A DNA stretch of 64,000 nucleotides, from the NCBI GenBank assembly GCA_947561715.1, contig OX387202.1:20969001-21033000 (forward strand), read 5' to 3'. Source of the stretch: Ascidia mentula. Its lineage: Eukaryota > Chordata > Ascidiacea > Phlebobranchia > Ascidiidae. The notes under the pieces are model-generated. The model searched no databases, was not told where the DNA came from, and worked only from the letters and a program-made list of their open reading frames with translations. Positions 1 to 64,000 of the stretch are shown piece after piece; within the stretch, counting starts at the first letter, position 1; each line of letters begins with the position of its first letter. Both the position numbers and the translations under genes were made by a program.

Positions 1-560
1 AGTCTAGTTACAAATTCGTTGCAAGCAATTGGTCACACAGCTTAAAGAAGAAAATAAAAATATTATCGTACAAAGTACATTTCGTAAATATTTAAAATAT
101 TTGAATTTTTTATCAAACATAGAAACTTGGGGTGTTTCAAAATCATGTCGTTTGCATCTGACTACCAAATGTTTTTAATTGCTTCCCCGCCAACATAAAA
201 TTTAACCCTTTCTGATGTAACGCGAAACATTCTATTACAATGTTGTTAACAAAACGACTCTGCCCAAAGCATTTCATTCTTTCACTTATATTTAGCATGT
301 TGCCCATAGTGGAAGAAACTATGGCTTAAAATTTGTGTATGTTGCAACAGCGTTCAGATGACAATGAAAAGGAGATCGACTTAATCTACAAGAGGAACCC
401 AATCTTCAGGCAATCAAGCGAACCTTTAAGAACCCCTTTGCTATCCCTTGCATACGAACAGGTGACCCTGCAATTATTACAACTATCCGTCCCAGAATCC
501 AATGCTAACGCAAACTTACCAGTGCTGCAAGTATCCACGTGGTTGTCATAAAACGGAAAA
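1..560 (+). repeat. Chimeric copy of downstream MYO10 intron/exon sequence
   Basis: Bases 1-80 and about 181-245 closely repeat 11525-11655 (myosin intron 29). Bases about 236-560 closely repeat 9256-9578 (intron 24, exon 25 and the start of intron 25). The order is inverted relative to the gene: the piece that ends the 9.26-11.66 kb interval comes first and its beginning comes second. That is what a head-to-tail tandem duplication junction of this interval would look like. It could be a real rearrangement or an assembly join. Confidence 0.8.
351..461 (+). pseudogene. Displaced copy of MYO10 MyTH4 exon 25
   Basis: A 111-bp, 37-codon phase 0-0 copy of the exon at 9377-9487 lies upstream of the motor-domain exons. 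It keeps the acceptor (ttgcaacag) and the donor (CAG|GTGACC). It is open and differs from the 9.4-kb exon by only a few substitutions, for example Thr for Ser in the RTPLL segment. If spliced in it would add 37 residues of MyTH4-type sequence to the motor without shifting the frame, which is unlikely to be functional. I regard it as a duplicated, non-functional exon. Confidence 0.7.
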
Positions 561-874
561 CGATTTTTCTTTTTAGCTCGGCACTTGTGGTGTTGTGTAA
601 ACAAACTGTCCAAATGTTTGTGTAAATCTGTCTTGCGTCATTAAAGCTTTGAACAGTCCTGACCGTGTTACTCAGCACTTGCGGATCTACGTAAGCATGA
701 ATCAGCAATTCGTTCCCACAGTCACGCGTCAACATTTGAACAAGAATAAATATCATATTCAGCTCAAACGCCAACGTTTTAAAGAGTTACCCGTCTATAT
801 ATATATACTATGTTAATGAGAAGTTCCAAAAAATGCACACAATTTTCTTTGTATTACATCCTGTGCAACTATAG

Positions 875-3800
875 TCGAGCCCATGAAATACTATATTCCT
901 TGTATGCCTGCGACTTACGTGACTCCCTTTCTGTGGCGCTCTACTCCCAATTATTCCGTTGGATAATCTCGAAGGTGAATCACCGCATCAAGGGACCGGA
1001 CGACTTCCATTTCATCGGAATTCTCGATATTTTCGGATTCGAAAACTTCTCGGTAACGAAGTTGCTTTGATTGTATGAAGAAAAAGTCCTTCTTGTTTAA
1101 CATGTTTTTATTGCAACCGAAGTTACGTCTGCCATCCGGCGAGGGTTGCCACAAGAACAGTTCCTTTAAATTAACAATACATGTCAGCTAGAGTTACACT
1201 GCAGTTGCTATAATTGCTCAAAAACCAGGAGCGTTTCGTTTCAAGTCTAAATTACAAACGTTTTTTTATGCATTTTTAAAGCCCAGAAACGTGGACATAT
1301 AAGTTTGTTTTACTAAAGGGTTGCTTGGTTACTTTCTAATTCAAGATATACATTATTTATTCTTGTTGCATCAATGTATTGTGTGAGAAAGTACTGAAAT
1401 CTTTGCAATCATTCAGTCACCTTCTATCGCCGGGTCTACATGTGTTGTTTTCAGGTGAATCGTTTCGAGCAATTCTGCATCAACTTTGCAAACGAAAAAC
1501 TACAGGAATTTTTTAACCGGCACATTTTCAGCTTGGAACAAATCGAATACAACAAGTGAGTCTTCGTAAAACATCACTTACTGCATTGGACAGCACAAAT
1601 TAATGCAACAAAAAATGGAAACCATGCAATCTTCCCATTCCCCTCCACTTGTTATTTAAATTAATTAAGGACCTAAAAAACCTTTTCTGTATTTTTTTTC
1701 TTTACATTTTTCACTTTTTCGCCTGTATTTTATATCTTCGGTCGTGGTAATATTTGTGGGGAATAACCTTTCGCTTTATCTTAACATACCACGTTGGGAC
1801 TCGAACCCTTGCTATCCTGCACACAAAACCTAGTAAATTTGTTCACTTATTTGTTGGGGTTTAGTGATTTCAATCCCAACCATTTTATAATCGTTTTTAA
1901 CTACACCGGGATTCGAACCCAGGATATCCTGGCCATGAATCCCGATCAGGTTCCTACTGGTATATGAGTTGGGCGCTTGACCAATGTTGCCACCATTTCA
2001 CAATCTTCCACTTTACAGGGAAGGTATAGATTGGTGCGACGTCCAGTGGTCAGATAACAGTGAGTGTCTCGACCTGGTGGAGAAAAACCTCGGTTTGATG
2101 TCACTTATTAACGAGGAGAGTTGATTTCCGAAAGGAACGGACAAATCCCTGCTGCAGAAACTCCACAACTAAACGTGCACAACTTTCTCAACAACGCGGT
2201 ATTTCGAGTTTAAAGCACTAGTGTCCGCTTTGTTACGTCACAACTTCCTTAACAACTCGGTATCTCGAGTTTAAAGCACTAGTGTCCGCTTTGTTACGTC
2301 ACAACTTTAACTCTGTTTTTTTTCGCAGAAAAATCCCTTCTACGTGAAACCTCGAATGACCGGAAACCAGTTCGGGATTCGACATTACGCTGGGGAGGTA
2401 AGGGTTGAGGCTGGGTTGAGGTTGGGTTGAGGCTGGGTTGAAGTTGAAGTTGGATTAAGGCTAGGTTGAGATTGGGTATTCCCAAACCATTTTGCTTGAT
2501 GAGTTCGTGGGTGATGGCTAACTTAATATTGCAGGTTCTCTACAATATCGATGGCTTTCTGGAGAAAAACCGCGATACATTTCGTGATGATTTACTCGGC
2601 TTGTTGAAGGATTCCAGGTATATATTTTAACTAATTTAATTATCTAAAAAAAAAACTCGTGACATTATTTTTCATAGCTGTGATCTTATCTACGACATGT
2701 TTGAGAAAGTTCGGGGAACTTCGGAAGACTCCGGGAAAGGTCGGAAAAAGCAGTCAGCCGTAACAGCAAGTGGTCACTTTAAAGTAAGTTCTCTTTTTAC
2801 AGTTGAAGTTAATTTGGATTTTCCATACATTTAACAATTTGACAGAAATCCCTCCACGCTTTAATGGAAAGACTTTCATCTGCAAGTCCGTTCTTCGTGA
2901 GATGCGTGAAACCAAATGTGGAGAAGGAACAAGGAAATTTAATGCACATAATATACGCAAATAAACATAAATATTAACAATCACAATCCCGTTCAAAAGC
3001 AACAAAAATATCAGCAGAAGTCGCCGCGATCAGAAAGTTTGTAACAAACTTGTTATTCACCACTAGGTGGAGGAGAACTTCAACCCCGGGGTCGTTCTAA
3101 ACCAACTTCGTTATTCGGGAATGTTGGAAACTGTGAGAGTGAGGAAGGCTGGCTTTCCGGTCAGGCGGTTGTACAAAGACTTTCTTGACAGGTGGGTCAC
3201 GTGACTATCTAGAACTGGTCTGTGATCCAGGTCTGTGATTGGTTGTTGCTTTCACGCGACATGGATCTAGTAATAACTAAAAATTCATGTGTAGAAATTT
3301 CCTCCACTTTCGACCATTTAAAATGTGCATGTTGGACCACAAATCATGCATTAAGTCACACCAGTCTCTGTCGCTTAACTGCTAAATGTTTTGACCATTA
3401 AGATACGGAATGATTTGCGCTCTGTCGTCATCCAACGAACCACGTGATCACAGCAAGGAAGTTTTGAACTTGGTTGACCCCGAAGGGACGAATTGGAGAC
3501 TCGGAAATACAAAGGTGGGATTTGAAAAGTATTTGCCGTCTTGGTTTAAGTCGCGAACCGCTGGCAGATCTTTCACTCAAGGGTCTTATGCGAAAACCCT
3601 GCGTAACCGCGCAATTGCCTCGAACAATGTTTACATTCTGTGTTATTTTTATTGATAATGACGTAACGTTGGATATTTTAACTCTGCAGGCGTTCATGAA
3701 GGAAATTCTCGAACAAAAGTTGGAAAAGGCGCGATTTGAAAAGGTGTCACGTGCCGCTATTATCATCCAATCAGTGATGAGAGCTGTAGCGGCGCGAAAA

Positions 3801-6800
3801 TACTTTCTTCGCCTGAAGAAGAACATCGTACACACACAACGATTCGTGCGAGTAAGCAATTTTTATGATTTCTGTGGGTTCAAGTATCGCGATCGAATGC
3901 ATGCCAATATTATGGAACAACAACGACACCAAGTGGCGTAAAATATTACTTGGCCTAACGCGAAACACAGTGAGGTTTTTTTAATTGTCTGGGAGTCCCC
4001 AAAGTAAAAGAAGTAAATACCAACGTTTCTTACTATGGTTAACGTTATCAATTTATTTGTTCTGTTCTCGTGTGCCTGTCGCACAAAAAGTTTACAGACA
4101 AATTCAGTGCCTTCATATCTTTTGTGAAACCCTAGTTTTTTGGGGGTCTGCATAAAAACTTGTTTGTTATTTTCCCGCCATTATTCAGGGGTTTGTTGCG
4201 CGGAGGAAGTTCAAACGAGTTCACAAGGCGATCATCACAATGCAGAAATTCGAGAGAGGAAGGAAAGCAAGAAAATTATTCAAACTTCTTCTCGCAGAAA
4301 AACGAGAGGGAGAGAAAAAGGGCGGAGGCGACGATCGTCTTCCAAAAATACACGAGAGGGCGGGCAGCCCGGAAGATGTTTAAGGTAGGATGTTGCTGTT
4401 TTTGGATGGTTTCAATGCATAAATTGTTGGTAGTTTAATACAGGATTACACAATCCATGTGTGTCATATTAGTTGTCACATGCCAAACATTTGTGTGACC
4501 TCTTTTCAGTGATTGATGCTTGCTGGCAAGGAAACTTGACGCAACATTGTTGGACAACATACTATCAATGACCACACTTGGAGTTTACGATTTTCTACTT
4601 AAAATACTAAATACACCCAAAGCACTGTCACTTTGTGTAAAAAGTCATTGTGTGCATTTGATGATACGATTTCCATGGCAACCTTCATGTTTACACCTTC
4701 CCATTGTTTAGATCCTGCTTGAAAAACACAGACAACTCAAGGCTCTTAAGGAACAAATGGAAAGGGAGAGGAAACAGAGGGAGGAACAGGTTTGTCCGTC
4801 CCTTACTTTCCTTTTACCCCCCAGCGTTTATAAATTTAAAGGTCACAATAACATTGTGTAAGAATCCTGGAACAGAACGGTTTCCTCCACTTTTATGAAT
4901 TTCCACATAAATTGTTTGGCTAATATTTAAAGTTTGACTTTGTGTTTGCAATAAGTTTGTTGAGGTATCAAAAGTTGGGCGAATTGTTCTCAAAAATTAG
5001 GTTTTTTGAATAAACTAAGACAAGAAAATGGTTTCTGTAGGCGCGCTTGGAACGGGAAAGACTTACGAGGGAGGAAGAAGAAAAAAGGCGAAGAGAGAAA
5101 CAGGAACAAGAGGTGGTAAAAAAAACCTTAAAATTGTGTGGTTTCTTGCATAGAAGGAAAAGTTACCTTTCCTGTGTTGATTGTTTGAAGAAACCCAGAC
5201 ACCAAATTGCTTTAAATCTCAAAAGTCTGATTTTTACAGTGGAAATACTGAAAAGATTTATTTTAGCAATTGGTTGACATGTTTGTACAAGTAACACGAA
5301 AAGTGCAATATTTTCTGTGTGGTAATCATTCCCACGATACTTGGTCACTCTCTGATTATCTGGTAAAATTTCCCCTTTCCAGATGGCGAGAGAGGCTGAA
5401 ATGGCCAGGGAAGCGACGGAGAACGGATTGGAGGAGGACGCTGAGGGTCTTCCTTCACCCCAACCGCCCCCACCTTGTGAAAAAATGTACAGCCCCCGCA
5501 AATCCATGGATGGCGAACACGTGGGTGCTTGTGTGTGCTACGTATACGTTTTTGTAAAACAAATCTTGTTCTTTTGAAGAAAATACTTGCTTTTTGAGTT
5601 GGTTACTTTCTAACACTTGGAACTTTTAATTTAATTGTTTCTTGGTTTCCGCCAGCAAGAGATTCAAATCATATTTCTATTGTAAAAAAACAACTCGCCT
5701 ATCTCTTTGGGCAGGAATCGGCTCTTGCGTCACTCGACGCCGTCATAGATTCCGCTGACGTAGACAGTGCTTACTCAACCGTGAACAAGAGGATGCTCTC
5801 ATCAGGTGGAGAGGAGGAGCTTGATGATGAGGAACGGGAGGAGATGGAGAGGATCTTCCAACTTGAACTTGAGATCGCGCAGATGCATCGACGAAGCGAG
5901 GCCAGGGAGAGTCTTGCGCTGGAAGTGGTGAGAATAAGTGTTGTGATGTCATAATATGATTCAGAATACTGGAAGGTATTTAAGAACAATCTAAGTTGGC
6001 AAAAAACTAATCTGGTATTTTTACAAAAAAAGAATTTTTATTTGTTTTGCTGACTCTAATAATTTTTAATCAGGATCAACCTAAAGCAACCGATGAATTT
6101 GTAACGAACGTGGGTGAGGAATATTACCCCGAGGGTTTGATTCTTGATTATTTAAAGTTAATCTTTATCGTTTCTCAACTAACAACAAGTGTAAAAGGTT
6201 AATTTCAACCTTACATGGAAAAAGTTAGTAAACAAATATTTCCCCCGACCCACAGAACACACAGGATGGAATTGTTCCAGATGACGAGGAGAATTACGAA
6301 GCGGAAGACATTAAAACGTCTGATATGGACGACGGTAAGTGTTTAAACGCTTTGTTTTAAAATTTCGCAGTTTTGACACGGGGTGCTATTACTTCTTTAG
6401 CAAAGTAATGACGACATCATGTGATTTGTCGTGACGTCATCAATGTTTTTGTGTTGAATTGATGCATGGGGGTTGAACTATTGCTGGTGTTTTCAATCAA
6501 ACTTGTTGATAATGAAACATTATTCATGGGTGTTTACCCACTATAGAGAGTTATTACACTGATTCGTCGTTTGATGACGTCGATGATGACGACATGAGTG
6601 ACGATGGAACGTCCACTAGTGGCGGTATGGAGGTCGCAGAGAAGTGGAGTCCCAACGTATACTTTCATTCCTACCTCGACGTGAAGGTTAGACGGAATAA
6701 TATGTTGGACTGAGATTTCCACCTTCGTGGATCCCAGTCTTCACAACTCGCATTCGTCCAATATGTTCTCACGGCGCACTGAAATTTCGTGACGTTTTAG

Positions 6801-9800
6801 GGATGTAATAGTAATACAGTTGTTGGTATTGATCACTTCGCTTGTTACGTATCACATTGATCAGTGCAACAACTAAATGGCTCAGTTTGTTATGGAAATA
6901 AAATTCAACTCCACGTAAGTTGGCCAACAACATTTAAGCAACAAACTTGCAAACGTCACACCAACCTCTGCCACTGTGAAGATTGGTTGATATTTGAAAA
7001 CACATCATTGCACAACCTTACAACCTGTTATAGGGTGGCCTCATGAGCCAGTGGAAGAGACGGTGGTGCGTCCTGAGTAACAGCACTTTCATGATCTTCA
7101 GAAGCAAACAGGATAGTTTAAAGTGCGGCTGGCTGTTTATGAAAGCTGACAGTGGCAAAGGAACTCTGAGAGGAACTCTCCCAAGGAAGAATTGGCAGAA
7201 AAGGTTGGTGGTCGGCGATGTATTTCATATTATATTTCCGTTGTTAGTTCTACGTAGCAGTTAAGTTACACGAAGCTTGAACACTAAACAAGGTACAACA
7301 ACAAAACACTAAACAAGGTACAACAACAAATAACCAAATCCAGATGGTTCACGCTGCGCAACCAGGAGTTGAAGTTTTACGATAACGACGAAGAGAACGC
7401 CAAGTGTCGGGGGACGATCGACCTCAGTCAAATCTCCGACGTAACTGACGTCACAGAGAAAGAGAATGGCATTGACATCATTATGACGTCATCAAAAGTG
7501 CACCACCTTTCGGTGGAATCGAGCGAGGAGGCGGGGGAATGGTACAGGTGAGTTTAAATCAGAATCGCCAACGTTTGGTAAAAAGTCTTTGGATGCAGTG
7601 TGGACTTTCACTGAAAATACTGTGAAATGTTATTGAGTGGAACTTTTTTTCCGCAGCATGTTGATGAAGATTGTATCGAGCACGGAGAAAGAGATAGCAA
7701 ACATGGAAAGCGAGTTCGCAAATCCGAAGAACGCTCTGATGACGGTCGACGGTCAAACCGTTACCCAGGCAACCGCAACATCTGTGTCAGGTGACTCTCG
7801 TGTATTTTCACAAGTTGGCAGTTTCTCTTGAGGGAGAGGACGTTACAATACAAATAGGTTTTGGGAGTTCTGGCACTGATTTTAATCTCAGGAATCGGAT
7901 ACATTATGGATGCTACATTAGAACCAATTACTCCTATCGTGGCATCGTGGCGACAAGATGTGAATAATATTAAGTGGTTTGTGACTGCAGGAAAGTCGAA
8001 CACGTTCACTGTGACGACATCGCAACGTGTTTGCACTTTCGCGAGTGATTCGGGGGAGGAAATGCATCACTGGATCACTTTACTCAATGAGAGCAAGAAC
8101 ACAGCAAGTTCAGGCGACTCGGTACGTGTTAAACAGACAGAAACCAAATCCCATTTGACTTCAGGTTTTATAATGATTGCTTCACAATTGGTCACAAATC
8201 AAAACGACAAAGTGAATTTTTAGAAAAATTACACAATAAGTTTTGTCAAGAAAATAAAAGTCAGTAACACTTAACTCAATACATATTTTCTTTGTGGTAA
8301 GGGAACTCTTCAGGCTCGCCCACAATCTAAAATATTGTTAATAAACTTAAAGGCTGGCCACGATTCTTTCATACAGCAAGGTTGGTTGCTTAAAACATCT
8401 TACGAGAAGCAGAAAGTGAGTCACCAACGTCGGTGGTTCGTTCTGAAACCAAACGCGATCGAATATTTCAAGAACAGCAACCGCGATGCCCAGAAGATCG
8501 GGTCGATGGGACTCAACAGTCTCTGTGTTGTCACCTCACCGGACGAGAACGTCTTTGTAAGTCCCTGGTGTATGTAGGAGTAAAAGTGAGCTTTTGTGTG
8601 TTTACTAGAGATGAACACTTGTTAAATCGAACCTCGCTGTGAGATCCTGTATAGCTGGACGATTCCGTCTTACCATGTAAAACACGTAACACTTAAAATC
8701 ATAAAACGAATGTAATAAAGTTTAATAATATGTATGTTGCCTACACAAAAAGCACTTGTTTAAACAGGATCAGTCTGGTATAACACAAGGGAAATATACG
8801 TTGATTCCTTTAAGCATGTGATTTTTTGTGTAATATTACTGAACATTGACCGGCAGCTGTAGTTTCGATCCACACTTTTTATACTAGAAGTTACGCCACC
8901 TCTATTTCACTACAGACGCAGACAGGTTTGTGGGAGATTGTGGTGTACGGGAGGAAGCACACCCTCCGACTCAGCACGGAGGTAGAGGAAGACGCGAACA
9001 TCTGGAGCAGTGAGATCCAGGCTATGATAGATGGACAACCTCTGATTATCACCAAAACAAAGATCCTAATGGACAAGATCAAGGTACAGAAGTGTAGAAT
9101 TGAAACTGAGCTTATTGCTTGGAGTAATCTGCTTTCAGGGCAACTGCTTCGATCTAATATGTCGGTGATGTGTCTGGTGATTATCTTGCCACTTAGGTAG
9201 CCAGGCGAAAAGCTTATTGCATTGAAATTACCTGCTTAAAAAACACATCAGGAAATATTATTACAATGTTGTTAACAAAACGACTCTGCCCAAAGCATTT
9301 CATTATTTCACTTATATTTAGCATGTTGCCCATAGTGTATGAAAATATGACTAAAAATTTGTGTATGTTGCAACAGCGTTCAGATGACAATGAAAAGGAG
9401 ATCGACTTAATCTACAAAAGGAACCCAATCTTCAGGCAATCAAGCGAGCCTTTAAGATCCCCTTTGCTATCCCTTCCATACGAACAGGTGACCCAGCAAT
9501 TATTACAACTATCCGTCCCAGAATCCAATGCTAACGCAAACTTAATAGTGCTGCAAGTATCCATGTGGTTGTCATAAAACCACGATGACGTCAACATCAT
9601 CTTACCCGAACTATCTGTGACGTAACATTGCTCACATTGTTGTGTTGCTTACGAACCAAGTTGATTATTCCAAAAAAAATATGAAAGTATTGGTTTCGCT
9701 ACTTAGAAAAAAAAGGTATAGAAATCATAATCAACCGATGTTTGCTCACAGGTGCCCTCTCGTGACGACCACTACACGTTGAGGGACGAGGCTGTGAGGA

Positions 9801-12800
9801 TTTTTAACGTCCTCCTTCAAATGGAAGAACGGACTTTTCAGAACATTGAGGAGGAAGCGAAATCACTCCAGGTAAAAAAACTGAAAAAATTGTTTTTAAA
9901 TTTTGCTTTTTGATATTTCTCGAATTCCCGCCTGTAATTTAGTTTCCTCCCCTATATATTTGCACATGTTATGACGTTTGTCAGGTAATTGTGGATCTTC
10001 CTTTGCAATGAGTGGGGAATGATGTTCACATATCACAATTTATATCAAAGTTTTACTTGACGTCAATCAGCATTCAAAACAGACAATCAAAAAGCATTGC
10101 GACACCGTCCAGCCAACAAACCATCTATCTGTTCGTTTCAGGCGATCATGCGAGTGTGCCACGGCTCCAAGCTATTCCAGGACGAGCTTTACCTCCAATT
10201 AATCAAACAAACCGCCATCTACACCCTCCAACTCACCACAGACGAGCAAATGTGTGACCAGCTTCATGTGACGTCATGTCCGCATTACTGGCATCTCATA
10301 GCTTGTATGTGTTGCGCGTACCACCCATCACGTCCTGTGCTGTCTTACCTGAAGCTGCATCTAAAGAGGTATGACGTCACCAAAGTGTGTAAATAACTTG
10401 GTTATCCAATGTAGAGTTCGCGGAACCCTTAACACAAAAGGTTTACTAAATTTGGGGGTTCTTGGTTAAGTTAAACAATCGTTCTAGGTTTCGCAGACGA
10501 AAATTTTGTGAATATCTGATCTGAGCGCTAATTCTAAAACATCTCTAATCCCACTTTTGTTGGTAAACCAGAATTTATTGCTTGCCTCAATGCTTTGTAT
10601 TTGCAGTGAATTTGAAACGAAATGCTCGTTTAATGAGAGATAAGCCAAGAAATATCTTAAGCTTTCACGCCCACCGACGATTTTGCCGGGCAAAACTGGT
10701 GGGGCGTGCGCCACTGAGAAGCACTTGCTACTAAGCAGTAGTTTTGCATTACAGCGGGTCGGGTTATCTTACCTCAAGCTGTTGACTGCACACAAATGTG
10801 CCATAAGATGCCTGGGAATCTGTACAGTAATGATTATTCGGGGATCCTTTTCACCGTTTGTTTATTAACATCCGTTATCAGGGTACAAGAGCGATTTCCT
10901 GGTACTCTTGGTGGAGCTTATGCTGAGTTCGGTGAAAATGCGCTGAGTCAGCAGACGTCACGTCGACGTGAGATGGTTCCTTCCATTGCTGAGATTTGTG
11001 CTGTGCTGGAGATGAGGGACCTGGTCACTGTGATTAACTGCTATGGTGGCGCAACATGCGAAATCTACATTAACTCTTTCACCACTGCTGGAAAGGCAAG
11101 TAGAGCATTGCTGCAAATTGTAATGTCGAACACTCGGAAGTATTTCTTGTATAATTTTGAATTGTATTTTCTTCTGATGATCTGGTTTTGTTGGTTGGTG
11201 GCAAACATGCTTCTTTTTCAATATTTGTTATTAAATTATGTTCTGCATTTTTATGTGTTCAGAAGCGTATCGTTGTTTTAGTTACAAAATATTTTTACTT
11301 TAAATTAGAGGAGTTACTTTAGACAGTTTACGTCCAACTTTGGTGTTCAGGTTGTCCAGAAACTCTAGAATGGAATGAACGTGGAAGGGAATAAGAACAC
11401 GTTCGCATTATTCGAACACAAGGGCGATGTTGACAGAGCGATTGAACCAAACACTTTCCTCGCTGATATCGTTGCAAAGTTCGAACAGTAAGTTGCCGTT
11501 CGAACTTTTTTACTTGATTTGAGAAGTCTAGTTACAAATTCGTTGCAAGTAATTGGTCACACAGCTCAAAGAAGAAAATAAAAATATTATCGTACAAAAG
11601 TAGATTTTCGCATCATGTAATTTAACCCTTTCTCATGTAACGCGAAACATTCGAATTCAAACAGAACAAACTCGGAATCACAAACGAATCCGGATAGTGG
11701 CGGTAAGGATTCGGAATGGGTATTCTACTTCAAACTTTACTGTGTGTTCGATCCGATTGATGCACGGGAAGACTCAATCGAATATCACTTCGTTTACGAA
11801 GACGTGAGTCGGGAGTTTCTCTGTTTCCATTCAGTGATTTTAGTTTTTTTGATTGAAAACTTGCCTCGGTTGATTCTGTCGTCATGGTAACCTGGCATCC
11901 AACGCGGATTTCACGAAGCCGTAGAATTCCTTACATGAGCTACTGGACACCTTAAATCGTCTGGGTTCCTTCTCAACTCAAATAACTTTGGCGAAAAAAT
12001 TTCGGGAAACACTGACCTTGAGTGCTTGACTTAAAATAAATATTTTACTCATTTTTGTATTTTGTATTTTCTAAACGCAGGAGTTTCCAATGCAGGAAAT
12101 AAATTTCATACAACCTCTAGCTTCCTTAAAAAACATTAACTCAGAACTTCCCTAATGTTGCAGGTCCACGAACAAGTGATACAGGGACTTTACCCTCTAT
12201 CTGATGACGTATTGAAAGATATCGCAGCTTTAAGGTTGCAATTCGCTGAAGGAAATTACCATCAAATCAATATTGAGTAAGTTTATTTAAGTGGAGCCGA
12301 AACTTTATCTTCATTGCTTCGTTCCGTTTAACCAACAAAAAGCATAAAAATATAAAAATGCCAATGGATTTTCAAGACTCCTTTTGCGAATATAAAACAT
12401 GGATTCTTTTTCCAGTGCTGACATCGGCAAATATTATCCAATCAACAAGTTGATGGCCGCTTACGAGATCACAAACGAAAGCGAAGACTTCTACTTCAAA
12501 CGAACCGATTCTTTCCCGAATGAATTAAATGCAAACTCAATGCCAGCCAAGAAACGTTCTGTGAGTAAAGGTTTTTATTCGGTCTCAATTTGATTTTTTC
12601 GATAATTAAGACGTTTTCATAAATTACTTAAAATTCCAAACTCGCCACGTAGATCTGCCCCACTTCGAACACATCCTTTCATCCCATGCTAGTTATCCGT
12701 TCCCATGGGGGCCTGACTCGATAAACTGTGGTTTTATCGGTGCCTGTGCCATTTTATTCCGCATATTTATTGTTCACACGCGTTCAAGTCGTTTTTGTTC

Positions 12801-14178
12801 AAAAGAAAATTAAGTTATATTTGGACGTTGGCACCAACCGCGCATGAATCGTATTCCACAACTAATCGTCATTCTTTAAATCAGCTCGTATATTGATAGT
12901 TAGTAAAACAACAAAGGATTTTAATTTGTGGACGAAGCTAATTGAGGCCGAAACGTTAAAATTTAACAAATATTTTTTGGCAACGAAGAGTTTCGTCAGA
13001 TTTTAATTCTTTCAGGGGTCGAGTCTTTTCAACACGTTCCGGAAGAGAGGGATGAAGAAGGTGAAGGAGGAAGGTGAGAGCGATGAGATGAAGAGGACTC
13101 TCTTCCTGGAGGAACTACAGGATGTCAAATCAAACGTCCTGGATAGATGGAGGAGATTGAGAGGAATGCCGCAAGAAGACGCCGTGGTCAGTATCACAAT
13201 AATCTCACTAAACAATAAGACTGGAGTTTTGTGTTATTGGATGTCGGTGCATCTCTGCCCGTGGTTGATATTTATTGGCATTGTATTTGGGTGCTTGATG
13301 TTTAAATATTATTCGCATAATTTTATGTTCAGCATATTTTGCGTTCTCTTCATTCCGTCTAATTCCTTTTATCTCAACAATTTGTTTCAGGCTGAATATG
13401 TTAACCTTGCACGTCGGTGGCCCGGATACGGATCCTACTTGTTTAAAGTTGAAAATCACGACGCGCAGTTCGGTCAAACCCTTCTCACTCTGGCGATATC
13501 GGCGCAGGGAGCAACTGTGTTCAAACGAGGTCACTCACAGTTCCTGGATCATTTCTCATATGAAAAGTAAGTTTGATCGAACACAATGGTTCGTTTTCAA
13601 CGCGGAAAGACACGAAACTTGTTGGAGTTATTGGCTCTCAACATTTCTGCTTATCGGTCTTATGAATGTAATGCAGTTTATTTTATGAAACAAAAACTTA
13701 CCATTACCATAGTAGTGCAAATTGTAAATTGACTGAACTACCCTTCTTGCGGCGCTTACCATAGTAGTGGGGTAACGTGGAGTCCATATTTCCCTGCAGT
13801 TTATTTGGCGTCAGAAAACAAAATTGTTGGTGAACTACGGCCCAAATGTTTGATTCGGTCAAATGCCCACTTACAAATCAAGTTTTCAAATAGAGTCTCG
13901 GGTTTGCTGCGGCCGGTTTCGAATTCGGCTCTGACGTTTGAAAAGTCTCAGAACCACTGTTCCAAACAATTAAACAAGATTTTGCAGCTACATTCCTTGA
14001 GTTGAACATGTTATTGTGTCTTCCTCTCAGGATCCAGTCTTTCGGAGCGGGATCTGCGAATGTTTTCAGACTTCAGACCGAGTCAAGAGGGGACATTTCC
14101 TTCACCGCAGAACAAGTTAACGAGATTGTGAAACTCATGCGAGCTTACGTCACCGCCCTCTTCCGCCGAAAGCATTGA
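875..14178 (+). CDS. MYO10: Unconventional myosin-X-like protein (5' end outside window; several coding lesions)
   Basis: Actin motor that in vertebrates carries cargo to filopodial tips and binds PIP3, integrins and microtubules. I place about 35 exons: motor (875-1052, 1455-1555, 2019-2198, 2329-2397, 2535-2617, 2678-2783, 2846-2917, 3067-3191, 3403-3514); four IQ motifs (3690-3851, 4189-4384); charged coiled coil (4712-5112, 5383-5520, 5715-5927); acidic linker (6074-6686); PH domains, with PH1 split by PH2 as in MYO10 (7034-8121, 8302-8556, 8916-9083); MyTH4 (9377-9487, 9752-9871, 10142-10368, 10882-); FERM (to 14178). Landmarks are FDIFGFENF-like [35 protein letters not shown], and WPGYGS. 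Lesions: TGA at 2122, one base missing near 2165-2175, one base extra near 4300-4330, and TAG at 11366. Flanking exons and splice sites are otherwise clean. Upstream motor exons precede the window. It is either a decaying gene, a null allele or a locally poor sequence. Confidence 0.9.
1900..1995 (-). repeat. tRNA-derived SINE-like segment
   Basis: On the minus strand a TGGCAACATTGG box (A-box-like) is followed about 55 bases on by GGTTCGAATCC, a perfect Pol III B box. A second half copy with a B-box-like GGACTCGAACCC (plus-strand reading) lies near 1797-1810. There is no clean cloverleaf, so a tRNA-derived SINE or tRNA pseudogene is more likely than a tRNA gene. It sits in a myosin motor intron. 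Confidence 0.5.
2180..2306 (+). repeat. 61-bp tandem duplication at a myosin exon-intron border
   Basis: Two 61-bp units start at 2180 and 2241, with a partial third at 2302. The first unit begins inside the 3' end of motor exon 3 and includes its presumed donor (GCG|GTATTT at 2198/2199), so the second unit carries a duplicate candidate donor. Confidence 0.8.
2402..2476 (+). repeat. GGTTGAGGCTG minisatellite
   Basis: About six imperfect 11-12 bp units of the GGTTGAGGCTG type directly follow the donor of myosin exon 4. Simple intronic repeat. Confidence 0.7.
7283..7333 (+). repeat. Short direct duplication in a PH-domain intron
   Basis: A segment of about 25 bp (aacactaaacaaggtacaac) occurs twice in a row in the intron between exons 7034-7203 and 7344-7547. 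Confidence 0.6.
11096..11350 (+). other. GC-AG intron of the myosin gene
   Basis: The exon ending at 11095 (…Ala-Gly-Lys) is followed by AAG|GCAAGT, the classical consensus of the GC donor subclass. The acceptor is TTCAG|GTTGTC at 11350/11351. Phase 0 on both sides keeps alignment with the FERM F1 lobe (TTAG followed by VVxKL). The nearby GT (CAA|GTAGAG) gives the wrong frame. Confidence 0.7.
12640..13010 (+). repeat. Dispersed repeat in a myosin intron
   Basis: The intron before exon 13016-13186 holds a stretch (from 12730, GGTTTTATCGGTGCC) that recurs at 30758-30850. Further on is GAGGCCGAAACGTTAAAA, like the tails of Penelope-like elements. Interspersed repeat remnant of unknown family. 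Confidence 0.4.
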
Positions 14179-15287
14179 AAGTTGACACCGAGCACTTTTA
14201 TTGCGTTCAGATTTTAACGAAACTTTAGTATTTGTCGTTCTAGCCACAAACTTGAATGTTAAGATCAGGGGTTTTCCACAGGATCACCATATGGACCACA
14301 GCGATCTATATCAATGGCTTCCACATTACCACACAATATTACCTTCGCCGATGCATGTTTTTGTGACATTACTCAGCAAAAACTTTCGTCGGTTGGGAGG
14401 ATCCACAGAGTTAACCATGGTGTCGTTGTACCCGAACGAGCTCGCGAGATGTTCCAAGTCTTTCACGTCCCAATAAGGTTTATTTACAGGATCATGTATC
14501 TTATAGTTTCGGCATATACGCTTACATCCACTCTCAATACTCCGCTCCAGTGTTTAAACCTTGCAGTGACGATTTTTATTTGTTTTACCACTTTCACATG
14601 TTTTTTTCGCTAGTCATATTCTTTCTTGTCCTGAAGCACTTGGTGATCTTTTCTGTCTATTTTGTTTTCGGGAAACCAAATTCCATAACCATAGAAATCA
14701 CAACCAGCGATAAAGTTGTCAGTCCCACTCATGGCATTTCAACTTGTGATTTGTAATTTCAATATTATTTCATAATTATTTCGCCGCAATCATGAACCAC
14801 ACCCAAAACATGTGTTTCAGGTTAATTTTAACATCTAAATAACGTCATCAATACGACGACGTCACCACGTAACATGAAATATTCCAACCGCTTTCGTACC
14901 TATTGTTGTCAACCCTTTTATCCTTAGACTGCCTATCTTTTAACATTGTTATCTGTCTAATATTATTTATTGTACATTTGCATCAATTTATTGCATGTTC
15001 GATTTGGTTGTTTTATGAACACAGTTCCTTGTATGTCTGCGGCAAGCCAGTTGAGGCCTGTGATGTCACAATTGCTTATTGTTACGTTCCACTTACTGCT
15101 ATTGTTTCACTGTCGCTCGGTTTTAAAAAAGAAACAAACCCTGAATTGGGATCGAAAAGAAATTCATATTTTGTGATCTTGTCGGAAAAATCTGGTTTTT
15201 AACATGGCCTGAAACTGACGTCATGACCCTTGGTGTTTGGTGGCTGGAAATTCTATTTATCGAGTAATTTATTTCGAGTTCAGGAAT
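14179..15287. other. Intergenic, 3' flank of the myosin gene
   Basis: About 1.1 kb between the myosin stop and the start of the first lectin duplication. It holds only short AT-rich open frames with no recognisable domain, and presumably includes the myosin 3' UTR. Confidence 0.5.
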
Positions 15288-15499
15288 CAATTCTACAAAA
15301 CTTCACTCTCTCCATGCCATCTACATTCTGCCATGGAATGCAACCAGCAGACGCATCAGACGCGTCTGTGTCCTCCACAAACTGCTGTGTTAAGTTTGTT
15401 TATTACGCAAGAGTGTATAAGGTCTAACCTTGGGAGGTGACAAGAAAATGATTTGTAAAGGAAAGCCAAAGCTAGTATGCCACTCATGCCGAAGCAAAC

Positions 15500-15528
15500 G
15501 TTTCAAACACCACTGTGTTCATCATCAG
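15500..15528 (-). ncRNA. Hammerhead-like core (Penelope-type tail)
   Basis: On the minus strand CTGATGA is followed by a hairpin (AACAC / GTGTT around AGTG) and then GAAAC, the two conserved boxes and stem II of a hammerhead ribozyme. Penelope-like elements are known to carry such motifs. Stem III and the cleavage triplet are not clear. The A2 copy is at 33076-33104. Confidence 0.35.
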
Positions 15529-16626
15529 TGCCAAGTAAGAATGAGTTGCAGCAATGTGTGTGCAGAGGAAGGCAGGTAACTGAACAGACAAAAACAACAA
15601 CACAAATGAAACACGTGACAGACGCCACTCGAAGGCCCACGGCCGTGGCGTCATCATTTGGGCTGCAATGAGGACCTGTGTGTTGACAAGAAACCTTGTT
15701 ACACAATTTACCCTCACATAAAACCTTTCCCATAAGTCGGTGAAATGGCGCCGCGATATCCGCGCATTTCTGTAAATATAAGCGGTGAATTGGCGTGACT
15801 GCATTTTTGGGGTTTATCAGAGAAAGCCAAACTGAACTGAATCAAATTTTCTGACATCCTCGAATCAGAAATCAACTGTCAAATCTGATGGATCAATGTT
15901 TATATTTACATGGATTATCAACATAAAGCATGGAAACGGTTGAATGCGATATTACAACAACGACATGATATACAAGGAATGATAAAACGTTTTTTCAATG
16001 ACGTCGGATAATTATCACGCTGTAAACCAAGTTTAACTCATTTACGGCGAACGTGCTATTCGTTCGTTGACACTTCCAGCAACAAGCCGCCTTTTCAAAT
16101 GTGTCACGTGGTAATCCGAACTCAAATAACCCGGTATGCATTTTCTATATAGGCCACATGTCTTTTGCGTAAAAAAGATACGAAGGGACTGAGGACAAAG
16201 GACATATAGGACAAAGACTTTTTGTACGCGTGGTTTGTAACGTGTTATTGTTAATCCTCGTGCGCTTGTTTATTATGTATTAAACTGATCGATTGACTGT
16301 GGGTTTGATAGCAGCCTTTTTATCAGGAGTCAGATATACGGCAGTGTTATTATTTGTGTAGACGTTTTAAGTAACGCCCTACAAATACCATGATAATAAC
16401 AAACATGCAAAAAGGTGAAGTTTTTGCTACTAACACAAAAACTGTAAGGATTTGTGGAATAAATTCGGTTCGGTATAATTGCTTTCCTGTTATTTACGAT
16501 TTAAAGCCTTTATCAAAACTGGTGAAAGTATTTACAATGTCTGTCAGTAATTGTAAATCAACACAACGTTGCCATGGTAACTAACGACGCAATGTTAATT
16601 TTCGTCACTTTAAACCTCCCCAACAA

Positions 16627-19600
16627 TTACTCGCATTTCACTTTCATCTTAGAACTCATTATTCCGCTATATGAGTTTTTCCAATCCCACCAACTCATAG
16701 TGTTGCGCGCAGTAGAAGTTCTCGACCACGGACCATTGAGGAGGGCATATGAACAATAACGATGCCACCAAGCTCCACCATGAGTCACAGCACAATTACC
16801 ACTTGGATACCTGCAATTATAATTAAGTCGGTTGTCAACAACTCTGTGTTACAACTTATTTAAACTCATTTAAAACTTGTGTTTAACTAAAACTTTAACG
16901 CAACCCCCTGTTTCAGAGCAATTGATTCAAACAATTGTTGATTTAGGGTGGGCGGTTAACTTTGTCAACGAAAATCAACTATTTGAGGAAATGCATTTCA
17001 TCTTTATTAAAACAACTCGATTTACTTCGTTAGTAAAACAGAAATATAATCAGACACGTTGTATCATTATTACTCACGTATCATGGTCTCTGTTGCGTGT
17101 TGAAAATCTCATCCCGTTTAGACTGTGGGACCCAGTCATGGCATCTCCTATGTTCCCCGAATATCCGGATATAGTAATTGTGTAAGAACTTCCTTCATCG
17201 CCAATGCTGAAAGTACTGAAAACAACAATGTCATAATGTTTAATTTAATGCAAAGTAATTTAAATAACAACGGATAATTTGTTGTTTTAAATCAATCCGC
17301 TTACATTGGTTTGTTGCTCATGGAAATGATTGTTAAACATAAAACCCTTTATGACGTAATAAACGACATGTGTCATACATTGTGTTGTGTTGTGTGGGAT
17401 AATTATTTGTCAACTAAGCAATAAACACAGAGTGGGATTAGAAGTTTTGAGAAGGAAACCCAGATATTTTTCAACTTTAAGTTCACAAACGACTGGAGGA
17501 TTACAAGGAGGCTTTATTGTAGCTGAAGAACAAAGCGGATAAATCTAACTTTCCAGTCAAGATGCAAAGGTCAGTACTTGGCACTCAAGATTTTACCACA
17601 AGGACTTGGGCAACAACGACCGCATAAACTCGTCTGGGCAACAGATTTTCCTTAACCTTTTTTAAGTGGTTCTTAACCTTTTTTATCTCATTTCCCACTT
17701 CCAGTGTAAACGGAATCCTTATTTCCCACTGGTATTTACATTTTTTAACTAAGAATTTGATTATTGTATTTTCGTTATATCTGTTATACTTTTTTAACTT
17801 TTTCTACCGCATGGCATTACCAATTACCAATAAGTGTACAACACACAGTGAATACAGATCATTATATTTCGTTTCCGACTATTTTTGTGTATTTCGGTGC
17901 CGACTAATTATCCACCTACAACAGTGGTCCTCAAACTGCGGTACGCGTACCACTAGTAGTACGCGAGAGCTTTTCAAGTGGTACGCGATTTAGTCTATTC
18001 TATATAATTTGCCGCACTTTGCAGAAGCCAAAACCGCTGCAAATACATGATGTCGGTTTTCTTTATTGTGCATCTGTGACGCAATAGTATCAACGTGAAA
18101 TTGTTGCACTCTTGAAGTAATTCTGACATCGTGTATTCAACTGTGCAACAATTTCACGTTGATACTATTGCGTCACAAATGCACAATAAAGAAAACCAAG
18201 CAGATATTGGCTAAATTGTTATTCATTGGTGTTATGTCATAACAGTTATGATATAGTAATACGGTGGTATGCAGTGTATTAAAAAACAAATGAGCGGTAC
18301 GTGATTGGAAAAAGTTTGAGAAACACTGACCTACAACCTTTAAATTTCCCACCGGATATGAACCACTGGCCTAAGGAATTAACTCTGCAGGCCAATGCAC
18401 CCATTTTCTTGCATAGAGACCCAACAATATCCAATCAACCACGCAACGACCAGCAGCTAACCCAGGGGTGGGCAAAGAGAACACAGAGTGTATACACTAT
18501 ACAACTTATACACTGACAATCAAGTTGTGTCAGCGTCTTACACGTCGCGATTACGGGATTTTTGTTGCTTCATTCAAAACATTGGGGGCCAAGCATGTTG
18601 GGCAGAAAATCGAAATTTCAAACCATGGATTATGCATGGGTGTTAGATGGAGAATATAATAACCATTTGATCCCATATATCGATGTGGGACACAGCACTA
18701 ATATTCACTGGATTGCTGCAACCAATTGTCAAACGGTTTGACCGTGGTCATTTTCGCTTGAACTGCGCAAAAAGGTGACGTTCGACCCAATCCGAGCCCC
18801 ACTGAGCTCGGTCCTGGCAATCCGCGAACAAGCGATCGCGCAAACCTCAAAAGCGGTGATGTGGGGTCGTTACGAGTTGATTACCATCCCTATGTGTGTG
18901 CGGTATCTAATTTTATTTTTTTTTTGTTTTCATAATTATTCCGAACCGAGTAAATGCATTGAAACACAGCAAGAATATTCTGTGTTGCTTCAAACTTAAA
19001 ACACGAATTTTGTGAATCTGACGTAATAAGGAGGGTATTTCCCCTAATGACTTTTAAGATTTTGTTAGTTATGACGACCTTTTAAGATTTTGTTAGTTAC
19101 GACGTTAAATACGTCATAGTCTTACCTATACTCGGCAAATCCTTGACCTCCGGAAAAATCCTGAAGGTCAACACGAAGGCGACATCTAGTGGACGCACTG
19201 GTGATTTGATACAGTTTCTCCAAACCTGATAAAATTTGTTGGTTGTAATAATATTGCTGAAAACACTGGAATTTAAATTGAATTAACTGATACTGTTATA
19301 GTGACTCTAGGATTGTTACGAAGCGTACTTGAAACGTTTTGCTTGGTTGGCCTGTATATTTAACTGGGTGTGCACAAGTTACAACAATGTGTTCAGTAAA
19401 TGTATTCAACCTAAAACAAAGCTGGAACTCCTGTTGCTGCCAGATGGCATATTGCAATTTAAAATGTACCGCTCTTCTGGCATGAAATATACGTGCTGTA
19501 TTTTTACGACGTTCCGTCTGCCATTCAGCGAGACTTCATCAGGTATTAATACCGCAATTTCAAAGTAAACTACACTAAAACATTTAAGGGCACAAAAACG

Positions 19601-22600
19601 AAAAAAGGACAGGTTGACACCGCTTGTCAGATCACGTGGCAGAGGCAAAACACGAAACACTGCGGGAGGCGCAACAGTTACAACAAATTGTTATAAACTG
19701 CCGGAAAGTAGACACAGTGCTGTTTGTCGTTGACGCATCCACTGTTTTTGTGAATGTGAAGCGACTCAAGAAAGAGCCGCTTGGTGTGGTCCAACTCCTT
19801 TTCCAGAACTTGGAAAGGGCTTTATCGAAGGCAACTTCGTGTCGCAGTGTCACCGCATGCTTGGCCAACGCAGTCTTGCTGGCATCTTTCGATGCGACAT
19901 CACGGCGATGCTCTTTCAGTCGCGTCTTAAAGGCCCTTTTAGTTTCACCGATGTAAATACCATCGCAATATTTGCATGGTATTAAACAGACCATTCCCTT
20001 TGGCTCGGAAGCCTCCGTAGCAATGGGTCGTGAAATTACATTGCCAAGCGTTGTATGGGGCTTAGTATAGATTTTAATGCCTAATCCGACATCAATCTTC
20101 CCAATGTTTCGTCAAGGCCAGGGTTGAAGGGAATAACAACTGCTCCGCTAGTGGGCGTTTCATCCTTACGGGTTATTGCCAGTATATTTTGAGCGTGCCA
20201 TAACAGTGGTGATTGCTAGGGATACCGGTACATTGGTGAACAATGACACCACATCAAAGGATACCATTCTGTCATGTTGCTCCACTCGTAAGCTCCGTAC
20301 CTCGACTGCAAACTCGCGTGAGTTTTTCACATGGTGCGGACTATTGCCCAACAAAAGGAGCGATTATTTTAGCATTCTTGAGTTGCTTCACATTCACAAA
20401 AACAGTGGATGCGTCAACGACAAAGAACAATGTGTTTACTTTCCTGCAGTTTATAACAATTTGTTGTAACTGTTGCGCCTCCCGCAGTGTTTCGTGTTTT
20501 GCCTCTGTCACGTGATTTGACAAGCGGTGTCAACCTGTCCCTTTTTCTTTTTGTGCCCCTGAATGTTTTAGTGCAGTTTACTTTAAAATTGCGGCATCAA
20601 TACCTGATGAAGTCTCGCCGCATGGCAGACGAAACGTCGTAAAATACAGCACGTATATTTTATGCCAGCGGTACATTTTAAATTAAAACAAACTATTATT
20701 CAAAGTTTTGCAACATTTGTACTTGGTTAAGGATTGCTTTATTGGAATACAAACCAATCCAAAATTCTGTTGATAGATCCCCAAACCCGTTCTTGTAATC
20801 CACCCAATCTCTATCGAAACTAACAGATCCATCATAACGACGCTGGAACACCTGGTATTTATCAAGTAAAACGCTTGACACTGATTTTCGGCGAATTGGT
20901 CTAAAAAAGTTAGATGACCTCCATGTCAATATATGACTTTTCACTTTCGTGTGTAATTTCCTGACCTTTAGAAACAACACAATCCCGGGCGTATTGTTAA
21001 GTATTGTAGCGTGAAATCGTAAATTACATGGCGTGCATAATCACCTCGCTTACCCAACTAAGCGCTGGTGCCAGGGATTGCCCACCCCTGTGTTAGTGAT
21101 ATTAACCACAGTATGAATACCTGCCATCCATCTTCACAGTAAACTTCTTCTCCAGATCTGAGACTTTGGCGACCTTGATATGGGGAAGTTTTGCAAGATT
21201 CGTAATGCACAAATTCGTGAAGATTTTCCAGTCCTACAGAAATACTGTGATGAATTCTGGTTGGTTTCAATCAACGGACGCATGAAATGGGTTGAGGTTT
21301 TAATATAAGGAGGTTGTTGTTATCTGTTTCCTGCTTTACGTTGACATGCCGACACATGTGGAGTCAACAAATTTACGATGATTTTGCTAAAAATGTTTTT
21401 AAAATTTTGATAAATGTAATAAATTAGTGGCGGCTAACCAGAAGTGAAATGCTTAATGTAGGATTATCCCCATTGTGCGGTTATCTGCTGAAACTTCTGA
21501 CTGATGATTAAGTACGATGATTCGAGATATACTTTGTCCCAATATATTCTGTGCCACGTGAATGTTTTACTTTTCGCATTGCGATTCAATATCATGTATG
21601 GGTTTTGAATTTTGGAAAACGTTTATATCTTGTTGTTGCACATAATCATACTTTACTGCTCCCTAGCGTCGTTGGTGGCTATGAGTAACTTGATTTCTGT
21701 GTGTTGCGTGAATTTGTGAGTGACCGAGGTTTATTCGAGGTCGAAAAGTGTTACCAGTATTCAATACAGGTTATATACAAGTTTTAAACTTGTCACGAGT
21801 ATAATTATCAGGTGATTGGCAAATACGCCGATAACCACACCACTAGGGGCAGAAAGGACTCCTGACGGGTATAGATTCTAGCATTTGTTAACTTGACACA
21901 AACGTGAGAAATCAATTTAAATAAAACTAAACTCAACTGTTGGAAGTGTTACTCAGTTGACCTTGCAGTTGATCCACTCTGTTCGACAACTCTGTGAATA
22001 TAATGTTCGATGTGTGAGTTGACATTGCATGTTAAGTGCATGAACTTAACTGTTAGATGTGCGGTTCTGCTCACTCTGCAGTTGATCCACTCTGTTCGAC
22101 AACTCTGTGAATATAATGTTCGATGTGTGAGTTGACATTGCATGTTAAGTGCATGAACTTAACTGTTAGATGTGCGGTTCTGCTCACTCTGCAATTGATC
22201 CACTTTGTTCGACAACTCTGTGAATAAAATCTTCGATGAATTTACTTTAATATGATTTTATGAGAGTTCACCGTGTAGGGGATTTGTTGTACTGCTGTGT
22301 TTGTATCAAATATCTATCTAAACTGCTTGGTTTGTTAAAGTTTCCCTATCCAATAATAAATTTTGTCGAAAAGTGTTTAGAGAAGAATCTTATACCTGTA
22401 ACAAGTCTCATCAAATCTTCTTTGCCAGCCACAGGTCCTTGGTCTCCCTTTTCACCTCGGTGACCTTGAGGTCCACGTGGTCCCATCTTTCCTGGTCTTC
22501 CAGTCTCTCCTCTGCCACCTTTCAAGCCGGAATGTTCTATCTCAGATCCTTGTTCTTGTCCGTCACAAACAACTCTGCATACTTGTTGATGTTGGTGAGT

Positions 22601-22651
22601 TATGACAAGATGGCCGACCAACAAAACTCCAAACAAAATCAATTTCAACAT
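16627..22651 (-). CDS. Ficolin-like secreted lectin: signal peptide, collagen triplets, fibrinogen-related domain
   Basis: Six exons give an intact 295-residue protein: 22396-22651, 21121-21233, 20755-20851, 19126-19225, 17078-17215, 16627-16810. Phases 1,0,1,2,2 all agree and the lengths sum to 888 bases. Residues 1-20 are a signal peptide. Two cysteines (25, 29) could link chains. Residues 42-74 are 11 uninterrupted Gly-X-Y triplets. The rest is a FReD with [46 protein letters not shown] and a final MKVKCE. Vertebrate and ascidian ficolins bind acetylated sugars on microbes and activate complement through MASPs; length and domain order fit that family. The first acidic residue of the usual calcium-site DxDxD is Asn (NRDHD). 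Intron 1 holds the 113-bp satellite, intron 3 a Penelope-like fragment, intron 4 a hAT-type MITE. Paralogue at 34293-42753. Confidence 0.88.
17922..18328. mobile_element. hAT-type MITE with internal 55-bp hairpin
   Basis: A 407-bp insertion with imperfect 16-bp ends (CAGTGGTCCTCAAACT / AGTTTGAGAAACACTG), the classic hAT terminus, flanked by an 8-bp target duplication ACCTACAA at 17914-17921 and 18329-18336. The duplicate segment A2 has the empty site with one ACCTACAA near 35590. An internal palindrome has 55-bp arms at 18055-18109 and 18143-18197. No transposase. Inserted after the A1/A2 duplication, or in one lineage of it. Confidence 0.92.
19456..20685 (-). mobile_element. Penelope-like element fragment with inverted termini (in A1)
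   Basis: Minus-strand fragments encode a Penelope-type reverse transcriptase piece ([13 protein letters not shown], 20354-20166) and a GIY-YIG endonuclease piece ([20 protein letters not shown], within 19994-19850). The outer parts, 19456-19772 and about 20374-20685, are inverted copies of each other, each ending in a CTGATGA…GAAACG-type motif. The element is 5'-truncated and has no full RT. It lies in intron 3 of the ficolin-like gene. Confidence 0.8.
20604..20637 (+). ncRNA. Hammerhead-like core in the Penelope-like terminus
   Basis: CTGATGA, then a GTCT/AGAC hairpin, then GAAACGTCGT. Matching copies in the inverted arm (19510-19542, minus), in A2 (37875-37907 plus; 36787-36818 minus) and as a degenerate fragment at 30324-30356. 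The core boxes fit a hammerhead ribozyme; pairing of stem I is not convincing, so activity is doubtful. Confidence 0.35.
21965..22230. repeat. 113-bp satellite, short array (about 2.3 units)
   Basis: Units start at 21965, 22078 and 22191, exactly 113 bp apart (GCAGTTGATCCACTCTG…). Located in intron 1 of the ficolin-like gene. Same unit as the longer array at 38801-39854. Confidence 0.95.
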
Positions 22652-23841
22652 TTTCAAACAAGCTAGACTTTGAAAATCTGTAAATAGTTGCTCAGTCATC
22701 ACATGGAAATTAACAAAGTAAACGCCAACGTTAAATTTGCACCAAAATTGCCTAATTAGCAACTACATTGAAAATATGGAAGATTCACTGAGACCTGCGG
22801 GCGAAAATCAATACACATTTATGCTGCGTAGATGAAACAAATATGAAAATAATGCAAATGATAAATGTGGAGTTTAAATACATGTTGCGCATAATCCAAC
22901 CTTAAACTGTTGACCAATGTTACGTTACTTAATGTAAAACTTTCAGTGCGGCCAGCAATTATGCAAGGAAGTGCTCAGTGCGTGAGTTTGTTGATTGTAA
23001 ATTGCGCATAACTGCATTATCCCGTCTACTGAGGTCTCAACAACATCAGTAAACGAACGCAATGAAAAGAATGCTGTTGTTATGTACATCGTTGCCAAAT
23101 AAACCACAAAACTTTGTTAGGACAAACTGATTTGTCAATTGTTGCGATACAGAAGTCACTTTTGCTTGATTTCTTACGTCACGCGTTGTAAAAAGGCACC
23201 TGCCACAAGTTACGTAATGCTTCAGTGATCGCAATGCGTCGAACTAGACACGCGGGGATCATGCATTCATCACGTGGACCGCTTGGTCTCGACGAAAACT
23301 AATATCCAACCGCATTTAAAAAACGTACTTCTACGTCAATTAACATTGTGCGCTAAGGATTTTTTGATGCAGATATAAGTCAGCCGCACAGAAAGTGTTG
23401 AGAATATTTGTTTATGATTAAAGTTGTTTTCTGATAATAAAGGAACAAACATATCCTTGTAAACGAGTTTTGCAGTCGAGTTATCCATCGCAAATTATAT
23501 CTGGCATCTCTACTTGGTTTAAACTTTACCTTCAACTCTATCAGTTATAACTTGTCCAAGTACGAGTGACATTAAACCACGGTCAGCTGCAATACAAGCT
23601 TGATCTGAACTGGATCACGTTGCGTTTCCAACCACACAGACCCGAGCAAACTCCAAGCAGTAATCGCGACGCAACGGTAACTTGCTTAAAACCTCCTTCA
23701 AGTTGCCGGAGACCTTTGAATTTCCGAGGACCGAATAACGTCACTGATACGAAAACACGGCGTATCAAAATACATCCATGCAAAGGAAGTCGGTTCAAAT
23801 ACCTAAGTGCGTGCGCTCGTTTGCAAGAGTTCGTAAAACCT
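22652..23841. other. 5' flank of the ficolin-like gene
   Basis: About 1.2 kb upstream of the ATG of the ficolin-like gene, before the tandem duplication B1. No coding exon recognised; a 103-codon plus-strand open frame at 23566-23877 has no recognisable domain. Confidence 0.4.
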
Positions 23842-26430
23842 GCATTTATTCTGGCTTTGAATTCTCGCTCCCTTTAATCGGTGCGTTTGGGTTGGTTATG
23901 GAACAAGACGCAGTTAAACTCAGTGCAATTTAAGCTGTTCTATCTGAATACTAATGGTTGACACTGAATTGAGATGAAATAAATATGTTGGATGACTTGG
24001 ACGGTGGCAAAAGCCGCTTAAATATACAAGTTTTACATGTGTTGCGACCTATATGCCAATTATGAGCCTCAATCCGGTACTTAACAATATTATTTATGAT
24101 CGATGGGAAATCCTATTTGATTAACGCATTTGACATAAGATTGCACGTGAGTTCTAATTGTTGTGTTTTCCTAACCTGACTTTAATTGAAACTTGATGCA
24201 AACATTCCAACAATATTCATTTAAAATGAACAATTTTGGACACGAAATTAACATGCGCAATTATACCAACGCCAAACTGAGTGAATTTACGCCCAAACGC
24301 ACAGACAAAATTGAACAGAACCAAATCACAAAACCGATGAACTGAGATGAGCACAGTACAGCTGCGCTGCGCTGCCCTGCCCTGCCCTGCCCTGCCCTGC
24401 CCTGCCCTGCCCTGCCCTGCCTCGGTCCTCAGCTAAACGCACACGGAAAGTTACAAAGAAAGGTCGGTTACTGAAAGACGATGAAGGACAGTCACATGGG
24501 AAAACTTAAAGTCTCAAAGCGACCAAGTCACTTGAGATTAATATGACGCAAAACAGCTGTTAAACCATATCACACAAAAGCCAAAAAAAGACACAAATCA
24601 CATGAATGGTCAGCTGTTGCTATCGCTAAATTTTGAAGTGAAACCCGTTTGCCAAGACGATCTAAAAATACCAATTACTCAACCCAGTGGACTGAGACGC
24701 CAAAATGACAACTGGCCATGCAACCTTAAGTCCATTAATGCAACCGTTGACATGTAATGCAAAATCACGTTACAACATGTACATATTCAAATGAAATATT
24801 ACACACAAATATTTTCGTATCTTGCTCCTGGTTTTCAGGTGAATTTCTTTTCTCACTTTAACAAAACCAGGCGGATGACGGATCGCTAATATTAAAGAAC
24901 TTATGCGTGTTTCTTTTCCTAATCCTATGCTTTCAAACAAACTCTTACAAACGCAACTATTCAGATACCAAAAAATAAACCTTTTAATGCTTTGTCTAAT
25001 ATTAATATAATGACTACAATCGCTCAACATCCTATAGAACGTTGGCAACACAATTGACGGCACGACACAAAACTGCAAAAAAGTGGGGAAATGCTTCGTT
25101 GGCGCTGAGCGTGAAGTCAATACAAGTTTGTAGTGAGGCGTGAAGGAATGTGGTTGTGGGGCAAATGGAGTTGCACTGGTTTCACTAAATGGGCGCCTGA
25201 CTTTATTAAACGGACTAATGTTAAAAACGACAATAAAACGTACATACAATTCCAGTAGTAATACATGCTTTCGCATAGCAAGGCAGGATCGCCCCACTTG
25301 GAGGGCAGTGAAAGCGTGATATTACTTCTGCGTTGTCTGATTACTGTGGTGGAGATCCTCTACGCATGTGAAGGTCGCCTGACAATCCAGCTCGGCTGCA
25401 ATGCCTTGGCTGCGAACCCTGTGAACTTTACAATTCCAGTAAACGCCCGCCACTAAAAACAACCGTACAGCTCAACGCCCATCTCAAGACTAACGGGTCA
25501 TACACACAGCACTTCTTGCACCGGCTAATCAACCAATCAACTGTATGTTTAGGCAGGGGAAGATACAGGTTCAATCGATTTGGTTTCAAATTGGTTGATG
25601 CTTTATTAAGTTGCGCAGTCAAACTTGAGACAAGCAAAACACTCGTTCATGAGGCGGCAACCGCAACACGAGAAAGGCAATGGCGCGCTTCGATGCACAG
25701 GCGAACACTGTGGTGGCCATCATCTAAATTTTTCTTTTCGCCCCACCTAAAAGATGTGCAAAGAGGTAACAAGTTGTCAAACACTCTTTCCCACTGGTTG
25801 ATTTGGTCACACACACATATATATATATCAATGGATTGGTTATTGTTGTATCTGCTTTGGTGATGCTAGCTGGAGCACAGGAAGGCGCATCTTACCGATA
25901 TTTTGTCTTTTCAGAGTATGACGTTCATCAGATTACCAACAGTTCGAAGTAGTTTTGCCTGTATTGATGATCACTTACCATTGCTTCCAGAATAATGAAC
26001 ACAACATTACGGCAAACAACCATATTTGAGGGTTTTGGGATAAAATGGCCTCCAAATTAACATATTCAGGGTTAAGTCCGTCACCACTAGTTACTTGGAG
26101 ATTTGATGTAATGTAAATCGTCTCCTACTGAGTGAATTTGCCCTCCCTTGGGGCGTAACGTTAATAATTGTGGACAATATCAGCATCAGCACTCGCAGGA
26201 CAAAGCACAGCCTGCTGTTCCTTCGTGAAGTCGATATTGAGTTGATTTATTAGCGAAAGATAATTGTAGACCCAACTGCTACCTTTCGGTTAAAAGATTG
26301 AACACGAATTTAAACAACAAAACGAAGTTCTCCATGTAAGCGAAAAGTTCAATAAATACTGCAAGTATATCAACCTGCGCTGCTCTGGAGGGACCGACAA
26401 ATCTGTCCCATCTTTTCAAATATAAAATAT
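23842..26430. repeat. Tandem duplication copy B1
   Basis: 2589 bp directly followed by a second copy (B2). Divergence is low, with small indels; about 130 bp near 24965-25095 is absent from B2. Apart from an expanded CTGCC microsatellite and a possible lectin-like exon (25265-25440, weak), no gene is evident. Confidence 0.92.
24361..24422. repeat. (CTGCC)n microsatellite
   Basis: About 12 pentamer units (CTGCG then CTGCC). The same site in B2 (about 26950-26965) has only about three units, so the array expanded or contracted after the duplication. Confidence 0.95.
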
Positions 26431-28844
26431 GCATTTTTTCTGGCTTTGAATTCTCGCTCCCTTTAATCGGTGCGTTTGGGTTGGTTATGGAACAAGACGC
26501 AGTTAAACTCAGTGCAATTTAAGCTGTTCTATCTGAATACTAATGGTTGACACTGAATTGAGATGAAATAAATATGTTGGATGACTTGGACGGTGGCAAA
26601 AGCCGCTTAAATATACAAGTTTTACATGTGTTGCGACCTATATGCCAATTATGAGCCTCAATCCGGTACTTAACAATATTATTTATGATCGATGGGAAAT
26701 CCTATTTGATTAACGCATTTGACATAAGATTGCACGTGAGTTCTAATTGTTGTGTTTTCCTAACCTGACTTTAATTGAAACTTGATGCAAACATTCCAAC
26801 AATATTCATTCAAAATGAACAATTTTGGACACGAAATTAACATGCGCAATTATACCAACGCCAAACTGAGTGAATTTACGCCCAAACGCACAGACAAAAT
26901 TGAGCAGAACCAAATCACAAAACCGATGAACTGAGATGAGCACAGTACAGCTGCCCTGCCCTGCCTCGGTCCTCAGCTAAACGCACACGGAAAGTTACAA
27001 AGAAAGGTCGGTTACTGAAAGACGATGCAGGACAGTCACATGGGAAAACTTAAAGTCTCAAAGCGACCAAGTCACTTGAGATTAATATGACGCCAAACAG
27101 CTGCTAACCATATCACACAAAAGCCAAAAAAAGACACAAATCACGTGAATGGCCAGCTGTTGCTATCGCTAAATTTTGAAATGAAACCCGTTTGCCAAGA
27201 CGATCTAAAAATACCAATTACCCAACCCAGTGGACTGAGACGCCAAAATGACAACTGGCCATGCAACCTTAAGTCCATTAATGCAACCGTTGACATGTAA
27301 TGTAAAATCACGTTACAACATGTACATATTCAAATAAAATATTACACACAAATATTTTCGTATCTTGCTCCTGGTTTTCAGGTGAATTTTTTTTCTCACT
27401 TTAACAAAACCAGGCGGATGACGGATCGCTAATATTAAAGAACCTTTGCGTTGTTTCTTTTCCTAATCCTCTGCTTTCAAACAAACTCTTACAAACGCAA
27501 CTATTCTTCGTTGGCGCTGAGCGTGAAGTCAATACAAGTTTGTAGTGAGGCGTGAAGGAATGTGGTTGTGGGGCAAATGGAGTTGCACTGGTTTCACTAA
27601 ATGGGCGCCTGACTTTATTAAACGGACTAATGTTAAAAACGACAATAAAACGTACATACAATTCCAGTAGTAATACATGCTTTTGCATAGCAAGGCAGGA
27701 TCGCCCCACTTGGAGGGCAGTGAAAGCGTGATATTACTTCTGCGTTGTCTGATTACTGTGGTGGAGATCCTCTACGCATGTGAAGGTCGCCTGACAATCC
27801 AGCTCGGCTGCAATGCCTTGGCTGCGAAGCCTGCGAACTTTACAATTCCAGTAAACGCCCGACACTAAAAACAACCGTACAGCTCAACGCCCATCTCAAG
27901 ACTAACGGGTCATACACACAGCACTTCTTGCACCGGCTAATCAACCAACCAACTGTATGTTCAGGCAGGGGAAGATACAGATTCAATCGATGGTTTCAAA
28001 TTGGTTGATGCTTTATTAAGTTGCGCAGTCAAGCTTGACACAAGCAAAACACTCGTTCATGAGGCGGCAACCGCAACACGAGAAAGGCAATGGCGCGCTT
28101 CGATGCACAGGCGAACACTGTGGTCGCCATAATCTAAATTTTACTTTTCGCCCCACCTAAAAGATGTGCACAGAGGTAACAAGTTGCCAAACACTCTTTC
28201 CCACTGGTTGATTTGGTCACACACACATATATATATATATATCAATGGATTGGTTTTTGTTGTATCTGCTTTGGTGATGCTAGCTGGAGCACAGGAAGGC
28301 GCATCTTACCGATATTTTGTCTTTTCAGAGTATGACGTTCATCAGATTACCAACAGTTCGAAGTAGTTTTGCCTGTATTGATGATCACTTACCATTGCTT
28401 CCAGAATAATGAACACAACATTACGGCAAACAACCATATTTGAGGGTTTTGGGATAAAATGGCCTCCAATTTAACATATTCAGGGTTAAGTCCGTCACCA
28501 CTAGTTACTTGGAGATTTGATGTAATGTAAATCGTCTCCTACTGTGTGAATTTGCCCTCCCTTGGGGCATAACGTTAATAATTGTGGACAATATCAGCAT
28601 CAGCACTCGCAGGACAAAGCACAGCCTGCTGTTCCTTCATGAAGTCGATATTGAGTTGATTTATTAGCGAAAGATAATTGTAGACCCAACTGCTACCTTT
28701 CGGTTAAAAGATTGAACACGAATTTAAACAACAAAACGAAGTTCTCCATGTAAGCGAAAAGTTCAATAAATACTGCAAGTATATCAACCTGCGCTGCTCT
28801 GGAGGGACCGACAAATCTGTCCCATCTTTTCAAATATAAAATAT
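26431..28844. repeat. Tandem duplication copy B2
   Basis: 2414 bp, direct repeat of 23842-26430, starting at GCATTTTTTCTGG and ending in …CAAATATAAAATAT. The same short frames as in B1 recur with few changes. Confidence 0.92.
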
Positions 28845-29298
28845 AAAAAAATATGATTTAACATTCCAAAAGACTTTAATTTGGGCCTCATCGGAGTTCC
28901 AACTAAACTACGTTATTTTGCATTTCAGGCATTTCGCATGCTGTCCATAAAACAACTGGCTGGAACACTAGTGCACTGGCCCAACATCGATAAAGACATT
29001 TTGAACATGTGTCTTAAGAGCTGTACATCTTAAGCCAAACATAAAAACATGATGCCGAATGCTCCCGTACATCCATGGTTGTTGACCGAGAAGCCATGGA
29101 ATTAAGGTCTCATGAATCCGTCCTTTAAATGTCAGATGTATAAAATTCCAAATAAGGTCACTTTCAACTCTTAGATTGTGCAATTTCTTTGAAATTCTGT
29201 TCATATTAGTTAAGACTGCATCGCCCGTGATGAGATTCACCTTTTGCTTCCTGCTATACAGAGCTGATATAAACCTACTTTCTTCAGAGCATGCAGGA
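28845..29298. other. 3' flank of the small coiled-coil gene
   Basis: Contains the 3' end region of the minus-strand gene at 29299-29726. A 125-codon minus-strand frame (29345-28968) overlaps it in another frame; I could not connect it to the gene or recognise a domain. Confidence 0.35.
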
Positions 29299-29726
29299 TC
29301 ATTTAAATAATTTAGCTTTTTGAAGCATGCTGTCGACACTTTCAATTTCTTTTTGAAGCTTTACATTTTTTTCAACTGTTGGTTCTTCTTCTGTGGTTAG
29401 TTGACTTTGCTTGCTGTTATGTCTTTCTTTTACCCATGGCTGTAGCAAGCTTTCTGAAACATAATTTACATTCATTTTTTCATGTTTATTTAACACAGTT
29501 TAAACATTTCAAATTCGCACTCAGTTGAAACCTTGTTATAACAAAGACCATAGAGTTTTTACCAAAATTTTTTGTAAGGTAATAATGAAGCAGAATATTA
29601 AAAAGGTGCACTCTTTCCTGCTCTAGACAAACACTTACCATATTTTTCAGCGCGATATCTTTCCAAAGTCGTCCTTAGATCAAGAGTTCGATGAAGAGTT
29701 TCGAGAAACACTTTAAGGTTATTCAT
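29299..29726 (-). CDS. Small predicted coiled-coil protein (about 80 residues)
   Basis: Not recognised. Two exons fit: 29639-29726 (ATG at 29726, donor ATATG|GTAAGT, phase 1) and 29299-29453 (acceptor TTTCAG|AAAGCT, stop TGA). The joined frame is open and ends …MLQKAKLFK. The N-terminal exon (VFLETLHRTLDL…LERYRAEKY) and the C-terminal part (VKLQKEIESVDSML) have heptad-like spacing, separated by a polar, Glu-rich linker. It may be the 3' part of a longer gene if there are upstream exons. It lies alone between the B duplication and repeat debris, transcribed in the same direction as both lectin genes. Confidence 0.4.
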
Positions 29727-30007
29727 TATACGAACATGGAATCGGAGAAAATTTTAAACTTTCCCTTCTTCAACTCATTTTATTGGTGAAAAACTCCCCG
29801 CAGGGGAATAACCACAATCGTTAAAATATTGAATGGAATTATTAAAATATTTATTTTATCTGAAATTCCACAAAGTTAATTTGTAGTATTGCACGCTCCA
29901 ATGGTTTTATGGGCACCATCTGTAGTTGTATATGCACTCATCAGTATTAAACACTATGGGATCCGTATCAGTATGAAATCCCCCAAATTAAGTTCTGAAG
30001 TGTTGCA

Positions 30008-30132
30008 TCAAACTTTATATTATTCTTTGTTATTCTTTGTGTATCGTAATTAGGTCGCGTACATGCGCATATGTTGTTTCGAGGTAATCGCTTTGCTACA
30101 CCCACACATATGGGGAAAATCTCTGACATAAC
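30008..30132. repeat. 120-bp direct repeat, copy 1 (copy 2 at 31317-31440)
   Basis: Both copies share ACTTTATATTATTCTTTGTTA, CATATGTT, TTTCGAGGTAATCGCTT and CCCACACATATGGG in order, with moderate divergence. Family unknown. Confidence 0.7.
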
Positions 30133-30309
30133 GCTAGTAAATGTTGATCATTGTTAGGTAATGCCTAACCAGCATTTTAATGGTTACGTCATGTTATGCC
30201 AACCTCATATAATATCGTGCGGATATAACTAAAAATTTTTTTATTGCGGGACTAACGGCTTCTTGCGGGACTAAGTACTCGAAATTGACTTAACATCGGA
30301 CGTGGATAA

Positions 30310-30392
30310 TCCTGAAATTCCTGTTGATGAAGTCTCGCCGCATGGCAGACGAAATGTCGTAAAATACAGCACGTTTATGCCAGAAGATCAGC
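30310..30392 (+). mobile_element. Fragment of the Penelope-like terminus
   Basis: Matches the plus-oriented terminal arm seen at 20600-20680 and 37870-37950 (GATGAAGTCTCGCCGCATGG, then GAAATGTCGTAAAATACAGC). A solitary 3'-end relic, with no coding part. Confidence 0.75.
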
Positions 30393-32863
30393 GGATAACC
30401 CTATTTGTTGTCTGTGATGTAGGATACGGTATAACAATGATTTTAGATTTGCTGTTGTCATGTTTAATTCCAAAACGTAAACTTTTGTATAAATTGATTA
30501 ACTTGTCATCAGGAAAATAACAGGAGAATTTCATCTGTACAGAATGGTGTTTTCAGTGAGCAATCACAGGGCTATCGCGCTGGTCGCGACGCATTCACTC
30601 AATGCACACATCTCTTTCACTATACCGGACAACGAGTCCGAAGAGCAGCACCTGACTGCTAGTCGCACGGCGCAACTGACGCCTCAACTTCGCAAGTGAC
30701 CAGACGCCATACACTTGTTTACTGAGCCTGAAGTCATGCATTGCTCATAACCTTTATGGTTTTATCGGTGCCCATGCCATTTAATTTCTTTGTATATTGT
30801 TCTTACGCGTAGTTGCTTTTATTGCAAAATAAACATGATTTGATTTAATGTGATTAGTGGACTGTATCGAATGCCAATCCTGGAAATTACTAAAGACATG
30901 GTTGATATTTTTTCACTGTTGATTCGAACTTTTGACACATGACAATACGCAAAGCTATTATTATTTGTAAACTATCCTCAGGATTTTGTCCTTGTTGTTT
31001 TGCGCTTAAATTAAATGTCACTTGCTTCATTGCAACAAAACCGAAGCTGTTTGTCACGTAAAAATTGAAATATACCAGACAAGTCATATTAACGCGTGAA
31101 ACCTATGTAGAAACTTGGGCCAAGGAAATTTAAATTGTTTGTTCGAGTATCTGTACAGATTACGACAACCTTTTAACGATCTCCATAAGTGTACGCTTAA
31201 ATGCTACGATTGATGAAGATGTTCGGAATGATTCAACCTCAGCATGCTAATCCATGACGCACGTACAACACCTTACAACCACCCGGCAAACATTTTCGAA
31301 CCGGGGGACTCCTGCAGCAAAACTTTATATTATTCTTTGTTAATTGTGACAAACTGTATTTCCGCCGCGTATACGTGCATATGTTATTTCGAGGTAATCG
31401 CTTCGCTTCTCCCACACATATGGGTAAATCTCTGACATATGGAAATCGGCTTTGGGTTCAATAATCAAATCGACGTTTTAATAATCCTGTCCATATTAAT
31501 ATTTTTTCCTCATTTCGACCACGATATAAATATCGCCACGACCATAAGCTAAGAGGGGAGCGAAAAGAGAATAAGCTAAGCGCAGACTATGACAGAGGGT
31601 AGACTTTGACAAGTGGGGAGAAGGCTGCATTGAGCGCCTACGTGTAGTGGTCTGAGGTATGTATTATTGTTCTAATTATAAGGTTGTAAAGGTAGTTCGT
31701 GGCAAATATTCTTTTGATAGTCATTGGAGTTGGGAGTGTTTTCTTTCTGCAAACCTGAGTCCCTGCAGTTTTGTTATGTTTCGCCCGTTCAGTTGCCTGC
31801 CTACCTCAGCGCTTTCTTGGTTGCAACTCTTTCTCAAGTTGCACTGATGATGGAAACGTTTGCACATAATGTATAGCAGCATATTAGCTTTGGATTTCTT
31901 GTTTAAAGTTTTGAGGCTTTTCAGCAATAATACACATACTGAGTAACTTGCATTTTTACCAAAGAATGTAAATTCAGCTTGTAATACTTCGAAACATTTT
32001 AATATTTTGTTTAAACTTTCAGAACTGCCTTTCTACTCTTTTACATTTACACCCCGTCTTTCTGACGCCATCGCTAGTTATCTCGCTTGCGTTACGTCAT
32101 TCAACTTTTGCTACTTCTTCTAAGTCCCCTTTGTCGCGTAATCGCAGCAATTATCTCTTTGTTTCCGCCTCGTCTTTGATATGTTCCTGTATATTTGCGA
32201 CACTTTCCACAAATAAACAGATCCTAACATTCGGTCCAACTCAGATCGCAATGTGGTTTCTTGGGTTACAACATTTGGTCTCCTAGATCCTAACATGTTA
32301 TCTCATGGATCACAGAGATCGCAGTTTCGTCTCAGAGTCCAGAACTAGGTTAGATCCAAGAACTAAACACTGATGACGATACGAACCAACATGATGTCAG
32401 ACCGAGACTTTCTTGGCAGACTTGCTGATGGGTCGCGAAGGTGGGAACACTTTTCAAAAACAATTCCTGTGGCTTTTGACCCATGAATGTCCACTAGTAC
32501 TAAATATTCAAAAAGCATTCAGGAGGATCTTATAGGAGCATTCAGGAGGATCTTATGCCCAATAGGATAGCAGAAATAGCTCCCAGGGGGCAACCAAAGC
32601 AACTTTCCCGACAAAAATGTTTTTACCATTGCACAGAAAAAGGCTTGGGGACAACATTGAATTGCAAATTGCATGAGGTTTCTGTGATTTACTTTTTCAC
32701 AAAACCAATCGACACTTTTGAAGACTTTTTTACTGAAATAATGTCCGACCTGGGGGCAAAATACTTTTTTTGACCCGATTGCGTAGACAAGAGGAGGTCC
32801 TAACTCGACAAGTCAAATCAAGGTCTACTTCTGTAATTCAATTTTTATCAAAATTCCCGTGAA

Positions 32864-35800
32864 CAATTCTACAAAACTTCACTCTCTCCATGCCATCTAC
32901 ATTCTTCCATGGAATGCAACCGGCAGACGCATCAGACGCGTCTGTGTCCTCCACAAACTGCTGCGTTAAGTATGTTTATTACACAAGAGTGTATAAGGTC
33001 TAACCTTGGGAGGTGACAAGAAAATGATTTGTAAAGGAAAGCCAAAGCTAGTATGCTACTCATGCCGAAGCAAACGTTTCAAACACCACTGTGTTCATCA
33101 TCAGTGACAAGTAAGAATGAGTTGCAGCAAGGTGTGCGCAGAGGTAGGCAGGTAACTGAACAGACAAAAACAACAACACAAATAAAACACGTGACAGACG
33201 CCACTCGAAGGCCCACGGCCGTTACGTCATCATTTGGGCTGCAATGAGGACCTGGGTGTTGACAAGAAACCTTGTTATAACACAATTTACCCTCACATAA
33301 AACCTTTCCCATAAGTCGGAGAAATGGCGCCGAGATATCCGCACATTTCTGTAAATATTAGCGGTGAATTGGCGTGACTGCATTTTTGGGGTTTATCAGA
33401 GAATGCCAAACTGAACTAAATCAAATTTACTGACATCCTCGTATCAGAAATCAACTGTCAAATCTGATGGATCAATGTTTATATTTACATGGATTATCAA
33501 CATAAAGCATGGAAACGGTTGCATGCGATATTACAACAACGACATGATATACAAGGAATGATAAAACGGAATATGTTGTCAATATCTAATTGACACTAAT
33601 AAGTAGTGTCGACGTCATAATTGCAATTATTATGTTGTGTTTTTCTGGCATCAACCGTTTTTTTATTAACGTCGGATAATAATCACGCTGTAAACCAAGT
33701 TTACCTCATTTACGGCGAACGTGCTATTCGTTCGTTGACACTTCCAGCAACAAGCCGCCTTTTCAAATGAGTCACGTGGTAATCCGAACTCAAATAACCC
33801 GGTATGTATTTTCTATATAGGCCACATGTCTTTTGCGTAAAAAAGATACGAAGGGACAGAGGACAAAGGACATATAGGACAGAGACTTTTTGTACGCGTG
33901 GTTTGTAACGTGTTATTGTTAATCCTCGTGCGCTTGTTTATTATGTATTAAACTGATCGATTGACTTTGGGTTTGATAGCAGCCTTTTTATCAGGAGTCA
34001 GATATACGGCAGTGTTATTATTTGTGTAGACGTTTTAAGTAACGCTCTAGAAATACCATGATAATAACAAACATGCAAAATGGCAAAGTTTTCGCTACTA
34101 ACACAAAACTGTGTTGTTTGTGAAATAAATTCGGTTCGGTATAATTGCTTTCCTGTTATTTACGATTTAAAGCCTTTATCAAAACTGGTGAAAATATTTA
34201 CAATGTCTGTCAATAATTGTCAATCAACACAACGTTGCCATGGTAACTAACGACGCAATGTTAATTTTCGTCACTTCAAACCTCCCCAACAATTATTCGC
34301 ATTTCACTTTCATCTTAGAACTCATTATTCCGCCCATTGAGTTTTTCCAATAATACCAACTCATAGTGTTGCCACCAGTAGAAGTTCTCGACCACAGACC
34401 ATTGAGGAAGGCATATGAACAACTACGATGCCACCAAGCTCCACCTTGAACCACAGCACAATTACCTCCCCACCTGCAATTATAATTAAGTCGGTTGTCA
34501 ACAACTCTGTGTTACAACTTATTTAAACTCAGTTAAAACTTGTGTTTAACTAAAACTTTAACACAACCCCCTGTTTCAGAGCAATTGATTTTTACAATTG
34601 TTGATTTAGGGTAGACGGTTAACTTTGTCAACGAAAATCAACTATTTAAGGAAATGCATTTTATCTTTTTCAACACAACCCGATTTACTTCGTTAGTAAA
34701 ACAGAAATATAATCAGACACGTTGTATCATTATTACTTACGTATCACGGTCTCTGTTGCGTGTTGAAAATCTCATCCCGTTTAGACTGTACGTCCCAGCC
34801 ATGGAATCTCCTGCATTCCCCGAATATCCGGATATAGTAATTGTGTAAGAACTTCCTTCATCGCCAATGCTGAAAGTACTGAAAACAACAATGTCATAAT
34901 GTTTAATTTAATGCAAAGTAATTTAAATAACAACGGATAATTTGTTGTTTTAAATCAATCCGCTTACATTGGTTTGTTGCTCATGGAAATGATTGTTAAA
35001 CATAAAACCCTTTATGACGTAATAAACGACATGTGTCATACATTGTGTTGTGTTGTGTGGGATAATTATTTGTCAACTAAGCAATAAACACAGAGTGGGA
35101 TTCGAAGTTTTGAGAAGGAAACCCAGTTATTTTTCAACTTTAAGTTCACAAACGACTGGAGGATTACAAGGAGGCTTTATTGTAGCTGAAGAACAAAGCG
35201 GATAATTCTAACTTTCCAGTCAAGATGCAACGTTTTGGCAAAGGTCAGTACTTGGCACTCAAGATTTTACCACAAGGACTTGGGCAACAACGACCGCATA
35301 AACTCGTCTGGGCAACAGATTTTCCTTAACCTTTTTTAAGTGGTTCTTAACCTTTTTTATCTCATTTCCTACTTCCAGTGTAAACGGAATCCTTATTTCC
35401 CACTGGTATTTACATTTTTTAACTAAGAATTTGATTATTGTATTTTCGTTATATCTGTTATACTTTTTTAACTTTTTCTGCCGCATGGCATTACCAATTA
35501 CCAATAAGTGTTCAACACACAGTGAATACAGATCATTATATTTCTTTTCCGACTACTTTTGTGTATTTCGTTACCGACTGATTATCCACCTACAACCCTA
35601 AAATTTCCCACAGGTAAGAACCACTGGCCTAAGGAATTAACTCTGCAGGCCAATGCACCCATTTTCTTGGATAGAGACCCAACAATATCCAATCAACCAC
35701 GCAACGACCAGCAGCTAACCCAGGGGTGGGCAAAGAGAACACAGAGTGTTTACACTATACAACTTATACACTGACAATCAAGTTGTGCCAGCGTCTTACA

Positions 35801-38443
35801 CGTCGCGATTACGGGATTTTTGTTGCCTCATTCAAAACATTGGGGGCCGAGCATGTTGGGCAGAAAATCGAAATTTCAAACACTGGATTATGCATGGGTG
35901 TTAGATGGAGAATATAATAATCATTTTCATCCCATATATCGATGCGGGACACAGCACTAATATTCACTGGATTGCTGCAACCAATTGTCAAACGGTTTGG
36001 CCGTGGTCATTTTCGCTTGAACTGCGCAAAAAGGTGACGTTCGACCCAATCCGAGCCCCACTGAGCTCGGTCCTGGAAATCCGCGACCAAGCGATCGCGC
36101 AAACCTCAAAAGCGGTGATGTGGGGTCGTTACGAGTTGATTACCATCCCTATGTGTGTGCGGTATCTAAACTTTTTTGTTTCATAATTTTTCCGAACCGA
36201 GTAAATGCATTGAAACACAGCAAGAATATTCTGTGTTGCTTCAAACTGAAAAAACACGAGTTTTGTGAATCTGACGTAATAAGGAGGGTATTTCCCTAAT
36301 GACTTTTAAGATTTTGTTAGTTATGACGACCTGGCAGCATCAGGTAAATTATCGTTGAAACAATGGCATTAAATTGAAAACGTTAAATACGTTATAGTCT
36401 TACCTATACTCGGCAAATCCTTGACCTCCGGAAAAATCCTGAAGGTCAACACGAAGGCGACATCTAGTGGACGCACTGGTGATTTGATGCAGTTTCTCCA
36501 AACCTGATAAAATTTGTTGGTTGTAATAATATTGTTGAAAACACTGGAATTTAAATTGAATTAACTTATACTGTTATAGTGACTCTAGGATTGTTACGAA
36601 GCGTACTTGAAACGTTTTGCTTGGTTGGCCTGTATATAAACTGGGTGTGTACAAGTTATAACAATGTGTTCAGTAAATGTATTCAATCTAAAACAAAGCT
36701 GGAACTCCTGTTGCTGCCACAGGCATATTGCAATTTAAAATGTACCGCACTTCTGGCATGAAATATACGTGCTGTATTTTTGCGACGTTTCGTCTGCCAT
36801 GCGGCGAGACTTCATCAGGTATTAATACCGCAATTTCAAAGTAAACTACACTAAAACATTCAGGGGCACAAAAAAGAAAAAAGGACAGGTTGACACCGCT
36901 TGTCAGATCACGTGACAGAGGCAAAACACGAAACACTGCGGGAGGCGAAACAGTTACAACAAATTGTTATAAACTGCCGGAAAGTAAACACATTGTTGTT
37001 TGTCGTTGACTCATCCACTGTTTTTGTGAATGTGAAACGACTCAAGAAAGAGCCGCTTGGTGTGGTCCAACTCCTTTTCCAGAACTTGGGCTTTATCGAA
37101 GGCAACTTCGTGTCGCAGTGTCACCGCATGCTTGGCCAACGCAGTCTTGCTGGCATCTTTCGATGCGACATCACGGCGATGCTCTTTCAGTCGCGTCTTA
37201 AAGGCCCTTTTAGTTTCGCCGATGTAAATACCATCGCAATATTTGCATGGTATTAAACAGACCACTCCCTTTGGCTCGGAAGCTTCCGTAGCAATGGGTC
37301 GTGAAATTACATTGCCAAGCGTTGTATGGGGCTTAGTATAGATTTTAATGCCTAATCCGACATCAATCTTCGCAATGTTTCGTCAAGGCCAGGGTTGAAG
37401 GGAATAACAACTGCTCCGCTAGTGGGCGTTTCATCCTTACGGGTTATTGCCAGTATATTTTGAGCGTGCCATAACAGTGGTGATTGATAGGGATACCGGT
37501 ACATTGGTGAACAATGACACCACATCAAAGGATACCATGCTGTCATGTTGCTCCACTCGTAAGCTCCGTACCTCGACTGCAAACTCGAGTGAGTTTTTCA
37601 CGTGGTGCGGACTATTGCCCAACAAAAGGAGCGATTATTTTAGCATTCTTGAGTCGCTTCACATTCACAAAAACAGTGGATGCGTCAACGACAAAGAACA
37701 ATGTGTTTACTTTCCTGCAGTTTATAACAATTTGTTGTAACTGTTGCGCCTCCCGCAGTATTTCGTGTTTTGCCTCTGTCACGTGATTTGACAAGCGGTG
37801 TCAACGTGTCCTTTTTTCTTTTTGTGGTCCTGAATGTTTTAGTGTAGTTTACTTTGAAATTGCGGCATCAATACCTGATGAAGTCTCGCCGCATGGCAGA
37901 CGAAACGTCGTAAAATACAGCACGTATATTTTATGCCAGCGGTACATTTTAAACTAAAACAAACCATTATTCAAAGTTTTGCAACATTTGTACTTGGTTA
38001 AGGATTGCTTTATTGGAATACAAACCCATCCAAAATTCTGTTGATAGATCCCCAAACCCGTTCTTGTAATCCACCCAATCTCTATCGAAACTAACAGATC
38101 CATCATAACGACGCTGGAACACCTGGTATTTATCAAGTAAAACACTTGACACTGATTTTCGGTGAATTGGTCCAAAAAAGTTAGATGACCTCCATGTCAA
38201 TATATGACTTTTCACTTTCATGTGTAATTTCCTGACCTTTATAAACAACACAATCCCGGGCGTATGGTTAAGTATTGTAGTGTGAAATCGGAAATTACTT
38301 GGCGTGTATATTCACCTCACTTAACCAACTTAGCGCTGGTGCCAGGGATTGCCCACCCCTGTGTTAGTGATAATTACTACAGTATGAATACCTGCCAGCC
38401 ATCTTCACAGTAAACTTCTTCTCCCGATCTGATATATTGGCGA
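32864..38443. repeat. Segmental duplication copy A2 (lectin cassette)
   Basis: 5.6-kb copy of 15288-21175. It carries the FReD exons of the membrane lectin gene. It lacks the 407-bp MITE of A1 and has an extra block of about 85 bp near 33568-33655. Similarity fades inside exon 38392-38504, and the array of 113-bp satellite follows in the next intron, as in A1. Confidence 0.9.
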
Positions 38444-41400
38444 CCTTTAAGATCTGAAGTCTTACAGGAATCCCGTGAAACAGTATATATGAGATTCCAG
38501 AGATCTGCAGACGGTTAAAACTCATCAGATTGGTAGAAGTATTGAGTTAAACTCATTTACAAGCAAGTAGGCGGTGAAAACCACACAATATTTGCACGAC
38601 CTGGATTATGACCAGAATATACTCTCTGATATGGAACCCTCTCTGATTCGCACGTGATGACGTATATGTTGGGTATGCCAATACCTTTGCGAGTAATGAC
38701 GTGACTAACGGGCAAAGGTTTTCAGAATTTGACACATATGTGAGATTTATATTTAAATAAAACAAAACTCAACTGTTGGAAGTGTTACTCAGTTGACCTT
38801 GCAGTTGATCCACTCTGTTCGACAACTCTGTGAATATAATGTTAGATGTGTGAGTGGACTTTGGATGTTAAGTGCATGAACTTAACTGTTAGATGTGCGG
38901 TTCTGCTCACTTTGCAGTTGATCCACTCTGTTCGACAACTCTGTGAATAAAATGTTAGATGTGTGAGTGGACATTGAGTGTTAAGTGCATGAACTTAACT
39001 GTTAGTTGTGCGGTTCTGCTCACTTTGCAGTTGATCCACTCTGTTCGACAACTCTGTGAATAAAATGTTAGATGTGTGAGTGGACTTTGGATGTTAAGTG
39101 CATGAACTTAACTGTTAGATGTGCGGTTCTGCTCACTTTGCAGTTGATCCACTCTGTTCGACAACTCTGTGAATAAAATGTTAGATGTGTGAGTGGACTT
39201 TGGATGTTAAGTGCATGAACTTAACTGGTAGATGTGCGGTTCTGCTCACTTTGCAGTTGATCCACTCTGTTCGACAACTCTGTGAATAAAATGTTAGATG
39301 TGTGAGTGGACATTGAGTGTTAAGTGCATGAACTTAACTGTTAGATGTGCGGTTCTGCTCACTCTGCAGTTGATCCACTCTGTTCGACAACTCTGTGAAT
39401 ATAATGTTCGATGTGTGAGTGGACATTGAATGTTAAGTGCATGAACTTAACTGTTAGATGTGCGGTTCTGCTCACTCTGCAGTTGATCCACTCTGTTCGA
39501 CAACTCTGTGAATAAAATGTTAGATGTGTGAGTGGACATTGAGTGTTAAGTGCATGAACTTAACTGTTAGATGTGCGGTTCTGCTCACTCTGCAGTTGAT
39601 CCACTCTGTTCGACAACTCTGTGAATATAATGTTCGATGTGTGAGTGGACATTGAATGTTAAGTGCATGAACTTAACTGTTAGATGTGCGGTTCTGCTCA
39701 CTCTGCAGTTGATCCACTATGTTCGACAACTCTGTGAATATAATGTTAGATGTGTGAGTGGACATTGAAATTAAGTGCATGAACTTAACTGTTAGATGTG
39801 CGGTTCTGTTCACTCTGCAGTTGCTCCACTATGTTCGACAACTCTGTGAACAAAACTTACGTTAACGTTGACATGTTTTACGTCACTAACATTACCCTTA
39901 CCATGAACTCCAATGTAATCGGTCAGCATTTCTTGGATCGTTTGGTTTTTGTCTTTTTTAAGTTGGCCTGGAAACATGCATGTTTTTCTGATATAACTCT
40001 TAAGAAACAAAACAAGCTATTTTTTAGACTAGTCCAGGTCAGTGCGTCTATGTGTTATTCACCGAAATTAATAAAGTGCCTGATGTTATTTACTGTGCGG
40101 ACCTTCTCAAAAAATACAACATAATTTTTTCCCAACATCGTATGGAGGAAAACCACATATTGATACTTTTCTTCACGTTTTCTTTGATTATCTGTGTTGT
40201 TTATGCACGCAACGCAACCCTTCTATCCCTTTGTTTTTATCGGTTTCCTGCACTCACATGTAATTTTGCACCAGTGTAAAAAAACTTCACCGGGTTTTCT
40301 TAGTATGGTTCGGTTGTATTTTTTTTGCTGGTATTAGTTAAGTTGTAAGATATACTCTATACACAAAGGTCATTAATGTAGTCAGTTACTGGATAGCTGT
40401 ACTAGTAATCACTAGGTGGCGATGATAAGGCCAAAAGGTGGCGCTATAGAAAGATATTTTACTTTGAATATCCACCAGGTCAGTCTGTTGGGTCTGAATT
40501 TCCTGCAACTTGTTCGTAAGTTGACCTGAAAGTGCAATCGTTAACGAAAAAGGGAAATATTTTTATTACAAAACCGGTAATATTTAATTCTTTGTTTAAA
40601 GTAATTATAACTTCCTGTGTATTTAAGTGTCAGCTTTCACAATCTCATAAATTCTCATATTTTCCTACCATTGGTCACGAAGATCTGAATCAAACCCTGA
40701 AAAATATTTTGTTTTATTCCGTGATCTCTAAAATGGACAGAATCTAGCCCCTGATGTTGCACAGTCTTAAAACACGACAGCAATTATCGGATAGAAAATG
40801 TTTGAAACCAAGTGTTTCTGATTTCCGTCAGTTGGTTTATTTTTTTAATTTGTGAAAAATTGATTTTCGCCTACAACATACGTCATCATCAGTTTCTGCA
40901 AATAAACTGCATTAAAACACTCGAAGCTACATGTACCTAAAATAAGCAAACAAATAAAACTGAAATGGTGATCACAATGTCCCCTACCACTGCATCTACA
41001 CAACTGTTAACTTCACTGCAGTGCAAGGCCCTCTGACACCGGAGACAGAAAGATAAGAGAGTGCGAATCAAAACCATGACGACCCGCAGCACGAATGCAC
41101 GACGTCATTGAACAACATTAAAACAATGGTGAAAGATGTTCTCCATCCATAAAAACACAACACCAAACAAAACTGCCAGCAACCGCTTACGAATTCGGGG
41201 GGAATCATTTTTTAAATGTTTATTGAAACTTGGGTGCGGTTCAGCCATTTTGGCTTCGCACACATCCAGTCCTTTAACCATAGACTGTTCTACAAATACC
41301 ACCCACAAAACAACTTGAAATGCTTAAACGCGTTCCTGCCGGTGGGTGAGCGTTTGCAAAATGGTGGCGCAGAGCCGCCTTGTCGTTGCTTCCCAAGTTG

Positions 41401-42753
41401 CCTTTGATTAAATTCTAATCTGTGTTGTGTCCATCTTGTTGAAAATTTATTTTTGGTTTTGCCAACGTATTGTTCATGACATGTTGTGCACGTTGCAACA
41501 TCAATGCTGAAACTCGCACAAGTTACATGTTGCAGCAGTTTATATTGTTTGCCTGCTATTGTTGTTAATGTTGTCGTTTCATTAACCATGGATATGTAGT
41601 TACCATGGTGACCGCCCAATGCGAACCGCCCACAAGGGCAGCTACCAGGAGGGTCGTTGCAGTTCGTTTGCAGGACAAGTTGATTGTCCTCGGTGAAGCA
41701 TTCCGCTTGCGCCGCAACAACGAAAGACAGAACTTGGGGTACAGCATTTCCTCAGGTTCTCAAGCTCACACAAAAAGAAGGGCAATTAAAGAGCCAGGCC
41801 CAAATCGTTTACAAACGACCCCCCTCCTTGGGCGACATTTTTGGAATTCAACCAAAGGCAAGTTGAGAAGCAACGACAAAACGTTTGTTTGTTTATTTTT
41901 GGTACATGTAGCTTCGAGTGTTTTAATGCAGTTTATTTGCAGAAACTGATGATGACGTATGCTGTACGAGAAATCAATTTTTCACAAAATAAAAAAATAA
42001 ACCAACTGACGGTAATCAGAAACACTTGGTTTCAAACATTGTTTTATTCCATAAGTAGTGGAAGCGTACAAGATCTATGTTAGCTCCCAAACCAGAAACG
42101 AAACTTTCATATTGGTCATGATTGAATATATCTCGTTTCACAAAGCACACGGTTGATTTATTACGCTCCAACTTCTGTTTACCCATAGCATGTTGACGCT
42201 ACGCTAATTTCTTACTCATATGAAACTTACCAGAGCGAGAGCTGTTGCGATAACCAGACCCAGTACCACCAGCACAATCTTCATTCTTCTAAGCTCAGAA
42301 CGTAATTGTGACAACTTCTCTTTCTCCGCGCTTTGCTGAGGTTCCTCGTAAACTGATTGTTGTTAAGTTTACAGACGTGCTTTTAGTTCGGGTAATTTAG
42401 CTTCCAACAAAACCTTACGTTACTAGGTCTAGTATCTTTCTCCTTGAGTTTGTCATTGTAATATTCCAACTCTTACGTAAGCCCATTTTTACTGGCGTTT
42501 CATTATGTAAAGGTTATGACGTCATAATACACGTTGTCAAATAAATGTCATTTTGGTACAAAGCGTCAATTGTGACGTCAAAAGTTGTTAAAAAATAGTT
42601 TTGACTTTTCTGCTTTATTCACACCGGTTGGGAAACCGCGTCAGACAACAAGATATTAGTTTCTCCACACAAAGATAATATAACCAGTTTGTACGACTTA
42701 CTGTTTTCCTGGGGACCAGAGCGAGCCGTCATTTCATAACTTTCGCGATTCAT
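34293..42753 (-). CDS. Type II membrane protein with fibrinogen-related domain (FIBCD1-like architecture)
   Basis: Eight exons give an intact frame of about 280 residues: 42702-42753, 42231-42352, 40463-40502 (least certain), 38392-38504, 38026-38122, 36404-36503, 34741-34878, 34293-34473; lengths sum to 843 with matching phases. The 42-residue N-terminus is polar and presumably cytoplasmic, with tyrosines in SYEMT and IYEEP; RRMK precedes a hydrophobic helix (43-58), which sets a type II orientation. A short heptad-like stalk (LVDIQNL) leads to the FReD ([41 protein letters not shown]). FIBCD1 in vertebrates is a type II acetyl-group receptor of this layout; homology to FIBCD1 itself is not claimed. 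The FReD exons are near-copies of those of the ficolin-like gene, but the 5' exons are unrelated. Introns hold a 113-bp satellite and two Penelope-like fragments. Confidence 0.75.
36731..37955 (-). mobile_element. Penelope-like element fragment with inverted termini (in A2)
   Basis: Duplicate of the fragment at 19456-20685 in the equivalent lectin intron: GIY-YIG piece (37265-37110, minus),RT piece (37625-37437, minus), and inverted arms of about 300 bp at both ends. Present before the A1/A2 duplication, since both copies sit at the same site. Confidence 0.8.
38801..39854. repeat. 113-bp satellite, long array (about 9.3 units)
   Basis: Unit starts at 38801, 38914, 39027, 39140 and so on every 113 bp. 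Units alternate between subtypes (AATATAATGTTCG versus AATAAAATGTTAG), suggesting amplification of multi-unit blocks. It lies in the membrane lectin intron matching the short array at 21965-22230. Confidence 0.95.
40797..42040 (-). mobile_element. Second Penelope-like fragment with inverted termini
   Basis: Minus-strand GIY-YIG-like coding piece (41619-41290: [20 protein letters not shown]). Ends 40797-40960 and about 41878-42040 are inverted copies of about 160 bp, each with CTGATGATGACGTATG and, on the right, a CGTA/TACG hairpin before GAAAT. A different family from the fragment in A1/A2. Lies in an intron of the membrane lectin gene. Confidence 0.7.
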
Positions 42754-44515
42754 TTTCGATGAAAATGTTGATCGACCAGAAAATAACAACAAACAACCAC
42801 CTCTACGTGTGCGCAAGATGATCTAACACGAAAGTTTGTGGAGTGCAGCCAACAACACAAGGAAGTTATGGTGGCATTTCTTAAGGAGCAGGAAATGCGT
42901 CGGTTTCGCTTTTGTTGTCCACGTTATTTCATAACCTTTGTTTTCCACTCTGTCATGGGTTCAAACCTATGCCTGCAGGCATCTGTAACCAGGCGTTGTT
43001 CAGGCAGAAAAGTGTAAACAGCACTCGGTCAGCAGTTGCCTTGGACTCACGACGAGTTTGCAAAACGTGTCTTCATGTCAATGTTCATGTTTCTGTTCAT
43101 GTATTTTCTAACATACTTTGCATGTGTTACAAGGAATGTGGGATAAAAATCAGCGTAACAAAATCACTCAGATCGTTCCCTACAATCGCGGTTAAATTTG
43201 AACGCATTTCATTTTAGTTTGAATTCTTTGCCATTTTTAGTTGGCAGTGGATTTTTCGTTCTGCTGCCGAAACTTACTGAACTTTTGTATGGAATATTTC
43301 AAAACACTCTTGCAATTTAGCTAATTTACATTTTGAAATACAAAATCTTGCTTCCAATAAGAACAAATTAACCAGTTTTACTCGGTTCGTATTTACGTTT
43401 TCTACATCAAAAGTTGGTCAGTAGAATTCTTTCCATCAATTTGGCGTCCAACCATGCACTTACATCTTCCCAGAATATTGCAACATCCATTACACACAAA
43501 AAATACATACTAAATTGTTTCCATTTCGTTTTCGCAAAGAAAAACACATTCACCCGTGCTGTCAACCAGCCTGAAGCCAAATAGAGCGTCATTCGTTACC
43601 AATGCCCACAAATTTAATTTGAAAAGATCTTAATTTCGTTTTCAGAGTGCATTTAAAATTATCATAGTAGAGCGACTGCTATTGGGTTTCCGTTAAGGTC
43701 GATTCCATGTGGGTTTCCCGTTCGTTTTGTTGTTTTCTTGGGGTTTTTCTAGTTTGTTGGAATGGTTTTTATAAGCTTAAGGTAATCTGTGTAATTTTTG
43801 CTTGAAGGTTTGAACAAACTACAGACTGCGCTCCATGGTAAACCGAATGCTGGGTGTTATCATCATAAATAAAGTGATGCATAGGCCTACGCTATCGGTC
43901 TGCCTATACCGGGTCTTCGTAGGTACCAACGTAAGGTACGATGAGTCAGAAATTCGCAACCGCACCCCAGTCTCTTGGTTTTTAGTGAATATATTGTGCA
44001 GTGAAAGAACAACGAATCAGTACGCAGTGTAAAATGGGCGAGACACAATACATCAGCAACAGTGCAGCATTGGGGTAGTCAGTACAAACAGGGCACAGTT
44101 TAGCGCATACAGTCATACAGGGCAGGGTCGAGATTTCTGAAGGTCACAGTACCACGTTTCTGAAGGCACTGTGGAGTTAGCTTAGCGTCTAAAACATACA
44201 AACAAACGTGACAAATCGCCAATGTAGTCAACTGGCTTACAAAACATTGAAAGAGGCACATGACAGGCCTTTAAGTCTTCATAACACTTCACAAACATTA
44301 AAAGTATCACTAGAACCTAGACGAAGTCAAATCTACATTAATTTCAACGATTACTGTGGCTATTTCCCGCAAGTAGACCAGTGAGCACGCTTTGTGGAAC
44401 AAAGGAATGCGATGATGTGATGCAAATGTGCACATATACGCACATGGGTTCAAGTAACATAGAAATGTTATTAAATGGTTAAACTGTTCGTAACGGTAGA
44501 CACTTAAACCACCTC
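42754..44515. other. Intergenic, 5' flank of the membrane lectin gene
   Basis: About 1.8 kb with no recognised exon. Only short frames without domains. Presumably contains the promoter of the membrane lectin. Confidence 0.4.
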
Positions 44516-44902
44516 ACGGACGGGCGAAACAGGATTTCCCCGGTTCATCTTGTAATGGTTAAAATAGCATTTCAAACATGTTTGTTGGAAATATTATTCT
44601 TTCTGAACTAAAATAGTTATCAAGGCATTGTATAGAGGTATGTTAAAAAGCAAGCAAAACATCTTACATCAACGAAATGTTTGTTTCGTTCACCACGTGC
44701 TTCGGCAATGCTACACACGTCCTAAAGTATCGAAATTCTTGGTCTTTTGCCAAATCTACCAATCAACAATATGCTCTTAGTGTGTAACAACCTTTATGCA
44801 TAAACAAACTAAATATTAGAGTTATAATATTGCAAAGTCTTCGTGAAAACTAATGTTGAGTAGCCACGCATGAAACGGGGAAATCCCGTTTCGCCCGTTC
44901 GT
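44516..44902. mobile_element. Unclassified MITE with about 33-bp inverted ends
   Basis: Left end ACGGACGGGCGAAAC…GGATTTCCCC, right end its reverse complement with few mismatches. 387 bp, non-coding, no clear target duplication. Directly upstream of USB1. Confidence 0.7.
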
Positions 44903-45174
44903 AACACTGGGTTTTATGGAAGTGTACGCACAGCGGCACCACGTGGTCACTTTCCAGCATTACAAACGCGCCATTCAAGTAACTCGCCAACGAACAGTGA
45001 CGTTTTCACTGCAGTCAGTACAGTTTAAGCTGTTTAGTAATTGTAAGGGGAAACAAAGTTTGCCCCCTGTTGCATTTCATACCGATGTTGACGTTTGCAC
45101 GCTTTAATGGTTTTTCGGGTGCTTTCCCTTATATTTGATGAAAAGTGCCGGTTTTAAACTGATTTCTGGTCAAA

Positions 45175-46096
45175 ATGGCGGCCTTGGCTTCGCTTTGTGA
45201 CGCTTACGGCAGTGATTCTGATTTTAGCGATAACGACGAGCAATTTACGCAAGTAGACCGAGCTGGCACCAAAGTGAATTTGCCTTTACAGCATGCTATT
45301 TCTTCATTGTTTGGAGACACCAAGTCGTTGAAACCCCAGGAACACCGAGGTCGAATCCGGTCGTTCCCCCATGAGCGCGGGAATTGGGCAACGTATGTTT
45401 ACATACCTTACCCTAAAAAAAGTTTGGATGAATTTAAATTCAACGTTGAAAAAACACTCGAAAGCAGAGAAAAAGGTATTAAATTATCTGCTTAAATTAT
45501 TGTGTACAGTTTTAAATGTTTGGGAATTAATTGATAGAATCGACATGGCATCTTGTGGATGATTTCCATGTGAGTATTTCAAGGACTAATGTCATACCTC
45601 ACCACTGCATAGACCCTTTAGTGGAAAGTCTCAGACAAAATTTAAAACGGTTTCGAAGATTTTCAATCACATTATCATCTGATGATTTGAATATTTATGT
45701 GAATGATGAAAAAACAAGATCATTTTGTGGGTTTAAGGTAAGGGTGAAACTTTTTTCACAGCATTTCTTGTCTTGATTTGGTATCAGATTGTTTCCAAAC
45801 AATTCCAGATTTCAGCGCAACCTGCAGTTCAACAACTGAATAAAGTCGTTCAGATCGTGAATAAAGCTTTCATGGATTTTCATTGCAAGCCTTACTACAC
45901 AAACCCATCCTATCACATGAGTGTTGCTTGGCATCTCAACCAATTCACAGAAGAATCCAAATTATTTTCAAAACTTTCATCAAATTGGAACAGAATAGAA
46001 TTGGAGAACCCTGAACTTTTTACAATTGATGTGGATGAGGTTGTTTGTAAAAGTGGCAACAAAATGTTTTCATGTAAACTAAGTTCCATCAGTTGA
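45175..46096 (+). CDS. USB1: U6 snRNA 3'-phosphodiesterase (Mpn1/USB1 family)
   Basis: Trims the 3' oligo(U) tail of U6 snRNA and leaves a protective end; nuclear, of the 2H phosphoesterase superfamily. Three exons, 45175-45475, 45538-45737 and 45809-46096, give 262 residues with matching phases. The two catalytic HxS motifs are visible: FHVSIS after STWHLVDD, and YHMSVAW near the C-terminus. An acidic N-terminus (CDAYGSDSDFSDNDE) and RSFPHERGNWATYVYIPY precede the catalytic domain, as in animal USB1. The length is close to human (265). Convergent with TPX2, with about 460 bp between their stops. Confidence 0.93.
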
Positions 46097-46560
46097 CATC
46101 CACAATACTCACATGGACATCTGTATTGTCACCATTTCATCAGACTTTTAGTGAGTTTTTTCATGTTTTGTGGTCGAGTTAAATTTTTGTTTAGCTCCAG
46201 AATTAAACTGCTACATTTAATCTTATAATGTGACATTTTGTTCTTTTTTATATCATTTCTGTTTAATTTTGCTGTTTGTCTCATACAGGTTCCAGCACAA
46301 TAACCTGTTGTGAACATTTCTATTCACTGATGTCCAAAACGACTTGTTTTATTGCTGTTAAAAGTATTTTATTGTTGCCTGTAAACACATACAGTATGCA
46401 TACCATAAAGTTAACCAGAACTGTAATATCAACGACTACATGTACATGTCACGACAGATTTACAACAATGTTAAGGTCTTGACTGAGAGTGGACGACAGC
46501 CTGAAACCAACCAATGAATAGCAGAAGAAGTAGTGTATATACAACCCATAAACATGCAGA

Positions 46561-49500
46561 TTATTTCTTAAACCGATCGGAGAAATTTGGTGAGCAAGGT
46601 GTCGTCAACTCCTTACCCTGGGGTTCTGGGACAGGTCTGTACTTGTGGATGCCGTGCGCTTTGTGGACGAGTTGTTTACGAAGTTGAGCGATTTGTTTTT
46701 CCTCCTCTTCCTCCTGAACCTGCCTCCGTTCCTCCAGGAGAGCCTCTTTCCTCCTGGCTTCCTCTTCACGCTGATGAGCGATGATCTCTCGCTGCTTGGC
46801 ACGCTCAGAAGAGTGGAGAGTGACCTCGAGTGGTTCTATTTAACAATCAAATGTTTTCTGTCAATGCTTGGTTTTCCTGTCCGTGTTCAACCAGATACGT
46901 GTCGAAGTGTATTTGGGTAAATGCAGTAAAATACCTGATCCACTTTACAGTAGGTTTTGTGTTTTAAGACAAGTTGTCGGTCACCGACTGCACTGATGAG
47001 ACCTGATAGGTCCAAGTAGCACACGCAATAGCTCACTGATTATTAATGACTCATTTCTTGCATATTAAACACATTATTTGTCACAAAAGAGCTAGAACTA
47101 GACTGGGTCACATTGTTGGGAGGTTTTTTTAGTTTGCAAAACCATTCCACATCAAACCAATACATTCAGTATTGGTTGTATGTAAACACCTACTACAAGT
47201 TACTCACCAACGACTCTGCCAACCCTCTTGGGTGCAAACGGTTTCCCTTTTATGACTTTTTCATAATCGTTGTTGGCTTTGAAGAGAGTTTTCTCGCGTA
47301 GGTGCTTAACGTCTTCCTTCACCTGCACAAAAATTAACCCAAAAGACAGGAATATTAAAAATGTGCATTGGAAGTTCATGAAACAACATTTCATAAAATA
47401 ATTCAACAAATCTATCATCACAAACCATCTTTTGAGCCGGCTGTTCTAACTCAGTGGCTGTTCTAACTCATTTCATTGGATTTTGTATCACAAATATGTC
47501 TATCACTACCACAAGCATTAAATATAAACCACCCCCCACCTGTCTGTTCCATTCCTCCACGCGATGACCGACTCTTTCCTCAATCTGAAGTTTAAAAGGT
47601 TTTGCTTTTGTTGCTTCTTTCACAGATTTTGGTGGGAGAGTTGGTGTGGCAGGGATTGGCATCGGACGGGCTTTGAACGCAATGGGCTGCATACAGAGGA
47701 ATACAACTGTACTGCATACAGAGGAATACAACCAGGGGCGTATCCAGGAATTTTTAAAGGGGGGGGTCCAAATTTTTTTAGGGAATTCCCCGATTTTCAG
47801 GTATAAACTATTGTGGCGAGAATCGCAAAATACGAACGCCGGTGTTCGCGCCAATCGTCACATAAACGGTGGCTTTCTGGCTTCCGCAATTGTGTAACGC
47901 TATGGAAAGTTTACCAACTAAACTAATTGACTTTCACGCAAGTAAACCGCTTGTCATTACAACGTGGCCACTAAAAAACGACGTTTCGTCCGTGAACTGA
48001 CGAAAAATGACACTTGTTTCGTAACAATGCAACATGTTTGGTAACAATGCCAAGTGTTCGGTAACAATGCTCCCTGTTTGGAAACAATGGCGAATGCAAC
48101 ACGATGCGGTTTTTAGGTCAACGTCAAAGAAAATTTCTGGTTTTCACGCGGATTTTGACAAAAATATACAGTGGCGTTTGTTTAGTTATTAAAAAAGACC
48201 AAAATATTTTACAAAAGGGGGGGGTCCGGACCCCTCGGACCCCCCCCCTGGATACGCCCATGAATACAACTGTATTCACTTTACTTATTTTTATGATTCT
48301 GATAATATTTTGTGATTTCCGTCAGCTATTCACGTATAAAAAGTATTTGTAACCTTCTGTTCGTCGTTAATAAGCTCCTTAATTTTTTCTTCCTTCTTCT
48401 GAAGTCGCTGTTTGTCGATTGAGTCAAATGAGAAGGGTTGAGCTTTGGTCGGTCCCTTCTTCTCTATGTGAGGTTTCACTGGGATTCCATGCACCACAGT
48501 CAAGTGTGTCTCATCCATCTGTTACGATTCACATAATTTATTTTCATCCAACAACAACCACGAGGCATTAGAAACTGTAAACGATTAGATTGAGTTTTCG
48601 ATGGAATTCATGGCAATGATTAACTAGGTACATTTTAACAGAAATTACAACAGTATTTTGATCAGAGCGAAAACGAAGATTTCATTGAGAAAGTGAACTC
48701 ACATGCTTGCTCAGGTTCCTACCAAGCAACGATGAATTTTGGGATTCTTTTCTTAAAACCTGAAAAATTTTGAACATTGGTTTCTTGTGTTTGCGGATCT
48801 TTCAAATGAGAAATTCAACTAAAGCCTTGATGTAATTTTATCATGAAGAAAATAAAAGTGCTGGATGTAATAATGGATTACTTGATTTAAGTTTTTAATA
48901 CCTCTGCCTCGTGTGCCTTCTCAGCATGAACCTTTGCTCGATCTTTCAAAGCAAATGCCGGACTTTTTGGCACGGTAACTTTCAACTGAGGTTTCTCCTT
49001 CAAACCCTGTATATAACAGTTCATACATAACATTTACGATCGTAATTAAAATCAACAAACAAACACAATCATTTACAGGAAAGTCATGGGTTTAAAGTAG
49101 TTGAAGAAGATACATTCTGTGTAAACCCAGTTCAAACTGAATATAAACCATCAAACACTATTACTTTAAAAGTTAACAAAGTTGAGACTAACAATCTTTT
49201 TCATGTGAAAAAATATTTATGATCAGGAAAATCATTCACATGATTTAAATCCAGGAACCCTGGACCAGGGTAAACAAAATTTTCTGAAAACTTACACAAA
49301 CTTTTTCCAGTATTGCGGAAGGAACAGGCTGAGCTTTAAATACTTCAGGCTTCACTTCATTCTCATGTGGTTTATGATTTTTGTGTGGCTCGGTGAGGTT
49401 AAATCCGACAGGAACAGTTGTGGGTTTTGGTTCCACTGCTTTCAGTTTTTCCTTTCCGTCCAAAGCAGTCTTGTTGACTGGATTCGCCTTAAACTTGTAT

Positions 49501-51932
49501 CTGTGGAAAATAAACAAGAAAATTACAGATGGTCTGCTATGGTTCTGGTCGATAAACAATAAAAAAACAACTTCTTCATTTCTTCAACTTCAAGGTCCTC
49601 TTTTTCTTTCGCGCTCATTGTTGATATCGGCTTGTTTCTAGGTTTTGAGGAAAACTTTGGTGTTTTGGGCTCAGTAATATGAAGGGCAGTGGCTTTCATT
49701 GGACCATCTGAACCAAAATATAAAGGTTACATATATACAGTTTAGGATCAGGGAAAGACATTTTTTTAAAAGTTATATTCTTCAATACAAGCTGCAAAGA
49801 AACCAACAACTGATATTATTTAAACACGATAAAGAACTAACTGTTGGAAAGACCAGTTTTCTTTGTGTTCTTGAAACGTTTTGGAGTTGCTTTATGGAAA
49901 TCAATGATAGCTTTTGCCATTGGAACAAATGATGGTGGTGGATTTTCTTCTGGTTTCTTTCTTTTGTTCTGGTTGAAGTGGAAAGGTTCAGGCACGGTTG
50001 CTTTCGGTTTGTACTGAGAAAAAAGGTGATGTCAGCACTTTTAAGTATTGTCACAAACCTCCAACTTACAGGTGAAGGGTTGTGTTTCCGTAGATCAGAA
50101 GTAAAGTCCTTGGATGATGAAACATCGCTCCTCAGCGCCATCGAGTGGCTTCTTGCAATCCTTTCATCTGTTTTAAAATGGAATTCTGTGGATCAACAAA
50201 AATAAAATATTGCTGTTTGTAAACCTTTCAGTTTTCAGAAGGAAGCCACCCAACAACTGTAGGAAATAAAGAACACTTGGTTTGAACCTTTTGGTTTAGT
50301 GCAATGTGATTTAACAGCTGGTGCAGCACTTGCGGGTTTTTGACATTTTTTTAGAAACTTTTCATTTTCTTTCTTAGTGTGTGCCGCCTCTTTTCGCAGT
50401 TGTACAATCTTCTGCAGTTCGCGTTCTTCACTTGTAAGTGCTCGTTTATGTGTCGTTCTTTTGTCGGATGCAGGAAACCTAAAAACAGAAACCAAAGCGT
50501 CTAAGTAAACAACAACAACCAGGCTGTCTGGGGCTCTTGTACACTACTTATATTTGTTTCTTCTTTTGTAAGGGAATCCATACATTTTGAACACTCTTAC
50601 TCAAAACAGTCAAAAAAACACTTTCTTACTTAAGCAGCTTCGTGACATCCACAGAGTTGGCCTGTCAGAAAAAAATATATACAACATTGTCTCTTTGCAA
50701 AATAATTCTGTTCAAAGTGAAAGCACTCAATATAAATACATGCAATTAACGGTGTGCAAGCAAACACATGTTTGTACCCTTTGGTGCTTAGGAATCGGTT
50801 TTGCTGAATTTGATTTTGCTTTTTTTGATGCAGGTTCTGGGTTATTTGTGTTGGGAGTCCGATTTTGTCTTAAACTTCTACGAAGAGGTTGTTTTGTTGC
50901 TGAGGCTGATTTCAGAGCAATATTTTTATGTCTGAAAGACAAGTAATATTTATATACGCTTTGTTATTCAAAAAAAAATTTAAAACATTTCTAACTCAGG
51001 TTAATGGTATCTTTTTTACTTCTTCTCATATCCAAGATACATTTATTTCTTGTAACATATGCTCATACAAGAGCTTCATAGTTTTAGTTGCTTAGACTTG
51101 AAGTGGGACTTGAAAAACTAAACATATATAAAATATTTTTATACTTTTTTTCAACATTTTCCTTTCCTGCAAACGTTGCTTTGCCAGAATTCCACGAAGC
51201 CAAACGACTTGGGGTCATAATGTTTGAAAGTGTTTTGGGTTTGGAGCCGATCGACATTTCCTCTTTCACTTTCTTGTTTTCTTTTTCGGAAACATCAGCT
51301 TCTCCAGTCGAATCTTCTGTGGTGCTGTATCGTATTCTTGCAACGCCGCTCACATTCATTTCGTCAGCATTGTTCGTGACTGTGATTCCTTCTTGACTTG
51401 ATGGGAGTTCAGACTTTTCAAACAATTTTTGCATTGGTTTTACAACTCCTACCGCTGTAGGTGCATGTTTTGTTTCATCAAATTTGAGTATGGGCTGTTT
51501 GGAGGAACTGTTAATTGAACCAGATGCCATTTTTACAGATGCTTCAAAGTCCTCAGGTATTTCTCTCACTGATGTGAAGTCATCTTCTTCTGTGTGGTAA
51601 TCTACAAGTGCAAAAATGACATTGACTTCAACATGATAGAGAAATATCAGTTGGAAAACGTATCGTCTATTTTTTCCATATGTAAATACAATCTTAGCAC
51701 TAGTTTAAAAGTTTGGAAAGTAAAATACGTGTTTTTACTTTGCAATGGAGAATGGAAGACATCTAAGCTCAAAGCATGATATTTAAAATTATTTTTTTAA
51801 TATTTAGCAAAATGTACAAATCAAAGTTGACTTACTAAAATAATCTTCAGCATCATCTTCCTGTTCATGTTCCCTGTTTTGGAAATCAACACATCTCGGA
51901 GCATCAAATTCCCAAAGCTGTGCTTCAGACAT
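46561..51932 (-). CDS. TPX2: Targeting protein for Xklp2 (spindle assembly factor)
   Basis: Ran-regulated microtubule nucleator and Aurora A activator at the mitotic spindle. Fifteen exons from ATG 51932 to TAA 46561 give about 805 residues: 51836-51932, 51145-51601, 50778-50931, 50630-50661, 50288-50478, 50070-50185, 49842-50013, 49572-49707, 49302-49500, 48902-49006, 48703-48759, 48354-48518, 47540-47686, 47208-47322, 46561-46835. Landmarks: N-terminal LWEFDAPRCVDF (cf. the YSYDAP-type Aurora-binding start), EFHFKTDERI, repeated KAxPFxF/FKAxP blocks, and the C-terminal EEEKQIAQLRKQLVHKA…KYRPVPEP before SPNFSDRF, the TPX2 signature and kinesin-5-binding end. All phases agree. A hAT-type MITE sits in an intron at 47733-48262. 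Confidence 0.95.
47733..48262. mobile_element. hAT-type MITE in a TPX2 intron
   Basis: 530 bp with ends CAGGGGCGTATCCAG / CTGGATACGCCCATG and an 8-bp target duplication AATACAAC (47725-47732, 48263-48270). G-rich subterminal tracts (GGGGGGGTCC) pair across the element. Internal short repeats of TGTTYGGTAACAATGC. No coding capacity. Confidence 0.9.
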
Positions 51933-52871
51933 GTTTGCTGGCTGTTGATAAAACAAGATAAAATCTGGTAAAAGAAACAACACAGTTGATCGATAAACAA
52001 ACAAAAACCAAATCTTCGATGTTTTAAAACAATTACCATTGATTAAAGGTGACCTAAAATAAACTGCCAAGCTACACAATTATCGAATAACTGCTTTCTT
52101 GCCACCTCATTTAAACACAAACCAGCTTTTGCTTGTTAAGATTAAAATTCCCGCCTCGGTCTAAACTCTACCACCAAAGTCGCTGCAGTGGAAAGTTTAT
52201 AGTTATGGGGGAATTTATCGTGACTCGAACCTTCCACTGTCACAACCCATGGACAGTTACTGCTTTCAATGCGCACCAAATAGAGGTTATGACGCGTTTT
52301 AGTCCGTGTAATTTGCAACTTTGTTCCCATAAAACAGAAGTGACCAACGTTTCAGATTTTACACTTGGCTTTATATTTGACGGCCTAATTTTAGAAAGTC
52401 ATTGATTTGAAACCTTCCTTTTAGTGAACAATTTTATCTTGACAACTTATCAGCTCTCGCACCCAATACAAGAATTTGATAACGCTCTTAACTTCTTTTT
52501 TATTGATAATTTTTGGCCAGAGTGTAAACACCTTGCCTTGCCCATACCTTCACAGCCTAAACCCTTTATTTGCTCAAACGCAATGCGTTTGTGAGTCACA
52601 ACAAACGAATGAATTAAATAAAACTACAGTGGACTCAGTAAGAGGGATGCTACACTTTTGAATTTTGCAACGGAAGTTTCATAATTGTTGAAATTCTAAC
52701 AAGGTCATGACGAAAACAAGTCTCAAGTAATAAAAATGAATCGGACTGATTTCTCCCAGACAAAATACATTACAAGCATCACAGAGAAATATACATGTGT
52801 TGCTTCACACGATGGACACAATTTGAAAAAACGATTGCTCTTTTACAAAACAAAACCTGCATTAAAAATAA

Positions 52872-55800
52872 TCAGGTATTTTTTGTTGGTGAAGTGAGAA
52901 CCCAAAATTGTAGCCAGAGGGGGTAAAGTAAAAGTGCAACAAAACTGAAAACCCAACTTTGCTGAGTAACAGACTCTTCATACATAGTGACATGGAGCCA
53001 GACAAACTGGTTTCCAAATGCATTAAACTTTCCATTGCACAAATACACGGAGACAAAGACTCCCATTATCACAGGACTAATGAGGATTGCAACCATCTTT
53101 CTGACAATGTTAACCCTGAAATGCAAAGTCAGTCAAAAATTTTGTCACCATTGTTCAGGTTTTCAGCAAGTGAGAACAATTTGTAGTTAAATGCAAAATC
53201 TTGGTCAACACATTTTAAAACTTGGGAGCAAAACCAACATATTTAAAAATAAATAAAACTTTATTGATAAGTTGTCGCACACCTAATGTCAATATTAGAC
53301 AGAGCTGGTTTTGAGTAGCAGATAACCAGGAGGTGGTTGTGGCTTGGTCGTTTATATAGAATGGTTTGAATAACAATCTACGAACATTGCCTATAGCTGA
53401 CCTGATAAAACCAGGTTGAAGGAGTACTGTTGGTAAAACATAGCACACGGCCAAGAACATTCCAAGTGAGAAATTAATAATGGCCACAACCCCAAATACG
53501 ATGGCTTCATGCAACAAACTTATAACGAACAAACATCGTTCATCTTCTTGTGACAACCTGCAAGGTAGGAGGCATTGAAGTTTATACCAACATTATGATG
53601 TTTGGAATAAAAACCTTCTGGCAATTTAATTGACCATCACTACATGCAATAAGCAAGAAAAGTTCCCACTCATATCATATAAAGGTTACCAACCTGTAAG
53701 TAGTAATGAGGAACATCCCACAGATTTGGACGGACACTAGTAACAGTGTGACACTGACTGATTGGGAACAGTTAAACATTTGCGACCACGTTTCCATGAA
53801 AAGCGGGCAGTAGTAGAGCATGAAACCAAGTATGTGACAAAGTATTATCGTCATGAAGATTTGTTGTAATGTTGACGCTTCTTCATTCTACATGGTTACA
53901 TATAAGAGTGAGACTTTAACAAGTTTTCGACAATCAGTAATTCCACGCTGTTTGCACATCTTATCCAATAGCTTATAAATAAAGATAAAGAGTTTGTGAA
54001 ATAAAACAGGAATTTCAAAGGCAAATTTCTTTAAATCCATGATAAAATTGTTGTATTGAAAACTTACACTTGTTTCAACATAACCTCCTGCATAATCTGA
54101 TCCCATATCTTGAAGGATTCCATCAATATTTTCCTCCTCTGTCTCCTCATCCTTTTTTGTCTCCACAGATTCCTCCACGGCCATTTTGTTTGTTTCGAGA
54201 ATAATTGAGAGACCGTGGGACGAGTTTACGTTAAGGAAAATGTTTTCGTCCAATCAAAAAGTTTTCAGTCACCATATTTTTTTTAAGGTATCAGGGGGCC
54301 TAAAATTCTCTAAATCATTTTGCAGGGAATGGTCAAGAAGTGGTTTTTGAAATTTGTCAAATTATATCTGAGAGAGTTGATAAACTCAAAGTACATATTT
54401 TTATTTTAATTAATCTGTTCTTCTGGCACAATTAAACATAACTTTTATTTATCAACGGTCCTGATGAAGTCTAGCTGTTTAATGTACCAGAAGAACAGAC
54501 AAATTGAAACACAATGATTCTGGCAACATCAGCAACATAACCAAACCAAATAGCTGAGATAAACTTAACTAACTTATGTAAAAACCTGCAAACAAAATGA
54601 AATTAAAATCCAAGGATATTTTGAGGGCTGGCACAGCAAGTATGAGGCCCAGTGGAACCATGTACATTCCTATGGAGATGTAGTTGTTCGTTGAAGGAAG
54701 AAGATAGAAAAAAAAAGACTGATGAAATCGCTCCAACAAATTGTTCAAACTTCGTGAAATTCCCTCAATTACCCTTGGTAGACAGATAACATAAATTAGG
54801 ATAAAAAGAAAAAAATTATTGGAATCGATTCAGTATTTTTGGAAGAAACTCAATTTTAGCACTGACCATTCCAGATTATGTACATAACTGATAAATTAAC
54901 AATGCCAGACTGCATATACATGCAAGTGTAGTGTCTCTGTTTTGTGCCAAAATCAGTTTCAAACATACATGGCTGTCATGTATGAATAACAATGGGCCTC
55001 TTTGAAATTACCCTTAAATTTGGACAAGCTTAGCAACAGCAGTTACCGACTGCAAAAGTTGTTGATCACTGTAGGTAGTTAGTATATTGTTGCTTGAGAT
55101 ATAATACAATACCATAGACTAAAATCCATTTTTACATGGTTTTAATAATTAAATCTGCAGCAGCTAATTTTGGCCACATCCTTAATGAACTGGCACTGAA
55201 AGCATTAAACAACAGGCTTTGTTTGCACACAATTAAAAGGTTCAGACCTTCCCATCCTTTCATATCCTGCATTTCCCCACTGTGGGTTGTACACCGTTTG
55301 TAGTGTAAGTGCCTCAATTCCGTGCCGCAAAAACTCTCCATGGTTGCCACTAGATGTCCCTGTCAGTTGTTTTTTCATCATTTTGATTGTTGCACCCATG
55401 TAACTTTTCATTCCTTCAACTGAGGTTGGGTTCCTTGGAAGAAACTAAAACATATGTCGATAAAATCTGCTTCAAAAATTGAAATATTGGGATCTACCCA
55501 AAACTGCAGATGCAGATGCCAGGCTGATCCTGTATAAAAAGCTACTGCTTTTTTAGTCGATAAAATCTATGTAGTTTTGTGAAACAAGGCATTGTTATTA
55601 TTATATTCGTTAATTTGACACCAAACAAATGTGTTGTGGAAATTTATGGAAAATACCCCCCCACCTCATGGTTAACTGAAACACCGATACCATGCATTCG
55701 TATCAACCGCACAGCAACATTGAAGAGATCCAAATTGGGAAGTTGGCCATTGTAACCTTCAACTGACAAGTCGATGAAACTCAAAGCATCCTCCTGTAAC

Positions 55801-56857
55801 AACAGTTGTGTGGAATCATTGTTGTGTGGTATCATTGTTGTGTTGTATCATTGTTGTGTGGAATCATTGTTGAATCCATTCCATCGGTCAGTTTTAGGAG
55901 AACTGAAGAATACAAACCTCCATATGAAGAGCAAAAGCAGACTGAATTGATCCAGCTCTAGCTCGTAGTTGGTCAGCCTTCACGGGGTAAGATTCAATTC
56001 CATGGTAAGCGTTCAACCAAGCTCTTACACCAAACGATCCATGTTCAGTGAATAGAAATACAATGTCTTTAGCCCAATAGAATTGTCCTAAAATCACAGT
56101 TTTATCAAAAACATTTCAAATACCAACACAAAAGTAAACCAAAACTTTCTTGTCTTTGTCAACCATATTTGTATGGAGTTGAATAAACTGTGATTCAACA
56201 TCTTAGATATTTGTTACTATTGAACAACAATAATCAGACAAATAAAGACTTACGTCTCATTTCTTTAGCAAGAGCAACAACGACCCCCATGGCAAAGTTG
56301 TGCTTGTCAGCTAACATAGGAACATTGATGACAATGCACTCTGTGCTAGCCGACCTCGGGGCCCGAACAATCCCGTAAATATTGGTTCCATTTACATTCT
56401 GTACGTAATCAAGGTTAAAATTTCAACCATTTAAGTTAAACGTGTAACTTACACCACCATTTTCGACAAATTTTTCTTTGAAGTTGAATGTTTGTTTGTA
56501 AACTTCAAGACCAGATTCTGTCATAATTCTTTCCAACTCATCAATGACTCCACTTAAAACATTCAAAATATTCAATATGTATTGTTTTCAATCTTTAGAT
56601 ATTTTTAACGTTGTTCGTGCAATTAGCAACAGTCAACCAGTACCAACCTGTTTGGATCAAGTATATCCATGTTGATGTTGTGGATTTGTTCTTCGGTCGA
56701 TGAAAATTTTGGTTCAACAAGGCCTGGTAGTAACGCATTTTCAGAAAAATAACAATTCTGTCTAAATCCTTCCTGGCTCAACAGCAAGAATCCAACAATC
56801 CCACCAAAGTACAACAAAAAACTGAAACACGAAATGTAAATGATTCTCGTACTAATT
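52872..56857 (-). CDS. GPAA1: GPI transamidase subunit GAA1 (first coding exon not found)
   Basis: Multi-spanning ER membrane subunit of the complex that attaches GPI anchors to proteins. Exons: 56648-56857, 56453-56552, 56254-56398, 55918-56087, 55665-55793, 55248-55444, 54620-54773, 54068-54214, 53694-53887, 53402-53557, 52872-53115; phases agree throughout. Landmarks: an N-terminal membrane helix (LLYFGGIVGFLLL), SENALLPG, NIYGIVRAPR, FYWAKDIVFLFTEHG, LSVEGYNGQLPNLDL, FLRHGIEALTLQ, LLERFHQSFFFYLLP, ISIGMYMVPLG, and NFSLGMFLAV in the C-terminal helices. The exon ending at 54620 is joined to 54214 by an AT-AC intron. The start codon exon, which must end in phase 2, was not identified upstream of 56857. 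HYPK lies about 420 bp upstream on the same strand. Confidence 0.93.
54215..54619 (-). other. U12-type AT-AC intron in GPAA1
   Basis: On the minus strand the exon end CTCAAA is followed by ATATCCTTG (54619-54611), the AT-AC minor-class donor. TTCCTTAAC (54238-54230) matches the U12 branch-point consensus exactly, and CCCAC| ends the intron 15 bases later at 54215. The join is phase 0 on both sides. No AG-ending acceptor exists between the upstream in-frame stop and the exon, so a U2-type splice cannot explain it. Confidence 0.85.
54415..54498. repeat. Hairpin with Penelope-like motif in the AT-AC intron
   Basis: Inverted arms CTGTTCTTCTGG…ATTAAACA and TGTTTAAT…CCAGAAGAACAG enclose CCTGATGAAGTCT, the phrase found in the Penelope-like termini of this window. 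Probably a short element relic. Confidence 0.55.
55799..55874. repeat. GTTGTGTGGAATCATT minisatellite
   Basis: Four imperfect units of about 16-18 bp in a GPAA1 intron. Confidence 0.75.
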
Positions 56858-57273
56858 CTAAAATTAAAAACAATATTGGCAAGTGCAACATTGTTTTAAC
56901 GAACATTAAAGTTCATGCTTTAAACCTGAAAACTCATTGTAATGATTTATTGGGTAAAATCTTTTTACCAATTGGAATCCTGTTAATTTTCTCCTTCAGC
57001 AGCTGCAGTTATTCAAATACTAATGTGCGTTATTATCCGACTCAACAAACAACCAGAAATTTAATTGAACCGAAAGAATTTTATTGCAAGTTTAGTAATC
57101 ATAAAACAAATAGAATTTGAAACCTAACAAGCATATCTTGGAATAGTTTTGTTCAAAAGTATTCATTATTGTCACAACCAAGAAAAAAGAAACTCCTTTA
57201 TTTCAAAACATGAAAAGGTGTGAATAGCAGCATAATAAAATAACACTGAAATTGGGAAAATATTTTAATTGCT

Positions 57274-57715
57274 TTAGGAATTCACCAATGCAACCAAAGT
57301 TTGAACAACATTTCCTTTATTTTCGCGCAGTGCTCTTTCTGCCTTTGATTTGGGAATTTCCATTTCATTCATGACAAGTTCAACATCTTCTTTTGAGATT
57401 TTAACCTTCATAAGTTCACGCTCTTCTGCTTGTCTTGCTTTGACTGCTTGTCCCAAGTTGGCTAAGACATCCCCAACATCCATCACATTAATTTCCTTTT
57501 CCTCTGCATAATCTATGAGATGTGATGTATGACAATTTCAATACAATTGCATTAAAAGTTCATTATTCACATTTCGTTATACCAAAAAAAATATTTGCGA
57601 CTTCATCACCAAAATATCAAGTATTCTTACCGGTGACGCGTTCCAAATCTGCAGCACTTTCAGTTTCATGTTTCTTCTTCTTATCTTGGAGCTGTTGGTC
57701 TTCCTCTGCGTCCAT
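57274..57715 (-). CDS. HYPK: Huntingtin-interacting protein K (NatA-associated, UBA-like)
   Basis: Ribosome-associated regulator of the N-terminal acetyltransferase NatA. Two exons, 57631-57715 and 57274-57512, give 107 residues (324 bases, phases agree). The N-terminus is charged (KKKKHETESAADLERVT); the C-terminal half shows the conserved block GDVLANLGQAVKARQAEE and a UBA-like domain ending KVSKEDV-type KISKEDVELVMNEMEI, ERALRENKGNVVQTLVALVN. Upstream, a strong donor at 57803 (AATTTG|GTAAGT, minus) suggests a 5' UTR exon around 57804-57980. It lies just upstream of GPAA1 on the same strand, so shared transcription is possible but unproven. Confidence 0.93.
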
Positions 57716-58312
57716 AACTGCTTTATCTAATCTCCTTTGTCTTAACCTAACCAACCTCAACGACCCTACGCGAAATTTACACAGAAATTAACGTCAAACT
57801 TACCAAATTTTGTTCACGTGCAAGAGAACTTTCTTTAATCCAGACATGATGTTTCACTCTTCTCTTCAAATACCGTCTAATCCGTAACAGCACAGTGAGA
57901 GTAGTTTTCACCAAACGATATTTTGCTCTTTTGTTACGACATAAATTTTGCCAACACTCAAAAAAGTTTCCCGATAACACTGATATTAATAAACTAAACC
58001 TAAGTTAGACACTAGAGATAACTGCTTCAGCATCTGGTATGTAAGTACAGGAAGTTTTTCTTGTTGTAACTTCTTTTGCCATATTGCTGCGTCGCCGTAT
58101 GTAATCGGAATGTCCTCTCAACAACTGCAGGAAATCGTTTCGTAGCCTTTCTCGTTCAAAGCAGTTTGACAAAAACCCCGTTAGCGCATCTATAATAACA
58201 AAACTGATACAATAAAGTGTGATGATGTCGTCGTCCCAACTCTACCACAACGTATTTTATTTATCGTGCCCTGGTTACAAATGTTACAAACTACACAAAA
58301 ATTAGGACGTAA

Positions 58313-59037
58313 AGGCCCGTTTACAGTACAGACGATTCCGTGTTTGTTTTATTGTGCGCGTGTGCTGAGTTGTGCTGGGATGGGATGTGCCGGTCTGTGC
58401 TGGGATGTGCTCGCTTTTGCTCGACGAGCATAAATTCGGGCACAGTTGGGCACATTTCGGCACACATTGATGCGAGAGTGCAAGGCGACTGCTTAAAAGG
58501 AGAGGACATATATTATTTTAGTGGTGATTGTGTGATGCGGCCGCGTTTGACATGTGAGCGATTGTTTTTAAGAGTATGAAATGGTGCCGTAACTGAATTA
58601 CAAAGTGGTGTGTGGAACGGCGTCTCAGCGGGATGCTGCTGTGGAAAACAATTGGTTCAATTATACCAGCTTTGTTTTCATAATCTGTGATATTTGGTTC
58701 AGCATATTGTAGTGTTACCTTGCGTCGTAAAAAATTATGCAAAACAGTACATGCCTTAACTGTGTAAAACAGTACATGCTTTTTGTTGAAGAATATGTAC
58801 AGCCAATAACAACAACCTTAATTTGTATCTATAATAACGCTGGCGGGGCCGAGAAATGCAAGGCAAGATTGACATCCTTAAAAAATTATCAACGTAACTT
58901 GTCACTTGCACTTGTCGGTTTCGTGTTCATTACAGGAAAATCCCTGTAGTCGTCCTCGATTATTCCAGTAGTGTAAACACCGTGTGTCCCAGACTGTGCT
59001 GTGCCGTGCCATACGGTGTTCGTGTGTAAACGGGCCT
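58313..59037. mobile_element. PIF/Harbinger-like MITE
   Basis: 725 bp with perfect ends AGGCCCGTTTACA / TGTAAACGGGCCT and TAA target duplications at 58310-58312 and 59038-59040. GTGCTG-rich subterminal repeats; no transposase. The TWA target and GGCCCG ends fit PIF/Harbinger derivatives. Confidence 0.8.
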
Positions 59038-59040
59038 TAA

Positions 59041-59661
59041 GAGATACCTGATCTGCATAACAAACTATAACCACTTATTTCTATGCCACAATGACCCCTG
59101 CACAAATGACATAACCACTTGTAATTCTTCCCTAATTAAATAAAAAATGTTTGTCATATTATTTAAATTTACTTCACTGGTATCGAGTGATTTTATGCCC
59201 TCTTCACAAAAAAAAAACTCATAAACAACAAAGAGAAAAAGAGTGAAAGGAAAATGTCAAATAATATTAAATGCATTATTCCATGAATATCTCAGTAGAT
59301 TGTGGGAGGAATGTTAATAATTATGTTCAAATGTTTTTTTCCTTGCAAAGATTTTTTTTTTGTTATCTGTTTATTGGCATCACAGGCATGATGAAAGCTG
59401 CTGACAATATATACAAGCCGCGTGTAAACCCATACTGGTAGTCACATTTGCAGAAGAATGTTATAGCTTAATGCATATCGTTTGCCTCATGTAACATGTG
59501 TACATATTTCATTGGATGGGTGTTATTACACATGGCAAATTGCAAAGCACCTTGTTATGTTAGAGGGAAAGAAAAATTCACCAACAAAGCTGTAAATCTA
59601 TTGGAAACACATGAAAATTGCACATAGTTCAGAAAAATTATCATAACAACAAAATTAGTGG
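59041..59661. other. Intergenic, 3' flank of SAYSD1
   Basis: AT-rich, with no gene recognised; contains the SAYSD1 3' UTR region. Confidence 0.4.
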
Positions 59662-60102
59662 TCACAGTGGTTGGTGCCTCAATTCTTTCTCAAACTGTTC
59701 AGCTGTGAATGTTCCGTCCAACCTTTCAAAGTCCTTGTTGAAAACTGAATATGCGCTTTTTTCATCCCTCTTCCTGCGTCTTGTTGAGGTGTTAAAATAA
59801 ATGAAAACAAACGCTGACACAATTACGTACACTATCCCAAATTGTAGTTCCACAAAGAGAAGGAACAGAATCATCCACAAAAGTGTTTTGAGAACAAATG
59901 GAGTCCCAAGTACAGGAATAGTTTGTATGTTGTCTCGCAGTTTAATGTAATAGTAAGTGTTTGTTACTTTGTTTCTCCATTTAGAAATTAAGGAATATAC
60001 AGCATTTGTCCTGCTTGTCTTCACAGTTCTAGAGAATGACTTTTGTTGGTTTCCATATTCCTTATGTTTCCTTGCTCTGTAGTCCGCCAGCCTTTGCTCC
60101 AT
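59662..60102 (-). CDS. SAYSD1: SAYSvFN domain-containing protein 1
   Basis: Single-exon frame of 146 residues starting at ATG 60102 with the family start MEQRLADYRARK. A hydrophobic segment (LKTLLWMILFLLFVELQFGIV…) forms one or two membrane passes, followed by a basic stretch (TRRRKRDEK) and the diagnostic SAYSVFN motif, then GTFTAEQFEKELR at the C-terminus. Human SAYSD1 is longer (183) but matches in order. The vertebrate protein is an ER-membrane factor for translocation-associated quality control. Head-to-head with NATD1. Confidence 0.95.
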   Translation of the reverse strand: MEQRLADYRARKHKEYGNQQKSFSRTVKTSRTNAVYSLISKWRNKVTNTYYYIKLRDNIQTIPVLGTPFVLKTLLWMILFLLFVELQFGIVYVIVSAFVFIYFNTSTRRRKRDEKSAYSVFNKDFERLDGTFTAEQFEKELRHQPL

Positions 60103-60442
60103 TCTTAAAGTTACAAATGTCTAATAAATATTAAAATATCTAATAATTATTTAAAATATCTAATAATCAATAAAATATCTAATAATTATTTAAAATAATT
60201 ATTGTTGAAAAACTACAAAAAAATAGTTTAACTCTGGCCCACATAATATATTCAACACAACAAACATTTCACATTTATTACATCAGTGACATGTAAACAA
60301 ACAAAGCAAGTGCCACGATCCAGCAAATTTACAAGTTTACAGAATTACTCAAATTAGTGACGTAGCTCTTCGTGAGTCAGCTGTTTACGTCCGCACTCAT
60401 GCGGAACAATTGTGCAACGAAGCAAATAAACAACGACGAGTT
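60103..60442. promoter_or_regulatory. Divergent promoter region SAYSD1/NATD1
   Basis: 340 bp separate the start codons of two divergently transcribed genes. The left half (60119-60202) is an AT-only tandem (ATATCTAATAATTATTTAAA type). No TATA box or specific factor site can be named with confidence. Confidence 0.45.
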
Positions 60443-61120
60443 ATGTTGCGTCAAATGTTCAATGCAAGGTTTTATTCGGAAATGAGTAAAGTTAACAAAA
60501 ACCTTCTAAATGTTCAACACAACAAACAGGACAAACTGTTTTTTATCGAAATTCCAGGTACATTTTTGTATGTAAATATGATTTTAACTTTTGGTCAACA
60601 CAATTGTAAAGGAGTTTTTTTAAATGCTTTTTTTATCATTGTTTATTCGAGCTAAAACTGATGCCTACTGTGTTACATTGTGAAAGTTTTCGTGTTAAAA
60701 TGTTTTTGTGCAGAATGCAGTGAAGCCGCATCTCTTACATATGAACATTTGAATCGATCAGCATTAGACTTACAACACACAGTTGTACCAGAAGCATTCA
60801 GAGGCCAAGGTGTTGGCAAGCTGTTGGCGCAGGTGAAAAAAAAATATTTTTAATCTTGTCAAATTATTTGATTTGAACTTTTATCAATGTTTTGTCATGA
60901 AGGTTTTATTGTGAGAATACATAAATAATGCACCCATCTGTGTTATCATTCCAGTATTGATATTGTCATTCATGTGGAGTGTCACTCCTTACTGTATTAA
61001 CAGGCTGCACTGGATTATGTTGTGGAAAATGATCTTGACATGAAACTTACATGTTGGTACCTTCAGAAGTATGTAAAAGATAATCCAAAAGAAGAATATT
61101 TAAAGAGAACAATTACCTAA
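60443..61120 (+). CDS. NATD1: N-acetyltransferase domain-containing protein 1 (GTLF3B family)
   Basis: Small GNAT-like protein. Exons 60443-60557, 60714-60832 and 61004-61120 give 116 residues with matching phases. Strong family blocks: [20 protein letters not shown], the acetyl-CoA loop [13 protein letters not shown] (the R/QxxGxG/A pattern), [11 protein letters not shown], and [14 protein letters not shown] near the end. I chose the first in-frame ATG at 60443; an internal ATG at 60482 is possible. Substrate unknown. Confidence 0.94.
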
Positions 61121-61830
61121 CAGTTTTCTTAAAATCTTTGTTGCAAGTAGAAAATGGATTTTTTATTACTCCCACAATTCTCTTTGTTTCAATGAGCAAA
61201 AAAAAATTTAAATATGACAGCCCAAACCCTAGGATGCAACATTTTAGCACATTGTTTAGTTTTGTATGAGTAAGGTGGGTGGTGTAATAATTATGCAATT
61301 CCTTTTCTTAATTTTATCAAATAAAACCTTTTTTTGTCTTGTTTAATCGCTTTGTTTAAAATCTTTAAATCACATGGCAAAACATTTTTGTTATCCTGTC
61401 ATTCGTTTATTGTTGCTTTCAATTAAAGCTGCTTCTTTGACATTTAATAAAGCAAAACCATGAGAACTGTGTACGTTAGCATAAAAACGTTAGACATGAC
61501 ATTTAATCCACGAATGTTAATTTTGTCATTATCGCCGTAAAAATCACTGTTTTAGAGGAAAATATCTAGCATGAAACCTGTTGCACTTTTTGCAAAAACA
61601 CGCTTCGTGTGACTTGATTAAAATAACAAAAATGACGACAACTTCTACGTTTTCAAAATAAATTCTTCATAAAAATCATATCCCGTAACAGATGGTTGGT
61701 TCCGCTCGAATTGTTTTCGGCCAGTTGTCGCAAACTTGGTTTGTTGAAATGGTTTTTTAGGTTTGTTTGCTTGTCTGTATACTATCCTGTGGAGAGATAT
61801 TGGACCATTAGTGGTTGAGATAAATGAAGC
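61121..61830. other. Intergenic between NATD1 and the Gln-rich gene
   Basis: About 700 bp, AT-rich, with AATAAA-type signals near 61318 (ATCAAATAAAACC) and 61447 (TTTAATAAAGC) that could end NATD1. No other gene seen. Confidence 0.4.
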
Positions 61831-63842
61831 ATGGCGTTTTCTTCGGAGATCGAAGATTTGGAGCAATTCATTGACAGTTACGTTGGCCCCGAATCACGCG
61901 TAAGCCGATTTTTGCTTGTTTTCTTATTCAATGCATTTCGGTCACTTAACAAAGTTTTGCAAAAGTCAAATAAAATTTTGTGTGTGTTTTTGATGTAGAC
62001 ATCTTCAAGTGAGTGGCAGCAAATGAACTCGTTTCATGAAAGTAAGTGTATGTAGGCTATATAATGTGAAGCGTACGTCATTGCTTTTGAATTGTGGTGA
62101 TGTAAATAGCCTTCAACCAGTGAGTACTTGTTTATCAACAGTCAAGAAAAGTCGATGTGCTAAATAAAATATGTTTGAACTTTTACACTTGTCTGCCTTT
62201 AGACCAAAGTTTTGGAAATGTGCAAGTTGTTAGAAGTGACACTGGAACCGAATACTGGGGGAAACAAGCGGAGTAAGTTATGAAGTTTATTTTGTTCAAA
62301 GAGATATTGTACTAGCTGATACAGGTAGGTCGCAATGCCTGGGCTGTGGAGCTTGTATACCTGGTGATCTCGATACGATAGCTGTGTCAATCTGACCTGC
62401 ACAGTAGAGCAATCCTGCTAACCATGTGAATATATGAAATATTGCAAGATATATGAATTATATTTTGTAGTGGTCCACAATGGATGGCGCCTCAACAAAC
62501 AAGGGAAGTTCATCAGCAATGGAATGAACGTCGCCCAAAGATCCAGGTAAACCTGATTTGTCATCAAATCAGTCTGATAAAATGTATTTGCTCTTTAATT
62601 GTTTTGATTCAGATTTTGCAACAGATTCTCTTGCTGTCTTTTCTGCTTTTTTGCTAAAATACATTTGGCATGATGGCATATTATACATGAAGCTGCTTTT
62701 TTATCATAAACATGTAAAACATTGTTGATTGCTTTTAACATTAGGATCGACAAGCAGAACAGTGGCAGCAACCGGTTGGTTTTCCACAGCAACATCAGCC
62801 AACATTTAGTTGCGCTGACAACAGCCAGTGGGAGGGGAACCCTGCATTGCAACAAATGTCTGCAGCGCAAGCACATGGATCCAACGACATCCAAGCCATT
62901 GTAAGCAACCTCATCAGGCAAAACAATATGAGCAAAGCGAATGAACCATCACAACTTCCACCATGGGTAGATACTTCAAAACCCCCACCACCTTTACAAG
63001 GACAGATGCCACAGTTTGAATACCAGAATGAACCTTATGCAAATCAATTGGATTTACAAGGTAGAGAACCCATTTTGCAAAGTATGACATTTCAACGTTC
63101 TGCAAATGACGCAATGTACCCAACCCAAGCATCACCTGTGCAGTTTGGACAGCGAACAGCTACTCCAGACACACAATCTCACTATCCACCAGAATTTTCC
63201 TACCGTCAACACCAACCAATGCCTGAAATGATGCAGCCAGGCCAAAGTCTTTATTATCAACCTCAGATGGTTGACCCCAGGGGAAGCCCAGGCGTTCTTC
63301 CTCCACAAGCGTATGATCCAGGCCCTGCATATCAACAGCAGGTATTTCAGGGGACACCTTTTCCACAAACCAGTCAAGCTATCGATACTGGGGGTTACAA
63401 TGCCAACATTGACCACTCAGAAAGACAGCAACCGCCAACACAACAATACGAACAACAAACCTTTGAGGCACAGACTGTTCAGCAACAGATTATACTCAAC
63501 ACTGATAGACATTTAAGCGGTGATGCTGGTGCACAAAATTTAAACCATCAAAACCAACCAACACAAATGGTATTGAAAACAGTTGATTCGAAACCAAGTG
63601 TAAGATTAGATAATGACAAAAACAAAGCAATGGCCGATAAAAAACCCTTAAACAGAAAATCTTCAAATGAAAAGTATCCAAACTCCATGGTGAGGTTGAC
63701 GGTGGAACCAGGCCATGGAAAGGAGGAAAGAAGCCATGAAAGACCAAACAGTGAAGTGTTTGAGGATGAGTCAGACGATCGATGGAGGACCCACAACTTC
63801 AAAGTTCATGTCAACCACAAAAAGGTGATCGAACTATCATGA
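61831..63842 (+). CDS. Unrecognised Gln/Pro-rich protein
   Basis: Five exons, 61831-61899, 61999-62041, 62203-62272, 62471-62546 and 62745-63842, join in phase from ATG 61831 to TGA 63840, 451 residues. The N-terminus is acidic (SSEIEDLEQFIDSYVG). The middle is rich in Gln, Pro, Met and Tyr and probably disordered; the end is charged (ERSHERPNSEVFEDESDDRW) and finishes NHKKVIELS. There is a possible donor at CACAAAAAG|GTGATC (about 63822), so the gene may continue beyond the window with another ending. No domain recognised; a low-complexity adaptor or RNA-granule protein is conceivable but unsupported. Confidence 0.7.
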
Positions 63843-64000
63843 GTGTCCTTAAACTTAGCCTCAGAACAGCATTTGTTTCAATGCATGCATGATTTAGTTG
63901 TCGAAATTGTTCTTAAAGTAGAATTGTTGAGAAACAAGTCATAGTAAAACCAAAAAAACTTGTTTGTGTGAATATTTGTGAATGTTCATTAATGGTTTTG

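Follow-up and report, generated by a model that had tools for sequence, protein, structure and literature searches.

Gene structure at the locus

The window (the whole 64,000-nucleotide stretch of Ascidia mentula DNA that was analyzed) contains two neighboring FReD genes on the minus strand, gene A (16627-22651) and gene B (34293-42753). Open frames and AG/GT splice sites were read throughout both, which bears out the two intact genes of the first-pass annotation. The spliced model of gene A predicts a secreted protein of 349 amino acids (aa) with a signal peptide, 11 Gly-X-Y triplets, a neck, and a FReD, and the 20 exons of gene B predict a membrane protein of 499 aa with a cytoplasmic tail, a transmembrane (TM) helix, a neck, and a FReD. 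The features are as follows.

22396..22651, minus strand: gene A exon 1, encoding a signal peptide, a pair of Cys residues, and 11 Gly-X-Y triplets including PGKMGP (from sequence)
21938..22217, minus strand: gene A neck array of 113-bp units, with three phase-1 exons of 54 nt (22217-22164, 22104-22051, and 21991-21938) (from sequence)
21121..21233, minus strand: gene A FReD exon 1, type A
20755..20851, minus strand: gene A FReD exon 2
19126..19225, minus strand: gene A FReD exon 3
17078..17215, minus strand: gene A FReD exon 4, with hypervariable patches
16627..16810, minus strand: gene A FReD exon 5 and stop codon, with hypervariable patches
42702..42753, minus strand: gene B exon 1, where the cytoplasmic tail begins
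42231..42352, minus strand: gene B exon 2, encoding cytoplasmic tail sequence (YEEP) and the beginning of the TM helix
40669..40696, minus strand: gene B exon 2b, 28 nt, GLIQIFVTN, completing the helix and restoring the frame (predicted; other candidates exist)
40463..40525, minus strand: gene B exon 3, coiled coil
39902..39967, minus strand: gene B exon 4, coiled coil
38774..39843, minus strand: gene B neck array, with ten phase-1 exons of 54 nt; the units measure 113 bp except for one of 112 bp
38392..38504, minus strand: gene B FReD exon 1, type B
38026..38122, minus strand: gene B FReD exon 2
36404..36503, minus strand: gene B FReD exon 3
34741..34878, minus strand: gene B FReD exon 4, with hypervariable patches
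34293..34473, minus strand: gene B FReD exon 5 and stop codon, with hypervariable patches

The signal peptide of gene A was judged from its hydrophobic N terminus, and the Gly-X-Y triplets run without interruption. In Pfam comparisons, gene A scores 173.8 bits against PF00147 (cut-off, 22) and 19.6 bits against the collagen family PF01391, under the cut-off of 27.2. The full-length protein is most similar to ficolin-like proteins of Clavelina and Ciona, and its FReD most closely matches FIBCD1 among solved structures (4m7f; E value, 6.8e-36). The type II topology of gene B was judged from hydropathy and the charged N terminus, in which a charged region of 42 residues is followed by a strongly hydrophobic segment (mean Kyte-Doolittle value of 3.0 over 19 residues). 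The predicted protein thus has the FIBCD1-type layout of a type II TM helix, coiled coil, and FReD. The contrast drawn earlier between the two N termini therefore holds at the level of prediction, as does the proposal that adjacent genes present one FReD module in a secreted, collagen-bearing form and a type II membrane form.

The exons initially assigned to gene B cannot be joined without breaking the frame. Because the TM exon closes in phase 0 whereas the exons after it open in phase 1, splicing the TM exon straight to the 40.5-kb exon was rejected. An overlooked 28-nt exon, exon 2b (40696-40669, flanked by tttttcag and gtagga), is predicted to restore the frame and lengthens the hydrophobic helix. 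It is intact in all six other loci whose sequence extends that far (four identical, the others with 2 and 4 substitutions) and is not seen in four further loci, because their available sequence stops approximately 1.5 kb past the TM exon. Reading the TM exon as a signal peptide from an internal Met was also rejected, as the frame is unchanged and a more distant TM2 gene (L113) lacks that Met. Among 10 TM loci scanned, exon 1 is 100% identical in seven, including gene B, and 94 to 98% identical in two; no counterpart was found in L034.

Similarity between genes A and B and membership of a larger family

Positions 15284-21176 align with 32861-38447 in four pieces at 95.0 to 96.5% identity, with exons and introns alike. 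The FReD exons had been described as near identical, which applies to the second and third (1 difference in 97 nt and 1 in 100 nt) but not to the last two, which differ by 6.5% and 12.2%, compared with 5.2% in the intron separating them. Similarity halts approximately in the middle of the first FReD exon and picks up again in the array of 113-bp units.

The family comparisons used the 40 3′ cassettes most like gene A from 115 first-look candidates, and 42 cassettes with the addition of two further TM genes. All 40 scored DNA hits to the FReD4-intron-FReD5 region, genes A and B included, are 89 to 100% identical to gene A, with copies other than A at 89 to 94%. Every one of the 42 FReD frames examined is open, and 39 of the coding sequences are distinct (L081 is identical to L095, and L086, L103, and L106 are identical); the three exact duplicates were left out of the pN/pS, A-B/patch linkage, PHI, Clavelina, and control-FReD comparisons. 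Both 5′ cassettes also recur genome-wide, with 35 matches to the collagen exon at ≥87% identity, one of which (C69:19443726) has a stop codon, and 11 matches to the TM exon at ≥76% identity, counts that take in genes A and B. One 3′ cassette, L095, appears to stand alone, as no neck, 5′ exon, or FReD exons 1 to 3 were found in the preceding 4.5 kb.

On a tree of the 42 FReD cassettes, in which few branches are well supported, genes A and B are not sisters. The 5′ class changes seven times for seven TM genes (mean of 6.4 after shuffling), and all 500 shuffles required as few changes, indicating no coupling of the 5′ class to the 3′ part. Class labels were available for 29 rows, six through contiguous sequence and the remainder through the closest same-strand 5′ exon lying no more than approximately 10 kb upstream; 13 rows were unlabelled. 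Judged by these similarities, genes A and B are not an isolated pair of duplicates, and the tunicate family that includes them has 42 or more closely similar 3′ cassettes.

The neck array and the junction between classes

Each 113-bp neck unit consists of a frame-neutral, symmetric phase-1 exon of 54 nt and an intron of 59 nt, and genes contain 1 to 40 units. There are three in gene A and 10 in gene B, all 13 with AG/GT sites and open frames. Each exon encodes an 18-residue coiled-coil-like repeat, with an N-glycosylation sequon in the commonest form. Diversity among 162 units is lower in exons (0.030) than in introns (0.056), the opposite of the pattern in FReD exons 4 and 5.

None of 72 soluble/membrane pairs is alike upstream of the neck array. 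In one pair, COL_C69_19386 and TM_3098, collinearity at 94% identity begins 21 nt ahead of the first neck exon and continues through the rest of the sequence compared. Similarity had been thought to fade just where the proteins diverge; in fact, the shared part takes in the neck, and the sequences place the meeting point of the soluble and membrane 5′ cassettes with this shared part at the neck array. FReD exon 1 was considered as a class marker and rejected. Of the 11 soluble genes read, six have type A (A, 20795, 20817, 20505, 20548, and C69_19443) and the other five have type B, which is also found in all five membrane genes read, so exon type does not define class. The genes are modular, with a 5′ cassette that sets the predicted mode of delivery, a neck of 1 to 40 units, and a FReD scaffold bearing variable patches.

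Hypervariable patches around the S1 pocket

Across the 42 copies, mean pairwise difference is 0.096 in FReD exon 4 and 0.129 in exon 5, approximately 2.5 and 3.3 times the value of 0.039 in the intervening intron, and exon difference exceeds that of the intron in 857 of 861 pairs. In the last two exons, 19 columns are hypervariable and surround the S1 pocket of the FIBCD1 type, and the rest of the scaffold is nearly invariant. As a point estimate, the pN/pS ratio is 1.32 over all 105 core codon columns. The ratio of 2.17 in variable columns is biased because these columns were selected afterwards by entropy (≥1.5), a bias that does not affect the 105-column figure. Values of pS (0.095 overall, 0.066 in the scaffold, and 0.23 in variable columns) are all higher than the 0.039 of the intron. 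Selection on protein therefore does not account for the whole exon excess, and the high pS suggests conversion from diverged donors or homogenization of the intron.

Contacts of the S1 site were taken from PMC3908420 and PMC10825690. Within two residues of a contact lie 14 of 17 mapped variable columns, compared with 34 of all 85 mapped columns, and the mean distance of variable columns to contacts is 1.4, compared with 4.0 at random (0 of 20,000 permutations as low). Exact overlap is weak (4 of 9; P = 0.074). The acetyl-pocket residues Tyr405, His415, Tyr431, Ala432, and Trp443 are not kept in gene A, where they are His, Ser, absent, absent, and Ser, respectively. Gene B likewise has the conserved Ser after the second Cys and lacks the Tyr-Ala pair, and an acetyl-group S1 site is therefore recognizable in neither. 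The S1 site of ficolin-2 is similarly described as inactive, with other sites used, in PMC10825690.

Signals of recombination are weak in the PHI test (P values of 0.096 for the whole region, 0.012 for exon 5, and 0.61 for the intron). Mantel tests gave a P value of <0.05 for 2 of 28 patch pairs, and linkage between patches is near zero, which could also be explained by very fast independent change.

The variable positions recur in Clavelina. For 32 of 33 FReD proteins (the best matches to the gene B protein, leaving out the divergent P0149), 13 variable columns are common to the two sets, of 15 here and 17 there among 101 columns (P = 2.8e-11). The ratio of variable to scaffold entropy is 11.0 in this family, compared with 1.8 in 38 control FReDs of other species, hand-picked from protein match lists, with which column variability correlates at a Spearman coefficient of 0.38. 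A strong hydrophobic segment beyond residue 25 was found in none of the 32 Clavelina proteins, and the membrane class has thus been seen in one species only. The MASP-binding collagen motif of ficolins is Hyp-Gly-Lys-X-Gly-Pro, and PGKMGP, which fits it in sequence, is present in nine of 10 collagen loci read. PGKAGP occurs in three of five vertebrate ficolin-like proteins checked, and PGKxGP occurs in none of three Clavelina collagen proteins checked.

Origin and function of the family

Genes A and B probably belong to a large tunicate family of germline-encoded, hypervariable FReD lectins that was amplified recently. The mitochondrial genetic code is consistent with a tunicate: the COX1 frame has 18 AGA/AGG codons, of which 16 lie in the portion that aligns with chain 5j4z_BN, and by a count made by eye 13 of the 16 fall on Gly of that chain and the remaining three on Ala, Gln, and Ala. 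The first-pass annotation had instead proposed that a single local duplication with replacement of 5′ exons yielded a soluble opsonin and a membrane receptor that recognize the same range of ligands. The genes are indeed neighbors with 95 to 96.5% identity over 5.9 kb, but the genome-wide recurrence of both 5′ cassettes and the separation of A and B on the FReD tree make such an origin very improbable. The two also differ most in the exons carrying the patches around the putative binding pocket, which argues against a common ligand range. Even less credible is an assembly artefact in which unmerged haplotypes or chimeric joins imitate a family. Copies other than A are 89 to 94% identical to it and the coding sequence is the same in some 3′ cassettes, as would be expected, yet 39 distinct sequences among 42 far exceed two haplotypes, and the same pattern occurs in proteins of another species, Clavelina.

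The patches could in principle be tolerated noise in weakly constrained loops of a family homogenized elsewhere by gene conversion. FReD loops are somewhat variable in general, as the correlation with the 38 other FReDs indicates, and synonymous difference in the exons likewise exceeds that of the intron. This explanation is nevertheless improbable, given the exon excess over the intervening intron in nearly all pairs, a pN/pS of >1 over all core columns, the 42 open frames, and variation at mostly the same columns in Clavelina. Of greater weight, although still unlikely, is a repertoire directed not at microbes but at allorecognition or at telling self from non-self among gametes, like v-Themis of the Ciona egg coat. 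According to PMC7018956, v-Themis is a fibrinogen-like protein on the vitelline coat with a hypervariable region, and diversifying selection by itself fits either function. However, the same paper describes v-Themis as three gene pairs with the sperm polycystin-like genes s-Themis, and none of 10 open reading frames scanned in the window matched a polycystin-type Pfam family (a weak test, because the exons are short). In addition, the collagen region, PGKMGP, and dozens of dispersed copies are better suited to a ficolin-like role, and we infer that the repertoire serves immunity rather than allorecognition.

A germline-diversified recognition repertoire is thus the most likely nature of the family. 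Dozens of near-copies, predicted to be secreted or on the cell surface and differing mainly at the pocket, suggest that this repertoire is inherited and has two forms. Unequal exchange or gene conversion inside the neck array, to which the breakpoints point, would alter stalk length and could replace one 5′ cassette with the other while keeping the reading frame, which would give soluble and membrane proteins a single pool of binding domains. Diversifying selection would act on the residues surrounding the S1 pocket, and the proteins would trimerize through the coiled coil and may bind varied non-self glycans. By analogy with ficolins, the soluble class may recruit MASP-like proteases via PGKMGP, and tail tyrosines may allow the membrane class to signal or to internalize targets. 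The two forms could in this way couple humoral and cellular recognition, as originally suggested.

Tunicates are the sister group of vertebrates and are not known to have antibodies. A more tentative extension is an ascidian germline lectin repertoire with an antibody-like division of labor and a shared FReD pool. The frame-neutral array of neck exons would be its exchange joint, swapping the delivery module and setting stalk length, and standalone FReD4-5 cassettes, such as L095, would act as donors or alternative 3′ ends. A ficolin-like family with a nearly frozen scaffold, varying pocket surroundings, and one binding head presented both in secreted form and on the membrane would parallel, at the germline level, the two forms in which antibodies occur, and specificity in tunicate immunity or allorecognition would become directly testable. 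The tandem exon-intron neck array is also a clean natural example of how, with exons symmetric in phase, recombination could remodel proteins and leave them intact.

Comparison with known recognition systems

Ficolins are soluble collagen-FReD lectins of the lectin complement pathway. Gene A resembles them, including those of ascidians, in its signal peptide, Gly-X-Y triplets with PGKMGP, coiled neck, and C-terminal FReD. It differs in belonging to dozens of near-identical genes, in its neck of tandem mini-exons, in the loss of S1 pocket residues, and in a collagen score under the Pfam cut-off. Similarly, gene B shares with FIBCD1 a cytoplasmic tail, TM helix, coiled coil, and C-terminal FReD, but FIBCD1 is a single gene, whereas gene B belongs to a family, has a neck and FReD common to secreted proteins, and does not keep the acetyl-pocket residues.

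No earlier account of this FReD family was found among best-ranked titles and the beginnings of abstracts, a source with subscription papers and preprints mostly outside it. The FREPs of the snail Biomphalaria are also diversified fibrinogen-domain recognition proteins, as presented in PMC12074976 and PMC7588048. Snail FREPs carry IgSF domains, whereas diversity here lies in FReD patches, with delivery via collagen or a TM helix; Pfam matched no IgSF domain in the A or B proteins, which are thus not of the snail type. v-Themis of Ciona is alike as a tunicate fibrinogen-like protein with hypervariable regions, but it comprises few loci paired with s-Themis, a partner without an equivalent among the window open reading frames scanned. 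The lectin stalk of CLEC4M (DC-SIGNR) likewise has a variable number of tandem repeats (PMC3261175). In CLEC4M, all neck repeats lie inside one exon, exon 4, according to PMC11945572, whereas in the family described here each neck repeat forms a separate exon accompanied by an intron.

Gene models and their locus

Two neighbouring genes of one lectin family are modelled in the window.

22651-16627, minus strand: gene A, predicted soluble ficolin-like gene (signal peptide, collagen, neck, FReD), 9 coding exons, 349 residues
42753-34293, minus strand: gene B, predicted type II membrane FReD gene, 20 coding exons, 499 residues

Every internal splice site of both genes is AG/GT. The exon joins of gene B in the first-pass annotation give clashing phases, and a script was used to list open AG..GT segments able to repair the phase in the intron that follows the transmembrane (TM) exon. 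A 28-nt candidate has a strong acceptor (tttttcag) and is intact in 6/6 other loci where visible, the two most distant carrying conservative substitutions; with it, the hydrophobic stretch reads [23 protein letters not shown]. Rival segments are also open (13 and 16 nt in 7/7 or 6/6 loci, 73 nt in 6/6, 79 nt in 5/5, and 55 nt in 7/10), and their acceptors look weaker. The 28-nt exon was therefore chosen as the predicted one on the strength of its acceptor and the resulting helix. Reading the TM exon as a signal peptide is countered by L113 (G000:C70:3180300-3187000), a member of a more distant membrane subclass whose TM exon is 73% identical and which lacks that exon's internal Met. Against the B3 exon, L113 gave a chance-level match only.

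The window lies ~137 kb from the end of the 21.17-Mb contig C70, in a genome of 195.8 Mb and 79 contigs. The genome is a tunicate's; AGR read as Gly is a hallmark of tunicate mitochondria. The COX1 frame at C79:4437-5774 has 18 AGA/AGG codons, two of them preceding the part aligned to the solved chain 5j4z_BN; by-eye count places 13 of the 16 aligned codons at Gly, three at Ala, Gln, and Ala, and none at Ser or Arg. The top full-length protein matches of gene A are ficolin-like proteins of Clavelina and Ciona (~35% identity). Between the two genes is a ~2.5-kb tandem duplication (23834-28844, 97-99% identity) whose region includes a CTGCC x12 microsatellite (24362-24421). At 59662-60120 (minus strand), an ORF carries the conserved SAYSvFN domain (PF10260, E 4.3e-30) and is a possible synteny marker. 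Introns of A and B hold minus-strand fragments (19632-20111, 37011-37382, and 41290-41751) that we take to resemble Penelope-like element tails (GIY-YIG-like reading); a Pfam scan of two of the three gave no match.

A dispersed family of modular genes

The two genes had been read as a side-by-side duplicate pair, but their collagen and TM exons both recur across the genome, so A and B are neighbouring representatives of two classes and not a private pair. Gene A's collagen exon, itself counted, matches 35 sites at ≥87% identity, one of them with a stop codon; 21 lie on the minus strand of C70:19.87-20.99 Mb and the rest elsewhere on C70, C69, and C67. The TM exon has 11 matches at ≥76% identity, its own included, three of them within that cluster and gene B just past it. 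For the cassette FReD exon 4-intron-FReD exon 5, the best 40 of 115 candidates, A and B included, are 89-100% identical. A second, larger cluster at G000:C70:16.88-17.97 Mb has dozens of FReD Pfam hits, mainly on one strand. Window stretches 1-172, 11019-11607, and 13144-13508 have 97-99.7% copies downstream of family member L115; duplicated units thus extend past the genes. Two extra FReD4-5 cassettes, ~5.1 kb apart, lie 3' of one soluble gene (G000:C70:20842655-20853452; L081, L082, L095, L115), and the 4.5 kb separating that gene's own cassette from the next holds no recognizable FReD1-3, neck, or 5' exon. They could supply alternative 3' ends, act as donors, or be debris.

None of 72 soluble-membrane pairs (12 x 6 loci) showed same-strand similarity 5' of the first neck exon. 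Soluble C69:19386 kb and membrane C70:3098 kb are collinear (94%) from a point 21 nt 5' of their first neck exon as far as the available sequence runs. A second junction falls within FReD exon 1, whose 5' half and preceding intron take two dissimilar forms, types A and B; similarity between the two genes appears to fade inside this exon for that reason. Among the 16 genes read, type B is present in all five membrane genes and in five soluble ones, and the other six soluble genes have type A. In the cassette tree, the seven membrane genes require seven class changes (500/500 shuffles as few), and a tree of the intron alone requires six (210/500 as low), few branches being well supported in either. 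As far as these data show, delivery class and binding domain are uncoupled.

The neck array

Tandem 113-bp units, overlooked in the first-pass annotation, link the 5' exons to the FReD. Each is a 54-nt exon plus a 59-nt intron, and the exon encodes [18 protein letters not shown] and variants, with Leu-x3-Val-x2-Leu spacing and a sequon in the common form. Every neck exon of A and B is phase 1 at both ends. Gene A has 3 units and gene B 10. Other soluble genes have 40, 31, 25, 14, 13, 3, 2, 2, 1, and 1, plus one with 8 whose sequence stops inside the array; other membrane genes have 5, 9, 8, and 9, plus TM2_3180 with 3, its sequence likewise stopping inside the array. A few units lack the GT donor (four in the 25-unit gene, a single one in each of two membrane genes, and another in a gene whose array is cut short); skipping such an exon would preserve the frame. 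Across 162 units, diversity is 0.030 in exons versus 0.056 in introns, and 101 encode the identical 18 residues; the neck is therefore conserved and its unit number variable. An 18-residue helix rises ~2.7 nm, by which predicted stalks would range from a few to ~100 nm.

A hypervariable binding domain

All 42 cassettes compared (the best 40 of 115 candidates and two further TM genes) have open frames, with 39 distinct coding sequences. Exons 4 and 5 show mean pairwise differences of 0.096 and 0.129, against 0.039 in the intron between them, and the exons differ more than that intron in 857/861 pairs. Across all 105 core columns pN/pS is 1.32; scaffold columns give 0.67, and the 19 columns with entropy ≥1.5, selected post hoc, give 2.17. 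As exon pS (0.095) exceeds the intron difference (0.039), protein-level selection can be only part of the explanation. The pair L082/L101 differs nowhere in the intron but by 12% in exon 5, a contrast not easily produced by ordinary point mutation. Variable patches are almost unlinked (2/28 patch pairs at p <0.05) and a formal recombination test gave a weak signal, so that conversion and very fast independent change are indistinguishable here.

A like pattern of variable columns occurs in 32 Clavelina lepadiformis FReD proteins from P0097-P0152 of the public set, where many are named "microfibril-associated glycoprotein 4-like," "fibrinogen-like protein A," or "ficolin-2-like." Over 101 columns, 13 variable columns are common to both species, from 15 here and 17 in Clavelina (P 2.8e-11). 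The variable/scaffold diversity ratio is 11.0 in the A. mentula family versus 1.8 in 38 other FReDs, and column variability correlates at 0.63 with Clavelina versus 0.38 with those FReDs (Spearman); the pattern therefore exceeds generic loop variation, with some generic component present. A collagen Pfam domain is listed for 19/32 Clavelina proteins, and 0/32 have a strong hydrophobic segment past residue 25, so the membrane class is unseen among them.

The closest solved structure to gene A is FIBCD1, and Asp393 and Asp395, presumably its Ca-site residues, have Asp equivalents in gene A too. The parts of the FIBCD1 reports consulted name Tyr405, Cys414, His415, Tyr431, Trp443, and Ala432 in the binding site S1 (PMC3908420) and His382, His396, Glu398, Arg412, and Asn413 as extended contacts (PMC10825690). 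In FIBCD1 numbering, the variable columns are 380-383, 396, 397, 399, 404, 405, 413, 416, 418, 429, 430, 438, 439, and 444; two more map to gaps. Fourteen of the 17 mapped columns lie ≤2 residues from an S1 contact, versus 34/85 columns overall, and exact overlap reaches 4/9 mapped contacts (P 0.074). With variable patches near S1 and the acetyl pocket residues not preserved, the same ligand range earlier proposed for A and B is unsupported, and shared targets should not be assumed.

Proposed working and known relatives

As modelled, the genes are modular, with variable necks and with hypervariable FReDs that follow 5' ends of either a secreted or a membrane type. Their products would be trimeric stalked lectins, probably directed at varied glycans on the surface of microbes or other individuals. 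The soluble form may initiate the lectin pathway via PGKMGP, a motif present in 9/10 collagen loci read and one to which we ascribe a MASP role; the membrane form may work via tail tyrosines (YEM, YEEP). The neck array is a likely exchange joint, at which the delivery module could be swapped and reach altered with the frame undamaged.

Tunicate ficolins with immune roles are covered in the part of a review that was consulted (PMC5465252). No family uniting two delivery modules with an exon-by-exon array of neck units and one hypervariable FReD pool common to both was met in the portions of the literature searched. The parts are known individually, with cousins in ficolin, FIBCD1, snail FREPs, v-Themis, and the CLEC4M neck VNTR.
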